Source: Hominimerdicola alba 8 (GTDB lineage Bacteria; Bacillota; Clostridia; Oscillospirales; Ruminococcaceae). Taken from it: a DNA stretch of 64,000 bases. This document shows, in pieces, positions 1-64,000 of this stretch. The notes below the pieces were generated by a model. That model saw only the letters and a program-made list of their open reading frames with translations. It was not told the DNA's origin and ran no database searches. The translations under genes and the position numbers were made by a program. Every line of letters begins with the position of its first letter. Positions within the stretch are counted from its first letter, which is position 1. The stretch spans positions 1 through 64,000 of the forward strand of contig NZ_ADKM02000040.1 in assembly GCF_000178155.2 (NCBI RefSeq). Reading direction: 5' to 3'.

Positions 1-68
1 TTGCTGTATTCTTAAGTATCATATCGCTTTTGCACGCCGCCTGCGCGTCAGCAGAACAGCCGTGCCTA

Positions 69-1742
69 TCAATAGTGCAGCACCCTCTGGATATTGTCGT
101 GTACCTGCCGCCTGTCACTGAGGTTCAGACTGCGTACCATTCGTCTTATGGGGAGCACCTGCGGCGGCGCGACCGAAAGCGCGTCCAGTTTCATATCCAT
201 CAGCACTTCTGTAAGCGAAAGGTCTGCACCCATCTCACCGCACAGGCATACCTTCTTGCCGTGACTGTGAGCATTGTCCACCACCATCTTTATCATTCTC
301 AGCACCGCCAGATGGTTCGGCGGCACCACATTCTCATAATTTGGATTTTGCCTGTCTATCGCCAGTGTGTACTGTTCGAGGTCATTGGTGCCTATACTGA
401 AAAAATCGACCTCTTTCGCCAGCAGGTCACTTATCATCACTGCGGCGGGAGTTTCTATCATAACGCCCAGTTCGACCCTGTCATCGAACGATATCTTCCT
501 GCTGATAAGTTCGTCCTTTACCTTGTGTATTATGTCCTTGACACGGTATACCTCGTCAACATCTATTATCATCGGTATCAGTATCGACAGTTTGCCGTAT
601 GCCGATGCCCTCAGCAAAGCCCTCAGCTGTGTGCGGAAAATATCCTGCCGCCGCAGGCAGAGCCTTACAGCACGCATGCCCAGCGCAGGGTTCTCCTCCT
701 TATCAAGTTCAAAATAGTCAGCCGTCTTGTCAGCACCGATATCCAGCGTCCTTATAACGACCCTCTTGCCTTTCATCTCCTCGACCACCCTGCGGTAATT
801 GTAGAAAAGTTCTTCCTCATCAGGGAAACTGTCTCTCTGCAAATAGAGAAATTCCGACCTCAGCAGACCGATACCGCCCGCATCGTTCTCAATGACAGAC
901 TCAAGGTCACCTATACCGCCGATGTTGGCGTAAACCTCTATCTCGCGCCCGTCACGGGTAAGGTTGCGCCTGCCTTTCAACCGCTGCAAAAGTTCACGCT
1001 TGCGTCCCTCTTCCTCTTCGCGGCGCGCCATCTTTATAGTAGTTTCAGTGTCAGGCTCAATGTAGATGACACCGTCATAGCCGTCAACTATAGCATATCT
1101 GCCGTCATAATCTTCAAGCCTTACATCACCAAGACCTATCAGCGCGGGGATATTCATAGTCCTCGCCAGTATAGCCGTATGGGAATTCGTTGAGCCGCCG
1201 CTGGTGCAGAAAGCCGCCACCTTCGACTTGTCAAGCGTTGCCGTTTCACTCGGAAGAAGGTCTTCCGCACAGATTATGCTCACATCATCAAGCACGAAAT
1301 CACTGCTCGACTGGTTCTGTAAAAGCCTTATCACGCGCTCGGAGGCATCAAAAACATCAGTACAGCGTTCACGGATATAATCCGAGTCACCCTGACGCAT
1401 TACTTCCGCCAGCTTCTGAGAAGTCTTTGCCACCGCATATTCGGCGTTGCACTTTTCGGTATATATAAGCCCGCTGACACCTCGCTCGAACTGACTGTCG
1501 CCCAATAGCATCTGTTGAATATAGAAAATATCCGCATCAGTCTGCCCTATCTCTTCAGCGGTGCGTTCACGCAGAAGTTTAAGTTCATTGACTGCGGCAT
1601 TTTTAGCTTCTGTATATCTGTCCCACTCTTTAGCGGGGTCATTTATCTTTATTCTGGGGATATTCAAGCGGTCGCGCTGGTAAAAACTTATAGTCCCGCG
1701 AGCGATGCCGCCATAAACAGAGCGCCCTTTCAGAGCGATCAT
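69..1742 (-). CDS. ptsI: PTS enzyme I (phosphoenolpyruvate-protein phosphotransferase)
   Basis: Cytoplasmic enzyme that takes phosphate from phosphoenolpyruvate and passes it to HPr, the first step of sugar PTS phosphorelay. The 557-residue product has the full family architecture: N-terminal HPr-binding helices, the swivelling phosphohistidine domain with GGSTNSHTAILAR (phospho-acceptor His about residue 188; a Ser-Thr-Asn insertion replaces the common GGRTSHTAI), and a PEP-binding barrel with GIGLLRSEFLY, IGTNDLEQYTLA and the catalytic Cys in CLCGEMGAD. An in-frame GTG lies 12 nt upstream, but GGAGGTG at about 1752-1758 overlaps it and is correctly spaced for the ATG at 1742, so that start is chosen. 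A TATAAT-like -10 lies at 1789-1794 (minus strand). No HPr or EII gene is visible nearby. Identity is secure. Confidence 0.95.
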   Translation of the reverse strand: MIALKGRSVYGGIARGTISFYQRDRLNIPRIKINDPAKEWDRYTEAKNAAVNELKLLRERTAEEIGQTDADIFYIQQMLLGDSQFERGVSGLIYTEKCNAEYAVAKTSQKLAEVMRQGDSDYIRERCTDVFDASERVIRLLQNQSSSDFVLDDVSIICAEDLLPSETATLDKSKVAAFCTSGGSTNSHTAILARTMNIPALIGLGDVRLEDYDGRYAIVDGYDGVIYIEPDTETTIKMARREEEEGRKRELLQRLKGRRNLTRDGREIEVYANIGGIGDLESVIENDAGGIGLLRSEFLYLQRDSFPDEEELFYNYRRVVEEMKGKRVVIRTLDIGADKTADYFELDKEENPALGMRAVRLCLRRQDIFRTQLRALLRASAYGKLSILIPMIIDVDEVYRVKDIIHKVKDELISRKISFDDRVELGVMIETPAAVMISDLLAKEVDFFSIGTNDLEQYTLAIDRQNPNYENVVPPNHLAVLRMIKMVVDNAHSHGKKVCLCGEMGADLSLTEVLMDMKLDALSVAPPQVLPIRRMVRSLNLSDRRQVHDNIQRVLHY

Positions 1743-2143
1743 GAATGCTGCCACCTCCGATCCCCAAAGGTCATAGTATTACAATTTTATTATATCACAT
1801 TCCACCGAAGTTAAAAGAGTTGAATTGATTTGTTTACATTTAGTCAATATTTTTCAGCGAAAGAGCAAAAAGTCACAAAAGAAATTTAGCGATATTGTCC
1901 ACATCTAAACCCTCTATTCAGAAAAAGCTGAGATATAACACAAAGCAGTTCGCAAAAAACACGTAGTCAAGCAAAAAAGTCAGACGAAAAGAACGATACC
2001 CGCAGGTGTGATAAACACAGCAGTCCTTCCGACAAGAGCGCATGCAACAGATCGATACATTCGGCAAAATGCCCATCTTTCGTTTTGGATTTTAACTATT
2101 TTTAAACAAACAATCAAATGTTTGAAAATCCACTCAAATCCTC
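1743..2143. other. Gene-free spacer between ptsI and the tRNA operon
   Basis: About 400 bases with no open frame that has a ribosome site. It holds the divergent ptsI leader at its left end and AT-rich sequence rich in A and T runs. I see no structured RNA or repeat in it. Confidence 0.6.
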
Positions 2144-2172
2144 TTGACAAACCCGCAGAGGTGTGCTATAAT
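2144..2172 (+). promoter_or_regulatory. Sigma-A promoter of the tRNA operon
   Basis: TTGACA at 2144-2149 and TATAAT at 2167-2172 are separated by exactly 17 bases. The first tRNA begins 38 bases after the -10 box. Confidence 0.9.
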
Positions 2173-2209
2173 AGACAACGTTGACCGACAAGAGGTCAAT
2201 GACCGAACT

Positions 2210-2280
2210 GCGGGTGTAGTTCAGTGGTAGAACTCCAGCCTTCCAAGCTGGCCATGTGGGTTCGATTCCCATCACCCGCT
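2210..2280 (+). tRNA. tRNA-Gly (anticodon TCC)
   Basis: A cloverleaf of 71 nt: acceptor GCGGGTG pairs with CACCCGC, anticodon stem CCAGC/GCTGG encloses loop CTTCCAA giving anticodon TCC, and the T arm has GGTTCGATTCC. The CCA end is not encoded. First gene of a three-tRNA operon. Confidence 0.95.
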
Positions 2281-2308
2281 TTACTGCTGAACATATTTTA
2301 GCAGATAT

Positions 2309-2382
<74 letters not shown>

Positions 2383-2386
2383 TTAT

Positions 2387-2462
2387 GGTGGGTATAGCGT
2401 AGTTGGTTAACGCGTCAGATTGTGGTCCTGAAGATCGAGGGTTCGAATCCCTCTACCCACCC
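2387..2462 (+). tRNA. tRNA-His (anticodon GTG)
   Basis: The acceptor starts with the extra 5' G typical of tRNA-His (GGTGGGT pairs with ACCCACC), the anticodon loop TTGTGGT reads GTG, and the T arm is GAGGGTTCGAATCCCTC. Last gene of the tRNA operon, followed at once by a terminator. Confidence 0.95.
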
Positions 2463-2474
2463 TATAAGGTTTCA

Positions 2475-2499
2475 AAAGTCCGTTATGCGGGCTTTTTTT
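2475..2499 (+). terminator. Rho-independent terminator of the tRNA operon
   Basis: A six-pair stem AGTCCG/CGGGCT with a short TTATG loop, followed by seven T residues, 12 nt after tRNA-His. Confidence 0.85.
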
Positions 2500-2583
2500 G
2501 TATATGTCAGCATTTCGCGGCGGAAGGTCATGCCCGTGTCGAAGAGTGCAAAAATATAAAAATATTAAAGGGGGTCATCTGTA

Positions 2584-2769
2584 ATGGATCCAAAGGAAGA
2601 GATCATCGTAGGTTCGGCACTGATGCTTTTCAGTTCGGTCATAAAAAACAAACAGCTGGCGGGGACTTTTGCACTGTCAGCCGCACTGCTTTTCCTGCAT
2701 TCAAGCATTCAGGATGTTCAGAATGAGAGGAAATTGCGCAGAAGACTGATAGAAACCAAAGCATTGTGA
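2584..2769 (+). CDS. Small hypothetical protein (61 aa), possibly membrane-associated
   Basis: I do not recognise this family. The 61-residue product has an acidic N-terminus (MDPKEE), one hydrophobic stretch at about residues 8-41 interrupted by KNKQ, and a basic, charged C-terminus (ERKLRRRLIETK). AAAGGGGG about 8 nt upstream of the ATG is a good ribosome site, and a strong terminator follows the stop, which together support a real single-gene unit. It could be a one- or two-helix inner-membrane peptide or a small soluble helical protein. Confidence 0.6.
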   Translation: MDPKEEIIVGSALMLFSSVIKNKQLAGTFALSAALLFLHSSIQDVQNERKLRRRLIETKAL

Positions 2770-2772
2770 TAT

Positions 2773-2808
2773 TATCTGCAAGCGTTCCGTTGCGGGGCGC
2801 TTTTTTTC
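2773..2808 (+). terminator. Rho-independent terminator
   Basis: A ten-pair stem AAGCGTTCCG/CGGGGCGCTT with a TTG loop and a run of seven T, just after the small ORF ending at 2769. Confidence 0.9.
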
Positions 2809-2911
2809 TTACCATATTTTGCGGCGATGCTCAAATTTTAATGCAAAATTTGTGTAATCTGACATTACAACTTCTGCCGCATCTATAAGATCTTTCGGAT
2901 GGTGATAAAAT

Positions 2912-3670
2912 ATGAAACTAGGAAAAACACAGCATATCGTCTATGATGTGGTCATGAGCGCTCTGGCTGTTTTTGCCGCTGTGCTGGTGCTTTTTGACTG
3001 CACAGGCAGTCTGTCGGAGTGGGTAAGAACGGTCAGTGTGGCAATTTACGTCCTGTTTGCCGCCGACCTCGCAGTGCGCACCGCCGCCGCGCCGGATAAA
3101 CACAGGTTCTTTAAGATAAATTTCTGGGACGCGGTCGCTGTTCTGCCGATACATGGCATTCTGCCCCCGCTGCCCGACCCCCGCGCCGATACCTTTTTAA
3201 ATGTGCTCAACCTCATCAGGATAGTCGCTTTTCTATCACGCCCGCTGAGAAAAGCACAGCGTTTCTACAATACAAATGGCTTCAAATACGTGGTCTTCGC
3301 CACTTTCATGACCATCATCACGGGCGGCGTGCTGATACATTACGCTGAGGGCATGGACTTCGGTGACGGCATCTGGTGGGCTTTCGTCACCGCAACTACA
3401 GTCGGCTACGGCGATATCTCCCCAAGTACCCTCTACGGCAGACTTATCGCTATGGTGCTGATGCTGGTCGGTATCGGGCTGATAGGTTCGCTGACCAGTA
3501 CCCTCACTTCGTTCTTTATGAACAGACAGCATAAAAAGCCCGCAGATGCCGTCATAGAAACGGTAAAAGCCCAGCTTGACCGTTTTGACGAACTGTCCGA
3601 TGACGATATCGAACAACTCTGCAAGGTGCTCAAAGCCCTCAGAACAGAAGGCGTAAAAGAAAGGCGATGA
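2912..3670 (+). CDS. Voltage-gated potassium channel family protein
   Basis: Integral-membrane ion channel of 252 residues. Several hydrophobic segments lie between about 10 and 145. Residues 162-168, TTVGYGD, are the K+ selectivity filter preceded by a pore helix (FGDGIWWAFVTA), and a last helix spans about 176-205. The segment around 101-117 (LIRIVAFLSRPLRKAQR) holds regularly spaced Arg/Lys as in an S4 voltage sensor, though short. The C-terminal 45 residues form a charged helical tail with no recognisable RCK domain. The predicted function is K+ conductance, assembled as a tetramer by analogy with the family. The ribosome site before the ATG is weak. Confidence 0.88.
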   Translation: MKLGKTQHIVYDVVMSALAVFAAVLVLFDCTGSLSEWVRTVSVAIYVLFAADLAVRTAAAPDKHRFFKINFWDAVAVLPIHGILPPLPDPRADTFLNVLNLIRIVAFLSRPLRKAQRFYNTNGFKYVVFATFMTIITGGVLIHYAEGMDFGDGIWWAFVTATTVGYGDISPSTLYGRLIAMVLMLVGIGLIGSLTSTLTSFFMNRQHKKPADAVIETVKAQLDRFDELSDDDIEQLCKVLKALRTEGVKERR

Positions 3671-3718
3671 GCAAAAAAATTTCCGCAATAAATGGCAAGA
3701 CCATGTCAAATTATAGAA

Positions 3719-3747
3719 TTGACACTTGTTTATATTTGTGCTATAAT
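3719..3747 (+). promoter_or_regulatory. Sigma-A promoter of the fucose-isomerase-like gene
   Basis: TTGACA at 3719-3724 and TATAAT at 3742-3747 with a 17-base spacer. The leader to the ATG at 3850 is about 95 nt. Confidence 0.9.
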
Positions 3748-3849
3748 GTGCGTAACGATTGAAGATCGCATTTTATTTGCGCAGCACTGTTCGGCCTTGC
3801 GGTCGTTGGCACACACAGCGCCGCGCAGTCTACACGGAGGTAATTTACC

Positions 3850-5352
3850 ATGAGCAACAAACTCGCAAACACACCCGAAGTAAAACTGGGTCTGGTGGCA
3901 GTTTCAAGGGACTGTTTCCCCATGAGCCTGTCCGAAAACAGAAGAAATGCCGTTGCTGAGGCTTATGCCGCAAAATATGGCGCTGAGGGTCTGTTCGTAT
4001 GTCCCACCGTTATCGAGAACGAGAAGCACATGCGTCAGGCACTTGATGAAGTAAATGCCGCTGGCTGTAACGCACTGGTCGTTTATCTGGGCAACTTCGG
4101 TCCCGAAACACCCGAAACTCTGCTGGCTAAGTACTTCGACGGTCCCGCTATGTTCGTAGCCGCCGCTGAGGACGACTGCGGCAATGCACTGGTCGATAAC
4201 AGAGGCGATGCTTACTGCGGTATGCTCAATGCAAGCTACAACCTCAAGCTGAGAGGCGTTAAGGCTTACATTCCCGAATATCCCGTCGGCACTGCACCCG
4301 AAGTAGCTGACATGATACATGAGTTTATCCCCATAGCAAGAACTGTTGTCGGTCTGAAAAACCTGAAGATAATATCTTTCGGTCCCCGTCCGCAGGACTT
4401 CCTCGCATGCAACGCACCCATCGCAAGACTGTATGATCTGGGCGTTGAAATAGAGGAAAACTCTGAACTTGACCTGTTCGCCGCTTATAATGAGCATAAG
4501 GACGACCCCCGCATTCAGGGCGTTATCGACGATATGGCTAAGGAACTGGGCGACGGCAACAAGATGGCAGGCATTCTGCCAAGACTGGCTCAGTATGAAC
4601 TGACTCTGCTGGACTGGGCAGAAGAGCACAAGGGCGAAAGACAGTTCGTTGCTTTTGCCAACAAGTGCTGGCCTTCTTTCCAGACACAGTTCGGCTTCGT
4701 GCCTTGCTATGTAAACGGCAGACTTGGCGCGCGCGGCATCCCCGTTTCCTGCGAAGTTGACATCTACGGCGTACTCAGCGAGTACATCGGTGAGTGCATC
4801 TCCGATGAGGTGGTAACTCTGCTGGATATCAACAACACTGTTCCGGGCAACATCTACAGAGAAGATATTGAGGGCAAGTTCGACTACACCCAGAGAGATA
4901 CTTTCATGGGCTTCCACTGCGGCAACGGTTCTGCCTGCATACTGAACAACCCTGTTATGAAGTATCAGCTGATAATGCACAGGGGTCTTGAGCCTGATGT
5001 TGAGCCTGATATCACAAGAGGTACTCTTGAGGGTGACATCAAGCCCGGCGAGATCACTTTCTTCAGACTCCAGTCCACTGCTGACGCAACTCTGCGTTCT
5101 TATGCGGCTGAGGGCGAGATACTGCCTGTTGCTACACGCTCTTTCGGTACTATCGGCATCTTCGGCATCAAGGAGATGGCTCGCTTCTACAGATACGTTC
5201 TGATCGAAAAGGGCTATCCTCATCACGGTGCGGTCGTATTCGGTCATCACGGCAAGGCACTGTTCGATACCCTGAAATTCTTGGGCGTTGACGACAGAGA
5301 GTACAACAGACCCGCAGGCGTAAGATACTTCGGTGAAAACCCTTATAAATGA
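3850..5352 (+). CDS. L-fucose/L-arabinose isomerase-like protein
   Basis: A 500-residue cytoplasmic protein resembling the L-fucose/L-arabinose isomerase fold: an N-terminal Rossmann-like half (LGLVAVSRD, NALVVYLGNFGPET, IISFGPRPQDF) and a C-terminal half with acidic and histidine residues placed as in the Mn-binding site (CEVDIYG, LLDINN, GFHCGNGSA). Known members interconvert aldoses and ketoses, but many are annotated only as isomerase-like, so the substrate is not set here. Start ATG follows CGGAGG at about 3836-3841. Codon use suggests high expression, and the gene is a single unit with its own promoter and terminator. Confidence 0.8.
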   Translation: MSNKLANTPEVKLGLVAVSRDCFPMSLSENRRNAVAEAYAAKYGAEGLFVCPTVIENEKHMRQALDEVNAAGCNALVVYLGNFGPETPETLLAKYFDGPAMFVAAAEDDCGNALVDNRGDAYCGMLNASYNLKLRGVKAYIPEYPVGTAPEVADMIHEFIPIARTVVGLKNLKIISFGPRPQDFLACNAPIARLYDLGVEIEENSELDLFAAYNEHKDDPRIQGVIDDMAKELGDGNKMAGILPRLAQYELTLLDWAEEHKGERQFVAFANKCWPSFQTQFGFVPCYVNGRLGARGIPVSCEVDIYGVLSEYIGECISDEVVTLLDINNTVPGNIYREDIEGKFDYTQRDTFMGFHCGNGSACILNNPVMKYQLIMHRGLEPDVEPDITRGTLEGDIKPGEITFFRLQSTADATLRSYAAEGEILPVATRSFGTIGIFGIKEMARFYRYVLIEKGYPHHGAVVFGHHGKALFDTLKFLGVDDREYNRPAGVRYFGENPYK

Positions 5353-5366
5353 TCTATAAAACACAA

Positions 5367-5399
5367 AACGGCAGGTCAGCAAAGACCTGCCGTTTTTTT
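5367..5399 (+). terminator. Rho-independent terminator
   Basis: A perfect 11-pair stem AACGGCAGGTC/GACCTGCCGTT with loop AGCAAA and a run of seven T. It closes the isomerase-like gene and may also serve the convergent mazF. Confidence 0.95.
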
Positions 5400-5439
5400 G
5401 TCCGAATTATCAGCTGTGTGCAGGACTGTTCCGCCGAAG

Positions 5440-5784
5440 CTAACCGTTCAGCCCAAAACTCACCGAAAGTGCGTTGTCCACCGCATTCATCGAACCTTTA
5501 TCCAGCTGACCCATCTTCTCGCGCAGACGGCGCTTGTCAAGGGTGCGTATCTGCTCCAGCAAGACCACCGAGTCACGCGAAAGACCGCACCCCGCACCCA
5601 CCGAAATGTGCGTCGGCAGCCGAGCCTTGTCCTGCCTGCTGGTTATAGCCGCCGCTATCACTGTCGGTGAATGTCGGTTGCCTATATCGTTCTGAACTAT
5701 CAGCACAGGTCGAAGCCCGCCCTGCTCAGACCCCACCACAGGGCTGAGATCAGCATAATAAATGTCACCTCTGTGAACGATCAC
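5440..5784 (-). CDS. MazF/PemK/NdoA-type endoribonuclease toxin
   Basis: A 114-residue protein of the MazF/NdoA family, which cleaves mRNA at short specific sequences. Diagnostic motifs are [20 protein letters not shown] at the N-terminus, [20 protein letters not shown] and the C-terminal [16 protein letters not shown]. The frame can be opened to 5853, but AAGGAG lies 9 nt before a GTG at 5784, giving the canonical family N-terminus, so that GTG is chosen. In Bacillus the antitoxin NdoAI is encoded just upstream. Here the roughly 660 bases upstream contain no plausible antitoxin frame, so the toxin appears orphaned. As in other Clostridia it may be partnered in trans. Confidence 0.88.
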
Positions 5785-6368
5785 CTGAAAACACTCCTTG
5801 CTTGTAAGATCATTTCTGTCAGTATTATTCCCGCTTTGCAGAGGAAAATTCACCCCCGCGTGAAATTTCCCCGCCCTGCACTTTTGCTTTCGGGTACTTT
5901 ATTTTATGCTGAATGCGGCGGCGGGGTGAATGGGGGAGCGACATTTACTGAAAACAGTGCTATAATAACGTTGGAAGTGGTTTGACATGTAACAGTCAAC
6001 CGGTGAGGTGGAGTAATACGGTATATTCGGAATAAAGAAAAACGTGAGTTATTTGATATAGTTGAACCATATTTCGTATATTCTCGGATAAATGGCTGCC
6101 GTATCTGCATTTGTACAAATATTCGGTGATATAAGTGATGAATAATAGATACCGATTTTGAGAAAATATTCGGAAGAACCGGTGAAAAAAATCCCCAATA
6201 GGGCGGTTTTCTTATGAATTTATCTCCGCGCCGAAATCTTTCCTGCCACTAGAGGCATATCTACAAAAGGCTTCTTAAAAAAACATGAGGGCAGGGTATC
6301 GTTAATATGCACTTTTAGTTATACCACATATAAAATTTGATATATCTCAAATTATTTTCACAAAACTC
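5785..6368. other. Gene-free, AT-rich interval between mazF and tRNA-Leu
   Basis: About 580 bases with no convincing CDS. A TATAAT at 5962-5967 is preceded 17 bases earlier by GCGACA, a weak plus-strand promoter candidate. Downstream sequence has several short inverted repeats but no recognised RNA family (I looked for tmRNA, RNase P, SRP and 6S hallmarks). An untyped small RNA is possible. Confidence 0.4.
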
Positions 6369-6397
6369 TTGACAATCCGCTCTTGCTATGATATAAT
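6369..6397 (+). promoter_or_regulatory. Sigma-A promoter of tRNA-Leu
   Basis: TTGACA at 6369-6374 and TATAAT at 6392-6397 with a 17-base spacer, 51 bases before the tRNA. Confidence 0.9.
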
Positions 6398-6448
6398 AAT
6401 TAAGCTGAATGTGTAATTCAGTGCTTCACCCTCACATAAATCATTAAT

Positions 6449-6532
6449 GCGGCAGTGCTGGAACTGGCAGACAGGCACGTTTGAGGGGCGTGTGTCCTAG
6501 ACGTACGGGTTCAAGTCCCGTTTGCCGCACCA
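6449..6532 (+). tRNA. tRNA-Leu (anticodon GAG), CCA encoded
   Basis: An 84-nt class II tRNA with a long variable arm: acceptor GCGGCAG pairs with TTGCCGC, anticodon stem CACGT/GCGTG encloses TTGAGGG giving GAG, and the T arm is ACGGGTTCAAGTCCCGT. CCA is encoded at 6530-6532. tRNA-Leu 3' ends are common integration sites and an integrase lies 1.3 kb downstream, but I found no second copy of this 3' end in the window. Confidence 0.95.
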
Positions 6533-6540
6533 ATCAAAAA

Positions 6541-6575
6541 CCCCGAAACTACGGCGTTTCGGGGCTCTTTTTTTG
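6541..6575 (+). terminator. Rho-independent terminator of tRNA-Leu
   Basis: Stem CCCCGAAAC/GTTTCGGGG with a short loop, followed by CTCTTTTTTT, directly after the tRNA. A second GC-rich hairpin without a T run lies at about 6629-6660. Confidence 0.9.
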
Positions 6576-6719
6576 CCAAAAATCGCCCTTTGGACTTTAT
6601 TTTGGACCTTATTTCGGAAATAGCGTAGGCGGGAGCCCCGTAGATGGGACTCCCGCCGATTGAACCTAATGACAAAAATAGATTTTTTGACATTATCAAT
6701 AATAGTATGAAAAAGACTC

Positions 6720-6748
6720 TTGCCTGAGAAACGGAAATGTGATATAAT
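6720..6748 (+). promoter_or_regulatory. Sigma-A promoter of the DUF6602-like gene
   Basis: TTGCCT at 6720-6725 and TATAAT at 6743-6748 with a 17-base spacer. The leader is about 20 nt. Confidence 0.75.
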
Positions 6749-6775
6749 AATATATATAGTTTTGAGGTGATAATA

Positions 6776-7762
6776 ATGCTATTATACAACATAGAGTCAA
6801 TTGCAAAAAAACTACAAAGTGATTCAGAAGTATTATCTCATATTGAGCATATGGCGACACGAGGAGCTGGGCGTGAAGATAAATTACGATTATATATAAA
6901 GGATTTGCTTCCACAAAAATTTTCTGTCGGAAATGGAATAATTACTGATGTTAATGGCACACAAAGTAAACAGCAAGATTTTTTTGTGTATGATGCTTTT
7001 AACTCGCCTGTTTTTTTGAAATATGAAACATCTATAGTGATCCCTGTAGAAAGTGTATATGCTACTGTGGAGATAAAGTCAACATTAAACAAAAACACTT
7101 TATCTCAAAGTATAAATAACATAAAGAGTGTAAAAGAGTTGAAAATATCAGCATTAATTAACAGTCCTTTTATTCCAAATTATCACAACCAAATATTTGG
7201 ATCTATATTTGCTTATACTTCGGAGAATAAAATAGAAACTATAGCATCCAATTTACAAGAATTATGTAAATCTGTCCCTAAAAGCAATCAACCTAGTATT
7301 ATTTGTATCCTTGATCAAGGAAATATCATTAATGTGGATAAAAATGGGTTAAAACAAATATGTACGATGCCTTCAGAACAAACAACATGGTGTATAACCA
7401 AGAATAAAGAAGAGATCAACCTATATGTTTTCTATCTACTGTTACAACAACATTTAAATACTACAAAGAATTTTCCACCTGATTTATTGGCATATGCGAA
7501 CAATAGTCATGCATTAGATGGTCTTCAACTAGTAGTCCCAAAAGAGATTCTGCCTGATGATGCATCCATCAGTTTGGGAGATGCAACCCTAACTGGAGAA
7601 GAATTAAAATTTATGGATGAATACAAAGATATATTCTTTAAAGTCTCAACAAATCAACTAACAGCGGAAGACGTGATTGCAAAAGGAATAAGTGCAGATG
7701 AACTAGTTCCAATATGTAAGCGATATACTGATTTGATAAACAAAACCTTATTTCCTAAATAA
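6776..7762 (+). CDS. DUF6602-like, PD-(D/E)XK nuclease-fold candidate
   Basis: A 328-residue protein that resembles the DUF6602 family in its N-terminal half: REDKLRLYIKDLLP, then GNGIITDVNG, SKQQDFFVYD and YATVEIKSTL. The D...ExK spacing (QQDFFVYD about residue 66, VEIKS about 101) matches a PD-(D/E)XK nuclease core, so DNA or RNA cleavage is possible but inferred. The C-terminal half is not recognised. An upstream in-frame GTG overlaps GAGGTG, and that ribosome site serves the ATG at 6776. The gene is clearly more AT-rich than its neighbours, has its own promoter and a long shared terminator, and sits between a tRNA and an integrase, all signs of acquired cargo. Confidence 0.65.
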   Translation: MLLYNIESIAKKLQSDSEVLSHIEHMATRGAGREDKLRLYIKDLLPQKFSVGNGIITDVNGTQSKQQDFFVYDAFNSPVFLKYETSIVIPVESVYATVEIKSTLNKNTLSQSINNIKSVKELKISALINSPFIPNYHNQIFGSIFAYTSENKIETIASNLQELCKSVPKSNQPSIICILDQGNIINVDKNGLKQICTMPSEQTTWCITKNKEEINLYVFYLLLQQHLNTTKNFPPDLLAYANNSHALDGLQLVVPKEILPDDASISLGDATLTGEELKFMDEYKDIFFKVSTNQLTAEDVIAKGISADELVPICKRYTDLINKTLFPK

Positions 7763-7771
7763 TGAAATTAT

Positions 7772-7819
7772 AACCAATATGGAGGTAGTTCATTTATTGA
7801 ACTATCTCCATATTGGTTT
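7772..7819. terminator. Long bidirectional terminator between convergent genes
   Basis: A 20-pair nearly perfect stem (ACCAATATGGAGGTAGTTCA against its complement, one G-T pair) with a TTTAT loop, flanked by AA on one side and TTT on the other. It separates the convergent DUF6602-like gene and integrase. Confidence 0.85.
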
Positions 7820-7824
7820 GTACA

Positions 7825-9036
7825 TTACATTGCATCCTTGCCCTCAAGGACATCAGCCACGATATTGCTCGCCCGCTTTTTGCTCTCCGCAAAATAATGC
7901 GAGTAGGTTGTCAAAGTTGTCTGGGGAGTCGAATGCCCAAGCATTGCTGCAACGGTTGTCGGGTCAACTCCCGCTTCAATTTCTACTGAGGCGAAGAAGT
8001 GACGTAGGGTGTGAACCCCATAGAATGGGAAGCTCCTGCGCTCACACTCTTTCTTCAGCCACGAGTACGGTGTGGCCGGATGCATCGGAGCACCGTCCCA
8101 TTTCGTGAACAGGCGGTCATGCTCCTGCCACTTGTCCCCGAGGTTAGCTTTGTAGCTGTCTTGATCGTGCTTGTAGGCTTTCAGAAGTTTTATGACCGTT
8201 GGCGGAAGGTCAACCAATCGAGTTGATTTATCAGTCTTGGTAGCGTCGGTGTAGATACCATTTTTAGCTGTGTAGTTCGATGTGTGGTCGATCATTATGG
8301 TGCGGTTTTCAAAGTCGATGTTCTTCCACTCGATTCCGAGTATCTCTCCACGCCTGCAACCGGTGTAAATTGCCAGCGTGAAGAACACCCGATATTTTAT
8401 CGGTGCTTCACGGAGTATCGTCATAAACTCCTTTGCTTGCTCCTTTGTGTAGATGTGCTTTTCAGGTTTCTTGTACACCTTGCCGTTAGCGTCGATCTTT
8501 GGTATGATGACCTTGCTGCAAGGGTTTGTGCTGATCATATCCAGCCTTATCGCATACTCAAATATGGACGAGATAAACGACAGGTGATGCCGCATCGTTT
8601 TCTGAGATAGCGGCTTGCCGTTGCGCTTGTTGGCACCGGGTTTGGCAAGGCTGTTGATGAATTTCTGAATGTCCCTCGCTGTTATCTTGTCGATACGGAG
8701 ATGTCCGAGCGCAGGGTAGATACGACCAGCGAGAAGGTGTTCCCTCTGCAAGGTCGTGCTGCGGTGGTTCAACTCCGCATACTCACCGAACCACTGCTCA
8801 CACAGCTTCTGGAATTTTACTGTAGCCGTCACCTGACCGTGAGCGCATTCTTCCTCGAACAGCACCGCCAAACGCTGGGCTTCTTTCTCCGCTTGCTTTG
8901 CGGTCATGCCCTCGGGCGGCACCCATGTTTTGAACTGAACCATCTGCTTGCCGTTCACATCATAGCCGTTATACACACGGAAGCGATAGGCGGTCAGCTC
9001 GCCTTTCTTGTTTTTTCTTCTTTCGATATACGCCAT
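7825..9036 (-). CDS. Tyrosine site-specific integrase (Tn916-like class)
   Basis: A 403-residue tyrosine recombinase that would catalyse integration and excision of the element. The N-terminal arm-binding domain (about 1-60, AYRFRVYNGYDVNGK) is followed by a SAM-like core-binding domain (about 70-165) and a catalytic domain with TGCRRGE (Arg 228), a basic beta-hairpin (TKTDKSTR), HTLRH (His 342, Arg 345), LGH (His 368) and the nucleophile Tyr 378 in TTYSHYF. All catalytic residues are present. The frame stays open to 9246, but AAGGAGG sits about 8 nt before the ATG at 9036. A helix-turn-helix excisionase gene lies just upstream, the usual xis-int order. Confidence 0.95.
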   Translation of the reverse strand: MAYIERRKNKKGELTAYRFRVYNGYDVNGKQMVQFKTWVPPEGMTAKQAEKEAQRLAVLFEEECAHGQVTATVKFQKLCEQWFGEYAELNHRSTTLQREHLLAGRIYPALGHLRIDKITARDIQKFINSLAKPGANKRNGKPLSQKTMRHHLSFISSIFEYAIRLDMISTNPCSKVIIPKIDANGKVYKKPEKHIYTKEQAKEFMTILREAPIKYRVFFTLAIYTGCRRGEILGIEWKNIDFENRTIMIDHTSNYTAKNGIYTDATKTDKSTRLVDLPPTVIKLLKAYKHDQDSYKANLGDKWQEHDRLFTKWDGAPMHPATPYSWLKKECERRSFPFYGVHTLRHFFASVEIEAGVDPTTVAAMLGHSTPQTTLTTYSHYFAESKKRASNIVADVLEGKDAM

Positions 9037-9143
9037 TGCGTTTCCTCCTTCATAAATTTGCCTGTCGACAGCTACCACATTACCACAGACTAACGGGCAT
9101 TGCCAGCCGACAGGCTCGGAATTAAACTCTACAACATAAATTT

Positions 9144-9344
9144 CTACTGAACCACCAACTCGCCGTTCAAGTATTTGTACAGAATATCTTTGTTTATCAG
9201 GTATTTCTTGCCCGCTTTGAAGCAAGGCAGCTTTCCTGACTTGCACAGTTCCCGTACTCGGTATTCAGTCAGACCTTCCACCAGAGCAGCGGCCTCCTTG
9301 ATCGTCAGCATTACGATTTTATTTTCGATCTTCTTTTCTGCCAT
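9144..9344 (-). CDS. xis: Excisionase-like helix-turn-helix protein
   Basis: A 66-residue MerR-like winged-helix protein of the excisionase/HTH_17 family: MLTIKEAAALVEGLTEYRVRELC is split by a turn and followed by GKLPCFKAGKKYLINKDIL, the typical recognition wing. It would bend DNA at the attachment site and direct the neighbouring integrase to excision. The frame extends to 9410, but AAGGAGTG about 10 nt upstream of the ATG at 9344 fixes the start. It lies 107 nt upstream of the integrase on the same strand. Confidence 0.88.
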   Translation of the reverse strand: MAEKKIENKIVMLTIKEAAALVEGLTEYRVRELCKSGKLPCFKAGKKYLINKDILYKYLNGELVVQ

Positions 9345-9879
9345 GTGATTATCACACTCCTTGTTGTCTTTGTCATGTTGTGTTTGGTATGTGTGATGTT
9401 CATAGTACATCTTTCCTTTCGTAGTGTTTTCAAAGGGGGGCTGTCATTTACTGACTCCCCGATATGTCGGAATCAGATTCCGTATCTCAATACCATTTTG
9501 GTATCGTGTTTTGATCGGGCTTAATAATTGCCCTTTACTCCATCGAAACAGCCCGCACTTACGCCGCTTCAGCATGATTTTCAGATTTTTAACGCCGCCA
9601 TTTTCTGAAAATACAGAGAATGACGCCAATTCCGAATAGCCCGAAAACCCCGCAGAATGGCGGTCGGCTTTGCCGTCCGCTGTGAATTTTGCGGCGAATG
9701 ACGCCGCAATTTAACCTGCAAACCGGAAACACGACTTTAATGTGCCTGCTTTGATCTCTCATCAGAACTGTGTGCTCCGTCCTGTTTGCCCGACAGTCGC
9801 CCACAAATCGCTTGTGTGGCGTTTTGTCGGCTCGTTGGTTAAACTACCCGACCTCGGTGCTCGGAGGGCACAAATCGGC
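9345..9879. other. Inverted-repeat-rich control region of the integrative element
   Basis: No convincing gene. The stretch holds closely packed palindromes: CCGATATGTCGG near 9466, ATACCATTTTGGTAT near 9490, ATTTTCAG...CTGAAAAT at about 9571-9608, and TTGCGGCG-AATGA-CGCCGCAA at 9689-9709. Lying between excisionase and the RepA-like ATPase, it is a reasonable place for an attachment site, origin or operator, but which is not shown. Confidence 0.5.
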
Positions 9880-11181
9880 TCACGGTGCGAGTTTGAACTC
9901 GGGGACTGTTATCCCCCTCTCGTTGTAGAGCTGCGCTCGGATCTTGGCGGCGCTGCGGTGGAGCAGATCGTCCAGCGAAAAACTCACGATAGGTACTTGC
10001 TTGCCGTTGATGAGAACGAACTCAGGGTCGGCAGCACCGTCAGCAGGGACAGCAGCTTCGGGCGCAGGGTCAGTAAAAGAGTCTGCGCTTGTACTGCCAT
10101 CATCATCCGCAGATGCCGCATTTTCAACGGTTTCCGAACAGTCATCGCTCTCCATAGTGACGGTAGGGTCAGCAGTTTGAGGCTGCTCTGGCATCAGCAT
10201 TTTACCGTCACTACTGTCACTATTTTTATCATAGCGGAGAAGCAGAAGTCTCTGCCCGTTGCTGCGCTTTGGCTCGAAGGTCACACCCAAGTCACGAAGC
10301 TCATATGCCTTGCGGAACATATCTCTTGTCAGTCGGTTGGCAAAATACTCACCGCCGAACTTTGCTTTCAGCAGACCGCACAGTTCAGTTGCCGAGCCTT
10401 TGAATGAACACAACTCCGTCATCATATCATGCACAGCGAAGGCAAATAAGTCTGGTGGCTTGTCCTCATGCTTATCGGCAAGCACCCACTTTGCACCCTG
10501 CTTGGTCAGCGACATCTCCTGATCTTCTATGTCACGACCGGTGACATAGAGCACAGCTTGTGTACCACCCCTCTTATCTTTTTTCAGCACAAGCTGACCG
10601 TCAGTTGCACCGCTTAACCCTGTACTCCCCGATATCATATTGAACGGGTCGCTGTCCGCTGCCTTGCGCAAGTGGTGAACAAGAACTATTGTAATCCCAA
10701 GCTGCTCTGCCAGATTTTTCAGCGGAACGATCTCAGCATAGTCGCTGCCGTAGCTTGATTCCGTTTCGTTACGCACCATCTGTAAGGTGTCGATGACGAC
10801 GAGTCGCAGGTCATCATGCTCGGACTTGAACTTGATGATCTGTTCTTCCAGACCGTTGCCTATAGTGTCAGCTTTGAGCGAGAAGAACAGCTTGTCCGAC
10901 GGCACATCGGTCAGTTCATAGAGCCGGCTTTGTATTCGCTGGTAGCTATCCTCCAGACAGAAGTATAATGCCGAGCCTTGCTGTGTCGGGCGTTCAAGAA
11001 GCGGCTCGCCCTTTGTGACGGAAAGACAAAGTTCCAGCGCAAGCCACGACTTTCCCACCTTCGGTGAGCCGGCGAGAATGAACAGTCCCTGTGCCAGCAG
11101 ACCGTCCACGGCGAACACGGTGGGCTTGTAAAGCGTGGTCATGATCTCCTCACAGGTTTTTGTGATAAGTTTTTTCATCAT
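9880..11181 (-). CDS. RepA-like AAA (RecA-fold) ATPase of a mobile element
   Basis: A 433-residue RecA-fold ATPase of the AAA_25/RepA-like type common on integrative elements and plasmids. Walker A is AGSPKVGKSW (about 37-46), Walker B LRLVVIDTLQ (about 125-134), and a sensor-like VLVHHLRKAADSD follows. In elements of this kind the protein acts as a replicative helicase or DNA-mobilisation ATPase. The C-terminal third is Asp/Glu/Ser/Ala-rich and low-complexity (about 335-390), then ends in a compact conserved-looking block. GGGAG precedes two consecutive ATG codons, and I use the first. An attenuator-like hairpin lies in its leader. Upstream of xis-int on the same strand. Confidence 0.85.
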   Translation of the reverse strand: MMKKLITKTCEEIMTTLYKPTVFAVDGLLAQGLFILAGSPKVGKSWLALELCLSVTKGEPLLERPTQQGSALYFCLEDSYQRIQSRLYELTDVPSDKLFFSLKADTIGNGLEEQIIKFKSEHDDLRLVVIDTLQMVRNETESSYGSDYAEIVPLKNLAEQLGITIVLVHHLRKAADSDPFNMISGSTGLSGATDGQLVLKKDKRGGTQAVLYVTGRDIEDQEMSLTKQGAKWVLADKHEDKPPDLFAFAVHDMMTELCSFKGSATELCGLLKAKFGGEYFANRLTRDMFRKAYELRDLGVTFEPKRSNGQRLLLLRYDKNSDSSDGKMLMPEQPQTADPTVTMESDDCSETVENAASADDDGSTSADSFTDPAPEAAVPADGAADPEFVLINGKQVPIVSFSLDDLLHRSAAKIRAQLYNERGITVPEFKLAP

Positions 11182-11206
11182 ATCATCTCCCTACATAATA
11201 TTAAAA

Positions 11207-11240
11207 GCCCCGAACGCATCGCTGCGCCCGGGGCAATTTT
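11207..11240 (-). terminator. Leader hairpin/attenuator upstream of the RepA-like gene
   Basis: GCCCCG and CGGGGC arms flank a structured loop. Read on the minus strand, the stem is followed by CTTTTAATATT and lies just before the gene's ribosome site, so it could end transcription early. Confidence 0.5.
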
Positions 11241-11334
11241 GCCTTTCACTATATATATGTTCCGATTTTGAAAAAAGGTATAAAATCACAGGACATTTAA
11301 TTTTTAACTCGTTGGACATTTTACATTTAGTCTA

Positions 11335-11364
11335 TTGATTTGGTGCGGCGGAGTATGATATAAT
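11335..11364 (+). promoter_or_regulatory. Promoter of the DUF6076-sigma operon
   Basis: TTGATT at 11335-11340 and TATAAT at 11359-11364 with an 18-base spacer. Two GGACATTT direct repeats lie upstream at about 11291 and 11314 and could bind a regulator. Confidence 0.7.
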
Positions 11365-11392
11365 TGTTAAAATAGGTTTCGGTAGGTGCTTT

Positions 11393-12589
11393 ATGTTTTC
11401 AGATTGTGTGTTCTGGGTCAAGGGTGATATGATCGAGGTCAACGGTCAGGAGTTTATGCTGGGCGAGCTTTCTGCGACTTGTATGAACATAACTCCAAAG
11501 GAGTATGAGGAGATCTACGGGCTGTATCAGTCTGCCAAGCAGGTTCTTGATAAAGAGTACAATGAAAAGTCAGCGCAATGGGCTATGGATATGGTAGGCA
11601 ATTGGGACGAAGCTGAATTTGACGCTGACAACCTGACTGATGAACCGGAGCTTGAATACACCCCGCCCAGCAAAGAGGAGTGGCAGAAGCTGAATGATAT
11701 TCTGCTGCAGCTGTGCAGTATACTTTTGCAGCATAAGATATTTCAAGTCCTTGCAGACCCTAATTATGTAAAAATTCTTGAACAGTTCAAAAACATTACA
11801 GATAATATGCTCACTCCCGAAACATGGAAAATATATGTGGAAACGGCCCAAGCTATGGAGCCTATAATCAACGACATTTATAATTTCAACAAGACCATTT
11901 ACTATTTTGTTACAGACAACATTATGCACCTGAAAAAGTGTGACCCGGAAAACTATGCGGCTGCTTACTTTGATTTTATCAATGCGCCAAATGCGTACAA
12001 GAAGATCGCAAACCCTCTGACCGACCCTTATATGAGCTATGATTTTACAGACAATCTTGATATGAACCTTGTTCCGAGAGAGACAGCAGAGGGCAGTGGA
12101 GAGTATATTATTGCCGAGTACTATCACGCTAAACGGCTGCAGCCGCTTTTGAAAGTTGATTTCTTCAAAGGGCTGATGGTCGGGCATCAGATACGCAGAT
12201 GCCTGAACTGCAACAGATTTTTCATTGTAAAAGGCGGCTACAAGACCAAGTATTGCGATATGCCCTCGCCCGAAAATCCAAAGCGCACCTGCAATCAGAT
12301 AGCCTTTGCAAAGAAAAAGCCAAAGGAGAAAAATGCTGACAACCCAAAATATCAGAGCTATCAGAGGTGCATTGCAAGGCTTACAAAGAGCTGTCAGCGT
12401 GGGGCTGTTACAGAAGATGAAAAACGAACACTTTCAGCCAAAGCAGAGGAGCTTTACCACACAGCTATGACCTCTCCCGAATTTACGAATGAGGAGTTTG
12501 AACAGCAGTTATGCTCTGCAAATCTGTACAAGCTATGCGGTATCACACCGCCGAAGAAAGGACGACCCGGTAAAAAGAATGACCAATGA
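11393..12589 (+). CDS. DUF6076-like zinc-motif protein
   Basis: A 398-residue protein resembling DUF6076 in its C-terminal part: RRCLNCNRFFIVK...TKYCDMPS...RTCNQIA gives a Cys4-type metal site (about residues 269-303) like CGNR-type or treble-clef zinc fingers. The N-terminal two-thirds is helical and acidic with no named domain. Function is unknown; nucleic-acid binding is inference from the zinc motif. The start is uncertain: the first ATG has only AGGTG close by, while a second in-frame ATG at 11429 follows AAGGGTG. The 3' end overlaps the sigma-like gene by 11 nt, so the two are translationally coupled. Confidence 0.65.
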   Translation: MFSDCVFWVKGDMIEVNGQEFMLGELSATCMNITPKEYEEIYGLYQSAKQVLDKEYNEKSAQWAMDMVGNWDEAEFDADNLTDEPELEYTPPSKEEWQKLNDILLQLCSILLQHKIFQVLADPNYVKILEQFKNITDNMLTPETWKIYVETAQAMEPIINDIYNFNKTIYYFVTDNIMHLKKCDPENYAAAYFDFINAPNAYKKIANPLTDPYMSYDFTDNLDMNLVPRETAEGSGEYIIAEYYHAKRLQPLLKVDFFKGLMVGHQIRRCLNCNRFFIVKGGYKTKYCDMPSPENPKRTCNQIAFAKKKPKEKNADNPKYQSYQRCIARLTKSCQRGAVTEDEKRTLSAKAEELYHTAMTSPEFTNEEFEQQLCSANLYKLCGITPPKKGRPGKKNDQ

Positions 12590-13376
12590 AGAATTAGTTT
12601 TGCGTTTTGAAAACGGAGACAAGACTGCGCTTAATGAATTGTATTTACAGCTTGATATATTTATTAAGTCTATTGTCAAGGACGTTATGAAAAAGTTTGG
12701 GATAAGCAATGAGGAACTGGAGGACGAGCTGTTTCAGGTGGGTTCGGTGGAGCTTATAGAGCTTGTTTACAAGCGCAGTTATGACCCGAACAAGGGCATC
12801 TTTACATCGTATATTTATCCGTATCTAAAGTATGCAATGATACGGCACGTTGAAAAGTTCATAACGCCTGTTGCCATAGCGCATAGGGATATGCTGGCGA
12901 TAAGCAAATGCAGGAAAATGCACAGGGACGGAATGGCCGATGAGAGCATTGCAAATGAGCTTGGTATCAGTAAACAGCTTGTGGCAAGGTATCTGCGGTT
13001 TTCGTTCAAGACTGAGAGTATTATGCTTACGCTCAACGATGAGTACGGTGAAGAGTATCTTGAAAATCCGAAGCTTATCTCAAAAGAACCCAAGCCAGAC
13101 CACGCTGCTTATGTGAAGATATGTGCCGAGAGGCTGAAGCTGCTGTTTGATAAGCTGTCACCTAAACAGCAGCAGATAATCGGAAGTTTCTTCGGAGCTT
13201 ACGGCTATGAGGAGATGACCATCGAGAAGATTGCCAATTTTGAGCTTATGACCGAGGATGCTGTCAAGAAACAAAAGCACGAAGCTACGGAACTGCTTTA
13301 CTATTGGTACTGGCATTTTAGCGAGCTAAGAAAGTTCAGAGAGGCATGGTGGCTGGTGGAGGATATGACAAATTGA
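12579..13376 (+). CDS. Sigma-70-family-like RNA polymerase sigma factor
   Basis: A 265-residue protein resembling sigma-70 factors. Region 2 is visible as a helical block (LVLRFENGDKTALNELY...LEDELFQVGSVELIELVYKRSY with FTSYIYPYLKYAMIRHV), a linking helix contains DESIANELGISKQLVARYL, a helix-turn-helix, and a region-4-like segment follows (KLSPKQQQIIGSFF...MTIEKIANFELMTEDAVKKQK). It would direct transcription of element genes or act as a regulator. The open frame extends upstream to 12489, but the ATG at 12579 inside the end of the DUF6076 gene gives the normal N-terminus. Conserved pairing on one transcript suggests joint function. Confidence 0.72.
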   Translation: MTNEELVLRFENGDKTALNELYLQLDIFIKSIVKDVMKKFGISNEELEDELFQVGSVELIELVYKRSYDPNKGIFTSYIYPYLKYAMIRHVEKFITPVAIAHRDMLAISKCRKMHRDGMADESIANELGISKQLVARYLRFSFKTESIMLTLNDEYGEEYLENPKLISKEPKPDHAAYVKICAERLKLLFDKLSPKQQQIIGSFFGAYGYEEMTIEKIANFELMTEDAVKKQKHEATELLYYWYWHFSELRKFREAWWLVEDMTN

Positions 13377-13425
13377 GCTGATTTTACCATTTAGAGCTAA
13401 AAAACGACCGTTTGCGCCAGGACAC

Positions 13426-13454
13426 TTGTATTTTTCTGTAAAAAATGGTATGAT
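13426..13454 (+). promoter_or_regulatory. Promoter of the truncated ECF sigma gene
   Basis: TTGTAT at 13426-13431 and TATGAT at 13449-13454 with a 17-base spacer. Confidence 0.6.
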
Positions 13455-13487
13455 AACATAATAACTACTATCGGGGAAGTGACGCCT

Positions 13488-13895
13488 ATGATACCGATGA
13501 TATATATGGAACTCATCGATGATGAGGAGGATAAAAAGGCTTTTGAAAAGCTGTATAACAAATACAAGAACAAGGCATATCTCGTTGCAATGGACTGCTT
13601 GAATAACAATTCACTTGCAGAGGAATGCGTATCGGAAACCTTTTTATCCATTGCAAAAAATTTTCAGACTGTTAACAAATTAGAATCTAACAAACAGATC
13701 AAATATATCGTCATAAGTATTAGAAACACAGCAAAGGATGCTTTGAAGAAAGAAAAAATCAATCTGAACACCGAAGAATATAATGATGAGAATTATTATT
13801 TGGAAGACAGTTATTCGGAATTTGATATTATTGCGTGGAGATCTTGCATTAGTCAGCTTAGTCAAACCGATAAGGATATACTGTATGAGTATTGA
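13488..13895 (+). pseudogene. C-terminally truncated ECF-type sigma factor
   Basis: The 135-residue frame begins like a clostridial ECF sigma factor (MIYMELIDDEEDKKAFEKLY, NNNSLAEECVSETFLSIAKN) with complete region 2 and a linker, then enters region 4 at SQLSQTDKDILYEY and stops where the helix-turn-helix should follow. About 40-50 residues of region 4 are missing, so promoter -35 recognition should be lost. GGGGAAG precedes the ATG. The gene is AT-rich. The stop overlaps an unrelated short frame (13885-14013), consistent with a deletion junction. It could still act as a truncated anti-activator, but decay is the simpler reading. Confidence 0.65.
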
Positions 13896-14013
13896 CTACC
13901 TCGCAATGCCCGGCATTGAAAAGGAAACAAAACAGCGTGGTGCTGAACTGATTACCATTCACGCCGACAGCACTTGGGAGTCAGAACAGATACCGTTTGA
14001 GTCCATAACATAG
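13885..14013 (+). pseudogene. Unrecognised 42-residue gene fragment
   Basis: Directly after the truncated sigma gene an alternative frame encodes MSIDYLAMPGIEKETKQRGA and 22 further residues, ending IPFESIT. It has higher GC and normal-looking codons, no ribosome site of its own and a terminator 2 nt after its stop, so it looks like the surviving 3' end of a gene whose front was deleted. I do not recognise the family. Confidence 0.4.
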
Positions 14014-14014
14014 C

Positions 14015-14055
14015 AAAAAGCAGATGCTTTCGATTGGGAAGCATCTGCTTTTTTA
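14015..14055 (+). terminator. Rho-independent terminator
   Basis: A 15-pair stem AAAAGCAGATGCTTTC against its complement with loop GATTG, followed by six T. Confidence 0.9.
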
Positions 14056-14137
14056 TAGCCTGATGTAAAGGTATTGAATATAGTAGTTTGGAAAACTTCT
14101 ATATAAGCGCACTCTTTCAAACCTGCTCTTTGTGTTT

Positions 14138-14246
14138 CTATTCCGCTTTTCTCGGCTTGCTGTCTGTGAGGATATCCGCCACTGCGCCCAGTGCCCGAGC
14201 TGATGAGCAGGCTTGCGTCCAAGTGTCGTAAGCTATGCAGGTTCAC
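14138..14246 (-). pseudogene. Remnant of a second tyrosine integrase (internal deletion)
   Basis: On the minus strand from 14246 the frame reads NLHSLRHLDASLLISSG, the His-x-x-Arg motif block of phage-type integrases. After a frame change the sequence reads GAVADILTDSKPRKAE and stops at 14138, which resembles an integrase C-terminus. The stretch that should carry LGH and the nucleophile Tyr is missing between them. This is a scar of an earlier element, distinct from the intact integrase at 7825-9036, whose corresponding motif is HTLRHFFAS. Confidence 0.6.
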
Positions 14247-14330
14247 TTTAGGGAGATCATGCGCCGCACATATCTTTGTGAGCCACCGCCCTACAATGCA
14301 AACGCACGAAACTTCCCGCCCTGCTAAAAA

Positions 14331-15842
14331 TTACGATTTAGAAAGTATCCTTTCCAGCATTATGATGTCATGGACATCTACGCGAGCATCGATGTTAAGG
14401 TCTGCTGAAATGAACTGCTCTTCATCAAGGACACACTTTTTTACATCGGCATTTTTCAGAAGAGTGAGGTCATTCGCGGTAACTGCACCGTCGCCGTCTA
14501 TATCACCGCGCAGACGTGTCTTGTGGTCATCGGGGATATTCGGCTTTTGATTTTTAGGATAAATTCGGGTGAATACATCAAGCGACTCCAGCGGGCGACC
14601 CCTGAAATCGAACAACGCCTGATTGTCGTAGGAAGAACCTCCCGCTGATGAAGCATCGTGGTCGTAGCCTGAGGCATGTTCAGTTGCCCAGCCCGAACCG
14701 TATCTTTCCCATTTATCGCGCTGTTCAGACCACGAGATATTGCTGACACCCAGCCATGCAGGTTCCCAGTAAAATACACCGATACCCCTGCCGCCGCAGT
14801 CAGCCACAGCCTGAAATACATCGGTCAGACATTCTGCCTGTCCCCTGACGGAAACATCATAGCGCAGGTCTGCACCCGATGAACCCGCAGATACCACATT
14901 GCCGAAATTATCACCGTCCTCAGAAGTATAAGGATAAGCAGTTTCAGCTACCATGACATACTTGCCGTATCTGTTGCCTATCGTACTCAGCACGTTTGTG
15001 AGGTTCTCGGTCGTGCCATGCCAGTAGGGGTAGTAAGATGTTGCAAAGATATCATAATCCAGCCTGCATTCGTCCATAACTTTTGCGTACCAGTAGTAGT
15101 GTTCCGCATTTGATGGGTCAGCAAAATGATGTGCGATAAGTATATCCCTGTCAAAGTCACGCACCGCCTTGTCGCCGCTGGCAAACAGGTCGCATATCTT
15201 GTACATGTCCTTTTCACCGCAGAAGAAGCAATTGGTTTCATTGCCGACCTGCACCATGCCGATATCGCCGCCCGCCTCAGTTATGGCAGTCAGCACCCAA
15301 GTCGTCCACTTGTATATCTCGCCCGCGAGGGTATCGTGGTCATGTTCAGCCCAGTATTTGGGGCGAGTCTGCTTTGCAGGGTCAGCCCAGAAATCCGAAT
15401 ACTGGATATCCACCAGCAGTTTCATGCCGTATTTAGCGGCGCGTTTGCCTATCTCGCAGGCAGTAGCGACATCGTTGTGACCGCCGCCGTAGCTGTGACC
15501 GTTGCCGTCATTCGGCTCGTTCCACACGCGCACACGTATATAGTTCACATCATGGTCGTACAAAACACGGAATATGTCCTGTTCTCTTCCGCTGTCGTCA
15601 CGGAAAACGACACCAGCTTCCTCTATCGAGATTATCGAAGAGATATCCACACCGCGCACAGGTTCACCGCCGTTGACAGATACGGGGAAAGAATTGAACG
15701 TCACGCTCTTGTTATAGCCGTTTGCAGACCCCGCCTGTGAAGAAGCGGAAGTCATCATCAGTGCCGATGATGTCAGCATCAGCACCGATGCGACCGATAC
15801 TGCGCAGACTTTCACTGCGCGCTGTAATATGTTTGTCTTCAT
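14331..15842 (-). CDS. GH53 arabinogalactan endo-beta-1,4-galactanase with dockerin
   Basis: Secreted enzyme predicted to cut beta-1,4-galactan side chains of pectin. Residues 1-35 form a signal peptide (basic start, hydrophobic core, ASSQA). The GH53 barrel spans about 60-425 with RGVDISSI, YIRVRVWNEP, MVQVGNE (acid/base Glu 202) and VAETAYPY (nucleophile Glu 300). The last 60 residues are a type I-like dockerin with two calcium-binding repeats, GDIDGDGAVTANDLTLL and ADLNIDARVDVHDIIML, the second lacking some consensus Asp/Gly. The dockerin implies docking to a cohesin scaffold, i.e. a cellulosome-like assembly. AGGAGG precedes the ATG. It is the only dockerin gene in the window. Confidence 0.95.
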   Translation of the reverse strand: MKTNILQRAVKVCAVSVASVLMLTSSALMMTSASSQAGSANGYNKSVTFNSFPVSVNGGEPVRGVDISSIISIEEAGVVFRDDSGREQDIFRVLYDHDVNYIRVRVWNEPNDGNGHSYGGGHNDVATACEIGKRAAKYGMKLLVDIQYSDFWADPAKQTRPKYWAEHDHDTLAGEIYKWTTWVLTAITEAGGDIGMVQVGNETNCFFCGEKDMYKICDLFASGDKAVRDFDRDILIAHHFADPSNAEHYYWYAKVMDECRLDYDIFATSYYPYWHGTTENLTNVLSTIGNRYGKYVMVAETAYPYTSEDGDNFGNVVSAGSSGADLRYDVSVRGQAECLTDVFQAVADCGGRGIGVFYWEPAWLGVSNISWSEQRDKWERYGSGWATEHASGYDHDASSAGGSSYDNQALFDFRGRPLESLDVFTRIYPKNQKPNIPDDHKTRLRGDIDGDGAVTANDLTLLKNADVKKCVLDEEQFISADLNIDARVDVHDIIMLERILSKS

Positions 15843-16439
15843 AATATCCTCCTATAAATAATCGTGGTCTTCCCGCTCACAGCCCCACGCATTCGACGCA
15901 GTCAATGCTAACCACAGCGTCCGCGAGCGCTGAATGTTGAAATAAATATGTCGTTTACTATAAATAATTTTCGCACCTGTATTATATCAAACGCCCGACC
16001 ATTTGTCAATAGATTTTGTGGAAAATATACAACACGAAACATAAAAAAGAGCAGACCGCTGAAAGTCTGATCTTAATCTTTATACAGCTATGCGTTCACC
16101 TCAGCTGAGTTATGACCGGATGTGCCGATACAGGGCGCGTTCCGCCAGCAAGCGGAGTGATGGTAAGTGCAGCGGCATTATCGGGCGGCATCAGCGCGTA
16201 AAAATCAGCAATATCCGAGAACGCTTATTATATAATATTACTGCATAACCCACCCCTATATATCAAAACCCGACCATCAAATGGACAAAAAAGACATGCC
16301 CTCAAACCACAGTTCAAAGATAATATCGTAATATATCACAAAGTTATACTAAAATGTACAAATAATCGGCTGAAACCCAAAAGATAAAGTTAAAAAACAC
16401 AATAATTGTGTATATAAGATTAAATATATTTTCTATTTA
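15843..16439. other. Gene-free divergent interval upstream of GH53
   Basis: About 600 bases without a CDS. It contains the GH53 leader and promoter at its left, a 23-nt palindromic stretch at 15886-15908 that recurs upstream of aroE, and a mid-section with short GC inverted repeats. The right part is strongly AT-rich. Confidence 0.6.
15981..16009 (-). promoter_or_regulatory. Sigma-A promoter of the GH53 gene
   Basis: On the minus strand TTGACA (16009-16004) and TATAAT (15986-15981) are separated by 17 bases. The leader to the ATG at 15842 is about 130 nt. Confidence 0.9.
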
Positions 16440-16468
16440 TTGACTTTTAGCGGTAATAATTGTATATT
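16440..16468 (+). promoter_or_regulatory. Promoter of the TraB/GumN lipoprotein gene
   Basis: TTGACT at 16440-16445 and TATATT at 16463-16468, 17-base spacer. A nine-pair inverted repeat AAAGGTACA/TGTACCTTT lies at about 16499-16521 in the leader and could be an operator or RNA hairpin. Confidence 0.7.
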
Positions 16469-16547
16469 ATATATATAAATTAAATGTACTATCATACAAA
16501 AGGTACAATTCGTGTACCTTTAATAAGGAAAGGAAAGTAAAATATCT

Positions 16548-17678
16548 ATGGAAAAGAAAGTATTGGCAGCAGTTCTGGCTATCATAATGTCAGTTTCATG
16601 TGCATCTTGCGGAAAGACCGAGTCTGACTCTTCTGCCGCAGGTGAATCTTCGGCTGTATCATCTGATACCGCTGAAAGCAGTGAAGAGAGCACTGAAGAA
16701 GTTTCCGAAACCACCGCTGAAGAAACACAGGTAATAGGTGAGCCGACTTCGGAAGAAACTGTCGAATCCCCTGTTCCCACAAACCCATACGGTGAAACTG
16801 TTGATATAACCAAATATATCAAGAATACCGAGATAGACCCTCCCCTGTGGAAAGTCACCGACCCTAAGAGCGGCAATTCGATGTATCTGCTTGGCACTAT
16901 TCATGTCCTGCCTAACAATGTATCCGAATACCCCGCTGACCTGATGGATATTTACAACAGCGTTGATTCCATAGCTGTAGAATATGATGTCACCGCTTTG
17001 CAGAACGATATCAATGCTCAGATGGATTATGTGAACGGCATGGTATATTCCGACGGTTCGACTGTAAAAGACCATATATCTGAAGAGTCCTATAACAAGG
17101 CAAAAGATTACTTCACAAGTATAGGTGTATATGTCGATATGCTCGACCAGTATACCGCAGGCTACTGGATAAATCAGCTTACCAGCATCATGATGCTCAG
17201 GCTGGAAAATATGGAGATGGCAGGCACAGATACATATTTCATCGGCAAAGCACAGGAAGACGGCAAGGAAGTCATCAGCATTGAAGAACTTTCGATGCAG
17301 ACAGGTGCGCTCAACGCATTCTCAGATGAATATGCCGATTATCTTATCGGTGAAGCAGTTGATGATATGGACGATATCGAGGGCTTTGCCGAAGATTACG
17401 CCGAACTTTATGAACTCTGGGCTGAGGGAAGCGGCGATATACTCCTGGATATGGATATGGATATCGACGAACTTCCCGAAGACCTCAAAGATGACCACGA
17501 AGAATATCTCAAGACGATGGTTGATGACCGCAACAAGTATATGGCAGACAAGGCATCAGAATATATAAAGGAAGGCAAGAATTGCCTGTTTATGGTAGGT
17601 GCAGGTCACTATTCAGGCGATAACGGTGTTGATAACCTCCTTGAAGGCATGGGCTACACTGTTGAGAAGATCGTCTGA
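16548..17678 (+). CDS. TraB/GumN-family lipoprotein
   Basis: A 376-residue exported lipoprotein: short signal peptide ending in a lipobox (SCASC, Cys about 21), a long Ser/Glu/Thr-rich spacer (about 22-75), then the TraB/PrgY/GumN domain. Diagnostic features are LWKVTDPKSGNSMYLLGTIHV near the start of the domain, an acidic VEYD motif, and the C-terminal FMVGAGHYSGDNGVDNLLEGMGYTV. Family members adopt an EreA/ChaN-like fold with a metal- or His-dependent active site. Some are proposed metalloproteases, but the activity here is unknown. It sits on the outer membrane face, anchored through the Cys. Monocistronic with its own promoter and terminator. Confidence 0.85.
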   Translation: MEKKVLAAVLAIIMSVSCASCGKTESDSSAAGESSAVSSDTAESSEESTEEVSETTAEETQVIGEPTSEETVESPVPTNPYGETVDITKYIKNTEIDPPLWKVTDPKSGNSMYLLGTIHVLPNNVSEYPADLMDIYNSVDSIAVEYDVTALQNDINAQMDYVNGMVYSDGSTVKDHISEESYNKAKDYFTSIGVYVDMLDQYTAGYWINQLTSIMMLRLENMEMAGTDTYFIGKAQEDGKEVISIEELSMQTGALNAFSDEYADYLIGEAVDDMDDIEGFAEDYAELYELWAEGSGDILLDMDMDIDELPEDLKDDHEEYLKTMVDDRNKYMADKASEYIKEGKNCLFMVGAGHYSGDNGVDNLLEGMGYTVEKIV

Positions 17679-17769
17679 TAAAAGCTGTATAACGCCGCTG
17701 TCTGCTGTGAGGAAGATCTCAGGATAACGGGCGGCAAAACTCAAAGTATTCCTTCTTATTTAAATATCA

Positions 17770-17810
17770 GAAGAGCCATGATGCAGATATATCTGCGTTG
17801 TGGCTCTTTT
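17770..17810 (+). terminator. Rho-independent terminator
   Basis: A long stem, AAGAGCCA paired with TGGCTCTT and an upper ATGCAGAT/ATCTGCGT segment, followed by TTTT. Confidence 0.8.
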
Positions 17811-17909
17811 ATATATCCGTTCGGATATAATGATATTGCCGCTTATCTGCGGCGGCAGCAGTCATTAAACAGAGAATAGATGTGTGCAGGCAAATTCATC
17901 AGATATATG

Positions 17910-17938
17910 TTGACATTTCATATAAATATGTGTATAAT
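17910..17938 (+). promoter_or_regulatory. Sigma-A promoter upstream of the 92-bp element
   Basis: TTGACA at 17910-17915 and TATAAT at 17933-17938 with a 17-base spacer. Transcription would start a few bases before the palindromic element and run into the gene at 18085. Confidence 0.85.
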
Positions 17939-17958
17939 ATATATATAGTTCCGACCAT

Positions 17959-18050
17959 TATAGCGATCCGCCTTAAAATTCGGTCACAAGACCCATAGAT
18001 CCCGGCTTTTGCGACTTGATCTTGTGAATTTAAAAGCCCCAATCGCTATA
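17959..18050. repeat. 92-bp palindromic element, copy A
   Basis: Ends TATAGCGAT and ATCGCTATA are perfect inverted repeats. The inside contains a conserved block ACAAGACCCATAGATCCC and a second, imperfect pair of arms. A copy of equal length lies at 38287-38378. It ends 34 nt before the start codon at 18085. Confidence 0.8.
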
Positions 18051-18084
18051 GTTCATTTGAAAACAAAGAAAAGAGGTCATAAAT

Positions 18085-18561
18085 ATGCACGAAATAATAA
18101 GCAATGTCAGGCTTGAAATGGAAAATGTATTATCATACCGCGCAAGGGCTACACAGGCACAGCTCACGCAGGTATCAAAGGATATCGCGGAGATGCTCAA
18201 AGCCAACGGTGCTAAAGCTGTCGGTCCGACTGTGACTGCAACATTCGCTATGGATGCGTCAGGTGCAGAACCTGTAATGGATATCGAGATACTCGTTCCG
18301 CTGGACAAGGAGATATCCGTCACACCGCCATATGCGATAAAGCCTTTATTCAGGCTGACCAACGCTCTCAGGATAAGGCACAAGGGTGACCCCGCACTGC
18401 TCAAGGATACCGCTGACGAACTTATGGAATATGTAAAAGCAAATAGTCTTACCCCGATAACAGCGGGATATAATGTCACAGTGCAGGAACCCGCTGCTCC
18501 TGAGGATATCAAAGACCTTATCATAGATATATATCTTGGCGTGACCGAAAATGTGCTCTGA
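18085..18561 (+). CDS. GyrI-like small-molecule-binding domain protein (DUF5085-like)
   Basis: A 158-residue cytoplasmic protein. The C-terminal part looks like the GyrI-like/effector-binding fold: ANGAKAVGPTVTATF, PVMDIEILVPLD, RIRHKGDPALLKDTADELMEYVKANSLTPITAGYNVTV and a last strand DLIIDIYLGV. I see no DNA-binding domain, so it is a stand-alone binding module. Such proteins sequester small molecules or act as accessory sensors. No ligand can be assigned. Ribosome site AGAGGTC precedes the ATG. The 92-bp palindromic element lies in its leader. Confidence 0.55.
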   Translation: MHEIISNVRLEMENVLSYRARATQAQLTQVSKDIAEMLKANGAKAVGPTVTATFAMDASGAEPVMDIEILVPLDKEISVTPPYAIKPLFRLTNALRIRHKGDPALLKDTADELMEYVKANSLTPITAGYNVTVQEPAAPEDIKDLIIDIYLGVTENVL

Positions 18562-18635
18562 TATACCATCACGATTTAAAGCGTGATGATATTCGGATAA
18601 AAGCATACATACCGAACCATTCGGCGCATATAGTT

Positions 18636-18672
18636 AATGCTCTCACGGAATATATCCGCGAGAGCATTTATT
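18636..18672. terminator. Terminator hairpin between convergent genes
   Basis: AATGCTCTC and GAGAGCATT arms with CGGA/TCCG inside, followed by TTATTTTG. It serves the gene ending at 18561 and possibly the convergent GH5 gene. Confidence 0.7.
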
Positions 18673-18746
18673 TTGTCCACTATAAGAATACTTGGCGCTC
18701 AAAGAATACCGGGCGCTCATGCCGACACAGTCGCATGTGCCGACAA

Positions 18747-19979
18747 TCATGAAGCGGAAGCAGGGTCGCTGTCGGAGTACTTCTTGAATACGTCCATCAT
18801 TTCGGGGAAATACCAGTCAAGGTCGGCGCGGTTCAGCAGACCGAAGTTCTCGCCGTTGCCTATCCTTGCGTAGTTATCCCACCATACACAGGGTATATCG
18901 TACTTAGCGGCGGCGGCAAGGTAATCATCAAGGCAAGCCACGCGCTGGTCGATGTTGTCTTTGTTGACAGAACCGAACTCGCCCACTATGACAGGCACAC
19001 CCTTGCTTATGAAAAGTTCGTTGAGATTCTCAAAGAGGTCGGGTATTGCGGTGTCGTTTGCATCGTACTTATCCGTACCCTTAGTGTCAAGCGCGAAAGA
19101 GTAAGGCAGATAAGCATGCACCGAGATTATCAGCTTGTCGCTCTCTTCGGGCAGTTCTATAGCGGAAAGGTTGTTATATGCGGAAGATGCCGCATAGCCT
19201 GTTATCATCAGGCATCTGTCAGCATTGTTGCCGCCCGATGCGCGTACAGTTTCCACGAAAGCCTTCTCATACTCGTTTACGATATCCCTCGCTTCGGAAG
19301 TGCCTGTCCACTCAGCGCCCTCGCCGCGAAGTCTTGGCTCGTTCAGACCCTCGAATATAAGGTGTTCGTCATAGCCCTTGAAGCGGTCGGCTATCTGCGA
19401 CCATACAGCTTTCAGCTCTTCTATATCCTGTTCTTTCTCAGATGGCTTCGGCTTGTACCATTCTTCATGATGTGTGTTGAGTATAACGAACATGCCGTCA
19501 TCTATGCCGTAGTTGACTATTTCCTGCACCCTGTCCATCCATGCGGGGTCTATCTGATAATCGTCACCTGTTATATGACCGTCCCAGCTGACAGGCACGC
19601 GCAGTACGTTGAAACCCGCCTCAACCAGTCTGTCCATCATATACTGATTGGTCTGCACCTTATTGGGGAGCCATGCAGTTTCGGCATCAAGACCGTTTCC
19701 GCTCGCGTCCATAGTGTTGCCGAGATTCCAGCCGTTGGTCATCTGTGCAACGAGGTCAACAGCTGAGGTGGGTGTCATTGTGTCGTTCTGATGTGTTTCG
19801 GAAACGGGAGTACCCTCAGCGGTGTCATCTTCCCCAGCCTTGCTTTCGGCAGAAGTTTCAGCCGCCGACTTGGTATCGTTCCTGCTTTCTGTCTTGCTGT
19901 CCTTATCGCCGCAGGCAGACAGTGTCCCGACTGACATTGCCGCCGCGATGAACAGCGCCGCAAACTTTTTAAGTTTCAT
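18747..19979 (-). CDS. GH5 endoglucanase-type lipoprotein
   Basis: A 410-residue cellulase-family enzyme anchored by lipid: signal peptide with lipobox LSAC (Cys 23), a Ser/Thr/Glu-rich linker (about 27-70), then a GH5 barrel. WNLGNTMDASG, FNVLRVPVSWDGH, LNTHHE, FEGLNEPR (acid/base Glu 214), SVHAYLPY and PVIVGEFGSV (nucleophile Glu 334) mark the family; the pattern fits endo-beta-1,4-glucanase or a related beta-glucan/xyloglucan hydrolase. The frame is open further upstream, but AAGGAG is positioned for the ATG at 19979. There is no dockerin, so it is cell-attached rather than scaffold-bound. A PHP-domain gene lies 95 nt upstream on the same strand. Confidence 0.92.
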   Translation of the reverse strand: MKLKKFAALFIAAAMSVGTLSACGDKDSKTESRNDTKSAAETSAESKAGEDDTAEGTPVSETHQNDTMTPTSAVDLVAQMTNGWNLGNTMDASGNGLDAETAWLPNKVQTNQYMMDRLVEAGFNVLRVPVSWDGHITGDDYQIDPAWMDRVQEIVNYGIDDGMFVILNTHHEEWYKPKPSEKEQDIEELKAVWSQIADRFKGYDEHLIFEGLNEPRLRGEGAEWTGTSEARDIVNEYEKAFVETVRASGGNNADRCLMITGYAASSAYNNLSAIELPEESDKLIISVHAYLPYSFALDTKGTDKYDANDTAIPDLFENLNELFISKGVPVIVGEFGSVNKDNIDQRVACLDDYLAAAAKYDIPCVWWDNYARIGNGENFGLLNRADLDWYFPEMMDVFKKYSDSDPASAS

Positions 19980-19996
19980 AGACATTCTCCTTTTTA

Positions 19997-20074
19997 CCTT
20001 ATCATTCATATTTTCCCGCACGAAGCGGTATCTGCCTTATCATTCATATCTTCCCGCACGAAGCGGTATCTGCC
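19997..20074. repeat. 38-bp tandem duplication between GH5 and PHP genes
   Basis: Two copies of a 38-base unit (19997-20034 and 20035-20072, one mismatch seen) contain a small CCGC-ACGAA-GCGG hairpin. The start of a third copy runs into the PHP stop codon. Confidence 0.85.
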
Positions 20075-20773
20075 TTATTGTTCGTCAGCCTTTTTTGCAG
20101 GGTAAGCGGGTGTTATCTTATCTGCAAAGAAAGCGTCGCGGTAGTCAGCGGGGCTGTTTATCTCCACCTCACTGAACACGCCTGTCAGCCTTTCGCTTGC
20201 CACCCAGAGATGGTGGTTATCACTGCCCGCCGTCTTTCTGAAACCGAACTCGTCAGCGTACCACTCAGCGTGTCTGTTCCAGCTTTCTTCACCGTTGCCG
20301 CTGTTATAGACCTCTATGCCGTCCACCCATTCGGGCAGGAGCACGATCTTGCCGTTTAAGTAATTTGCCTGTCTGAAAGGGTGTGCATGTATCAGCAGAG
20401 CGCCTGCGGCTTTGGCATCATCGTGAAATCTAAAGAAGTCCTTGTCGCAGTCGGGGTGAGCGAGCAGCCACTTTTTATCAAGTCCGTAAACGAGTATATC
20501 CGCGCCCTGATAGGTATATTCTATCCCGAAAAAGACTTTCAGACCTATCCTGTCGCCCTCAGCTTTTGCATTTTCAAAACCCTTGCAGTAGAGTTCGACC
20601 TTATCAGCCCACGCCATATCACGCGGTACGGTGGTATTTGAATTGAAGAAGTGGTCAGTGACGAAAATGCCGTCATAGCCCTCTTCCTTATAGCGCCTTG
20701 CCTGTTCAGCACCTTTTGCAGAAGCGCAGGCAGAAGTTTCGGCTGTATGCAGATGTGTTTCGTATTTGTACAT
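20075..20773 (-). CDS. PHP-domain phosphoesterase
   Basis: A 232-residue protein with the polymerase-and-histidinol-phosphatase metal-binding fold. YETHLHTAETSACAS supplies the first His pair, GIFVTDHFF the Asp/His, FFGIEYTY the Glu, LIHAHPFR two His, and AGSDNHHLW the last Asp/His set, so all four motifs are present. These proteins hydrolyse phosphate esters; the substrate is not clear. AAAGG lies about 9 nt before the ATG. It is directly upstream of the GH5 gene, so co-transcription is likely, although the link to polysaccharide use is only contextual. Confidence 0.85.
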   Translation of the reverse strand: MYKYETHLHTAETSACASAKGAEQARRYKEEGYDGIFVTDHFFNSNTTVPRDMAWADKVELYCKGFENAKAEGDRIGLKVFFGIEYTYQGADILVYGLDKKWLLAHPDCDKDFFRFHDDAKAAGALLIHAHPFRQANYLNGKIVLLPEWVDGIEVYNSGNGEESWNRHAEWYADEFGFRKTAGSDNHHLWVASERLTGVFSEVEINSPADYRDAFFADKITPAYPAKKADEQ

Positions 20774-21803
20774 TGATTTGCCTTTCTATTTGCTGATATT
20801 GTCCCGCGAATGTGACTGCGGCAGAGTGTGCCGCCTGAGTTGCTTGCAGACCTATAGCAATCCGAACATAAAAATTGACAAAATTGACAAAAGCTGACAC
20901 GAAAGTATCAACTATATAAACCCCGAAAAATAGGGCTTTCAGGGGTCAAAACATAAAAGTTGACAAAATTGACGGGGTAGTAAGGATACTTTAAAAAATA
21001 AATTTACTATATATTGGAAATTATCTGCTATTTTTTCATTTTTCCCCTTACCCTGTCAACATTGTCAATTTTCTCAAAGACAAGGCTGAAACGCCGTAAA
21101 ATAGGGCTTTCAAAAGTTGACAAAGCAGTGTCGATTTATGTCAGCTTTGTCAACTTTTATATTATAGCGAAAGGATAAGACCATATTTGTGTGTACGCGC
21201 TCCGCTGTGAGGTCTTGAATTGTCGGGGCAACGCCGCAATAAAACAGCGAACCCTCGCGGAAATCCCCGATAATTTGACGGTAAACACGGTGGTGCGATG
21301 TAACACGGCGGGACGGCAAACACGGCATGGCGATAATCAAGCGGCGGGAGTAACGCCGACGCAGTCGCGAACGCCGACGCAGTCGCGAACGCCCCGCCAT
21401 GCGCCAAAAAAATGCGTTTCCAGCGGGCGAGCGTTGGTCAATAGGCGGGAGCAAGCCCCCGCCCTACACTCAGTGTTCTATCCTCACTTTGTTTGACGGC
21501 AAAGCATTCTTCCGACCATGTCAACAATTATGAATTATGAATTATGAATTACAAAAGCCCTACCCGAACGTTCCGCACACACCCGCGATAAAACAGCGAG
21601 CCCTCGCGGAAATCCCCGATAATTTGACGGTAAACACGGTGGTGTGATGTAACACGGCGGGACGGCAAACACGGCATGGCGATAATCAAGCGGTGGGGGC
21701 AAGCCCCCACCCTACACTCTGTGTTCTATCCTCACTTTGTTTGGCGGCAAAGCATTCTTCCGACCCTGTCAACAATTATGAATTATGAATTATGAATTAT
21801 GAA
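20774..21803. repeat. 1-kb repeat-rich interval
   Basis: No credible CDS. Its left part (20854-21158) has many TTGACAAA and GTCAAC motifs in inverted array, including a perfect 15-pair inverted repeat AAAAGTTGACAAAGC at 21112-21158 and a larger imperfect pair spanning about 20955-21082. The right part (about 21220-21803) carries two copies of a GC-rich body, about 21580-21800 repeating much of 21230-21550, ending in AATTATG heptamers. An 18-nt GCCGACGCAGTCGCGAAC-type tandem lies at about 21356-21391. Confidence 0.8.
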
Positions 21804-21806
21804 TTA
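21771..21806. repeat. AATTATG heptamer tandem at the cellobiose epimerase stop
   Basis: CAACAATTATG followed by repeated AATTATG units. The complement supplies the TAA stop codon of the epimerase gene at 21804-21806. One of about a dozen such sites in the window. Confidence 0.9.
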
Positions 21807-22967
21807 AAGTCTATTGATGACTTCCATGCACATTCTGCCGTTGTGATACGGGCACTTCCATGCTCCGACTATCTCTTTGTAGTCGTGCGGGATATGCTCT
21901 CCGCTTATCTCGGAATACCACTCCGAACCCTCGCGCGGGTCTATTATCTCACGCTTCACATACTCCCATACACCCTTAGCTGAGTTGAGGAAACTCTCTT
22001 CCCCGCTGTGCTGGTAGGCATTAATAAAGCCGACTATCGCTTCCGCCTGCACCCACCATACGCGGGTATGGTCTATCTTGTCGTTCTCACGCTCGTTCAT
22101 CAGCGCACCGTCAGTGTCTATGGCGATATTCTGTATGTTGTGGGAAATTTTAAGATCCATCTCGGCAAACTGCTTTTTCAGTTCTTCATCACCCAGCACA
22201 TCACACGCCCTGTCCATCAGCCATGTGGCTTCAATGTCGTGTCCGAAAGAATGTATATCACCCACCAGACCGAACTTTGTATCAAAGAAAACTTTCAGCG
22301 CATTGGTTTCGGGTGTGTATACGATGTCGCGCATCTGACCCAGCTGGAATTTCAGACGCTCCCCTACTTTTTCGTTATGGTCAGCCAGATACAGTTCTGT
22401 ATAGGCTTCGATAAGGTGGAGTATCGAGTTCATGGTCTTGTCAGCTTTAAGACCGTTCTCACTCAGCGCCTCATTGTCAACTAAATTCCACTGACGGTCG
22501 AAAGCCTCCTGATAGCCGTATTCATCGAGGGTGTTCTTCTCGATGTCATCGAACAGCCTGTACGCCAGTTCAAGGGCATGTCTGTCACCGCTCGCCCTGT
22601 AATAGCTTGAAAGCGCATATATGGCAAACGCGATGTTGTAGGTGTGCTTCATGGTGTCAGCGGGCTGACCCTTATAGTCCATCATCCAGTAAACTCCGCC
22701 GAACTCGTAGTCGATGCAGTGGTCTTTGATGAATTCGTATGCGTGCTTTGCATAGTCGAGCAGACTTTCATCTTTGAGGGTCATATAGGCGTTTGAGTAG
22801 AACCAGAGTATGCGCGAATGGAGTATAACGCCCTTATCAGCTTTCCTGTCAAGTTCCAGATCAAAGCTGAGATAGCCGTAAAAGCCGCCGTTCTCATCAT
22901 CTCTCAGCTTGTTCCAGAAAGGTATTATGTGGCTTGTGAGTTCCTGTTTAACTTCTTCTTTCATCAT
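21804..22967 (-). CDS. Cellobiose 2-epimerase
   Basis: A 387-residue cytoplasmic enzyme of the N-acylglucosamine 2-epimerase superfamily, predicted to convert cellobiose to glucosyl-mannose, feeding beta-mannosyl phosphorolysis. It closely matches what I recall of the R. albus enzyme: IPFWNKLRDDENGGFYGY, GVILHSRILWFYSNAY, GGVYWMMDYKG, KHTYNIAFAIYALSSYY, FGHDIEATWL, RVWWVQAEAIVGF and WKCPYHNGRMCMEV, with the catalytic His residues in HDIE and PYHNGR. Length is typical (about 390). The frame runs on to 23204, but GAAGGAGC lies 8 nt before the ATG at 22967, where a second ATG follows. No mannosyl-glucose phosphorylase gene is adjacent. Confidence 0.93.
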   Translation of the reverse strand: MMKEEVKQELTSHIIPFWNKLRDDENGGFYGYLSFDLELDRKADKGVILHSRILWFYSNAYMTLKDESLLDYAKHAYEFIKDHCIDYEFGGVYWMMDYKGQPADTMKHTYNIAFAIYALSSYYRASGDRHALELAYRLFDDIEKNTLDEYGYQEAFDRQWNLVDNEALSENGLKADKTMNSILHLIEAYTELYLADHNEKVGERLKFQLGQMRDIVYTPETNALKVFFDTKFGLVGDIHSFGHDIEATWLMDRACDVLGDEELKKQFAEMDLKISHNIQNIAIDTDGALMNERENDKIDHTRVWWVQAEAIVGFINAYQHSGEESFLNSAKGVWEYVKREIIDPREGSEWYSEISGEHIPHDYKEIVGAWKCPYHNGRMCMEVINRL

Positions 22968-23025
22968 GTTATATGCTCCTTCATTTTGCCCGTCAAGCGG
23001 GCATATATCCTGTGTTGATGGTTTA

Positions 23026-23054
23026 ATTATACACCATCGCAGACCGATTTTCAA
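23026..23054 (-). promoter_or_regulatory. Sigma-A promoter of the cellobiose epimerase
   Basis: On the minus strand TTGAAA (23054-23049) and TATAAT (23031-23026) with a 17-base spacer. Confidence 0.85.
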
Positions 23055-23068
23055 GGGCATCACAAATT

Positions 23069-23084
23069 GTTTACGATTGTAAAC
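23069..23084. promoter_or_regulatory. Operator-like inverted repeat GTTTAC-N4-GTAAAC
   Basis: A perfect six-base palindrome with four-base spacing, 14 bp upstream of the epimerase -35 box. The half-sites resemble LacI-family operators, and the position suits activation or distal repression. The cognate regulator is not in the window. Confidence 0.5.
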
Positions 23085-23539
23085 GATATCGGAAAAAATT
23101 TCGACAGGTAAACTGTTCTGTCCATATCTCTGACGACGCTGTCGCGAACGCCGACGCAGTCGAATGTGCCGCTCGACCCGCACGCACCCGCGATAAAACA
23201 GCAAACCATCGCGGAAATCCCCTATAATTTGGCGGTAAACACGGTGGTGTGATGTAACACGGCGGGAGCAAGCCCCCGCCCTACACCAAGTTTGCCAAAC
23301 CCGCGTTAACGCGGCATACTTCCGACCATGTCAACCAATTATGAATTATGAATTAAAAAAGCCCCCGCCATGCGCCAAAAAAATGCGTTTCCAGCGGGCG
23401 AGCGTTGGTCAATAGGCGGGAGTAACGCCGACACAGTCGCGAACGTTCCGCACACACCCGCGATAAAACAGCAAACTTTCGTTCATGTCAACAATTATGA
23501 ATTATGAATTATGAATTATGAATTATGAATTGCTAAGCC

Positions 23540-23568
23540 TTGACTTTTGCGGGAAGATGTTGTATAAT
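23540..23568 (+). promoter_or_regulatory. Sigma-A promoter of secA
   Basis: TTGACT at 23540-23545 and TATAAT at 23563-23568 with a 17-base spacer, immediately after an AATTATG heptamer tract. Confidence 0.85.
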
Positions 23569-23634
23569 ATAATAGTCTATTTATATCATTTAAAGGGAAG
23601 GCAACTGACCTAAATCAAAAAGGTGGCTAGATAA

Positions 23635-26289
23635 ATGGGATTACTTGACAAAATATTCGGCAACTACTCTAAAAAGGAGCTTGCCAAGATCGAACCTATC
23701 AAAAATAAGGTACTTGAACTGGAAGATAAGTATGCGGCAATGTCGGACAAGGAACTGGGCGAGCAGACCGCTCTGCTGAGAACTAAAGTGGAAGAGACCA
23801 GCCTTGACGATGTACTGCCCGAAGCACTGGCTGTGTGCCGTGAGGCTGCATGGAGAGTTCTGGGCAAAAAGCCCTACCCTGTACAGATAATCGGCGCTAT
23901 CGTACTGCATCAGGGTCGTATCGCAGAAATGAAAACAGGTGAAGGTAAAACTCTGGTGGCTTGTCTTGCGGCTTACGCAAACTCGCTGACAGGCAAGGGC
24001 GTGCATGTCGTTACCGTAAACGACTATCTGGCAAAGTTCCAGTCTGAGGAAATGGGCAAGGTATTCAACTTCCTGAATACTTCCATCGGCTGTGTGCTGA
24101 CAGGCATGGACAAGTCAGCCAAGAGAGATGCTTATAACGCGGATATAACCTACGGTACAAATACCGAACTGGGCTTCGATTATCTGCGTGACAACATGGT
24201 AATATACAAGAAGGATAAGGTGCAGAGAGAGCATACTTTCGCCATCGTGGACGAGGTAGACTCGATACTGATAGATGAGGCGAGAACACCTCTTATCATT
24301 TCGGGTCAGGGCGATAAGTCCACCGAACTGTACAGCATGGCTGACAAGTTCGCAAAGACACTGAAGCCCGTCACCGTCATCGAGATGGACGACAAGGCTG
24401 ATAATGACCTGCTGGACGGCGACTATATCATCGATGAAAAGGCTAAGACTGCCACCATCACCAAGAGCGGTGTCAAGAAGGCAGAAAAGGCATTCCACAT
24501 AGAGAACCTCATGGACGCTGAGAACATGACTCTGGCGCACCACATCAATCAGGCTATCAAGGCTAACGGCGTTATGAAAGAGGGCGTTGACTACATCGTC
24601 CGTGACGGCGAAGTGCTGATAGTTGACGAGTTCACAGGACGTGTTATGGACGGCAGACGTTTCAATGACGGTCTGCATCAGGCTATCGAGGCTAAGGAAG
24701 GCGTTGAGGTAAAGCGCGAGTCCAAGACTATCGCTACCATAACTTACCAGAACTATTTCAGACTGTACGGCAAGCTGTCGGGCATGACAGGTACTGCGCT
24801 GACTGAGGAAGACGAGTTCAGGGAGATATACAAGCTGGACGTTATCGAGATACCCACCAACAGACCCGTCATCAGAAAAGACCACCCCGATGTCGTTTAC
24901 AAGACTGAGGCAGGCAAGTTCGATGCGGTCATCGACCAGATAGTTGAGTGCCACGAAAAGGGTCAGCCTGTACTGGTAGGCACCGTTTCCATCGAGAAGT
25001 CCGAGCATCTGTCAAAACTGCTTAAAAAGAAAGGCGTACAGCACAACGTACTGAACGCCAAGTATCATGACAAGGAAGCTATGATAGTTGCACAGGCAGG
25101 CAAGTACGGCGCTGTTACCATCGCTACCAACATGGCGGGTCGTGGTACCGATATCACACTGGGCGGCAACGCCGAATATCTGTCGCTGGCGGCTCTGCAA
25201 AAGGACGGCTACACCGAAGAGCAGGCTGTTGAAGCCGCAAGCTACTCCAACACCGACGATGAAGAGATACTCAAGGCAAGAGAGAAGTACAGAGAGCTGT
25301 ACAAGAAGTTCGATGCTGAGGTAAAGGAAAAGGCTGAAAAGGTAAGAGAAGCAGGCGGTCTTTACATAATCGGTACAGAAAGACACGAATCAAGGCGTAT
25401 CGACAACCAGCTGAGAGGTCGTTCGGGTCGTCAGGGCGATCCGGGTGAGAGCACATTCTTCCTGTCGCTGGAAGATGACCTGATGAGAATTTTCGGCGGC
25501 GACCGCATCACAGGCATGATGGATACACTGAATGTCGATGAGCATACACCTATACAGTCGAAGATGCTTTCCAGCGTTATCGAGTCTTCACAGAAGAAGA
25601 TCGAGGGCAGGAACTTCAATATAAGAAAGAACGTACTTAACTACGATGATGTTATGAACACTCAGCGTGAGATCATCTACGGTCAGCGCCAGATGGTGCT
25701 TGACGGTGAAGATCTGCATGAGTACATCGTCAACATGATAAAGGATTTTGTCGATGACTCGGTGAACATGTATGTTCAGGGCGACATAGCTGATGACTGG
25801 AACCTTGTTGGTCTGAAAGAAAGACTGAACGGTCTGCTGACCACTGAGGACGACTTCAACTACACCCCCGAACAGATGGACGAACTGGACAGAAACGAGA
25901 TCGTAAGCACCTTGCAGGAGAGAGCACAGAAACTCTACGAAGCAAGAGAAAAGGAGCTTGGCTCTGAACTTCTGCACGAGATAGAGAGAGTCTGCCTGCT
26001 TAAGGTAGTTGATACAAAGTGGATGGATCACATCGATGACATGGAAGAACTGAAAAAGGGTATAACCCTGAGAAGCTACGGTCAGAAGAACCCTGTTGTC
26101 GAGTACAGAATGGAAGGCATGGACATGTTCGATGCGATGATAGAATCTATCCGTGAGGACACTGTAAGAATGCTGTTCACCATAAAGGTAAGGACTAACA
26201 ATGCCCCCCAGCGTCAGGAAGTCCTCAAACCGATGGAGAACCACCACAACATGAACCTGCGCAAGCGCAACAAGGATTCTAATTCATAA
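23635..26289 (+). CDS. secA: SecA preprotein translocase ATPase
   Basis: The essential motor that pushes unfolded preproteins through SecYEG at the membrane. The 884-residue chain has the standard order: N-terminal [16 protein letters not shown]1 with MKTGEGKT (99-106) and [18 protein letters not shown], the preprotein cross-linking region, NBD2 with [15 protein letters not shown] and [10 protein letters not shown], then the helical scaffold and wing. The C-terminus ends in basic residues without the CxCxS...CH zinc motif that binds SecB in proteobacteria, which is common in Clostridia. AAGGTGG precedes the ATG. The TAA stop is supplied by an AATTATG-type repeat. Confidence 0.97.
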
Positions 26290-26315
26290 TTCATAATTCA
26301 TAATTCATAATTATT
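26279..26315. repeat. Heptamer tract at the secA stop
   Basis: Four complement-strand AATTATG units (read ATTCATA) followed by ATTATTGGCAGG. The first units encode the last Asn-Ser codons and stop of secA. The body that follows (to about 26390) carries GCGACTGCGTCGGCGT. Confidence 0.9.
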
Positions 26316-26519
26316 GGCAGGGTCGGGAGAATGCCGTTTTATCGCGTGTGTGTGCTGAACGTTCGCGACTGCGTCGGCGTAACTCCCGCCGTTTGATACA
26401 CACAAACACAATTCCCCAAAAGCATGCCAAATAGCCTGCGTTGGCAGGCGGCTCGCGCGGGGGTATGGGGGAGCATTGACTGCGTCGAATGCGTGCCCCC
26501 ATTTAAGATAGGAGCTAAA

Positions 26520-27359
26520 ATGAACAGAAAATATGCACTGCTGGGCGAGAGTCTTAAACATACTATGTCACCGCCCATTCATAAAAGGCTGTTTGAACTC
26601 AAAGGCAGAGAGTTTGAGTATGAGGTAATCGAACTGCCGCCCGAACAGCTTGCACCCCATGCAGACTACCTGAAAAGTCTGGCGGGGTTCAATATAACTA
26701 TCCCACATAAGATGGGCATAATACCTCACTGCGATGCGCTGGCTGAGTCGGCAAAACGCTATAATTCGGTCAACTGCGTTGACAACAAGGACGGTATCCA
26801 CACAGGCTATAACACCGACTGTGACGGTTTCCTTGCAACGATCCGCGCTATGGGTGTCGATCTTGGCGGGCGTGTACTGCTGATAGGCTGCGGCGGTGTC
26901 GGCAGAATGATGGCGATAGAAGCCGCCCTCGCAGGTGCCGAACTTTATATCGCAGTACTCGAAAGTGATCTTCCCCTTGCAGAACAGGCGAAAAAAGAGA
27001 TCATCGCCATGAAGGAAGACGCCAACATAAACATCGTGCTGAACACTGCCATAGACAGCACCCTCAGCTATGACCTGCTGATGAATGCGACCCCTGTTGG
27101 AATGTTCCCCCGCGTTGACGGCTGCCCTGTCAGTGACGAAGTTATCGGTGCAAGCGCCGCTGTGTTCGATGTCATATACAACCCGCGCGAAACAGTCCTG
27201 CTGAGGAAAGCGCGCGAGATGGGCAAAAAAGCATCGGGCGGCATGGCTATGCTGGTATGGCAGGCAGTCAAAGCCCACGAGATATGGGACGGTGACAGCT
27301 ACACCAACGAAGAAGTGCAGGCTATCATCTCGGAAATGGAAGAGCTGGTTAATTCATAA
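26520..27359 (+). CDS. aroE: Shikimate dehydrogenase
   Basis: NADP-dependent reduction of 3-dehydroshikimate to shikimate in aromatic amino-acid synthesis. The 279-residue protein has the N-terminal substrate domain (LGESLKHTMSPPIHK, where Thr replaces the usual Ser of HSxSP; FNITIPHKMGI with the catalytic Lys), NTDCDGF, and the Rossmann domain (LLIGCGGVGRMMA), then ATPVGM and FDVIYNPRET. The frame is open from 26424, but TAGGAGC precedes the ATG at 26520. A 23-nt palindrome also found upstream of GH53 lies at 26473-26495 in its leader. Its stop lies in a heptamer repeat. Confidence 0.92.
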   Translation: MNRKYALLGESLKHTMSPPIHKRLFELKGREFEYEVIELPPEQLAPHADYLKSLAGFNITIPHKMGIIPHCDALAESAKRYNSVNCVDNKDGIHTGYNTDCDGFLATIRAMGVDLGGRVLLIGCGGVGRMMAIEAALAGAELYIAVLESDLPLAEQAKKEIIAMKEDANINIVLNTAIDSTLSYDLLMNATPVGMFPRVDGCPVSDEVIGASAAVFDVIYNPRETVLLRKAREMGKKASGGMAMLVWQAVKAHEIWDGDSYTNEEVQAIISEMEELVNS

Positions 27360-27560
27360 TTCATAATTCATAATTCATAATTATTGGCATGAATTACGGC
27401 TTTGCTGTTATAACGAAAAATCGCGCTCACAGGAACTTTCCTGCGGGCGCGATTTAATTCATAATTCATAATTCACAATTATTGGCATGAATTTACAGCT
27501 TTGCTGTTATAACGAAAAACGCGCTCACAGGGTCTTCCCTGCGGGCGCGATAATTTTTGC
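27353..27560. repeat. Two tandem copies of the heptamer-terminator repeat after aroE
   Basis: Copy 1 (27353-27455) and copy 2 (27456-27560) share the plan heptamers, ATTATTGGCATGAATT, CGGCTTTGCTGTTATAACG or a variant, and a GCGC...GCGCG hairpin of about 17 pairs, ending in GATTT or GATAATTTTT. Each could end transcription of aroE. Confidence 0.85.
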
Positions 27561-27819
27561 TAAAACGATATTCAAATGTATAGTGTGAGAGAATAAAAGC
27601 TATTTGCTATGTTTTTTGTATTTTGTGTCGGCTGACCGATTTTCCTCAAACATAGAGATTTGTGGGCAACATGTGGAAGTAACAGGGCGAGAGTTATGCC
27701 GACGCAGTCGCATATACCGACACAGTCGTGAACGTTCCGCACACACCCGCGATAAAACAGCATTCTCCCGACCCTGTCAACAATTATGAATTATGAATTA
27801 TGAATTATGAATTAATATC
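27561..27819. repeat. Repeat-derived spacer downstream of the MBL gene
   Basis: No CDS. Contains two 18-nt GCCGACGCAGTCGCATAT-type units at about 27699-27733, a CGATAAAACAGCATTCTCCC block and heptamers at 27778-27813, abutting the convergent MBL gene's TGA at 27820. Confidence 0.75.
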
Positions 27820-29400
27820 TCAGTTTTCCCATTTGGCGCAAAGGTTGTTGATGCTGTCGGTCAGTTTGGCAAGGTCTTTGTTGGTCAGTCCCTTGCTGGA
27901 CGCTACAAGGGCGCTCAGGCGGTCAAGCGATGCGCAAAGCCGCTGGTAGCCTGTATTGGGTGCAGTCTTTTTCACGACCTTTATTGGCTCAGCCTGAACG
28001 AATTCGCCTGTGATGAGGTCGCACCATGCACCGCTGAAAGGCGCTATGGCGTGATATCCCTTGTCTTCAAGATGGCGGCGGTATTCCTCCATTACAGCGT
28101 CTTCGCCATGATTTACAAATACAGTACCCGCATGTTCCATCGAATCTATCCACCTGTCAAGCCCGTCAATATCAGCATGACCGCTTATGCCGGGCAGAAC
28201 ACGTATCTCAGCCGCAACGGTTATCTCTTCACCGAACAGCTTGACTGTTTTTGCGCCCTCAACAAGACTTCTGCCCAGCGTGTTGTTCGCCTGATAGCCC
28301 ACAAACAATATAAGGCTCTCGCTGTGCCACAGGTTGTGTTTGAGGTGGTGCTTGATGCGTCCAGCTTCGCACATGCCGCTGGCAGAAATGATTATCTTCG
28401 GCGTTTTGTCAAAGTTTATCGCCTTAGACTCGTCACTGGTGACTGCGATGTGCAGGTCTTCAAAAGTGATGGGGTTGATGCCCTTGTTGACATATTCCAG
28501 CGCTTCTTCATCAAAACAGCTTTCCTTGTTCTCCATAAATACCCGCGTTGCTTCTATCGCAAGAGGCGAGTCAACATAAACAGGGAAATTCGCGTGGTTT
28601 TTCACAAGACCGCGCTCTTTTATCTGCCTGATGAAATACAGCAGTTCCTGCGTTCTGCCCACCGCAAAAGAAGGTATGACAACATTTCCGCCGCGATCAA
28701 AAGTCTTTTGTATCAGCTCGGCAAAACTCTCGACATAATTATTCACCTTGTCGTGGCGGCGGTTGCCGTAAGTGGACTCCATGACCACATAGTCGGCGCG
28801 GTCGATGTACTGCGGGTCGCGGATAAGCGGCTGATTAAGGTTGCCAATATCGCCCGAAAAAACTATCTTGCGCGTTTCGTCACCCTCAGTCAGCCATATC
28901 TCGATACTGGAAGAGCCGAGCAGATGCCCTGCATCGGTGAAGCGCACCTTTATCCCCTCTGCAAGCTCGATGTCCTCACCGTAGGGGTGGGGGCGGAGAA
29001 GTTCGATAGCGCCCTCAGCATCAGCGAGGGTGTAAAGGGGTTCAACATCTTCCTGACCTTTACGCCTGCCCTTACGGCTGCGCCACTCGGCTTCAAACTC
29101 CTGGATATGAGCTGAATCGCGCAGCATTATGGCGCAGAGATTGCAGGTCGCTTTAGTGGCATGTATCTCGCCCTGAAAACCGCCTGCAAACAACAATGGC
29201 AGCAGACCCGAATGGTCGATATGGGCATGAGTGAGCAGAACGAAATCCACCGCTGACGGCGGACATGGCACTTTAGCATTTTCATACAGGTCAGTACCCT
29301 GTTCCATACCGAAATCTATGAGGAATTTTTTGCCGCAGGCTTCGATATAAGTACAGCTGCCTGTGACTTCATGGTTAGCGCCGATGAATGTTATTTTCAT
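27820..29400 (-). CDS. Metallo-beta-lactamase/beta-CASP/RMMBL nuclease-type protein
   Basis: A 526-residue cytoplasmic protein of the beta-CASP family, which contains RNA-processing hydrolases. The MBL core has LTHAHIDHSG (metal motif 58-63), DAGHLLGSSSIEI and FSGDIGN. The beta-CASP insertion has ADYVVMESTYGNRRH, GGNVVIPSFAVGRTQELLY, VDSPLAIEAT and IIISASGMCEAGRI. The RMMBL tail contains ISGHADIDGLDRW and VFVNHGE. All metal-binding residues seen are intact, so ribonuclease activity is likely; substrate unknown. The final 50 residues are a family-variable extension. RBS AGAGG precedes the ATG at 29400. Confidence 0.9.
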   Translation of the reverse strand: MKITFIGANHEVTGSCTYIEACGKKFLIDFGMEQGTDLYENAKVPCPPSAVDFVLLTHAHIDHSGLLPLLFAGGFQGEIHATKATCNLCAIMLRDSAHIQEFEAEWRSRKGRRKGQEDVEPLYTLADAEGAIELLRPHPYGEDIELAEGIKVRFTDAGHLLGSSSIEIWLTEGDETRKIVFSGDIGNLNQPLIRDPQYIDRADYVVMESTYGNRRHDKVNNYVESFAELIQKTFDRGGNVVIPSFAVGRTQELLYFIRQIKERGLVKNHANFPVYVDSPLAIEATRVFMENKESCFDEEALEYVNKGINPITFEDLHIAVTSDESKAINFDKTPKIIISASGMCEAGRIKHHLKHNLWHSESLILFVGYQANNTLGRSLVEGAKTVKLFGEEITVAAEIRVLPGISGHADIDGLDRWIDSMEHAGTVFVNHGEDAVMEEYRRHLEDKGYHAIAPFSGAWCDLITGEFVQAEPIKVVKKTAPNTGYQRLCASLDRLSALVASSKGLTNKDLAKLTDSINNLCAKWEN

Positions 29401-29445
29401 AATACATACCTCTTTTCTGAGTGAAAATTTATTCAAGTTGACTAT

Positions 29446-29474
29446 ATTATAACACATATTGCCGTTAAAATCAA
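29446..29474 (-). promoter_or_regulatory. Promoter of the beta-CASP gene
   Basis: On the minus strand TTGATT (29474-29469) and TATAAT (29451-29446), 17-base spacer. Confidence 0.8.
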
Positions 29475-30198
29475 GAGGGGGTTTTTTAATTCATAATTCA
29501 TAATTCATAATTCATAATTATTGGCATGAACGAAAGATAGCTGTTTCAGCGGAAAAGAGAGCGAACCATGACGCGGACAAAGTTGGAAAAGAACACAAAG
29601 CAGAGCCGAGTCAAAGCGCGCGGTCAAGCCTCGCGCCAGCAGGCTTGCGGGAGTTTGAGGGCAGAGCCCTCAATCGTGGAACGGCAAAGCAACGATACGT
29701 GCTATCTATTTGGGCGAACAATGTGATAGACGGTAAGAGGTCAAAACCATCGATAAAAACAAGCGGGCAATTCGCATAGAAAAGAGCGTACTCATTTCCC
29801 GCAAAAAACGCTCCATGTGTGAGGGCGCGAATTGCCCGCGTCTTCTAGCCGAACAGCGATAGCGTCTTCGGCGGTCGGTCATAGCTTCAAATGATAAGCC
29901 TGTCAAGATTCAAGGCACAAAACCCGGTGGGCGGGTGGGCGGGCGCCCCCCCCCCCGCGATAGAGTGTCAATATTCAAGGCACAAAAATACGCGGGCGGG
30001 AGGGAGGGGAACACCCCCATAAAAAGAGTACAACCAGCCCTCAACAGCAAGTGCGCAAAGCAGATAAGATGCACACAAAGCCAATTGTAGGGCGGGGCTT
30101 GCTCCCGCCCTTCGACCTGCATTCACGACGATAAAACGCCAAACTATACCGCAAAAGTATTCATTCTGATAATTGTGTGAAATGAATTCCCGCAGGGC
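29475..30198. repeat. Repeat-rich 0.7-kb interval
   Basis: No CDS. It begins with heptamers at 29488-29523, has a long hairpin with perfect 13-base arms GCGGGCAATTCGC (29763-29775 and 29827-29839), an inner GAGCGT/ACGCTC pair, two imperfect 22-base direct repeats at about 29901 and 29967 each followed by a GGGCGGG tract, and a run of 11 C at 29946-29956. Confidence 0.8.
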
Positions 30199-30227
30199 TT
30201 GCAATCGGGGTTAGTTTGTGCTATAAT
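30199..30227 (+). promoter_or_regulatory. Promoter of the COG0523 GTPase operon
   Basis: TTGCAA at 30199-30204 and TATAAT at 30222-30227, 17-base spacer. I see no Zur or Fur box by eye. Confidence 0.8.
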
Positions 30228-30286
30228 ATAAGATGATGCGAGCGACATGTAAATGCTCACAAATTTAAGGAAAGAAGTGTTTTAAA

Positions 30287-31501
30287 ATGACAAAGATAAC
30301 TATATTCAGCGGCTTTCTCGGTGCAGGTAAGACCACGCTGATAAAAAAACTCATAGCTGAAGGCTATAAGGGCGAAAAACTGGTGCTTATCGAGAACGAG
30401 TTCGGTCAGATAGGTATCGACGGCGGCTTTTTGCAGGACGCAGGCGTTGAGATAACCGAAATGAATTCGGGCTGCATCTGCTGTTCACTGGTGGGCGACT
30501 TCGGTAAAGCACTCAAGCAGGTGCTCGAAACCTACAAGCCCGACCGCATACTCATTGAACCATCGGGTGTCGGCAAACTCAGCGACGTTATAAAGGCTGT
30601 TCAGAATATCGATGCGCATGATGTCGTTCTCGACGGCTTTACCACCGTTGTTGACGCTAACAAGTGCAGAATGTATCAGAAGAACTTTGGTGAGTTCTTC
30701 AACAACCAGATAACTTATGCAAGCTGCCTTATCCTCAGCCATACCGCAGGCGTTTCGCAGGAAAGACTTGACGATGTCATAGCAAGGCTCCGCGCACTGA
30801 ACGACAAAGCACCCATCGTTACTACCGAGTGGGATCAGCTTACAGGCGAACAGCTTACCGATGCAATGACACAGAAGAACACCCTCGATGACGAATTGAA
30901 AGCTCTTCTGGAACAGGAGCATGAACATCACCACCATCATCACCACGATGACGATGATGACGAGCATGAGCACCACCATCACCATGACGACGATGACGAG
31001 CATGAGCATCATCACCACGACCACGATGACGAGCATGAGCACCATCACCACGACCATGATGACGAGCATGAGCATCACCACCACGACCACGATGACGAGC
31101 ATGAGCATCACCACCATGACCACGATGACGAGCATGAACATCATCACCATGACCACGATCACGGCGAGGGCTGCACCTGCGGCTGCCATGACCACGACCA
31201 TGAACATCACCATCATCATGCCGATGAAGTATTCCAAAGCTGGGGCAGAGAAACTACAAAGAAGTACACTCAGGAAGAGATAAAGGCGGCTCTAGAAGCA
31301 CTTGAAGATGAAAAGAAGTACGGTCTGGTGCTGAGAGCAAAGGGCATCGTTGAGGGCACTGACGGCACTTGGATACACTACGACTACGTTCCGGGTGTGC
31401 CCGATGTCAGAACAGGTTCAGCAAGCACCATCGGCATACTTTGCGTTATAGGCGCAGAACTTAAAGAAGATGCCGTTGCCGAACTGTTCGGCGTACAGTA
31501 A
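30287..31501 (+). CDS. COG0523/G3E GTPase with His/Asp-rich metal-binding tandem repeat
   Basis: A 404-residue G3E-family GTPase of the metallochaperone type (CobW/YciC/ZNG1 group). GFLGAGKTT is the P-loop (about 9-17), ENEFG and the metal-binding CICC motif (63-66) follow, EPSGVGK is switch II-like, but the usual NKxD is replaced by LSHTAG. Residues about 211-312 form a His/Asp/Glu tract with about five copies of an 11-residue EHEHHHHDHDD unit, then CTCGC, and the C-terminal CobW domain (about 313-404) follows. Such tracts bind Zn or Ni. Metal delivery or storage at zinc limitation is a reasonable inference. First gene of a plus-strand cluster. Confidence 0.88.
   Translation: MTKITIFSGFLGAGKTTLIKKLIAEGYKGEKLVLIENEFGQIGIDGGFLQDAGVEITEMNSGCICCSLVGDFGKALKQVLETYKPDRILIEPSGVGKLSDVIKAVQNIDAHDVVLDGFTTVVDANKCRMYQKNFGEFFNNQITYASCLILSHTAGVSQERLDDVIARLRALNDKAPIVTTEWDQLTGEQLTDAMTQKNTLDDELKALLEQEHEHHHHHHHDDDDDEHEHHHHHDDDDEHEHHHHDHDDEHEHHHHDHDDEHEHHHHDHDDEHEHHHHDHDDEHEHHHHDHDHGEGCTCGCHDHDHEHHHHHADEVFQSWGRETTKKYTQEEIKAALEALEDEKKYGLVLRAKGIVEGTDGTWIHYDYVPGVPDVRTGSASTIGILCVIGAELKEDAVAELFGVQ
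30980..31150 (+). repeat. 33-nt tandem repeat within the GTPase gene
   Basis: Coding minisatellite in which 33-base units (GAGCATGAGC...GACGAC type) encode the 11-residue His/Asp module about five times with synonymous variation, so copy number may vary between strains. Confidence 0.85.
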
Positions 31502-31520
31502 AATATAATCAGTTAAGGTA

Positions 31521-31574
31521 TGCCTTTCCTGCTGATGATAGCTTTCAGCGGAAAGGCAGCACCCTATTTTTTCA
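31521..31574 (+). terminator. Hairpin between the GTPase and the following gene
   Basis: TGCCTTTCC...GGAAAGGCA arms with GCTGA/TCAGC inside, then GCACCCTATTTTTT. It could give partial termination before the downstream gene. Confidence 0.6.
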
Positions 31575-31613
31575 AAATAACCGCACACAGCTGCATAAAG
31601 GAGGGTACACAGC

Positions 31614-32849
31614 ATGGCTGACAACAAAAACTACGAGATAAACAACCGACTGCTCGAACAGAGCGCTTTTGACCGCGACAACCGTTCACTTTCAAAAAAG
31701 ACTTTCAGAAACGGCAAGGAAGAATATGAGTTCAACGGAATGGAATACAACATTCTCCTTGATTCGTGGGTCAGCTTCAAAAAGGACGGCGTTGATTACG
31801 AGTTCAGCAGAAGATGGCACAACCACGTTTTCAGCGAAGAAGAGGTTGCTGAACTGTGCAGCGGCGGGTCTGTCAGCTTCCTGACCATCGAGGGCGAACT
31901 GCTCTACCGCGTTACGGGCGGGCTTAAGCCTGTTCTGAAAAGGGACACTGATATGTTTGAAAGCTACGCACCGTCAAGCTACAAGCTGTACCCGAAAACG
32001 CTGTGCGAATTCGTACCTGTGCGCTTCCCGAAAAAGTTCGAGCCGCCCATCAGGACATTCGGCTACAAGTCAAAGACGATATTCGTCAGGGAAGATGCCA
32101 GTGAAACAACACTGTATTTCAACTGTAAGGAACTGCCCGATGCCGCACAGACTGCCGCTCTGCTGAACGGTGAGATAGTTGAACTGACGGCGGCAGAACT
32201 GACCGACAGCGACCGTCCCGCATATTATTACGGCTATTATCAGGGCGCTGACAGGCAGAAGACCGAGCGTCTTTTCGATAACAGCGCACCAGTCGGCAAG
32301 GCTTATGTATTGTACAGGCGCGATGTTACAAAATCAGGCGGCGAGATAAGGCTTAACGGTCTTGCTTTGCCAGAAAACCTTGACAGTGACAAGATAATGA
32401 ATGAGTTTTTGAACGTTGCTGAACTGGAAGAATATCATAAAGCCGAAGACATCAGACATTTCAGCGATTGGGTCATTCAGAGGGCAGTACCCGTATTCCC
32501 TGCCGCATGGAAAGGTCACATCTTCACTCCCGAAGAGATACTCGCACTCAGTAACGGTCAGTGCATCAGCTTTGACTACATCGACAGCGAGGGAATGATC
32601 CGCCGCGCCAACGGCGCATTACAGCTTGAATGGACATATGTTGAGCAGACTAACCCCGATAACACTGTTACCGAGATGCCGCTTGCATATCTTGACTTAT
32701 CCGATGTGCCCGAACTTCCCTACGATGACGGGATAAACTATTTTCTCGGCATGCGCTTTGAAGAGCGCGGCTTTATGGACGACTTTGTCATAAAGGACGA
32801 GATAGACGAATTTATTTCATATGACCCTGACGGCTTTGTGCCGTTCTGA
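31614..32849 (+). CDS. Uncharacterised protein with a duplicated W-x2-H-x-F/S-EE motif
   Basis: I do not recognise this 411-residue protein. Two similar segments are visible: RRWHNHVFSEEEVAELCSGG and VSFLTIEGEL (about 67-96) and AAWKGHIFTPEEILALSNGQ and CISFDYIDSEG (about 303-333), so it likely arose by internal duplication. No signal peptide, transmembrane segment or cysteine metal motif is obvious. AAAGGAGG sits before the ATG. It lies between two P-loop GTPase-like genes on the same strand, so a role in the same metal or stress process is a contextual guess only. Confidence 0.75.
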   Translation: MADNKNYEINNRLLEQSAFDRDNRSLSKKTFRNGKEEYEFNGMEYNILLDSWVSFKKDGVDYEFSRRWHNHVFSEEEVAELCSGGSVSFLTIEGELLYRVTGGLKPVLKRDTDMFESYAPSSYKLYPKTLCEFVPVRFPKKFEPPIRTFGYKSKTIFVREDASETTLYFNCKELPDAAQTAALLNGEIVELTAAELTDSDRPAYYYGYYQGADRQKTERLFDNSAPVGKAYVLYRRDVTKSGGEIRLNGLALPENLDSDKIMNEFLNVAELEEYHKAEDIRHFSDWVIQRAVPVFPAAWKGHIFTPEEILALSNGQCISFDYIDSEGMIRRANGALQLEWTYVEQTNPDNTVTEMPLAYLDLSDVPELPYDDGINYFLGMRFEERGFMDDFVIKDEIDEFISYDPDGFVPF

Positions 32850-32962
32850 CAGGGCGGCGAGGTTCGGCGGTCTGCGATATGATCTGCAAAAAGACAGCCG
32901 TATGATAATATGTCTGTATGAACGCCCTGTGCGTTAGTATAAAACAAGGAGAGTTTTACGAC

Positions 32963-33919
32963 ATGAATGAAGATAATTTTGTTCCCGTGTACCTGTTCAC
33001 AGGTTTTCTGGAGGGCGGCAAGACCACCTTTATACAGAAAACGCTGGGCGACAAGCGTTTCAACAACGGCGACAGAACACTGCTGCTGGTCTGTGAAGAG
33101 GGCATCGAGGAATACGATACTACCGATTTTGAGAAGAGCCATATCTACCTGAGGACCATTGAGGACAAAGAGGACTTCACCCCCGAAAACCTGCAAAGAC
33201 TCTATGATGAGATAAAGGGTCAGAGGGTAATGATAGAGTACAACGGCATGTGGACGATGAACGACCTGTTCAACGCACTGCCCGATGAATGGGCTATCTA
33301 CCAGATAATGAACTTCACCGATGCGAACACATTTCTCAACTACAACCAGAACATGCGCTCGCTGGTGGTGGACAAGCTGCAAAACTGCGAACTGACTGTC
33401 TTCAACCGCTTCAATAAGGCGACTATGGACAAAATGGAGTTCCACAAGATAGTCAGGGGTGTAAGCAGGCGCACAGAGATAGCTTATGAGTACACTGACG
33501 GCACTTCCGAGTATGACGATATCGAAGACCCGCTCCCATTTGATATAAACGCCCCCACCATCGAGGTGGAAGACAGGGATTATGCGCTGTGGTACAGAGA
33601 TGTCAACGAAGAACCCGATAAATACAACGGCAAGCGTGTACACCTTAAAGCTATGGCGGCACACAATCCTAAATTTCCGAAAGGCACTATAGGTCTTGGC
33701 AGACAGATAATGACCTGCTGTGTGGAAGACATAACTTTCTGCTGGTATGCAAGCACCTACGACAAGCCCATCGACCTTAAAGAGCCGAAATGGGTAGATG
33801 TCACCTTCACTGTGAAGATGCAGAAGCATCCGCTGTACAAGGGTAAAGGACCTGTGCTGGTAGTTGAGAACCTTACCGAAGCATCTGCACCTGCACAGCC
33901 GGTAGCAACGTTTTATTAA
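32963..33919 (+). CDS. G3E-type P-loop protein fused to a YcgQ/DUF1980-like C-terminal domain
   Basis: A 318-residue protein. The N-terminal half has VYLFTGFLEGGKTTF, a P-loop of the CobW kind, but lacks the CxCC metal motif. The C-terminal third (about 215-305) contains NGKRVHLKAMAAHNP and GLGRQIMTCCVEDITFCWY, close to the R-x-x-x-x-C-C-x-A-D signature of DUF1980/TIGR03943 proteins (YcgQ type, partner of the YcgR permease). The combination suggests a soluble metal- or redox-linked partner of a membrane system; that is inference. The frame is open upstream to 32918, but AAGGAGAG precedes the ATG at 32963. The stop TAA lies in a heptamer repeat. Confidence 0.72.
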   Translation: MNEDNFVPVYLFTGFLEGGKTTFIQKTLGDKRFNNGDRTLLLVCEEGIEEYDTTDFEKSHIYLRTIEDKEDFTPENLQRLYDEIKGQRVMIEYNGMWTMNDLFNALPDEWAIYQIMNFTDANTFLNYNQNMRSLVVDKLQNCELTVFNRFNKATMDKMEFHKIVRGVSRRTEIAYEYTDGTSEYDDIEDPLPFDINAPTIEVEDRDYALWYRDVNEEPDKYNGKRVHLKAMAAHNPKFPKGTIGLGRQIMTCCVEDITFCWYASTYDKPIDLKEPKWVDVTFTVKMQKHPLYKGKGPVLVVENLTEASAPAQPVATFY

Positions 33920-34150
33920 TTCATAATTATTGGCAGGCATTACGGCTTTGCTGTTATAACGAAAAACGCGCTCACAGGAACTCACCTGTGAGCGCGATAT
34001 TTTTTTGCTAAAACGGTATTCTTCCGTACATGCCAATAATTATGAATATGACTATCCCTTTAGCACAAGGGCTGAAAATGCGGTAAACAAAAGGATAATT
34101 GAACGCAGGATATCTTCCCCCCTGCGGCGGGGGAAAGATATCCGCCAACC
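33917..34150. repeat. Terminator-type repeat followed by a second hairpin element
   Basis: 33917-34013 is a heptamer-body repeat with the CGCGCTCACAGG...CCTGTGAGCGCG hairpin followed by seven T. From 34044 to 34146 is a different repeat, TGACTATCCCTTTAGCAC...AAAAGGATAATTGA, with a GATATCTTCCCCC...GGGGGAAAGATATC stem. The second type recurs at 39947-40043. Confidence 0.85.
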
Positions 34151-34211
34151 ACCTTAAGTTCTGTAAAACCGCCGTTTTGGTGGTGTGTCAGCGGGATAAC
34201 CAAGTTTTGAA

Positions 34212-36104
34212 TTACTTAGTCATCAGTTTGCAGACAAGGTTTGCGAACTCAACAGGGTCATCAATGCTCAGACCCTCTATCAGCAAAGCCTGATCGTAAA
34301 GCAGTTTGGTGTACTCGGTAAGGGTGTCCTTGTCATCGGCGTAGAGGGCTTTCAGCTTGCCGAATATCTCGTGGTTGGGGTTTATCTCCAGCGCCTTTTC
34401 AGCCTTTACGCGGTTAGCATCGTTCTGCGGCATAGCGTTGAGGACTTTCTCCATCTCGATAGAGATCATGCCGCCGTCGCTTGACAGGCAAACAGGGTGA
34501 GATTTCAGCTTTTTGGACAGGCGGACAGTCTTTACCTTGTCGGAAATAGCTTTCTGCATGAAATCGAACATGTCCTTGTTCTCCTCGTCCAGCTTCTTAG
34601 CCTCTTCCTTCTCTTCCTCAGTGTCGAGGTCGATATCGGCATCGCTGATGGACTTGAATGTTTTGCCGTCGTAATTTATCATCACCTTGACGCAGAACTC
34701 ATCAACGTCCTGTGTCATGTAAAGCACTTCATAGCCCTTGTCCTTTATCTTCTCGATCTGCGGCAGCTTGTCTATACGCTCTTTGGTCTCGCCGCAAGCA
34801 TAGTAGATATACTTCTGGTCTTCCTTCATACGGGAAACGTACTCTTTCAGGGTAACGTTCTTGCCGTCCTCAAAGGTAGACTTGAACATCAGCAGGTCTT
34901 TAAGTGTTTCGATAGCCGAACCGTAACTCTGGTAAATGCCGAACTTGAACTGCAAACCGAACACCTCGAAGAACTTCTCATACTTCTCGCGGTCATTTTT
35001 CAGCAGTTTGGTCAGTTCGTTCTTGATGGACTTCTCAACGTTCTTGGCGATTATCTTCACCTGTCTGTCCTGCTGTAGCATCTCACGGGAGATATTCAGC
35101 GAGAGGTCTTCGCTGTCGATAACGCCCTTTACAAAGCTGAACCAATCAGGCAGAAGGTCAGCGCACTTATCCATTATCAGCACGCCGCTGGAATACAGCT
35201 GGAGACCCTTCTCATAATCCTTTGAATAGTAGTCAAAAGGCGCTTTTGATGGGATATAGAGCAGAGCATCGTAAGTAGCTATGCCCTCGTTATGGGAGTG
35301 TATGTGTGTAACAGGTTCCTGATAATCGAGGAACTTCTCGGTGTAGAACTTGTTGTACTCCTCTTCGGTCAGTTCGTTCTTGTTCTTCTTCCAGATAGGT
35401 GTCATGCTGTTGAGAGTTTCTACCTCAACGGTGGAAGTAGGTTCTTTGCCCTCTTCGGCATAATTGGTATGCTCAACTTCCATCTTTATCGGGAAGCGGA
35501 TATAATCCGAATACTTCTTTACCAGCTGAGTTATGCGCCATTCCTCGCAATACTCGGAATACTTGTCGTCCTCAGTATCATCTTTGAGTATCATGGTTAT
35601 GGTAGTGCCGACAGTATCTTTCTCAGCAGGTTCGATGGTATAGCCGTCAACGCCGTTGGACTTCCAGAGATAAGCCTTATCACTGCCGTAAGCCTTAGTC
35701 AACACCTGAACTTCCTTAGCCACCATGAATGTTGAATAGAAGCCCACGCCGAACTGACCGATGATGTCAACGTCCTCGCCCAACTCATTATCGTTCTTGA
35801 AAGCCAGCGAACCTGACTGAGCGATAGTGCCGAGATTGTTTTCAAGTTCGTCCTCAGTCATACCGATGCCGTTATCGGAAACTGTGAGTGTCCTCTTCTC
35901 CTTATCAGCGGCTATATTTATAGCGAAATCGTCCTTGTTCAGCCCGATGCTGGTATCAGTCAGCGACTTGAAGTACAGCTTGTCGATGGCATCGCTCGCG
36001 TTTGAGATTATCTCTCTGAGGAATATCTCCTTATTCGTATAGATGGAGTTTATCATCATATCGAGAAGTCTTTTCGACTCCGCTTTGAACTGTTTGGTTT
36101 CCAT
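34212..36104 (-). CDS. htpG: HtpG (bacterial Hsp90 chaperone)
   Basis: ATP-dependent Hsp90-family chaperone of 630 residues. The N-terminal GHKL ATPase domain shows [36 protein letters not shown] and [11 protein letters not shown]; the middle domain has [12 protein letters not shown] with the catalytic Arg; the C-terminal dimerisation domain is present but ends normally without a eukaryotic-type tail. Length fits the bacterial family. AAGGAG precedes the ATG. A perfect CIRCE operator lies just upstream, so HrcA control and heat-shock induction are very likely. Confidence 0.97.
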
Positions 36105-36134
36105 TTACTTTCAGCTCCTTAGAATTATCTTTGT

Positions 36135-36161
36135 TTAGCACTCCCTTACTCTGAGTGCTAA
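36135..36161. promoter_or_regulatory. CIRCE operator (HrcA-binding site) of htpG
   Basis: TTAGCACTC and GAGTGCTAA are perfect 9-base arms separated by 9 bases, the exact CIRCE consensus. Confidence 0.97.
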
Positions 36162-36165
36162 ATCT

Positions 36166-36193
36166 ATTATACCACCAACAGCAGGAATTTCAA
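36166..36193 (-). promoter_or_regulatory. Sigma-A promoter of htpG
   Basis: On the minus strand TTGAAA (36193-36188) and TATAAT (36171-36166), 16-base spacer, directly upstream of CIRCE. Confidence 0.85.
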
Positions 36194-36450
36194 GAGGTTA
36201 CACAAAATAGCTGTTATTTATTTACCGTTTATTCATAAATCCCTTTCGAGCACGCTCTGTTTCGGAATGGCTATGCCCGCAAACAGGTGAAGCTGGAATG
36301 CGGCGGTTTCGGCATTACCGACCTTTCTGACTCACGCACGCTTTTTGAACTCACCTGATTTTGTTTGACAGCAAAGTGTCCGCTAAAACGGCATTCTCGC
36401 GGTCATGCCAACAATTATGAATCAAAAAGAGCGACCGCTCACGACCGCTC

Positions 36451-37431
36451 TTATTGTCTGCTCTTTAATATCATTATGATGTGTCCCGCAATGTTCTCCA
36501 GCGATAAGCTGATGTTCGCCGCGCCATTTTCTGCCGCCGCTTTCGGCATGCCGTATACGACCGCGCTCTGTTCGCTCTCAGCGATATTGTACGCGCCCAT
36601 TTTACGCATATCCAACATACCCTTAGCGCCGTCACTGCCCATACCTGTCAGTATAACACCGATAGCGTCGCTTTTTGCCGCGTATGCCGCCGAATCAAAC
36701 AGTACATCTACCGACGGACAATGCCCGTTGACTTTCACACCCGGTTCACTGTTGACAAAATAGCCTTTCTTATCTTTAAAAAGCCGCAGATGTCTTCCGC
36801 CCGCCGCTATGACCACCATGCCGCGTTTTAAATAGGTGCCGCTATGCGCTTCTACCACCGTCAGCGGCAGGCTTGCATTCAGCTGAGATGCGTACAGCTT
36901 GGTATAACCCTCAGGCATGTGAAGCACGCACACCACAGGCGGGCAGTCCGCAGGCAGACCTTTCAGCACCACAGGCAGAGCATTCGTGCTCCCCGTAGAA
37001 CCGCCTATAACTATGACTTTCCCCGTTTCCGGCGGAGTTATCAGCTTCGGTCTGACGATATTCGTACAACCCCGAATGCTTGTTGCCAGCCGCGCCAGCA
37101 AACGTTCATTTCCGCCCTCACCGACATGTATATTTATCACATCGAGCGCCCCCGCCTGTATCAGCGAGGATTTTGATACGTTCTGAGCCAATATCGCTAT
37201 GACAGGCACAAAATAGCGAGGTCCCAGCCCGCGAATATATTCAGCCGCATCAAAACCGACCGTCTTGCTGACATCAAGCACCAGCGCCGCAGGTTTACCG
37301 CCCGCAAGCATCTGCTTTGCCGTTGCCAGCCTGCCCGCCCTTAAGACAGTGCCGTCAGGCAAATGCTTTTTAAGACCGACCGTGAGCAGTTCCTGCATCT
37401 TAAGGCTGTCTGAAATTATAAAAATAGTCAT
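36451..37431 (-). CDS. cheB: CheB-type protein-glutamate methylesterase
   Basis: Removes methyl groups from chemoreceptors or related signalling proteins. The 326-residue protein has a receiver domain (about 1-120; Asp 53 in LVLDVSK is the likely phospho-acceptor, although only one of the two N-terminal acidic residues is obvious) and a catalytic domain with IGGSTGS (Ser 145), VLHMPEGY (His 171) and GMGSDGAKG (Asp 267), the complete triad. Its ATG overlaps the cheR stop by the ATGA arrangement, so the two are translationally coupled. No receptor, CheA or flagellar gene is in view. Confidence 0.92.
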   Translation of the reverse strand: MTIFIISDSLKMQELLTVGLKKHLPDGTVLRAGRLATAKQMLAGGKPAALVLDVSKTVGFDAAEYIRGLGPRYFVPVIAILAQNVSKSSLIQAGALDVINIHVGEGGNERLLARLATSIRGCTNIVRPKLITPPETGKVIVIGGSTGSTNALPVVLKGLPADCPPVVCVLHMPEGYTKLYASQLNASLPLTVVEAHSGTYLKRGMVVIAAGGRHLRLFKDKKGYFVNSEPGVKVNGHCPSVDVLFDSAAYAAKSDAIGVILTGMGSDGAKGMLDMRKMGAYNIAESEQSAVVYGMPKAAAENGAANISLSLENIAGHIIMILKSRQ

Positions 37432-38261
37432 TTACCGCTCACCTCCTTGCGGTATATTGCAGGCTTCTGCTTAACGTAAGGCATATCCGCAGGGGCAGAT
37501 TCAGCATGCCCTATATAGAGATATCCACCGTCTTCAGTGACATCATAAAAACGCCTGCACAGATGTGATTTGGTATCATCATCAAAATATATCATCACGT
37601 TGCGGCAGAGTATCAGGTCGAACTTTTTCTTGAAACCTATCTCTTCCATCAGGTTGTGGTACTTGAATATCACCTTGCTCCGCAGACTTTCCTTGACTTG
37701 ATAAAGCCCGTGAGAGCGCTGTTCAAAGTACTTTCTGCGCCATTCTTCGGGCAGATCGTGCAATGCGTTTTCGGTATAGACTCCCCTTGCCGCCGACCTT
37801 AGGGCGTTGAAGGAAATATCCGTCGCGAGTATCTTGAGATCCCAGTCATGCTGTCTGAAACCGAAATACTCATCAAGGCACATGGCGAGATTGTAAGGTT
37901 CATTACCGAAAGAACAGCCCGCCGACCAGATACGCAGGTCATGGTCTTTCACGGCTTTTTCTGCCTGAGGCAGGAACACCTCACGGAAGTGGTCGAAATG
38001 TTCGGACTCACGCATAAAATATGTGTGATTGGTGGTCAGCCTGTTTATCAGGTTAGCTACTTCTCTGCCTGAATTATCATCAAACACAGCTTCGAGGTAT
38101 TCCGAAAAATTACGGAAACCGCAGTCAGCCACATAGTTTGCCAGTCTTGACTGTACAATAAATTGTTTACCTTCGAGGTCGATGCCGTAGCCGGCTTTAA
38201 CGAAGTTAACAAGTCTGATAAAATCATGTTCAGAAATATTGGTATCACAGCCAACGGACAT
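37428..38261 (-). CDS. cheR: CheR-type methyltransferase
   Basis: S-adenosylmethionine-dependent glutamate methyltransferase of receptor adaptation, 277 residues. The N-terminal helical domain is followed by a Rossmann methyltransferase domain with TYFMRESEHFDHF, IWSAGCSFGNEPYNLAM (variant of SAACSTGEEPYSIAM), ILATDIS, and FDLILCRNVMIYF. AAGGAG precedes the ATG at 38261, which is preferred over upstream in-frame codons. The 92-bp palindromic element lies 25 nt upstream. In a possibly non-motile species the pair may serve non-flagellar signalling such as type IV pili; that is inference. Confidence 0.92.
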   Translation of the reverse strand: MSVGCDTNISEHDFIRLVNFVKAGYGIDLEGKQFIVQSRLANYVADCGFRNFSEYLEAVFDDNSGREVANLINRLTTNHTYFMRESEHFDHFREVFLPQAEKAVKDHDLRIWSAGCSFGNEPYNLAMCLDEYFGFRQHDWDLKILATDISFNALRSAARGVYTENALHDLPEEWRRKYFEQRSHGLYQVKESLRSKVIFKYHNLMEEIGFKKKFDLILCRNVMIYFDDDTKSHLCRRFYDVTEDGGYLYIGHAESAPADMPYVKQKPAIYRKEVSGK

Positions 38262-38286
38262 CGGACAAACTCCTTTCGGTAAGATA

Positions 38287-38378
38287 TATAGCAATCCGCC
38301 TTAAAATCCAGTCACAAGACCCATAGATCCCAGCTTTTGCGACTGGATTTTGTGAATTTAAAAAGTTGGATCGTTATA
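38287..38378. repeat. 92-bp palindromic element, copy B
   Basis: Same length and core as copy A (17959-18050). TATAGCAATCC at one end matches GGATCGTTATA at the other, and the inner arms AAAATCCAGTC and GACTGGATTTT are a perfect 11-base pair. It lies between the cheR promoter and start codon. Confidence 0.85.
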
Positions 38379-38382
38379 GTAA

Positions 38383-38411
38383 ATTATAACACATTTTCCA
38401 CATAATTTCAA
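38383..38411 (-). promoter_or_regulatory. Sigma-A promoter of cheR-cheB
   Basis: On the minus strand TTGAAA (38411-38406) and TATAAT (38388-38383), 17-base spacer. Transcription should begin at the edge of the 92-bp element. Confidence 0.85.
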
Positions 38412-39097
38412 GAGGTTTTGTAAATTTTGAAGAAATCAAAGCCGTTCCGAAAGCGAAGCAGAGCAAAATCACAAAGCAGTGCGCGGATAGAGCGCGCGGT
38501 CAGGCGCTCACCGACGGTGCAGAAACCATGTGCAGACAACGAATCGCATGCTCCGCATTCAGCCGACTGCCATTGTGAATAAAAAGTAAACTCACCACAA
38601 TTCGACAGAAATGGCTTTTATCGGCTTTTCCGAACTGTCATACTCGTAACAAAGCAGTTACAGACCCGCCGTGAAGTAAAAGTATACAAGACCTTTTGAA
38701 GTACGTTTTTTAGTACGTGGCTGTAACCGAATAATTACAGTGTGGTTACAGTTTTCAGAAATTCAACACACAGCAGTTGAAACTTTGAAAAGTTTTCAAC
38801 ACTTAAAAGGCGGTTATTAGGTTTTTACACCTACTTTTTAACACTTTCAACAGAGTTTTCAACATTTTTGTTGTTTAAAACCTGACTTTTCAACTGTCCA
38901 AAAATGTTCGTGTAACCATTTCTTTACCACTTGTTACAGACAACAGGAACATTCGTTCAGCAATGTAACTTTTTTCGCGCAAAGTGCCGATAAATCTATG
39001 TTTCAGCCATTTGGCAAAAACAGTTAGTATATCTCCCTAAACAAAAAAAGAGGTTCAATATTGTGAAAAATGTCGAGAAAAAAGTCTTAACAAGCTG
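38412..39097. other. Gene-free interval rich in TTTTCAAC motifs
   Basis: About 690 bases without a CDS. Between 38640 and 38960 TTTCAAC or its complement GTTGAAA recurs about six times, together with GTTACAG and GTTGAAACTTTG...TTTTCAAC inverted pairs, in AT-rich sequence. No recognised RNA or origin gene is adjacent. Confidence 0.6.
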
Positions 39098-39126
39098 TTT
39101 ACAAATGGTATAAAATGTGTTATAAT
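39098..39126 (+). promoter_or_regulatory. Sigma-A promoter of the phosphoribosyltransferase-like gene
   Basis: TTTACA at 39098-39103 and TATAAT at 39121-39126, 17-base spacer, leader about 55 nt. Confidence 0.85.
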
Positions 39127-39186
39127 AATAGCGTGGAAACACATGAATTTTTCGGGCGGTCAGCCGCCATAGAGGAGGAATATAAA

Positions 39187-39816
39187 ATGGAAGACCGTAT
39201 GCAGACTATACAGTCCATCAAAAACAAAAAGGTGCAGATAGGCGTTATTCCCGGTCATTATGCCACCAACCACTCACACGTAAATTTCTATGTGGATATG
39301 ACTTCTATCAAGACCAGCATGAAGATGGCAAAAGAAGCCGCCGCTGAACTGGCAAGCACTTACGCAAACACCCATATCGACACAATAATCTGCCTTGAAG
39401 GTACCGAGATACTCGGCGGTTTCCTCGCAGACCAGCTGTCGCAGGCGGGCATAAATAAGGGCGAAGATATAAACCTCATCACCCCTGAGCTGAACGCCGT
39501 TAACCAGATGATCTTCCGCGACAATACCCAGAAGAAGGTCTGGGGCAAGCAGATACTCCTGCTCATATCCAGCGCATCAACAGGCAAAAGTATCGGCAGA
39601 GCCGTTGACTGCCTGCAATACTACAGCGGCAAACTGACGGCTATAGGCGCTATATTCTCAGCTATTGAAAAGTACGGCGATATCAGCATACACGCGCTGT
39701 TCACCGACAAGGATCTCCCACACTACGAGAACTACGCCGCAAATTCCTGCCCCATGTGCAAGAGCGGCAAGAAAATAGACGCGCTCATAAACAGCTTCGG
39801 CTACTCAAAACTTTAA
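39187..39816 (+). CDS. Phosphoribosyltransferase-like protein
   Basis: A 209-residue cytoplasmic protein with the type I phosphoribosyltransferase fold: CLEGTEILGGFLADQLSQAG resembles the N-terminal hood region and QILLLISSASTGKSIGRAVD occupies the PRPP loop. The usual acidic pair before that loop (VDDVxxTG) is replaced by ISSASTG, so catalysis is doubtful and a PRPP- or nucleotide-sensing role is possible. A C-terminal NSCPMCKSGKKI contains a CxxC. The frame opens at 39115, but GAGGAGGAATAT before the ATG at 39187 sets the start. Confidence 0.6.
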   Translation: MEDRMQTIQSIKNKKVQIGVIPGHYATNHSHVNFYVDMTSIKTSMKMAKEAAAELASTYANTHIDTIICLEGTEILGGFLADQLSQAGINKGEDINLITPELNAVNQMIFRDNTQKKVWGKQILLLISSASTGKSIGRAVDCLQYYSGKLTAIGAIFSAIEKYGDISIHALFTDKDLPHYENYAANSCPMCKSGKKIDALINSFGYSKL

Positions 39817-39817
39817 T

Positions 39818-40187
39818 AAAAAGCAAAGCGTCCGCAGTTCACTCACTGCGGACGTTTTTCGCTAAAAAATCGCGCCCACGACCTCCCGTGAGCGCGATCA
39901 TTTTCGGTATATCGGCAAGCCCGAATGCCTGCCAACAATTATGAATATGACTATCCCTTTAGCACACCAACTAAAAATGCTGTGAACAAAAGGATAATTG
40001 AGCGCCCCATATCTTTCCCCCGCCTTCGGTGGGGGAAAGATATACAACCAAATTGGGATAAAAGCAAAGCGTCCGCAGTTCACTCACTGCGGACGCTTTT
40101 TTGCTAAAAAATCGCGCCCACGACCTCCCGTGAGCGCGATCATTTTCGGTATATCGGCAAGCCCGAATGCCTGCCAACAATTATGAA
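39818..40187. repeat. Duplicated terminator-repeat block between the PRTase-like gene and proS
   Basis: Two near-identical copies of about 128 nt (39818-39946 and 40059-40187): GCGTCCGCAGTTCACTCACTG hairpin, an ATCGCGCCCACGACCTCCCG hairpin and an end GCCTGCCAACAATTATG. Between them lies a copy of the 34044-type repeat with a 13-pair ATATCTTTCCCCC stem at 40004-40043. No CDS. Confidence 0.85.
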
Positions 40188-40201
40188 TTATGAATTATGA
40201 A

Positions 40202-41644
40202 TTAATAAGCCTTGCCCCAGAGTACCATCTTCTTTGCAGGCTTGCCGCAGCATACGCAGACATCGCTGAGGTTCTCCTGCTCGAAAGGTATGCAGCGTGA
40301 GCCAACGCCTGTCAGTTCCTTTACCTTGTCTTCGCATTCCTCGTTGCCGCACCACATAGCCTTGATGAAGCCGTCGCCGTTGTCTTCCAGCGCCTTGATT
40401 ATCTCATCGGTGGTCTTGCATGCGTAAGTCCTGCGCTCGCGGTTCTCAAGAGCCTTCTGATAAATGCCCTCGCGTACTGCTTCCAGCTTTGCATTTACAG
40501 TTTCAACAAGCTCGGTCAAAGGTGTGAATGTCTTTTCACGGTCGTGTCTTGTTACGATAACGCACTGACCGTTCTCAATGTCCTTAGGACCCAGTTCAAT
40601 GCGCACAGGCACACCCTTCATCTCATACTCGGCAAACTTCCAGCCGGGCGACTGCTCGCTGTCATCGACCTTTACGCGGATACCTGCGGCTTTAAGCTGT
40701 TCGCAGACCTCCTGCGCCTTTTCAAGAACGCCTTCCTTGAACTGCTGTATAGGCACGATAACTGCCTGTATAGGTGCAACAGCAGGCGGCAGAACAAGTC
40801 CGTTGTCATCGCCGTGTGTCATTATTATAGCACCTATCAGTCGTGTGGTAACGCCCCACGAAGTCTGGTGAGGATAGCTCAGCTTGTTGTCTCTGCCTGT
40901 GAACTGTATGTCGAACGCCCTTGCAAAGCCGTCACCGAAATAGTGTGAAGTGCCTGCCTGGAGCGCCTTGCCGTCGTGCATCAGCGCTTCGATAGCGTAT
41001 GTAGCCTCAGCGCCCGCGAACTTGTCGCTGTCGGTCTTTCTGCCCTTTACTACAGGCATAGCCAGCTCTTTCTCGCAGAAATCTGCATAGCAGTTGAGCA
41101 TGCGCTCAGTTTCTTCGATAGCCTCTTCTGCTGTTTCGTGTATGGTGTGACCCTCCTGCCAGAGGAATTCTCTCGAACGCAGGAAAGGACGGGTGGTCTT
41201 CTCCCATCTTACAACGCTTACCCACTGATTGTACAGCTTGGGCAGGTCGCGGTAGCTGTGTACGATGTTTGCATAGTGCTCGCAGAACAGTGTTTCAGAG
41301 GTAGGTCTTACACACAGTCTGTCCTCCAGCTTCTCACTGCCGCCGTGTGTTACCCACGCAACTTCGGGCGCAAAACCCTCAACGTGGTCTTTTTCCTTCT
41401 GCAAAAGGCTTTCGGGAATGAACATGGGCATGCAGACATTCTCGTGACCCAGTTCCTTGAATCTGGTGTCCAGAATACGCTGTATATGCTCCCAGATAGC
41501 GTAGCCGTAAGGTCTTATTACCATACAGCCCTTAACGCTTGTGTAGGCTATCAGTTCAGCCTTTGTACAGATGTCGGTGTACCACTTTGCGAAATCCTCG
41601 TCCATTGAGGTTATCGCATCGACCATTTTCTTGTTCTTTGCCAT
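40202..41644 (-). CDS. proS: Prolyl-tRNA synthetase (archaeal/eukaryotic type)
   Basis: Charges tRNA-Pro. The 480-residue chain lacks the long editing insertion of the bacterial type and has class II motifs: [45 protein letters not shown] with the following GDD, then the anticodon-binding domain and a C-terminal zinc-like extension ending [18 protein letters not shown]. This type is common in Clostridia. TTAGGAG precedes the ATG. The TAA stop lies in an AATTATG repeat. Confidence 0.96.
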
Positions 41645-41702
41645 ATTTTTTCAACTCCTAAATATATGTACGGCGAGTTCAAACCGCCACTTTTTACTTG
41701 TA

Positions 41703-42305
41703 TCATTCCTTACCGTCAAGGATAATATCATCAATATACAAACACCCGTATGGCTGTTCATCATCGGGCAGATATTCAACATCGTGATACTGAACGGTAC
41801 TGCCATTTTCGTCAAGCACACCATACCGCAGAAAAAACGAGTCACATAGTTCGTCCGTATCTATCCCGAACAGCATGTTCAGCTTGAATATACTGCAAAC
41901 ATAGCGCACCTCTTTTATCGGCACTTCGCGGACAAACTTATCCTCATTCTCATACATAGAATAAATTTCCCGCAGTTCTTCCGCGATAAGACCGTCCATA
42001 TCTTCACTTTCCGCAGTTATGACATCTTCCGCGCCGCCGATGTATGCCCGTTCAAAGAAGTCTGTCGCTTCAAAATAGCTCTCATCAACAGTTCTCTCAC
42101 AATGCTGACCGAAACACTGTCTGCCGTTCAGGTCAAACATCAAGACCTCGTTCCCGCTGTCAGCTTTCTCGCGGCGGTCGATAAGCACTGCGGCTTTGTC
42201 ATCGCGCAAAAGCAGCCACGCCAACAAAAGCGTATATCCGCCCGCATCATTATCCGCGTTTATCCTGATGACCGCATTACGGAGCGCTTTTTCATTTATC
42301 TTCAT
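41703..42305 (-). CDS. Hypothetical protein (200 aa)
   Basis: No family recognised. The product is acidic, without signal peptide or transmembrane segments, and contains a TLLLAWLLLRDDKAAVLID segment in its first third that could be a buried strand-helix. AGGAGG precedes the ATG at 42305, chosen over in-frame codons upstream. It overlaps the upstream membrane-protein gene by 14 nt, so the two are coupled. proS follows 58 nt downstream on the same strand. Confidence 0.7.
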   Translation of the reverse strand: MKINEKALRNAVIRINADNDAGGYTLLLAWLLLRDDKAAVLIDRREKADSGNEVLMFDLNGRQCFGQHCERTVDESYFEATDFFERAYIGGAEDVITAESEDMDGLIAEELREIYSMYENEDKFVREVPIKEVRYVCSIFKLNMLFGIDTDELCDSFFLRYGVLDENGSTVQYHDVEYLPDDEQPYGCLYIDDIILDGKE

Positions 42306-42651
42306 CGCCGCTTTCCTCCTGCGGTGCTTCGGCATTCTTCTTTTTTCTGCCCAAATTCAGCGCATATATGTCCTCGTTGTATATCTTGTAATTCGGGTCA
42401 AAGCCATCTTCCTTTGAGGCTTCAAAAGCGCTGTGCGCTTCATATTCGTGGGGAGAATGTCCCGTAGCCGCATCGTCCACCCTTTCGGGCGCGACACCTC
42501 TCTGCTCTATCTTCTCGGCAAGAGCGGGATTTTTCTTCTCTATCCATTTTGCGAGTTTAGGCGTGACCAGACAAGCCAGCACGATAAGCCCCATTATAAT
42601 GATACAGCCGACGGCAAGCCCGCCAAATCTGCTGAGAAGTTCAGTGTTCAT
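42292..42651 (-). CDS. Small single-pass membrane protein
   Basis: 119 residues: an N-terminal membrane helix (GGLAVGCIIIMGLIVLACLV, about 10-29), then a basic and helical stretch and an acidic tail (EAPQEESGDEDK). The function is unknown; it looks like a bitopic protein with a cytoplasmic tail. AGAGG precedes the ATG. It overlaps the hypothetical gene downstream. Confidence 0.7.
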   Translation of the reverse strand: MNTELLSRFGGLAVGCIIIMGLIVLACLVTPKLAKWIEKKNPALAEKIEQRGVAPERVDDAATGHSPHEYEAHSAFEASKEDGFDPNYKIYNEDIYALNLGRKKKNAEAPQEESGDEDK

Positions 42652-42697
42652 GGTTTTACCTCTGTTTGTTATTTTTGCGAAATTACGGCACTTGCGC

Positions 42698-43225
42698 TCA
42701 TCGAACCGCCCTTATCTTCTCCCACTCTTCGCGGGTGATGGCATAGACATCTGTCACGCCCCCGTCATCTTCACAGCTTTCCGCAAAGTGTGCGCCGTAA
42801 GACATGGCAGTCTTCGCAGAGGGCACATTTTCATGCTTCATGTAAGAATACAGCACCCTAAACGGAGTGTTCTCAAAAGCCCAACCGCACACCGCGCAGG
42901 CAGATTCCTTAGCATAGCCCCGCCTCTGCATGTCGCGGCGGATATGATAGCCTATCTCAGGGCGTATACTGCCGTTTATATTCTGCATGGTCAGACCGCA
43001 GTCGCCTATCAGCCTGCCATTTTCTTTAAGGCATACCGCCCACAGCCCGAAGCCGAAAATGCGGTATCTTTCAAGATTTTTCTCTATCCAGCCGCGCACC
43101 CGCACTTCATCGAACACGCAGGGATAGTACCGCATTATCTCGCTGTCACACAGCACCTCGCACAGTGCGGGCGTATCATCTGAAGTCAGTTCGCGCAGTA
43201 TCAGCCTTTCGGTGAATATCTCCAT
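42698..43225 (-). CDS. GNAT-family N-acetyltransferase (RimJ/RimL-like)
   Basis: A 175-residue acetyltransferase. TERLILRELTSDD starts the fold, IEKNLERYRIFGFGLWAV and GRLIGDCGL follow, the acetyl-CoA-binding region is RPEIGYHIRRDMQRRGYAKE (R-x-x-G-x-A pattern), and a C-terminal helix ends the chain. The substrate is unassigned; close relatives acetylate protein N-termini, ribosomal proteins or small amines. It begins 3 nt after the MBOAT stop and is probably co-transcribed with it. Confidence 0.88.
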   Translation of the reverse strand: MEIFTERLILRELTSDDTPALCEVLCDSEIMRYYPCVFDEVRVRGWIEKNLERYRIFGFGLWAVCLKENGRLIGDCGLTMQNINGSIRPEIGYHIRRDMQRRGYAKESACAVCGWAFENTPFRVLYSYMKHENVPSAKTAMSYGAHFAESCEDDGGVTDVYAITREEWEKIRAVR

Positions 43226-43228
43226 CTC

Positions 43229-44674
43229 TCAGAACCTGAAATACAAAAACGGATTGAAAGAGTTGCCTGCCAGATATGCCACCGAAATTATCAGCAGTAC
43301 AGCGCATTCTGCGGGCACGCAGAAGTTTGCGTAGACCTCTTCGTTTGAGTTCTTTATCTTTTCGCCCAGCTTTTTAACCAGCGGTGTCGAACATAGTATC
43401 GCCAGCAGGAAAAGTATGCCGTTCTGCGAAAGACGGAATGCAGTTTCATCGTTCCAGAGCGGCAGTCCACCCAGACCGAACATATTTTTAAGGTTCTGCA
43501 ACAGCTTTGAAGTATCCTCATAAGCGAAAATGCCCCAGCCAATGACTATAAGCAGAAGTGCGTAGATGTGCCGCACAGCTTTTGGTGCTTTTTTCAGCCA
43601 CCCCAGCAGGAAGTTCTTCTCCAGCAGGAGTATCACGCCGAAGTAAACGCCCCACAGCATGAAATTCCAGTTTGCACCATGCCAGAAGCCTGTCAGGAAC
43701 CACACAGCCATTATGTTCACGCACTGACGTGCCTTGCCCCTGCGGTTGCCGCCCAGCGGAATGTAAACATAATCCCTGAACCAGCTTGACAGCGAGATAT
43801 GCCATCTGCGCCAGAATTCGGTGATGGAGTCTGAGATATACGGGTAGTTGAAGTTTTCCAGAAAATCAAAGCCGAACATTTTGCCCAGCCCTATAGCCAT
43901 ATCGGAGTAGCCCGAAAAATCAAAGTATATCTGGAAAGTATAGGCGATTATGCCTATCCAGCTTGCCGCCACACTCAGTTGTGACTGCGGCGCATTCGAC
44001 AGCGTGTCGAACAGTTCGCCCACAGCATTTGCGATGATGACCTTTTTGCCCAGTCCTATACAGAAACGCTTTACACCGTCAGCGAATTTTTCAAGACTCT
44101 CGCGGCGACCGACCATCTGTTCAGCCACATCAATATACCGCACAATAGGACCCGCTATCAGCTGAGGGAACAGCGCCACATAAGTCCCCAGATGCAGGAT
44201 ATTGCGCTGGCTTTTCACATCACCGCGATAAACATCTATGACATAAGAAAGCGTCTGGAAACTGTAAAAGCTGATGCCGATAGGCAGTGCAAGTCCCAGC
44301 GGTCTTATGCCTGCGCCGCTGATGCTGTTTATGGTGTTTATGAAGAAGTCTGTATACTTGAAAAACAACAGCAGACCCATATTCCACACCACTGCCGCTG
44401 TCATGGCGGCAAGCGGTACTTTGCTTCCCTGCTTGTCCGCAGGCAGTCGGCTTTTATCGGCCAATATGCCCGTGATGTACGCAACTATTATCGAAGCGCA
44501 CATCAGGAATATGTATATCGGCTCACCCCACGCATAAAACACAAGGCTGAACAGAAACAGCACAGCATTCTGTGCAGTGCGGGCATGTCTGCCGAACAGT
44601 TTCGGCAGTGCGAAATACAGCAGCAGCACCGCAGGCAGGAAGCCGAAAAGAAAGGTCGTACTCGAAAAAAGCAT
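43229..44674 (-). CDS. MBOAT-family membrane O-acyltransferase (AlgI/DltB-like)
   Basis: A 481-residue polytopic membrane protein that carries acetyl or acyl groups across the membrane for surface-polymer modification. MBOAT hallmarks are FSGYSDMAIGLGKMFGFDF, WRRWHISLSSWFRDYVYIPL, and GFWHGANWNFMLWG with the conserved His. Many hydrophobic helices span the chain. Its ATG overlaps the DUF4358 stop by one base (TAATG), indicating translational coupling. An SGNH hydrolase-type gene lies just upstream, the typical acetylation partner set. Confidence 0.92.
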   Translation of the reverse strand: MLFSSTTFLFGFLPAVLLLYFALPKLFGRHARTAQNAVLFLFSLVFYAWGEPIYIFLMCASIIVAYITGILADKSRLPADKQGSKVPLAAMTAAVVWNMGLLLFFKYTDFFINTINSISGAGIRPLGLALPIGISFYSFQTLSYVIDVYRGDVKSQRNILHLGTYVALFPQLIAGPIVRYIDVAEQMVGRRESLEKFADGVKRFCIGLGKKVIIANAVGELFDTLSNAPQSQLSVAASWIGIIAYTFQIYFDFSGYSDMAIGLGKMFGFDFLENFNYPYISDSITEFWRRWHISLSSWFRDYVYIPLGGNRRGKARQCVNIMAVWFLTGFWHGANWNFMLWGVYFGVILLLEKNFLLGWLKKAPKAVRHIYALLLIVIGWGIFAYEDTSKLLQNLKNMFGLGGLPLWNDETAFRLSQNGILFLLAILCSTPLVKKLGEKIKNSNEEVYANFCVPAECAVLLIISVAYLAGNSFNPFLYFRF

Positions 44675-45171
44675 TAACCGATTATCTCCTTAGCTTTGGC
44701 GCTGTCGCCCGAAACGCAGTAATAAACGCAGTTGTCCTTAACGATTATGACAGCATCGTCCAGCTTGGGAGCCTGTTCGGGCTTATAATCGGTGAAAGTG
44801 CTCTTCTGGTTGGTGACTCTTGTTTCGAGAGATGCCTTTATTATATCAGCCATCTTGTCGTTAGCTTCAAAGCATGCTATCTCCTCAGGGGTAGCGCCTG
44901 TAGAACTTACATATACCTTAGCCTTCTTGTAAGCATCGGGTGCAACGCCGAGAATTTTCTCTATCTTGCCGCTATCGAACTCTACAAGGCTGTCCTCAAA
45001 AGTGATATCGCTCTTCAGCTTGTCAGCGGTAGCCGCAACATCAGCGCTCTCGGTCTGAGTCTGTGCGGTATTGCCGCCCTTATCCTCGCTCTTGTCATCT
45101 CCGCATGAAGCCACAGCGCAGGTCACAGACACAGCCGCCAGAATGATACACAGTGTTTTCTTGAAATTCAT
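44674..45171 (-). CDS. DUF4358-like lipoprotein
   Basis: A 165-residue exported lipoprotein: signal peptide with lipobox VASC (Cys about 23), an Asp/Thr/Gln-rich linker, then a small globular domain resembling DUF4358, with EKILGVAPDAYKKAKVY, FEANDKMADII and DAVIIVKDNCVYYCVS. DUF4358 proteins accompany MBOAT and SGNH genes in Clostridia, so a role in cell-surface acyl transfer is a contextual inference. AAAAGGTG precedes the ATG at 45171. Confidence 0.78.
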   Translation of the reverse strand: MNFKKTLCIILAAVSVTCAVASCGDDKSEDKGGNTAQTQTESADVAATADKLKSDITFEDSLVEFDSGKIEKILGVAPDAYKKAKVYVSSTGATPEEIACFEANDKMADIIKASLETRVTNQKSTFTDYKPEQAPKLDDAVIIVKDNCVYYCVSGDSAKAKEIIG

Positions 45172-45266
45172 TTTACTCACCTTTTCCTTTAATTTACATT
45201 TTTCTGTATATTTATGGGCATCGCGCATTTATGCTGTCTGCCCGTTGATCGAACATTATCCGAGTG

Positions 45267-46154
45267 TCATGAATTATCGATTATAAAGTTCTGCCAGTAT
45301 AAACAGTAATCCATATTCATGTGTATGCCGTCAGGCGATGCTTCTTCGGGCAGATAACCGTTCTCATCAGCAACAGCCGCCGAGCAGTCAAGGAAATACA
45401 CACCCAGCTTGTCCGCAACAGCTTTTATCGACTGAGTGAACAGCTTCGCATTCTCATTGTTGACCGCATCACCGTCCATATCCTGCGACTGTGCCAGCGG
45501 CAGTATGCCTATCAGATATATCTTAGCATTCGGCTGATAACCCTGTATAGTTGTTACCAGTTCGGTGAAGTGATCTTCAAATACATCGGTATAAGGCCAG
45601 CCCATCTCATTCGTGCCGAAGCTGATATATACCCGCCCGAATTCGCGTCCGCTCAATGCCTGTGCCAGTGTGCCCACACTTCCGTCACCCTGTACTATGT
45701 CGGTAGAAGTCAGCACCGTGTCGATATTCAGACCCACCGCGCAGATGAATGTCGCCTGAGGTTTGTCAGTGCTGTTCATCATGCCGACAGTTCGGCTGTC
45801 ACCGATGAATACCGCATCGCTCAGGTCATCAGCAGTGTCTTTTGCCACCGCATAAGGGTGTCCGCCCTCTTCCTGTGCGTAAGGCGCAAAGGAGTCCACC
45901 GCCGCATTTTCGTCCTGCGAACTTTCAGGCATATCTTCCTGTGAAGACGTTTCTTCCGCCTTGCTTACCACCTCAGCCTTTGAGGAAGTGTTCTTATCTG
46001 CGAGCGCGGCTTTAACTGCATTTTTATGCGAAACGACTCCCGCAAACACAGACCAGCCCACTGTAAACGCCATACAAGCCAGACAAAGCCCTGTCACAAT
46101 ATTCTGCTGTGCCTTGACACGTTTTTTTCTTATTGCCGAATTACTCTGTTCCAT
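45267..46154 (-). CDS. Membrane-anchored SGNH/GDSL-type hydrolase
   Basis: A 295-residue esterase or acyltransferase. An N-terminal membrane anchor spans about 17-41, a Ser/Glu-rich linker follows, and the SGNH domain shows AVFIGDSRT (Ser 120), ISFGTNEMG (Asn) and SPDGIHMNMDYCLYW (Asp and His). The catalytic domain would lie outside the membrane, consistent with acetyl transfer to wall polymers together with the MBOAT protein. AGAGGAAAG precedes the ATG at 46154. An extended -10 TGCTATAAT lies about 25 nt further upstream. Confidence 0.88.
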   Translation of the reverse strand: MEQSNSAIRKKRVKAQQNIVTGLCLACMAFTVGWSVFAGVVSHKNAVKAALADKNTSSKAEVVSKAEETSSQEDMPESSQDENAAVDSFAPYAQEEGGHPYAVAKDTADDLSDAVFIGDSRTVGMMNSTDKPQATFICAVGLNIDTVLTSTDIVQGDGSVGTLAQALSGREFGRVYISFGTNEMGWPYTDVFEDHFTELVTTIQGYQPNAKIYLIGILPLAQSQDMDGDAVNNENAKLFTQSIKAVADKLGVYFLDCSAAVADENGYLPEEASPDGIHMNMDYCLYWQNFIIDNS

Positions 46155-46654
46155 AGCCCACTTTCCTCTGCACAAGACTGCTTTATTATAGCAAACGACA
46201 TATCTATTTCTGCATTCAGCACTTGCAGACACCGCGCTTTGCCTAGACTGTAGGTGTTGAATGTCACGAGATCCATGTCGTTACTATGACCGAGCGGCAA
46301 AGCTGAAACATCGCATTCGCGCTCAGTATATATCATACCATATTTCCGCAATGATTTCAAGTACCAAATCATAAATTTAACATATCGGGGATAAGTCCGA
46401 TATATACAGTTTTGCCGAAAATGCGGCGTTTATACATAAGAGAAGCACCGTTCTGCTCAATTACGCGACTACGTCGGCGTATGCGACCGTGTCGGCGTAT
46501 GCGACTGTGTCGGCATAAGCGACCGTGTCGGCATGTTATCTTCAAACGTAATGATGACGAACTGTCAGCGCACCCTTTCGTTATAACGCCCCGACCGAAC
46601 AATATCTCACAAAAAAAGCACCGCGCCCATAGCGCAGTGCCGTTAAGACCTTGT
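46155..46654. other. Spacer with an 18-nt tandem repeat and the maf terminator
   Basis: No CDS. At about 46462-46536 an 18-base unit, TCGGCGTATGCGACCGTG, repeats about four times with small changes. A terminator for the convergent-side maf gene follows at 46612-46645. Confidence 0.75.
46612..46645 (-). terminator. Rho-independent terminator of maf
   Basis: Read on the minus strand, GCACTGCGC and GCGCGGTGC pair around TATGG and are followed by seven T. Confidence 0.85.
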
Positions 46655-47221
46655 TTAATCCAGCATCTCGTGCAGTTTTGCCGCCAGCTTGGATACAGGC
46701 AGACCTACCACATTGAAGAAATCGCCCTCTATCTTTTCAACAAGCAGAGTGCCCTCGCCCTGTATGCCGTATGCGCCCGCCTTATCCATCGGTTCGCCTG
46801 TAGCCACATAGTCGTCTATCTCTTCATCGGTCAGTTCCTTGAACCATACCTTCGTTGTTTCGGTGAAAGTTTCGATATGCCCGTTGTGGCTGACAGATAC
46901 GCCCGTATCTACCGTGTGTACCCTGCCCGAAAGAAGCCTCAGCATGCGCTTTGCATCTTCCTCGTCCTTCGGTTTGCCAAGTATCTCACCGTCAGCTGTC
47001 GTAACTACCGTGTCACAGCCGATGACTACCGCCTTCTGGTAGACTTGCGAGATGCACTCGCACTTCTGATAAGAAAGATAACCGGGTACATCCCGCGCAC
47101 TCAGCGCTTCGGGGACAGCCTCACCGCAGTCAGCAGGTATCACCCTGAAACTCGGACAGATAAGCTGCATAAGTTCTTTCCTTCTGGGCGATGCAGATGC
47201 CAGTATCACATCGTATTCCAT
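46655..47221 (-). CDS. maf: Maf-family nucleoside triphosphate pyrophosphatase
   Basis: A 188-residue housekeeping enzyme that hydrolyses non-canonical or dTTP/UTP-type nucleotides and is linked to septum control. Family motifs: ILASASPRRKELM, GCDTVVTTADGEILGKP, AKRMLRLLSGRVHTVDTGV, TTKVWFKELTDEEID, EPMDKAGAYGIQGEGTLLVE and FFNVVGLPVSKL. The start ATG at 47221 follows a weak ribosome site and is 10 nt after the SpoIID-like stop, so it probably depends on that gene's translation. Confidence 0.93.
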   Translation of the reverse strand: MEYDVILASASPRRKELMQLICPSFRVIPADCGEAVPEALSARDVPGYLSYQKCECISQVYQKAVVIGCDTVVTTADGEILGKPKDEEDAKRMLRLLSGRVHTVDTGVSVSHNGHIETFTETTKVWFKELTDEEIDDYVATGEPMDKAGAYGIQGEGTLLVEKIEGDFFNVVGLPVSKLAAKLHEMLD

Positions 47222-47231
47222 CAACAGGTTC

Positions 47232-48806
47232 TTAATATTCAAAGGTTTCCCCTCCGTATGACGACTGATCCCAGCCGCCGTAGTTATTGTCATATCCGCC
47301 GTCCCAGCTTTGGTCGGCAGAATTGTCCGACCACTGTGTATCGGGCGACCACTGTGTATCAGGTTCAGGTGTCCACTGCTGAACAGGTGCTTCTGTAACA
47401 GCAGGTGCTTCTGTAACAGCAGGTTCAGGCTCGCTGTATACAGGGGCAGTCGTTTCAGCCGCCGATGAACTGTCACCCGCCGATGTTTCGTCCTCCGCCG
47501 AAAGCGATGATGCCGCAGGCTGAGAAAGTTCAAGCCTTGCATCTACATAGTAGTGACGAAGTATCTGATCGTATGTCCAGCCGTTTTCAGCATAATAGTG
47601 CGCCCCCCACTGGGACATGCCCACGCCGTGTCCCCAGCCGCAGGAGGTGAATGTGAACTCGCCGTCCTTGTACTTTATGGTTATAGCATTCGATTTCAGA
47701 CCCATCAGGTTGCACAGCTGGTTGCCTGTCAGCTTACAGCCCGCGTTGCCGTCGATAGTAACAGTATCGATGTACACCTTGCTGTACGCCCTGTCTATGG
47801 TGAACCACTTTGTCTGGTCTTCAGACAGTGCAATGCCGAAACGACCCTCCAGCAAAGCCTTGACTTCTGCGCGGCTGTACTTCTTTTCGTAGCCCCAGTT
47901 GACGTCCTGTTCGTCATATATGCTCTCAACGCATTTGAGATAGGGGTAATCCATGCCCCATATATCCCCCGCAGTGGTGGTATAGCCCGCGCTCGAAGCC
48001 GAATAAACAGCGTTTATAACTTCGCCGTCATAAGTCAGCGCCTGACCCTCGACCGAGTTGACGCAGCCCTCCAGCTTTGATGAATAGCCGTATCTCAGAC
48101 CGATGGTCGGTGTCAGCCCATGTTCCTGATTGAAACGCAGGTGGCAGTACGCCGCAACTATCTGCGCCTTTATCGCGTCCTCGTCCCAGCTGTCACCTAT
48201 CTCGTTGTTCACCATCAGGCAGAGCAGTTCGTGTCCGTTCATCACAAGGGTAGAACCTGAATTTTCATCATGTACCCTGAAATACTCCCCTGCCACGCTC
48301 CTTGTGGCAGTGAGGTTCTGCGGTTCGCCCTTTTCAGGGTAATATATCAGCGTATCCTGCTGCGGGAACGGAACTGTGAAGTCGTTTGGGTCGGTTATCT
48401 CACCGTTCTCGACAGTCACGCCTTTTGACTTTGTTTCCGCCGCCGAGATATCATACTCGCATATGGCAGCCTTTCTGAATTTCGGGAACTCCATCTTCTT
48501 TACAGTCGGTTCAGCCAGTACCAGCGGCGCTGTAAAACTCTTCTGCACCGTCCTGAAAGCAGATGCCGCAGCCTTCTGCACCTCAGCATCATGCACGATA
48601 ACTGTTTCTGCCGCACTGTCAGCCGTAACCTCACGTACAGGCTCAGCGCTCTCCGCCTTTGGTGCGGGGTTGAAAGCGCTGTCAGTCAGCATCATCAGCC
48701 CGCAGCCGCCTGTGACGGCGATGCCTGTCACCAGCATACGTATATGTGCGGTCAGCCGCCCCATCTTAGATGGCTCGCTATATTTTTCATTCTTGTTCCT
48801 GTTCAT
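47232..48806 (-). CDS. SpoIID/LytB-domain protein
   Basis: A 524-residue exported protein. An N-terminal membrane segment (about 23-41) leads to a spacer, then the SpoIID/LytB domain (about 190-430) with VMNGHELLCLMVNNEIG, EDAIKAQIVAAYCHLR, YSASSAGYTTTA and SCGWGHGVGMSQWGAHYYAENG. The tail is a Pro/Glu/Trp/Gln-rich low-complexity stretch (about 440-524). SpoIID is a lytic transglycosylase acting on denuded glycan during sporulation, but LytB-like homologues occur outside sporulation. A TTG precedes the ATG used; AGGAAG precedes both. Confidence 0.85.
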   Translation of the reverse strand: MNRNKNEKYSEPSKMGRLTAHIRMLVTGIAVTGGCGLMMLTDSAFNPAPKAESAEPVREVTADSAAETVIVHDAEVQKAAASAFRTVQKSFTAPLVLAEPTVKKMEFPKFRKAAICEYDISAAETKSKGVTVENGEITDPNDFTVPFPQQDTLIYYPEKGEPQNLTATRSVAGEYFRVHDENSGSTLVMNGHELLCLMVNNEIGDSWDEDAIKAQIVAAYCHLRFNQEHGLTPTIGLRYGYSSKLEGCVNSVEGQALTYDGEVINAVYSASSAGYTTTAGDIWGMDYPYLKCVESIYDEQDVNWGYEKKYSRAEVKALLEGRFGIALSEDQTKWFTIDRAYSKVYIDTVTIDGNAGCKLTGNQLCNLMGLKSNAITIKYKDGEFTFTSCGWGHGVGMSQWGAHYYAENGWTYDQILRHYYVDARLELSQPAASSLSAEDETSAGDSSSAAETTAPVYSEPEPAVTEAPAVTEAPVQQWTPEPDTQWSPDTQWSDNSADQSWDGGYDNNYGGWDQSSYGGETFEY

Positions 48807-48904
48807 CAAACAACTTCCTCAGCTGAAATTTTGTGATGCCCCATAGCGGGATATCGTTTACATTTCACAGCGCATAGCCCTGCATTCTACATTTTATCAG
48901 ATAA

Positions 48905-48950
48905 AGAGAAAAAGTCAAGACAAAACCGCAGTCCGTCCTGACTTTTCGTA
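48905..48950 (-). terminator. Terminator of the SleB-type gene
   Basis: On the minus strand AAAAGTCAGGAC and GTCTTGACTTTTT pair around a GC-rich loop, followed by TC. Confidence 0.75.
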
Positions 48951-48997
48951 GTCCTTAACAAATGCTGCACAAAAACCGTGACATTAAATTATGCACT

Positions 48998-50101
48998 TTA
49001 CCAGTTTTTGAAATATCTCTGACCATCTACTTCCAGACAAAACTGTAATGTTTCAAACCAGCTTGCTATATCGCCTCCGCAGTACGCGGGAGCGTAGTAG
49101 TAGGTAGCGCCGTTGGTGTTGTCCTCGCCTGCAAGCGCCCTTGCCGCACAATCTCTTGTATTCTGCGTGGGGACGGTAGTGCCGTTATAGTAGCCATAGA
49201 TAGCATCGAACTGAGAAGGTGCAGTCAGCACAGCCGAGATAGAATCGGGAAACAGGCTCGATCTCACCCTGTTGATGATAACGTTGGCAACGGCGATCTT
49301 GCTGGCTTCAGAGCAGTTGCCAACTTCGCCCTGCAGCACGTAGCAAAGCATCTCAAACTCTTCATCGGTGTAGCTTATGACGCTGCCCTTCTTGGAAGAG
49401 TCTTCCTTTAACTCAATGACCGTTTTGCCGTCTTTGGACTTTTCGTCCTTTTTCTCTTCGGTCTTGCTGTCTTCGGGGGACTTGCCTGTGAAATTCTCGG
49501 CGGCAGCGAAGCCTGTGACCTCACCGTGCCTTACTGAATACCACACACCGTCATCGGTGCAGCCGTCAACAACGACCCTTTCGTCGGCATCGATCACTTC
49601 CAGTACCTCTGAACTCTTGTCGGGAGTTTTTCTCAGACTGACAGGTTCAGCCACATACAGGAATGTCTTTGAAATGCTTTTGATGTTGTTTTCTGTCTTC
49701 ACATCGGCGTTTTTATCAGTCCCAGCCTTGACTGACGCCTTTGCGTTCTTTTTCTCCGCGGCTGATGTTGTCATCTCGTTCGCAGAGCTCTCCTCATCTG
49801 CTGCCCTTGTGTCAGGCGCAGAAACCTCTGCAAACTCATACTCGTTGATACTTGCCTTTCTCCATGTGACAGTATCGAGTGCGGTATACGCACCCTCATC
49901 TCTCGCTGTGTCGGTGGTGTTTACATTCGCAGCCTTTGTTTCTTCGTCAGCCTTCTGCCCCAGCATGCCGCATACGCTAATGGTACCTATAGTCAGTACG
50001 CTCAGCGCGCTTGTCCACAGCACAGTGCCGACTCTTCTCACGGACGGCTTAACGTTTCTGCGTTTAGCTGCCCTTGATCTTTTCTGCTTCATTTTTATCA
50101 C
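48998..50101 (-). CDS. SleB-type cell-wall hydrolase with SH3 domain
   Basis: A 367-residue exported enzyme. An N-terminal membrane segment (about 27-47) is followed by a spacer, a bacterial SH3-like domain (about 146-205, VAEPVSLRKTPDKSSEVLEV) and a C-terminal cell-wall hydrolase domain of the SleB/Hydrolase_2 type: YVLQGEVGNCSEASKIAVAN, VIINRVRSSLFPDSI, PSQFDAIYGY and NGATYYYAPAYC, with the catalytic Glu in QGEVG. It would cleave peptidoglycan. The GTG at 50101 follows AAAGG closely. An ATG nine bases later is an equal candidate. Confidence 0.85.
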   Translation of the reverse strand: MIKMKQKRSRAAKRRNVKPSVRRVGTVLWTSALSVLTIGTISVCGMLGQKADEETKAANVNTTDTARDEGAYTALDTVTWRKASINEYEFAEVSAPDTRAADEESSANEMTTSAAEKKNAKASVKAGTDKNADVKTENNIKSISKTFLYVAEPVSLRKTPDKSSEVLEVIDADERVVVDGCTDDGVWYSVRHGEVTGFAAAENFTGKSPEDSKTEEKKDEKSKDGKTVIELKEDSSKKGSVISYTDEEFEMLCYVLQGEVGNCSEASKIAVANVIINRVRSSLFPDSISAVLTAPSQFDAIYGYYNGTTVPTQNTRDCAARALAGEDNTNGATYYYAPAYCGGDIASWFETLQFCLEVDGQRYFKNW

Positions 50102-50332
50102 ATTACCTTTCCGGAGTACCCTTGCGAGAACCCCTGTCCGCAGCCGTGAGAGCTGCTGCGGAGCTTTATATTTTAAACCGACGGTATTGTCGGTCTAATA
50201 GCATAAAGCAATATATACCCGAAGGTAGATTTTTCGGGACTTTCGCCCCATTGCGGACCGCCGCCCGCAGACCGTCCCCCATTAAAAAGTGACCGCCCGC
50301 GCGAGTCTTCGCCCTTTACCGAGCCGCCCGCA

Positions 50333-51403
50333 TCAGTACTGCCAGCCGTTGTAGACTGTCTTATTGCCGTAGATATCTTTCCATACCTGCGGGAAGTAGA
50401 TGTCCTTATCAGCCCTCTCGGTATAAGAAGACTTGATAAGGTCGATGTTGTCATCGGGAGTCAGCTTCTTTGCGACTATTACCCATCTTACGCCCTCTTC
50501 CACCAGCTTTGAGCAGGTCGAAAGGGTGATGTACTTGTCGTTCTCGGTACATTTGATAGCATCGTTGGCATACCACGAACGCTTTGATATCTCGCTGTAC
50601 CAGTCATCAAATCTGTACTCTGTATCATTGAAATCTCTGTAGCCGATATACTCCCAGAGTTTGCCGTTGTCATCATTTGCATCGGTATTTATCATAAAGC
50701 AGCTTACTATAGCATATTTGCAGCCGCTCTCATAAATGCTGTTGAACTCGATGATGGGGTACTTTTTCAGGAAATCAACGCCCTGTTCGTACTCCGAAAG
50801 GTGGGTGAAGCTGGTACCGACCCAGCCCATGTGGTGTCCGAAGATAGTCAGGTTATCCGCCTGTCCCTCCTCGTTTATCCTGCCCCAGCCGTCAGCGAAG
50901 ATGCTGCCCGACTCATAGTAATTGCCGTAGAGATCCTTGTAGAGATAATAGTCATTATCCTTTCCCTGCACTACCGGGAAATCTATCATCTCTTCATCGT
51001 AGGAATCGTTCAGACCCGGAATCTTGATATAGCCTACCACATCGTCGTTTGCTTCAAGGTAATCCTTCGCCCAGTCACGCACTTCGCGCTTTCTGACTGT
51101 CAGGTCTGCCGCACCTATCTCAACGCCCTCAGTGCCCGTATTCACCTCATACCTGATATTGTCATCAGACTTCGGCTCATACTGCTCTACCACGCCATGA
51201 ATGTTATCATGTTCGCCCTTGTGGGTGTTAATATAGCCTTTCAGCTGCCCCACCGAAACGGCGAATATTATCACCGATGCCGCAAATATCGCTTTGCGGA
51301 CTTTTTCGGTGCCGCTGTCGCCTTTAGCGGGCACAAAAAATCTTATAAAACGGAGAAAGCCGTTTGAAGACTCCCTCTCGGAAAAATTCGTATCGTTTGC
51401 CAT
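50333..51403 (-). CDS. Class B-like sortase (downstream copy)
   Basis: A 356-residue membrane-anchored transpeptidase that attaches proteins to the wall. A membrane helix spans about 36-52. The catalytic domain has YIKIPGLNDSYDEE, FPVVQGKDNDYYLY, TIFGHHMG (His 190), YITLSTCSKL (Cys 297) and GVRWVIVAKKL (Arg 306), the complete His-Cys-Arg triad, in a class B arrangement. AAAGGAAG precedes the ATG. It lies 20 nt downstream of a paralogue, and the two share long identical stretches. Confidence 0.93.
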   Translation of the reverse strand: MANDTNFSERESSNGFLRFIRFFVPAKGDSGTEKVRKAIFAASVIIFAVSVGQLKGYINTHKGEHDNIHGVVEQYEPKSDDNIRYEVNTGTEGVEIGAADLTVRKREVRDWAKDYLEANDDVVGYIKIPGLNDSYDEEMIDFPVVQGKDNDYYLYKDLYGNYYESGSIFADGWGRINEEGQADNLTIFGHHMGWVGTSFTHLSEYEQGVDFLKKYPIIEFNSIYESGCKYAIVSCFMINTDANDDNGKLWEYIGYRDFNDTEYRFDDWYSEISKRSWYANDAIKCTENDKYITLSTCSKLVEEGVRWVIVAKKLTPDDNIDLIKSSYTERADKDIYFPQVWKDIYGNKTVYNGWQY

Positions 51404-51423
51404 TTTGTTCTTCCTTTTTCGCC

Positions 51424-52500
51424 TCAGTATTCCCAGCCCTTGTAGATCTTGTTGTTGCCGTAAAGATCACGCCAGTATTTCGGGAAATATACATCCTTGT
51501 CGGGCTTTTCTTTATATGACTTGATGATAAGGTCGATGTTGTCGCGAGGTGTCAGTTTCTTCGCCACGACTACCCATCTCAGGTCACTCAGCAATTTTGA
51601 GCAGGTCGAAAGTGTGATATACTTGTCATCTGCCGTACACTCAATGTCACTGGTGTACCACGAGCGCTTGCTTATCTGGTCGTACCAGTCAGCAAAACTG
51701 CCGTCTTCTTCATTAAGGTCGCGGCAGCCAACATATTTCCACAGGTCACCGCCATCGTCCTTTTCCTTAGTGTTTATTATGAAACAGCTGACTATCGCGT
51801 ACTTGCGTCCGCTCTCATATATGCTGTTGAACTCGATTATAGGGTACTTTTTCAGGAAGTCAACTCCCTGCTCATACTCTGACAGGTGTGTGAAGCTGGT
51901 ACCCACATAGCCCATATGATGCCCGAATATGGTGAGGTTGTCAGTTTGTCCGTTCTCATCGAGCACGCTCCACGCATCAGCGAAGATACTGCCCGATTCG
52001 TAGTACTCACGGTCAAGATTGAGATAAAGGTATTCTTCATTATCCTCGCCCTGCACCACAGGGAAATTTATATACTCTTCACCGCTGTAATCGGTAAATC
52101 CCGGTATCTTTATCCAGCCCACCACATCTTTGTTGCGTTTAAGCAGCGGCTTCGCCCAGTCCTGAAGACTCAGCTTCTGACCGGCAGCTTCGGGGTTCGC
52201 GGCATCGTATTCATCGCCGCCCGCTTCCATGCCGTAGCTTACATTGCTGTCGAACTGCGGTTCATACTTCACCACAACATCCTGTATGTAAGACCTCTGC
52301 TCTTCTTTTGAAGCGCCCAGATAGTCGCTCAGCTGGTCTATCGACATCGAGAAAAGAACTATCGAGCCCATGAAAACTATCTTGCGTAATATCTCATTGC
52401 TCTTGTCGCCCTTCCAGGGGATAAAATATTTCACGAACCTCAGAAAGAAATTTGAGCTGTCCCTTTCGGTGAGGTTCGCCGTTTCGTTTGACATTGCCAT
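51424..52500 (-). CDS. Class B-like sortase (upstream copy)
   Basis: A 358-residue paralogue with the same plan: membrane helix about 39-57, WIKIPGFTDYSGEE, FPVVQGEDNEEYLY, TIFGHHMG (His 194), YITLSTCSKL (Cys 300) and LRWVVVAKK (Arg 308). It differs from its neighbour mainly in the N-terminal quarter, while residues about 188-242 are nearly identical. AAGGAG precedes the ATG; cinA ends 30 nt upstream, so the three genes form an operon. No sorting-signal substrate or pilin gene is visible nearby. Confidence 0.93.
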   Translation of the reverse strand: MAMSNETANLTERDSSNFFLRFVKYFIPWKGDKSNEILRKIVFMGSIVLFSMSIDQLSDYLGASKEEQRSYIQDVVVKYEPQFDSNVSYGMEAGGDEYDAANPEAAGQKLSLQDWAKPLLKRNKDVVGWIKIPGFTDYSGEEYINFPVVQGEDNEEYLYLNLDREYYESGSIFADAWSVLDENGQTDNLTIFGHHMGYVGTSFTHLSEYEQGVDFLKKYPIIEFNSIYESGRKYAIVSCFIINTKEKDDGGDLWKYVGCRDLNEEDGSFADWYDQISKRSWYTSDIECTADDKYITLSTCSKLLSDLRWVVVAKKLTPRDNIDLIIKSYKEKPDKDVYFPKYWRDLYGNNKIYKGWEY

Positions 52501-52530
52501 CGTCAGTCACTCTCCTTGACCTGCGCCTTG

Positions 52531-53073
52531 TCAGCGCATGCTGTAAGGTATCCCGCAGACCTCACATACCATCTGCATGGTTTTCAGCGTGGTCAGCCTG
52601 CGTATCATTCCTCTGTCAAGTTTTTCATATTCTTCAAATAGCCTGAGTTCTCTGACTATCTCTTTATCCTTGTATCTTGCCGACACATACACAGTGCCGA
52701 CAGGTTTTTCGGCTGTGCCGCCTGTAGGTCCCGCAAGACCCGTTATGCCTACCGCGCAGTCTGTGCCGAACATTTCCTGCGCCCCGCGCGACATCTCACT
52801 CGCAACCTCTTCCGAATAAACGGTGAACTGTTCCAGCGTTTGCTTTTTAACGCCCAGCAGTTTCATCTTCATTTCTTCGGTGTAGGTACACACGCCGCCG
52901 TTGAACATACCCGACGACCCGCTGACCGAAGTCACAGCCGCCGCGACCATTCCGCCCGTACAGCTTTCGGCTGTAGACATAGTAACGGAATTTTCTAACA
53001 TATATTTTACTACACACTCAGTAACAATGTCAATAGTTTCTGTTACCACTTTGTTATCTTCCGCAAAATTCAT
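52531..53073 (-). CDS. CinA C-terminal-type nicotinamide-nucleotide amidase
   Basis: A 180-residue stand-alone PncC/CinA domain, which deamidates nicotinamide mononucleotide in NAD recycling. Motifs: MSTAESCTGGMVAAAVTSVSG, CTYTEEMKMKLLGV, SEEVASEMSRGAQ, and VGITGLAGPTGGTAEKPVGT. There is no N-terminal MoCF domain, so it is not full-length CinA. The frame opens at 53133, but AAAAGGAGG precedes the ATG at 53073. It is the first gene of the sortase operon. Confidence 0.88.
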   Translation of the reverse strand: MNFAEDNKVVTETIDIVTECVVKYMLENSVTMSTAESCTGGMVAAAVTSVSGSSGMFNGGVCTYTEEMKMKLLGVKKQTLEQFTVYSEEVASEMSRGAQEMFGTDCAVGITGLAGPTGGTAEKPVGTVYVSARYKDKEIVRELRLFEEYEKLDRGMIRRLTTLKTMQMVCEVCGIPYSMR

Positions 53074-53576
53074 CAATGAAACGCCTCCTTTTACTAGCAC
53101 ATCACACAAAGAAATCGCGTCGTTTTTAAACATTTCGTGAACGCAAGGCGCAATTCAAATCATTTTAACATGGTTTTTCTGACTGTTTTTTAAGCATTTC
53201 CAGCAAGTTTTGTGTTGATTTTTTTGGACTCCGTTCACATATAAAACATCGGATTTTCGGGAAAGCACACATTCGCTCACACCATTTTCACATTGGCGCT
53301 GTCTTGAAAATTGTACTTAAAATATAACTCAGGTCAACTTTGTAACTTTTGTGTAATTTTTGTTACCATTTGTCATTTTTGCCAAATTGCGACTTTTTCT
53401 GTACAGTTAACCATATCTCTAATATATAAAAATACGAAACTGCAAGTGTGCATTTTTTCGTCTGTGAACGATTGCTTCCATGCTAAAAATTGACCGAAAG
53501 TCAGTCTGTCAGACCCCATGTCCGCAAGTGCTCGTCCGACTTTCACAGCGCTTTTCAGACAGATCTTCCGCACACA
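53074..53576. other. AT-rich gene-free interval between cinA and thiI
   Basis: About 500 bases, with runs of T and several TGTAAC, TTTTGT and CATTTT repeats but no CDS, clear promoter or terminator that I can defend. Confidence 0.5.
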
Positions 53577-54755
53577 TCAGATGTGCTTTATCAGCCTTAC
53601 AGTAGTACCCTCGACCGCTTCTTTGATGTACGGTTCAAAATCGAAACTTGCCTGCGCTTTTTCCACCTCTTCAAGGCTCGGACGAGTCTTGGGGTGCTTT
53701 GGCGTGAATACCGTACAGCAATCCTCATAAGGCAGTATGGAAGTTTCAAAAGTGCCTATCTTGCGGGCAATTTCGATTATCTCCGCCTTGTCAAGACCGA
53801 CACAAGGTCTGAACACAGGCATGCGGCACGCAGCATCGGTGCACACCATCGCATACATAGTCTGGCTTGCGACCTGACCCAGACTTTCGCCTGTTATAAG
53901 TGCCTGTATGTCGTCCTCTTTTTCGCAGATACGCTGTGCTATCTCCATCATCAGTCTGCGCATGAGGATAGTGAACAGTTCTTCGGGGCAGTTAGCCCTA
54001 AGTTTCAGCTGTATCTCGGTGAAAGGCACGCAGAAGAACTTGATGTCGCCGCAGTATGCGGTCATCAGTTCTGCCAGTTTCTCGACTTTCATTCTCGCCC
54101 TGTCAGAAGTGTAAGGCGGAGCCTCAAAGTGTATAGCCTCGACCACAGCACCGCGACGCGCCATCATGTAACCTGCCACAGGCGAATCTATGCCGCCCGA
54201 AAGCAGCAGCATCGCATGTCCGCTGGAACCTACAGGTATTCCGCCCGCACCGTCAACAGGGTCGGAGTGTATGAAAGCATAGTCCTCGCGCACCTCAACA
54301 GTGACAGTCACCTGCGGTTCATGCACATCTACCTCCAGGTGCGGGAACTTCTCCAGTATCGCACCGCCCAGTTCAGCACATATCTCAGGCGATTTAAGAG
54401 GGAATTTCTTGTCCGAGCGCCTCGCGTTCACCTTGAATGTGCGCGCACCCTCCAGCACATCAGCCAGATATTCGGGCGCTTTCTCGCATATAGCTTTTAT
54501 ATCCTTCTCGACCGCACCGCTTCTGCACAGCTTGACAATGCCGAATATCTTTGAAAGTCTGTTCTCGAACTCGTCAACATCAGGTTCATCGCCCAGCGGT
54601 TCAACATAAAGGGTAGACTGCGATTTAGTTACTCTGAACTCACCCGCACTTGCCAGCCTGCGTTTGATGGTCTTTATCATCATGCTCTCGAAAGTGCTCT
54701 TGTTAAGACCTTTCAAAGCTATCTCGCCGTACTTGCAAAGAATTATTTCCTTCAT
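53577..54755 (-). CDS. thiI: ThiI tRNA 4-thiouridine synthetase
   Basis: Adds sulfur to uridine 8 of tRNA using the persulfide from a cysteine desulfurase, and supports thiamine synthesis. The 392-residue chain has an N-terminal ferredoxin-like and THUMP region (about 1-170) and a PP-loop domain with MLLLSGGIDSPVAGYM, GESLGQVASQTMYAM and RPCVGLDKAEII. The rhodanese domain of E. coli ThiI is missing, as in Bacillus, so sulfur comes from NifS-type protein. Encoded next to nifS on the same strand, 288 nt apart. Confidence 0.94.
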   Translation of the reverse strand: MKEIILCKYGEIALKGLNKSTFESMMIKTIKRRLASAGEFRVTKSQSTLYVEPLGDEPDVDEFENRLSKIFGIVKLCRSGAVEKDIKAICEKAPEYLADVLEGARTFKVNARRSDKKFPLKSPEICAELGGAILEKFPHLEVDVHEPQVTVTVEVREDYAFIHSDPVDGAGGIPVGSSGHAMLLLSGGIDSPVAGYMMARRGAVVEAIHFEAPPYTSDRARMKVEKLAELMTAYCGDIKFFCVPFTEIQLKLRANCPEELFTILMRRLMMEIAQRICEKEDDIQALITGESLGQVASQTMYAMVCTDAACRMPVFRPCVGLDKAEIIEIARKIGTFETSILPYEDCCTVFTPKHPKTRPSLEEVEKAQASFDFEPYIKEAVEGTTVRLIKHI

Positions 54756-55043
54756 TATAACTGCTCCTTTATAAAAAATTTGTCGTTTTCGGTATCCTTT
54801 TACGAATTATTTTGCCGGCAGAATGTTCAGTTTCACTAAACAAACACGATGGTCTTGCACCACATACCCCAACACGCCGTTGCAGGCAGTCAGAAAGCCC
54901 CGACTTTGCCGAACTGCCGTTCTGACCTTGACACACAGTCACGTATCACACAGACAAGTAACACGCTCACGGAACGTTCTTCCATCAGTCTGTTTTGGTC
55001 GGAGTTTTTTCCCTATATATTATTATAGTATAAAACATCCGTT

Positions 55044-56174
55044 CTATCTGAGATGTGCCAACTCTGCCTGTGCCGACTTTATGCCGTCAAACAGCGCATC
55101 GATATCAGCTTCTGTCGTTTCTGCCGAAAAGCTGATGCGAAGTGTGGTGTCCATATTCTGTACAGGTATTCTGAACTCTGCCAGTACACCGCTCTTTTTG
55201 CCCTTTGAGCACGCCGAACCACTGGACACATAAATATCTTTCTTTTCAAGGTAATGCAAAAGCACTTCCGATTTCAGCCCCGCCACAGATATGCTGTTCA
55301 CATAAGGTGACTTCTCGCCCGTATAATTAAGCGTTGCGCCGCCGTTTTCAGCACACTTCTCAGCCAGATAACTTTCAAGGTGACGCGCCCTTTCCAGACG
55401 GTCATTCAGGTCGCCTGCCAGCGACTTCACCGCCGCCCCGAAACCGCATATCAGCGGCACCGACTCAGTCCCCGAACGCAGGTCTTTCTCCTGACCGCCG
55501 CCCATTACCAGCGCAGGAAGATGCAGTCCCTTGCGCACATACAGCGCACCCGTCCCCTTAGGACCGTGAATTTTGTGTGCGCTCAGCGATATCAGGTCAG
55601 CCGACAAGGTTTTCACCCTGACAGGCAGTTTCATGTAGCCCTGCACACAGTCGCAGTGTGTGATGACTTTCGGGAAACGTCTGTGGATCGCCGCAAACGC
55701 CTTGCCTACAGGCAGTATCGCACCGGTTTCATTGTTGACCAGCATCATGCTGACCAGAAAAGTATCCTCATTCACCGCATCTATGATGCTCTCAGCCGAT
55801 ATGACGCCGTTCTCATCAGGCGATATGCGCACCACCTCACACCCCAGCCGTTCCAGTTCGTCAATTGGACGCGCGGTGGCAGGGTGTTCAACAGTCGTGG
55901 TAACGACACGGTGCCTGCGCTTACCCTGTGACTTAAAAGCCCCGAAAATGGCGGTGTTACTGCTTTCAGTCGCCCCTGAGGTGAAATATATCTCCTCTTC
56001 AAGACACCCCAGACTTTCCGCAACAGCATGTCGGGCATCACTGACCAGCAATTCGGCATCGACCCCGCACCTGTGCAGGCTCGATGGGTTGCCAAAGACT
56101 TCCAACCCTTTCAGAATGCCCTGAACAGCGGCATCACAGGGCTTAGTGGTAGCAGCGTTATCGAGATATATCAA
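55044..56174 (-). CDS. NifS/IscS-type cysteine desulfurase
   Basis: PLP enzyme of 376 residues that strips sulfur from cysteine. It shows IYLDNAATTKPCDAA, FGNPSSLHRCGVDAE, TSGATESSNTAI, THCDCVQGYMKLP, SLSAHKIHGPKGTGALYV with the PLP Lys, GGGQEKDLRSGTE and VSSGSACSKG with the active-site Cys. An upstream ATG is available, but GAAAGGAC overlaps it and is 9 nt from a TTG at 56174, giving the standard MIYLDNAATT start. It is likely the sulfur donor for the downstream thiI gene. Confidence 0.93.
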   Translation of the reverse strand: MIYLDNAATTKPCDAAVQGILKGLEVFGNPSSLHRCGVDAELLVSDARHAVAESLGCLEEEIYFTSGATESSNTAIFGAFKSQGKRRHRVVTTTVEHPATARPIDELERLGCEVVRISPDENGVISAESIIDAVNEDTFLVSMMLVNNETGAILPVGKAFAAIHRRFPKVITHCDCVQGYMKLPVRVKTLSADLISLSAHKIHGPKGTGALYVRKGLHLPALVMGGGQEKDLRSGTESVPLICGFGAAVKSLAGDLNDRLERARHLESYLAEKCAENGGATLNYTGEKSPYVNSISVAGLKSEVLLHYLEKKDIYVSSGSACSKGKKSGVLAEFRIPVQNMDTTLRISFSAETTEADIDALFDGIKSAQAELAHLR

Positions 56175-56224
56175 AACTGACAGTCCTTTCATAGCCCATT
56201 CTGGCAAAATTTCACATAACTTAT

Positions 56225-56253
56225 ATTATAGCATAGATTTCAGGGGATTTCAA
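56225..56253 (-). promoter_or_regulatory. Promoter of the cysteine desulfurase gene
   Basis: On the minus strand TTGAAA (56253-56248) and TATAAT (56230-56225), 17-base spacer. Confidence 0.85.
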
Positions 56254-56489
56254 TACACAATTCTTAATTCATAATGTGCAATGTGTTCATTATCGCCGTC
56301 GCCTTTTTTTGCATTTTCCTTTCCGCAATATTTGAGAAAGCAATTTTTGATATTTACAACCAATTATTGCGGTGACTCCTTTTGTTTCGTTCGAGTAATA
56401 AAATAATATTTTTTAATATAGCCTTGTATTATTCACATTCTGTAGCGTGGATTTGCACAATATATTTAAAAATGTTCAAATTATTTTTA
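56254..56489. other. AT-rich spacer upstream of the leucine-rich-repeat gene
   Basis: Contains a degenerate heptamer trace, CAATTCTTAATTCATAATG, at about 56261-56279 next to the divergent promoter, then AT-rich sequence with no gene. Confidence 0.6.
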
Positions 56490-56518
56490 TTGAACTTCCC
56501 GATGCACTATGATATAAT
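56490..56518 (+). promoter_or_regulatory. Promoter of the leucine-rich-repeat gene
   Basis: TTGAAC at 56490-56495 and TATAAT at 56513-56518, 17-base spacer; leader about 120 nt. Confidence 0.85.
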
Positions 56519-56645
56519 AATCACGTTAAGGCAAGGTGAACGTTTACTAAATTTTGTGCTGCACTCACTCAAATGCCTGTTTCTCAGCCATGTGGCTGAT
56601 TTTGAACGATTTTTTGGTAAAATTAAATTATAAGGAGAAAACATT

Positions 56646-58142
56646 ATGTCAAACAAGTTCATGAAGACCACACTCGCAAGCGTGCTGGCTGTTCTCAGTG
56701 TGGCTTCTTACCTGCCCGGCACTGCCGTTGGCACATTTTTTGCAGACACCGCCATTACTGCAAGCGCTTCATCTGTTTATGGTGACTTCACCTACGATGA
56801 ACTTGCAAGCGGCACCATTTCAATAACCAAGTACAGCGGTCACGACACTAAGGTGACGATACCCTCTGAGATAAACGGCAAGACCGTCACTGAGATAGGT
56901 TCAAACGCATTTATCAAAAACACCGATATGGTCGATGTCACTATCCCCTCGACCGTCACATACATTGGTGATTTCGCATTCTGCGGCTGCTCAAATCTTT
57001 CAAAAGTCATCATACCGAGCAGCGTTACATCTATGGGTCGCGGTGTTTTTGCAAGCTGCATGAATCTCGCAGGTCTGTCGCTTTCAAGCAGTCTTACCGA
57101 GATACCCGAAGGCGCATTCCAGAGATGTGCCTCTTTGCAGACAGTCACCATTCCCGAAAATGTAACTTCCATCGGTAATTACGCTTTCCAGGACTGCGGT
57201 ACACTGGCAAGGGCAACTTTCCCGTCGGGTCTTACCTCTTTCGGCAAGAAGGCTTTCTACGGCTGCGAAAATCTGTTGGGTGTAGTTATGCCTGCGGGCG
57301 TTACCGAGATACCTGAGTACACATTCTTCGACTGCAAGCGCCTTAACAAGGTATATTTCCGTGAGGGTCTGACTGCGATCGGCAATTCTGCTTTCGGCAG
57401 CTGTGAATCTCTGACAAGCGTGAACCTGCCATCTACCCTGACTTCTATAGGCAGTGATGCTTTCGCAAACTGCAAGAAGCTGTCTGCCGTTACCATACCC
57501 GACAGCGTTACCACTCTGGGCAAACAGGCATTCACCAACTGTCACGGTCTGACTGAGGTCACTCTCTCGAAGAACCTGAAGACCATACCTCAGGGCGCTT
57601 TCATACTGACAGGCATCACCTCCATAGATATACCTGAGGGCGTTACTGCCATAGACAGCCTTGCATTCTACAGCTGCAAGTCACTGACCGATGTTAAGCT
57701 GCCCTCTACCCTTAAGACTGTTGGCGAAAAGGCATTTGAACTCACAGGCGGCATCAAGGTGACTTTCGGCGGCAGCTCATTAAGTTGGTACTCGATCGAT
57801 ATCGATATGAGCAACAAAACCCTGAATAATGCACCCGTAACATTTGAAAAACAGCTCGCGCCTCTCCCATACAGTGTCAGGGTAGCATACAGCGAGCAGT
57901 ACCACCAGATGCGCTTCACATGGGATAAAGTATCGGGCGCCGAAAAGTACGGCATCGCTGTATATCTTGCAGGCAAGTGGAGGATACAGACCCAGAACAT
58001 CCCCGCATCAGCAACAAGCTATACCTCACCAAAGAATATGACACCGGGCATGACCTATAAGGTAGCTGTTGCCGCTAAGGTCAATGGCAAGTGGGATATC
58101 GCAAACGCCATCAAGCGTGCAGTTACCGTAACTGTTAAATGA
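56646..58142 (+). CDS. BspA-like leucine-rich-repeat surface protein
   Basis: A 498-residue secreted protein: signal peptide (about 1-41), then about 12 LRR_5 (BspA-like) repeats (about 48-375) of the form LTSIGSDAFANCKKLSAVTI, followed by a C-terminal fibronectin III-like region (about 393-498) with WDKVSGAEKYGIAVYLAGKW and GMTYKVAVAAKVNG. Such proteins bind surfaces or host/plant polymers. There is no dockerin, LPXTG or S-layer anchor, so retention on the cell is not explained by what I see. AAGGAG precedes the ATG. Single gene with its own promoter and terminator. Confidence 0.88.
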   Translation: MSNKFMKTTLASVLAVLSVASYLPGTAVGTFFADTAITASASSVYGDFTYDELASGTISITKYSGHDTKVTIPSEINGKTVTEIGSNAFIKNTDMVDVTIPSTVTYIGDFAFCGCSNLSKVIIPSSVTSMGRGVFASCMNLAGLSLSSSLTEIPEGAFQRCASLQTVTIPENVTSIGNYAFQDCGTLARATFPSGLTSFGKKAFYGCENLLGVVMPAGVTEIPEYTFFDCKRLNKVYFREGLTAIGNSAFGSCESLTSVNLPSTLTSIGSDAFANCKKLSAVTIPDSVTTLGKQAFTNCHGLTEVTLSKNLKTIPQGAFILTGITSIDIPEGVTAIDSLAFYSCKSLTDVKLPSTLKTVGEKAFELTGGIKVTFGGSSLSWYSIDIDMSNKTLNNAPVTFEKQLAPLPYSVRVAYSEQYHQMRFTWDKVSGAEKYGIAVYLAGKWRIQTQNIPASATSYTSPKNMTPGMTYKVAVAAKVNGKWDIANAIKRAVTVTVK

Positions 58143-58165
58143 TAAGCAATATATAGCATCGTGAT

Positions 58166-58203
58166 AAGTTCGGCAGTCTGACAACAGGCTGCCGAACTTT
58201 TTT
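58166..58203 (+). terminator. Rho-independent terminator of the leucine-rich-repeat gene
   Basis: A 14-pair stem AAGTTCGGCAGTCTG/CAGGCTGCCGAACTT with ACAA loop and six T. Confidence 0.93.
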
Positions 58204-58300
58204 GCCTTTAACAAAACTGAAACATAACAGAAACCTTACTCAAACAACGCCGCTGTATCATTTAGTCAGATCAAAGATAAACGATACGGAGGTAATCAAC

Positions 58301-59311
58301 ATGAAAACATTGTATTTGGTAACAGGCGCGGCGGGATTTCTGGGCGGTACGGTGTGCCGTCAGCTTATTGAACAGGGGCGCAGTGTGCGGGCTTTCGTTC
58401 TGCCCAACGACCCCGCCATGAAGTACATACCCGAAGAGGCTGAGATAATTGTGGGCGACCTCTGCGATAAAAAATCGCTGGAGAGATTTTTCACCGTCCC
58501 CGAAGATACCGAAACAGTCGTGTTCCATATAGCAAGCATAGTCACGGTCGATCCGTCTTTCAGCCAGAAAGTCATAGATGTCAACGTGGGCGGCACACAG
58601 AATATCATAGACCTCTGCCTTGCCCACAAAGAATGCCGCAGGCTGGTATATTGCAGCAGCACAGGCGCTATCCCCGAAACCGCCGCAGGCACACCGATAC
58701 GCGAAGTTTCGCAGTTCGACACCGAAAAGGTGGTGGGCTGTTACAGTCAGTCAAAAGCTATGGCGACCCAGCTGGTGCTTGATGCGGTGCGCGAAAATGG
58801 GCTTGATGCCTGCATCGTCCACCCCAGCGGCATAATGGGACCCGAAGACTACGCCGTTGGCGAAACTACAGGCACACTGCTGAAAATAATCGGCGGCGAG
58901 ATGCCGATGGGCATTGACGGCAGTTTCAACCTCTGTGATGTGCGCGACCTTGCCAACGGCACTATCCTCGCGGCAGACAAGGGGCGCAAGGGCGAATGCT
59001 ACATTCTCGGCAACGATGCGGTGTCTTTCCGCGACTTCACAAAGCTGGTCTGTGAAGAGAGCAGCTGCAAGCCCGTGAAATTCTTCCTGCCGCTGAGTAT
59101 TGCCGCATTCATCGCGGGCATAATGGAGAAAAACGCAAAGAAAAAAGGCAAAAAGCCCCTTATGACCGGCTTTTCGGTATACAATCTTGCAAGGAACAAC
59201 ACATTCGATTCGAGCAAGGCAAAGCGAGAACTCGGCTACACCACCCGTTCCTACCGTGAAACACTGAGAGATGAGATAGCGTGGCTGAGAAAGTCGGGCA
59301 AGATAGCGTGA
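58301..59311 (+). CDS. NAD-dependent epimerase/dehydratase (extended SDR)
   Basis: A 336-residue Rossmann oxidoreductase of the extended SDR type. TLYLVTGAAGFLGGTVCRQL is the NAD motif, VVFHIASIVTVDPSF and VNVGGTQNIIDLC follow, SSTGAIPE precedes a YSQSKAMATQL (Tyr-x3-Lys) catalytic pair, and a C-terminal substrate domain ends at residue 336. The reaction is unassigned; relatives act on sugar nucleotides, flavonoids or sterols. GGAGG precedes the ATG at 58301, downstream of an open frame starting at 58202. A second SDR gene follows after 9 nt. Confidence 0.88.
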   Translation: MKTLYLVTGAAGFLGGTVCRQLIEQGRSVRAFVLPNDPAMKYIPEEAEIIVGDLCDKKSLERFFTVPEDTETVVFHIASIVTVDPSFSQKVIDVNVGGTQNIIDLCLAHKECRRLVYCSSTGAIPETAAGTPIREVSQFDTEKVVGCYSQSKAMATQLVLDAVRENGLDACIVHPSGIMGPEDYAVGETTGTLLKIIGGEMPMGIDGSFNLCDVRDLANGTILAADKGRKGECYILGNDAVSFRDFTKLVCEESSCKPVKFFLPLSIAAFIAGIMEKNAKKKGKKPLMTGFSVYNLARNNTFDSSKAKRELGYTTRSYRETLRDEIAWLRKSGKIA

Positions 59312-59320
59312 GGTAACGAA

Positions 59321-60136
59321 ATGGCTGATGTTTGTGTTATAACAGGCGGCGGGAGCGGCATGGGTCTTGCCGCCGCAGGATATATGCCGAAAAGCAAGAT
59401 GATAGTCATAGCGGGCAGAACAGTTGCAAAGCTGGAAAAAGCGGCAGAAAAACTCCGCGCGGAGGGATTTGAGGTATACACAAAAGCCTGCGACACCTCC
59501 GACAGAGAAAGCGTAAAAGTACTGGCAGAGTATGCCGCATCTCTCGGCAATGTGCGCAATGTCATAAATGCCGCAGGTCTTTCACCCTCAATGGCTGACC
59601 CCGAAAAACTGCTGAGAGTCAACGCACTTGGAACTGTCTATGTGAACAGCGAATTTCGCAAAGTCATGGGAAGCGGGAGCGTCATACTGGATATATCATC
59701 AAATTCCGCATACGCCCTGCCGTCTGTTATCATACCGAAACGCACCTATAAACTGGCAGAAACCGATGAAGAAAAGTTCCTGAAAAAACTGCTGAAGCTG
59801 TGCCGTCTGCCGAAAGACAAGTACAAGCAGTCGGGGCTTGCTTACGCGCTGTCAAAGAATTTCACCGTCCGGTACGCAGGCAAGTGCGCTTTTGAATACG
59901 GCGGCGAGGGAATAAGGGTGCTGTCCCTCAGCCCGGGACTTATCTCGACAGATATGGGCAACACAGAAGCGGAAGAGGGCGCACAGATGCTTAGATACGG
60001 TGCCGAAAAACGCATGGGCACTCCCGAAGAACTGGGCTACGCCATAGCCACCGCCGCCGATGAGCGCAACGGCTACCTCGCAGGTGTGGATATCCTCTGT
60101 GACGGCGGCTGTACTTTCGGCAAAAGATATACCTGA
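59321..60136 (+). CDS. Short-chain dehydrogenase/reductase
   Basis: A 271-residue classical SDR: VCVITGGGSGMGLAAAG at the N-terminus (TGxxxGxG), VINAAGLSPS, ILDISSNSAY (Ser) and YALSKNF (Tyr-x3-Lys), then LSLSPGLISTDM and GVDILCDGGCTFG. The central part between Ser and Tyr is about 50 residues longer than usual. Substrate unknown. GTGAGGTAAC is the ribosome site. It is co-transcribed with the upstream extended SDR, so they may act in sequence. Confidence 0.88.
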   Translation: MADVCVITGGGSGMGLAAAGYMPKSKMIVIAGRTVAKLEKAAEKLRAEGFEVYTKACDTSDRESVKVLAEYAASLGNVRNVINAAGLSPSMADPEKLLRVNALGTVYVNSEFRKVMGSGSVILDISSNSAYALPSVIIPKRTYKLAETDEEKFLKKLLKLCRLPKDKYKQSGLAYALSKNFTVRYAGKCAFEYGGEGIRVLSLSPGLISTDMGNTEAEEGAQMLRYGAEKRMGTPEELGYAIATAADERNGYLAGVDILCDGGCTFGKRYT

Positions 60137-60235
60137 TTACCCGACAGGGACGATGGCTTTTACAGCTGTCGTCCCCTTTCTGATGCCCGAATATGCCTGT
60201 GTCATACCGCGCCCGCTATGATATTTGATATCAGT

Positions 60236-60283
60236 ATCATAAGTTGTAAACATGCACATATCATAATTTGTGAACATGCACAT
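60236..60283. promoter_or_regulatory. 24-bp tandem direct repeat upstream of the response-regulator promoter
   Basis: Two copies of a 24-base unit beginning ATCATAAGTTGTAAACATGC and ATCATAATTTGTGAACATGC, the second ending 5 bp before the -35 box. Direct repeats in this place are typical of LytTR-regulator sites. Confidence 0.7.
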
Positions 60284-60288
60284 ATCGC

Positions 60289-60317
60289 TTGACAACAGAA
60301 TAACGATGTGATATAAT
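60289..60317 (+). promoter_or_regulatory. Sigma-A promoter of the two-component operon
   Basis: TTGACA at 60289-60294 and TATAAT at 60312-60317, 17-base spacer. Confidence 0.9.
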
Positions 60318-60374
60318 TAATATTAGTTTAATGATTTATACAAATTAGCCTTTTATAATATGGAGGTGTTAAAT

Positions 60375-61079
60375 TTGAACATCAAAATATTGATATGTGA
60401 CGATGAACCGATACTTTGTAAAAAGACGCAGGAGGTCATAAAAAGCATTGACCCGAATATCGATGCCGATACCTGCTATCTCGGTGAGAGCGTGATAGAT
60501 ATCGCTGATAAGTACGATATTATTTTCCTTGATATAGATATGCCGGGTATGAACGGCATGGAAACCGCATCGCTGCTGAGGAGAAGAGGTGTCAGTTCGT
60601 ATATAGTTTTTCTGACCTCACACAGCGAATTTATGCCTGAAGCCTTTGAAGTAAGGGCTTACAGATTTCTTACAAAACCGCTGGATGCGAATAAAGTCAG
60701 CAAGATGATAGACGAGATAAAGCTGGAGATGTCCAGCAGACATAAAGTCATCATAAAGACGGGCGACAGAGAATATGTGCTGAGTTCTGACGAGATAGTG
60801 TATCTTGCCGCCTACGGTGACGGCACATATATCTATACCACCCATGATGTTATAGACAGCAGTAAGTCACTTAAACACTGGGCTGAGGTGCTTAGCGACA
60901 AACAGTTCTTTTACGTACACAAGTCATACATAGTTTCATATGCTTATATATCCGAACTTGGCAAGATGTCGGTAAAGCTGAGGAATGTCAAGGAGGAGAT
61001 ACCCGTTTCAAGAAGAAAGCACAAGGAATTCAGGGAAAAATATATAAGCTATATAACCACCTGTGCCCGCAAACAATAG
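60375..61079 (+). CDS. LytTR-family response regulator
   Basis: A 234-residue AgrA-type regulator. The receiver domain has ILICDDEP, FLDIDMPGMNGME (phospho-acceptor Asp 53), FLTSHSEF and RFLTKPLD. The DNA-binding LytTR domain (about 130-234) has IIKTGDREYVLSSDEIVYLAAYGD, FFYVHKSYIVSYAYISEL and EIPVSRRKHKEF. An ATG lies five codons upstream, but GGAGGTG at 60362-60368 overlaps that frame and is 6 nt from TTG at 60375, so the TTG is used. Its likely targets include the repeats just upstream of its own promoter. Four nucleotides separate it from the kinase gene. Confidence 0.92.
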   Translation: MNIKILICDDEPILCKKTQEVIKSIDPNIDADTCYLGESVIDIADKYDIIFLDIDMPGMNGMETASLLRRRGVSSYIVFLTSHSEFMPEAFEVRAYRFLTKPLDANKVSKMIDEIKLEMSSRHKVIIKTGDREYVLSSDEIVYLAAYGDGTYIYTTHDVIDSSKSLKHWAEVLSDKQFFYVHKSYIVSYAYISELGKMSVKLRNVKEEIPVSRRKHKEFREKYISYITTCARKQ

Positions 61080-61082
61080 CCC

Positions 61083-62360
61083 ATGACCCAGATACTTACT
61101 AATACAGGTCTTTACATCATCGAACTGATAAAGCTGCTGCTGTTCGCATTCGGCATAAGTTCAGTGAAGATAAAAAGTCCGAAACTGCTGGCGGTATCGG
61201 CGGCAGCATCGGTATTTGCGGTGATGGCGATAAGTTCTGTCCTGAATATATATGATTACGCCATACTATATGGCGTTTTCGCATCTTTTGCCTGCATTTT
61301 CGCGCTGGAGAAGAAGCGTTCTGTGCTGTTTCTGCTTTTTGAATATCTGAGCATCTGCATACTTGATATCACAAATTCAAATATAGTGATGCTAGTGACC
61401 GACCTGCAGATCGACCGCAGCAGCAGCTACCATGAGGTCGATTTTATGATAAATTCACTGACCATACCCATACTGCTGATACTGCGGCTGGTCAAAAGCA
61501 AGTACGCGGATAAGTTCCCCGAATTCCGTATATCGGCAAGGTATATCGTCCTGATGAGTATAGGACAGTTCTTGTTCATGGTGTACATCAGCAGTCTTAC
61601 GCTGTTCTCATTCACGGGCGGTTCGACCATACGCGACAGGCGGCTGACTGTCATCGCATGCCTCAGCTGTGTCGTATTTGTGGTAGTGGTATTCCTGCTG
61701 TTCTTCCACAAAAGCAATTCTGTGCAAAAGCAGAAAGAGATAGAATACACCCGCGACCTGCTGAGGTGGCAGGATAAATACTACACCTATCTTTTGCAGA
61801 AAGAAGAGGAAACGAAGCGTTTCAGACATGATATAAAGAACCATCTTTACGCCATCAATACCTTGCTTGAATATGACCAGTATGACGAACTTGACAGGTA
61901 TCTCAAAGACTTACAGATAAAGATGACCCCGCTGAATTCGGGCATACACACAGGTGTCAGGCTGGTAGATGTTATACTGCACGAACTATCTGAGGAACAC
62001 AGCGATGTCACTGTTGAATGGGAAGGACAACTCTCAGAGAATACAAATATCGCCATGATGGATATGTGTACCGTGTTCTCGAACCTGCTCAGCAACGCCT
62101 TTGAAGCCGCACAGAAATGTGACGACAAGTGGGTGAAAGCAAAAGTCAGCAGTGAGAGCGGCGCACTGTATGTTATGATATCCAACAGCACCTCACATGA
62201 ACTGAAATATTCGGGCGGCGCTGTGGCTACCACAAAGACCGGCAGTGGTCACGGCTACGGAATACGCAATGTAGAAGATGTCGTGAGGAAGTACAGTGGA
62301 AAGTTCAGCATCAAGTGCAGTGACGGTGCAGTAAGCGCCGAAGCAGTACTGCTCAATTAA
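61083..62360 (+). CDS. AgrC-like sensor histidine kinase (GHKL)
   Basis: A 425-residue membrane kinase with about six hydrophobic segments in the first 210 residues, like peptide-sensing AgrC kinases, a short coiled coil, then KRFRHDIKNHL with the phospho-acceptor His 249, an N-box FSNLLSNAFEAA and a G-box GHGYGIRNVEDVV. It would phosphorylate the adjacent LytTR regulator in response to an extracellular cue, probably a peptide. No AgrB-type processing peptidase is visible upstream. Start ATG lies 4 nt after the regulator stop, so translation is coupled. Confidence 0.9.
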   Translation: MTQILTNTGLYIIELIKLLLFAFGISSVKIKSPKLLAVSAAASVFAVMAISSVLNIYDYAILYGVFASFACIFALEKKRSVLFLLFEYLSICILDITNSNIVMLVTDLQIDRSSSYHEVDFMINSLTIPILLILRLVKSKYADKFPEFRISARYIVLMSIGQFLFMVYISSLTLFSFTGGSTIRDRRLTVIACLSCVVFVVVVFLLFFHKSNSVQKQKEIEYTRDLLRWQDKYYTYLLQKEEETKRFRHDIKNHLYAINTLLEYDQYDELDRYLKDLQIKMTPLNSGIHTGVRLVDVILHELSEEHSDVTVEWEGQLSENTNIAMMDMCTVFSNLLSNAFEAAQKCDDKWVKAKVSSESGALYVMISNSTSHELKYSGGAVATTKTGSGHGYGIRNVEDVVRKYSGKFSIKCSDGAVSAEAVLLN

Positions 62361-62429
62361 CAATAAGTTAATATTTTTGGTGCAAAGATGCCTTTGCACA
62401 CCCATTAACTGCCGTTCTCCAAAGAACTA

Positions 62430-62458
62430 TTGAAAAACCGAAAACACGATGATATAAT
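62430..62458 (+). promoter_or_regulatory. Sigma-A promoter downstream of the kinase
   Basis: TTGAAA at 62430-62435 and TATAAT at 62453-62458, 17-base spacer. A hairpin AATGCCTG/CAGGCATT (62459-62487) begins right after the -10 and could be an attenuator. Confidence 0.85.
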
Positions 62459-62507
62459 AATGCCTGTGGAAAGACCGCAGGCATTATTTCGTGTGAGGTG
62501 ATGGGCG

Positions 62508-62567
62508 TTGATTAATGTTTCTAACCCTATTGATTGGATGATAGGCTTTTTATTCAAACACAGATAG
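62508..62567 (+). CDS. Candidate 19-residue micropeptide
   Basis: A short frame starting with TTG encodes INVSNPIDWMIGFLFKHR after the initiator Met. It has a near-ideal GAGGTG site at 62495-62500, 7 nt before the TTG, like two neighbouring genes that also use TTG. The peptide is hydrophobic with a basic end, similar in kind to a signalling or leader peptide, but it contains no Cys, so it is not a classical thiolactone AgrD. It begins the transcript from the promoter at 62430. Short size makes the call tentative. Confidence 0.4.
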   Translation: MINVSNPIDWMIGFLFKHR

Positions 62568-62599
62568 CATGAATGACCATTGCGAAAGGGAGTGCAGAT

Positions 62600-63598
62600 T
62601 TGCCAAAAAAAAAGATACTTCCCATGAAAGTGCCAAAACTTTACAATTACCCCATATACGGTTTTCTGTTTTCTGTCATTGAAGAGAAAGACATGAATTG
62701 GGTCTACAGCAACTTCATACAGCTTATGTACCACGAAAACTGGGATATGCCCGTGTTTGAAGACCACCTCAAACTGTTCGATGCCTGCCCTTTTCTCAAA
62801 AGCACAGTATTCAGCTACAGTAAAGGCGAAGACGAATTTATCGGCACACTGAAAAACGGCATAGACAACGAGAACTATATACACCTCTTCCTTGACTGGG
62901 TATATGTGAACGATAAGTACAGCGGTCCGACACTGCCGCACAGTACCATAATAAGCGGCTATGATGACAACAAGCAGGTCTTCATAGCACATGACAACTA
63001 CGGCGGCGGAAGGTTCGTATCAAAGGAGATCAGCTACGAAGACACTGTAAAGGCTTTCTTCTCAGCTGTCAGAACAGGCGGAAATGACAGCGCAGACAGC
63101 AGATATCTGCGGGATATCGCCTACGAAAAGTACGACCGCACCGTAATAACAGTCATCGACTATAAGAAGATCTTTGAAAGGATAGGCAGGTATCTCGATG
63201 CTTCGCCCGAACCTGTAAGTTTTTACGACACCAAAGCCGAATACGGCATCGATGTCTACGAAAGGCTCGCCCGTAAAATGGAAAAAGGCTACAGTAACAT
63301 GACAAAAGACCTGCACATGCTGTACGAGCACAAACTGCTCATGTGCAAACGGATAGAACACTGCTTTTACGAAAAGCACACCGATATCCCCGAAGTATAT
63401 GAAGTGCTCGAAGAATACGAACAGCTGTGCAAAGAGCACCAGACGCTCAGAAACAGCTATATAAAATCTTTTTTCACAAAAGAAGACCCAAGCGGTGATG
63501 ACAGCATGTTTGCTCAGAAGATGAGAACGTTTGCAACGAGAGAAAGGGATACTCTGAACAAACTGCTGACAGTAAAGGATATTTTCGTACAGATGTAA
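62600..63598 (+). CDS. C39 peptidase/BtrH-fold-like protein lacking an obvious active-site Cys
   Basis: A 332-residue protein. The segment LPHSTIISGYDDNKQVFIAH followed by DNYGG (about 115-140) matches the His- and Asp-containing part of C39-peptidase/BtrH-N folds, but the N-terminal region, where the nucleophile Cys is expected, reads KLYNYPIYGFLFSVI without Cys. It may therefore be a non-catalytic relative. BtrH-type proteins accompany natural-product assembly lines; the link is inference. An ATG exists nine codons upstream, but AAGGGAG is 7 nt before TTG at 62600. A run of nine A lies at codons 3-5. The C-terminal half is charged and helical. Confidence 0.5.
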   Translation: MPKKKILPMKVPKLYNYPIYGFLFSVIEEKDMNWVYSNFIQLMYHENWDMPVFEDHLKLFDACPFLKSTVFSYSKGEDEFIGTLKNGIDNENYIHLFLDWVYVNDKYSGPTLPHSTIISGYDDNKQVFIAHDNYGGGRFVSKEISYEDTVKAFFSAVRTGGNDSADSRYLRDIAYEKYDRTVITVIDYKKIFERIGRYLDASPEPVSFYDTKAEYGIDVYERLARKMEKGYSNMTKDLHMLYEHKLLMCKRIEHCFYEKHTDIPEVYEVLEEYEQLCKEHQTLRNSYIKSFFTKEDPSGDDSMFAQKMRTFATRERDTLNKLLTVKDIFVQM

Positions 63599-63675
63599 GA
63601 TATGCCCGCGCAACATGCAAAAATGCGGGGCTTGAAAAAGATAATCAGGGTAAAATACAGGGAGGTCACATAATA

Positions 63676-64000
63676 ATGGAAAATATATGTCTGTTCGGCG
63701 CGGCAGATAATGATATGGTTTTCTTTGAGAACAGCGATGTGCTCATGGGCAAAAACTCAAAGATAGTCAGCGTTGTCAGCCGAAACAGCTTTCAGGATAA
63801 GGTCAAGACTGTCGGTTTTGAAGACGCTGATGCTGAAATGATAGCTTCCGAGAGCGATACGGTCGTTGTTTGCAGAAGCACACAATGTTCCGACAGCTAT
63901 GTGGCATCTTTCATCGAAGAACTCTTTGACCACGATGTAAAGGTGATAAACTACCACTGCTTCGACAATGACATGACTAAAAAGCTGAAAAACGATGCCC
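63676..64000 (+). CDS. Unknown protein, truncated by the window end
   Basis: The first 108 codons are visible and open to the last base. GGAGG lies 10 nt before the ATG. The segment ENICLFGAADNDMVFFENSD and the following alpha/beta pattern look like a Rossmann- or receiver-like fold, but no motif fixes a family. It continues the operon of the C39/BtrH-like gene. Confidence 0.6.
   Translation, partial: MENICLFGAADNDMVFFENSDVLMGKNSKIVSVVSRNSFQDKVKTVGFEDADAEMIASESDTVVVCRSTQCSDSYVASFIEELFDHDVKVINYHCFDNDMTKKLKNDA

What the first reader, a model, noticed from the sequence alone, without database searches (positions are those of the whole stretch)
21525..40204. Dispersed heptamer repeat whose AATTATG end abuts stop codons
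At least a dozen sites carry 1-5 tandem AATTATG units (or complement). In several cases the heptamers overlap or immediately follow the stop codon of an unrelated gene: cellobiose epimerase (21804), secA (26287), aroE (27357), the YcgQ-like gene (33917) and proS (40202), with the MBL gene (27820) 6 nt away. In all of these the non-heptamer body extends away from the gene, whichever strand the gene is on, so orientation is polar. A common body end, ATAAAACNGCATTCT...CCGACC...TGCCAACAATTATG, is visible at many sites. Exceptions are 23490-23531 (next to the secA promoter) and 29488-29523.
Basis: seen in the sequence. Interest (0 to 1): 0.78.

Follow-up and report, generated by a model that had tools for sequence, protein, structure and literature searches.

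The report
Polar repeat element capping gene ends
A family of short repeated DNA elements in the rumen bacterium Ruminococcus albus and its relatives begins with a string of seven-base units that carry stop codons in every reading frame, and many copies sit right at the stop codon of an unrelated gene, mostly facing the same way.

Summary
The genome (R. albus clade) has 105 matches to (AATTATG)3. Of 86 distinct arrays with two or more units, 54 lie within 12 nt of, or contain, the stop of a gene reading toward the heptamers; 8 of 86 do on the other side. Two partly overlapping sets from related genomes agree (54/88 vs 9/88; 22/25 vs 1/25), as does an unrelated heptamer, RTGAGGA, in G001 (16/34 vs 1/34). 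Motif-weighted expectation is 3-11% against 61/94 observed.

Genes enter the array in all three frames about equally (17:13:14): the array supplies a stop whatever the frame. Stop and non-stop sites share a T-tract flank.

Best reading: a non-autonomous, polar, short interspersed element with a three-frame stop cap. Its mover is unknown: no PF00078 reverse transcriptase in this genome or its sister, no array beside the Y1 transposases found, few inverted ends, no general target duplication. REP elements near stops and TAACTGA heptamers are the nearest precedents. Why gene ends are preferred over nearby 3'UTR is unexplained.

The parts
21526..21551 (+). heptamer array, 3 units, inner copy of a tandem pair of elements
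21774..21806 (+). heptamer array, 4 units; holds the TAA stop (21804-21806) of the epimerase gene on the - strand
23337..23355 (+). heptamer array, 2 units, not at a stop
23493..23531 (+). heptamer array, 5 units; exception, heptamer end faces the secA start 106 nt away
26280..26312 (-). heptamer array, 4 units (gene-sense AATTCAT); secA stop 26287-26289 is the TAA of the second unit
26309..26345 (-). core next to the secA array (AATTATTGGCAGGGTCGGGAGAATGCCGTTTTATCG in gene sense)
27350..27382 (-). heptamer array, 4 units; aroE stop 27357-27359 is the TAA of the second unit
27455..27480 (-). heptamer array, 3 units (one variant), second copy of a 98-bp head-to-tail duplication (27357-27551)
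27782..27814 (+). heptamer array, 4 units, 5 nt from the stop (27820) of the MBL/beta-CASP gene
29487..29519 (-). heptamer array, 4 units; exception, heptamer end faces the MBL-gene start; preceded by GAGGGGGTTTTTT
29516..29905 (-). long body (family F1), a chain of stem-loops
33917..33928 (-). heptamer array, 1 unit; holds the stop (33917-33919) of the cobW/DUF1980 gene
34038..34047 (+). heptamer end of an inverted second copy; one of the minority of inverted pairs
36413..36422 (+). heptamer end, 1 unit, 30 nt from the stop (36451) of the next gene, after a terminator-like hairpin of that gene
39937..39946 (+). heptamer end, 1 unit, inner copy of a 242-bp duplication
40179..40204 (+). heptamer array, 3 units; holds the proS stop (40202-40204)

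Best explanation
A family of non-autonomous, polar, short interspersed elements. In gene sense each starts with (AATTCAY)n, 1-5 units and most often 4, then AATTRTTGRCAKG, then a body of very variable length. Copies enter DNA in one orientation at a sense-strand T-tract (with a modest purine excess before it) that ends in T/AA. The array reads TAATTCA..., and 7 is not a multiple of 3, so three units put TAA in all three frames. A gene hit in its last few codons or just past its stop is closed at once, with little change in protein length. Shown: placement, polarity, flank signature, random entry frame, no array at some orthologous stops. Inferred: that copies move, that the T-tract is the target and not acquired later, that the cap makes gene-end landings tolerable. 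Not explained by this alone: why gene ends are hit so much more than 3'UTR 13-60 nt away. Existing arrays may also serve as targets or crossover points, giving head-to-tail copies and changed bodies.
For: Stop proximity 54/86 vs 8/86 on the other side in G000; 54/88 vs 9/88 in the named-genome loci used (80 of the 88 held); 22/25 vs 1/25 in loci of six clade genomes; 16/34 vs 1/34 with a different heptamer in G001. 61 of 94 non-nested sites at a stop against 2.7-11% of motif-bearing non-genic positions. T share at -6 to -3 is 0.41-0.67 at 61 stop sites and 0.47-0.70 at 30 non-stop sites against 0.13-0.27 at 304 control gene ends. In-array stops use the three frames 17:13:14 (p 0.74). Against array-less orthologs the protein end is unchanged in 6 of 12 genes and within 3 codons in 3 more (read by eye). 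Patchy presence on the species tree.
Against: No recombinase found; Y1 and RT families are not linked to it and other families were not searched. No clean insertion with both junctions and a matching empty site was found; most sites are shared with the sister genome, so movement, if any, is old. Some array-less orthologs lack the T-tract (L123_3092: GGGCTTTGAT vs GGACTGTGATAA; L131_1229: GGGCTTTTGT vs GGTATCATCTGA), so it may be acquired. Stop sites score lower than non-stop sites on the flank motif (mean 2.5 vs 5.0; the 5.0 is self-scored). The purine excess is modest (0.62-0.79 at stop sites vs 0.53-0.67 in controls at -13 to -9). Gene calling was home-made, and array stops close any open frame, which could inflate counts, though many genes are confirmed by homologs.
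Confidence: 0.55

Rival explanations
1. Miniature inverted-repeat transposon (MITE) moved by a DDE transposase, with heptamers as the outer part of the terminal repeat; most copies have lost or overwritten the far end.
For: 33912-34047 in the window has two inverted ends; some RTGAATA relatives in other Ruminococcus species show inverted heptamer arrays around a hairpin.
Against: Only 18 inverted pairs within 1 kb among 140 core hits, against 77 direct pairs, and inverted pairs can also come from two convergent genes each with its own copy. No general target duplication (94 sites, mean longest match 6.80 vs 6.26-6.76 in 20 shuffles; slightly above the controls, with three matches of 14-20 nt not examined).
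Confidence: 0.22
2. SINE-like retroposition: cDNA primed at a T-tract nick on an RNA ending in the heptamer tail, giving a conserved tailed end, variable tail length and graded truncation of the far end.
For: Against an F1 profile (cut by me at 395 columns) 16 of 108 copies run to 370-386, 12 stop between 101 and 320, 80 are shorter or unmatched (copies were chosen by the heptamer end); T-tract flank.
Against: No PF00078 reverse transcriptase in G000 (98.8% complete) or G018 (97%); the two RT loci in G001 carry no RTGARKA array in about 3.6 kb each. Truncation can also come from deletion or nested insertion, and short copies may simply share only the end.
Confidence: 0.1
3. Not mobile now: a vertically inherited 3'-end module (stop cap plus terminator) kept by selection and spread by gene conversion.
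For: Sites mostly shared with the sister genome (6 of 7); possible relics at proS in G008, G026 and G002; many bodies contain terminator-like hairpins (by eye).
Against: Matches to the three-unit pattern range from 0 to 139 per genome within the genus and sites are patchy.
Confidence: 0.12
4. Plain microsatellite slippage (as in cyanobacterial heptamer repeats, recalled), with stop association by chance.
For: Unit number varies between relatives at the same gene.
Against: A conserved core follows the array, the flank signature and polarity are strong, chance placement rejected.
Confidence: 0.01

Closest known systems
REP elements of Escherichia coli (RAYT-associated)
   Same: Short, dispersed, intergenic, in many copies; a share lies within 15 nt of a stop codon: 446 of 4,072 in PMC12306157, which also quotes 260 of 496 from earlier work and ribosome stalling for these (passages read).
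   Different: Here the end is a tandem heptamer array, not a palindrome, and the stop codon is often inside the repeat. The share at stops here, 54/86, is far above the 11% but not far above the 52% of those two counts. No array lies beside the Y1 transposases found.
TAACTGA direct repeats of marine Beggiatoaceae
   Same: Tandem heptamers, 2-6 copies, 169 sets in one genome, stop codons in all three forward frames, can overlap the ends of coding sequences (PMC4679880, abstract and passages read).
   Different: Those lie mostly just upstream of start codons, and no attached element is described in the passages I saw; here the arrays face stop codons and lead into a conserved core and body.
Bacterial MITEs such as ERIC and Correia elements (recalled)
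   Same: Small, non-autonomous, dispersed, can contribute stop codons (recalled).
   Different: Those have terminal inverted repeats and TA duplications (recalled); mostly not found here.
Group IIC introns (recalled)
   Same: Insert next to a T-tract in one orientation (recalled).
   Different: They need a terminator hairpin and a reverse transcriptase (recalled); here the 61 stop-site flanks fold no better than 120 control gene ends (mean z -0.14 vs -0.27) and no PF00078 match exists in G000 or G018.

Membership tests
MITE | terminal inverted repeats | tested here: not met
   18 inverted pairs within 1 kb among 140 core hits; a minority of copies, e.g. 33912-34047, do show them
MITE | target site duplication | tested here: not met
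   94 sites: mean longest flank match 6.80; 20 shuffles 6.26-6.76, mean 6.53; the three longest matches (14-20 nt) were not examined one by one
REP/BIME | palindromic repeat unit | tested here: not met
   the strongly conserved part is the heptamer array plus AATTRTTGRCAKG, not a palindrome; stem-loops are predicted in the F1 body
REP/BIME | cognate Y1 transposase flanked by the repeat | tested here: not met
   12 PF01797 loci in 5 of 6 genomes searched, none with an array within the about 3 kb held
SINE/LINE-like retroelement | reverse transcriptase in the host | tested here: not met
   PF00078: 0 in G000, 0 in G018; 2 in G001
SINE/LINE-like retroelement | one conserved tailed end, other end truncated | tested here: inconclusive
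   graded end points in 108 copies, but later deletion and nesting would look alike
Group IIC intron | target downstream of a terminator hairpin | tested here: not met
   only the 3 3'UTR sites have strong hairpins as a group (mean z -3.34); 61 stop sites do not (mean z -0.14)
Short tandemly repeated repetitive (heptamer) sequences | tandem heptamers without an attached element (recalled) | tested here: not met
   arrays lead into a conserved core

The most novel reading that the evidence does not exclude
An integration system that reaches DNA through the end of translation or transcription: copies are steered to the few bases around terminating ribosomes or uncoupled RNA polymerase, in sense orientation, and carry a three-frame stop array as a built-in cap. 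Different Ruminococcus species use unrelated heptamers that keep a sense stop codon (TAA in R. albus, TGA in G001), as if the cap were the selected property.
Probability: 0.15. Interest if true: 0.9.

Novelty: new variant of a known kind. Interest (0 to 1): 0.62.

Why it matters
Mobile DNA usually settles between genes. Here most copies settle at the last codons of unrelated genes, some of them housekeeping (secA, proS), and often bring the stop codon with them, in two species with different heptamers. If insertion is steered to gene ends, it would be a new kind of target choice; if it is only tolerated there, the three-frame cap is a neat way for an element to avoid harming its host. Either way the element rewrites the stop codon and 3'UTR of dozens of genes (61 of 94 sites in the part of the genome examined).

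Tried and rejected
TA-target (IS630-like) idea: the first ortholog pairs suggested a TA duplication restoring TAA, but entry frames are random and flanks show no general duplication, so dropped. In-frame stop codon as the target: rejected by the even use of frames. Terminator hairpin as target: rejected for stop sites. Target motif plus purging from genes as a full explanation of stop enrichment: rejected, motif sites are not enriched at stops. Rfam: none of 5 matches in 20500-41000 reaches its gathering score. Y1 and RT families as movers: not linked or absent; other recombinase families not searched. Independent gain of the cobW-gene insertion in G025 and in G000/G018: undecided, the key branch has support 44. 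Literature: no held paper has all four terms on repeats in Ruminococcus albus, and none prints AATTATGAATTATG; of the listings I opened only the two analogues cited. Four of the 88 loci (L032, L054, L078, L105) are not titled Ruminococcus; my rough estimate of chance matches is about one; not followed. Eight of the 88 (L111-L118) were not used.
Full report
What was checked. The window carries 14 element ends with 1-5 tandem AATTATG units. The two-unit pattern occurs 26 times with up to one mismatch against 0.08 expected. The genome that holds the window (G000, 4.05 Mb, 136 contigs) has 105 matches to three units and 120 to the element end TGYCAAYAATTATGAA; the reversed control patterns give none. 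Contig lengths tie G018 to MAG RUG10798, G003 to R. albus KH2T6, G004 to R. albus AR67, G008 to MAG RGIG4311, G013 to MAG RUI259 and G026 to MAG SRR873597_bin.128. G002 is probably R. albus 7 and G001 R. bicirculans, from recalled replicon sizes.

Anatomy. I describe it in the sense of the gene that ends at it. First comes (AATTCAY)n, then AATTRTTGRCAKG, then roughly 25 loosely conserved bases, then a body that differs greatly between copies. Of the 117 ends selected (a different selection from the 117), 27 have 1 unit, 15 two, 23 three, 46 four and 6 five. The commonest body, F1, is a chain of stem-loops; in 17 aligned copies 9 of 50 predicted pairs have at least one copy changed on both sides, but the covariation term is +0.42, that is, no overall support from covariation. 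Against an F1 profile that I cut at 395 columns, so its true far end is not defined, 16 of 108 copies run to 370-386, 12 stop between 101 and 320, and 80 match 86 positions or fewer, 17 of those none. Arrays can lie head to tail: six copies 67-74 bp apart in L123, and copies at multiples of 62 bp in L133.

Stop codons. With a home-made gene caller on 47 own stretches (501.8 kb, 410 genes), the gene on the heptamer side ends toward the array at 96 of 117 ends, on the body side at 37; 61 of the 96 stops are within 10 nt of or inside the array. In the set, after setting aside 23 nested or tandem copies, 61 of 94 sites are at a stop, 3 farther down a 3'UTR and 30 elsewhere. With a simpler rule (sense ORF of at least 100 codons, stop within 12 nt or inside; arrays of two or more units, distinct flanks, at least 330 nt from a stretch end) the counts against the other side of the array are 54/86 vs 8/86 in G000, 54/88 vs 9/88 in 80 of the 88 named-genome loci, and 22/25 vs 1/25 in loci of six clade genomes; 13-60 nt upstream of the array there are only 5, 7 and 0. 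The last two sets share five genomes (G003, G004, G008, G013, G026) and some sites, and the first two are sister genomes in large part, so they are not independent. All five G002 loci held show it.

Null models. The zone counted as 'stop' makes up 8.7% of non-genic positions (both strands, elements masked). Weighted by a flank-motif score learned from the 33 non-stop sites only, the stop share is 2.7-11%. Against 61 of 94 the binomial p is 4e-41 for positions and 7e-35 to 2e-71 for the motif weightings. Shared ancestry makes sites less independent than the test assumes, but the excess is about six-fold or more.

Frame and target. Where the stop lies in the array (44 of 61), genes enter in the three frames 17, 13 and 14 times, offsets 16 and 23 pooled (p 0.74). 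So the array is not placed by reading the stop codon; it supplies one in whichever frame arrives. The other 17 of 61 keep a stop at the edge or up to 12 nt upstream. At -6 to -3 from the array T is 0.41-0.67 at stop sites, 0.47-0.70 at non-stop sites and 0.13-0.27 at 304 control gene ends (aligned on the first base of the stop); the purine excess at -13 to -9 is modest, 0.62-0.79 and 0.60-0.80 against 0.53-0.67. Stop-site flanks do not fold better than control gene ends (mean z -0.14 for 61 vs -0.27 for 120); the three 3'UTR sites sit on terminator-like hairpins.

Relatives. Orthologs show arrays at the same stop with other unit numbers and other bodies, or no array. At the cobW/DUF1980 gene G000, G018 and G025 have an array with three different bodies, while G002, G003, G004, G008, G013, G023 and G026 have none. 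At proS, G000, G018, G013, G003 and G004 are filled, G008, G026 and G002 look like relics, G025 lacks it and G023 is unclear. In 12 genes with an array-less relative, protein length is unchanged in 6, within 3 codons in 3 and unclear in 3 (by eye). For secA the comparison is with G008; G003, G004, G013 and G025 have a longer tail, but the array-less G002, G008 and G026 lack it too, so its loss need not be due to the array. Some array-less orthologs lack the T-tract, which weakens the view that it was there before insertion. The two closest genomes share 6 of 7 comparable sites. The tree of three proteins leaves gain versus loss at the cobW gene open.

Spread. Three-unit arrays occur in 8 of 29 genomes of the genus; ATAATTRTTGRCAKG in 6 of 13 others tested, all R. 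albus-like. RTGARKA arrays occur in 14 of 29. In G001 the unit is RTGAGGA. Its arrays also sit at sense stops (16/34 vs 1/34; 18/34 vs 2/34 with 80 codons), follow a T-rich flank, and some lead into a body that by eye resembles F1 (ATTGGCA in L340); others lead into a terminator-like hairpin. So position and polarity persist while the heptamer changes, and both heptamers carry a stop codon in gene sense (TAA; TGA). RTGAATA arrays of other species are in several loci inverted pairs around a hairpin and are only weakly stop-linked (5/29 vs 0/29).

Mechanism. The data fit a polar, non-autonomous interspersed element tolerated best at gene ends because of its cap. What moves it is unknown. G000 and G018 have no PF00078 match. 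The 12 Y1 loci found carry no arrays. Only 18 inverted pairs occur among 140 core hits, and flank repeats are near control level. Tolerance alone does not explain why copies lie in the last codons or within 12 nt of the stop rather than 13-60 nt beyond it; steering by translation or transcription is possible and untested.

Known things. REP elements near stops in E. coli (PMC12306157, passages) and TAACTGA heptamers with three-frame stops near starts in Beggiatoaceae (PMC4679880, abstract and passages) are the nearest. I found no description of this element in the held library by the searches named; most subscription papers are not in it.

Noticed in passing
window 34048-34202 and 39947 onward; L091 3889-4062 vs L160: A second repeat family with inverted ends (TGACTATCCCTTTAGCACACC ... 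GGTGTGTCAGCGGGATAACCA) makes a duplication of about 10 bp at one clean empty site (L091 vs L160) and often sits inside or beside heptamer arrays; 28 exact matches to one end (GGGATAACCA) in the own stretches.
   Followed up: partly
window 30938-31163: 33-bp tandem repeat, about 7 copies, coding a His/Asp/Glu-rich stretch inside the ORF 30287-31501, perhaps metal-binding.
   Followed up: no
L312, L321, L334, L313, L317, L338 (other Ruminococcus species): RTGAATA heptamer arrays in inverted pairs around a hairpin (such as AAGGTATCGTCC...GGCGATACCTT); perhaps the symmetric form of the same kind of element.
   Followed up: partly
window 39819-40188 and 27357-27551: Head-to-tail duplications (242 bp and 98 bp) of 3'UTR segments that each end in a heptamer array.
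   Followed up: no
window 19997-20078: Two 38-bp direct repeats, 97% alike, spanning the gap between two minus-strand ORFs.
   Followed up: no
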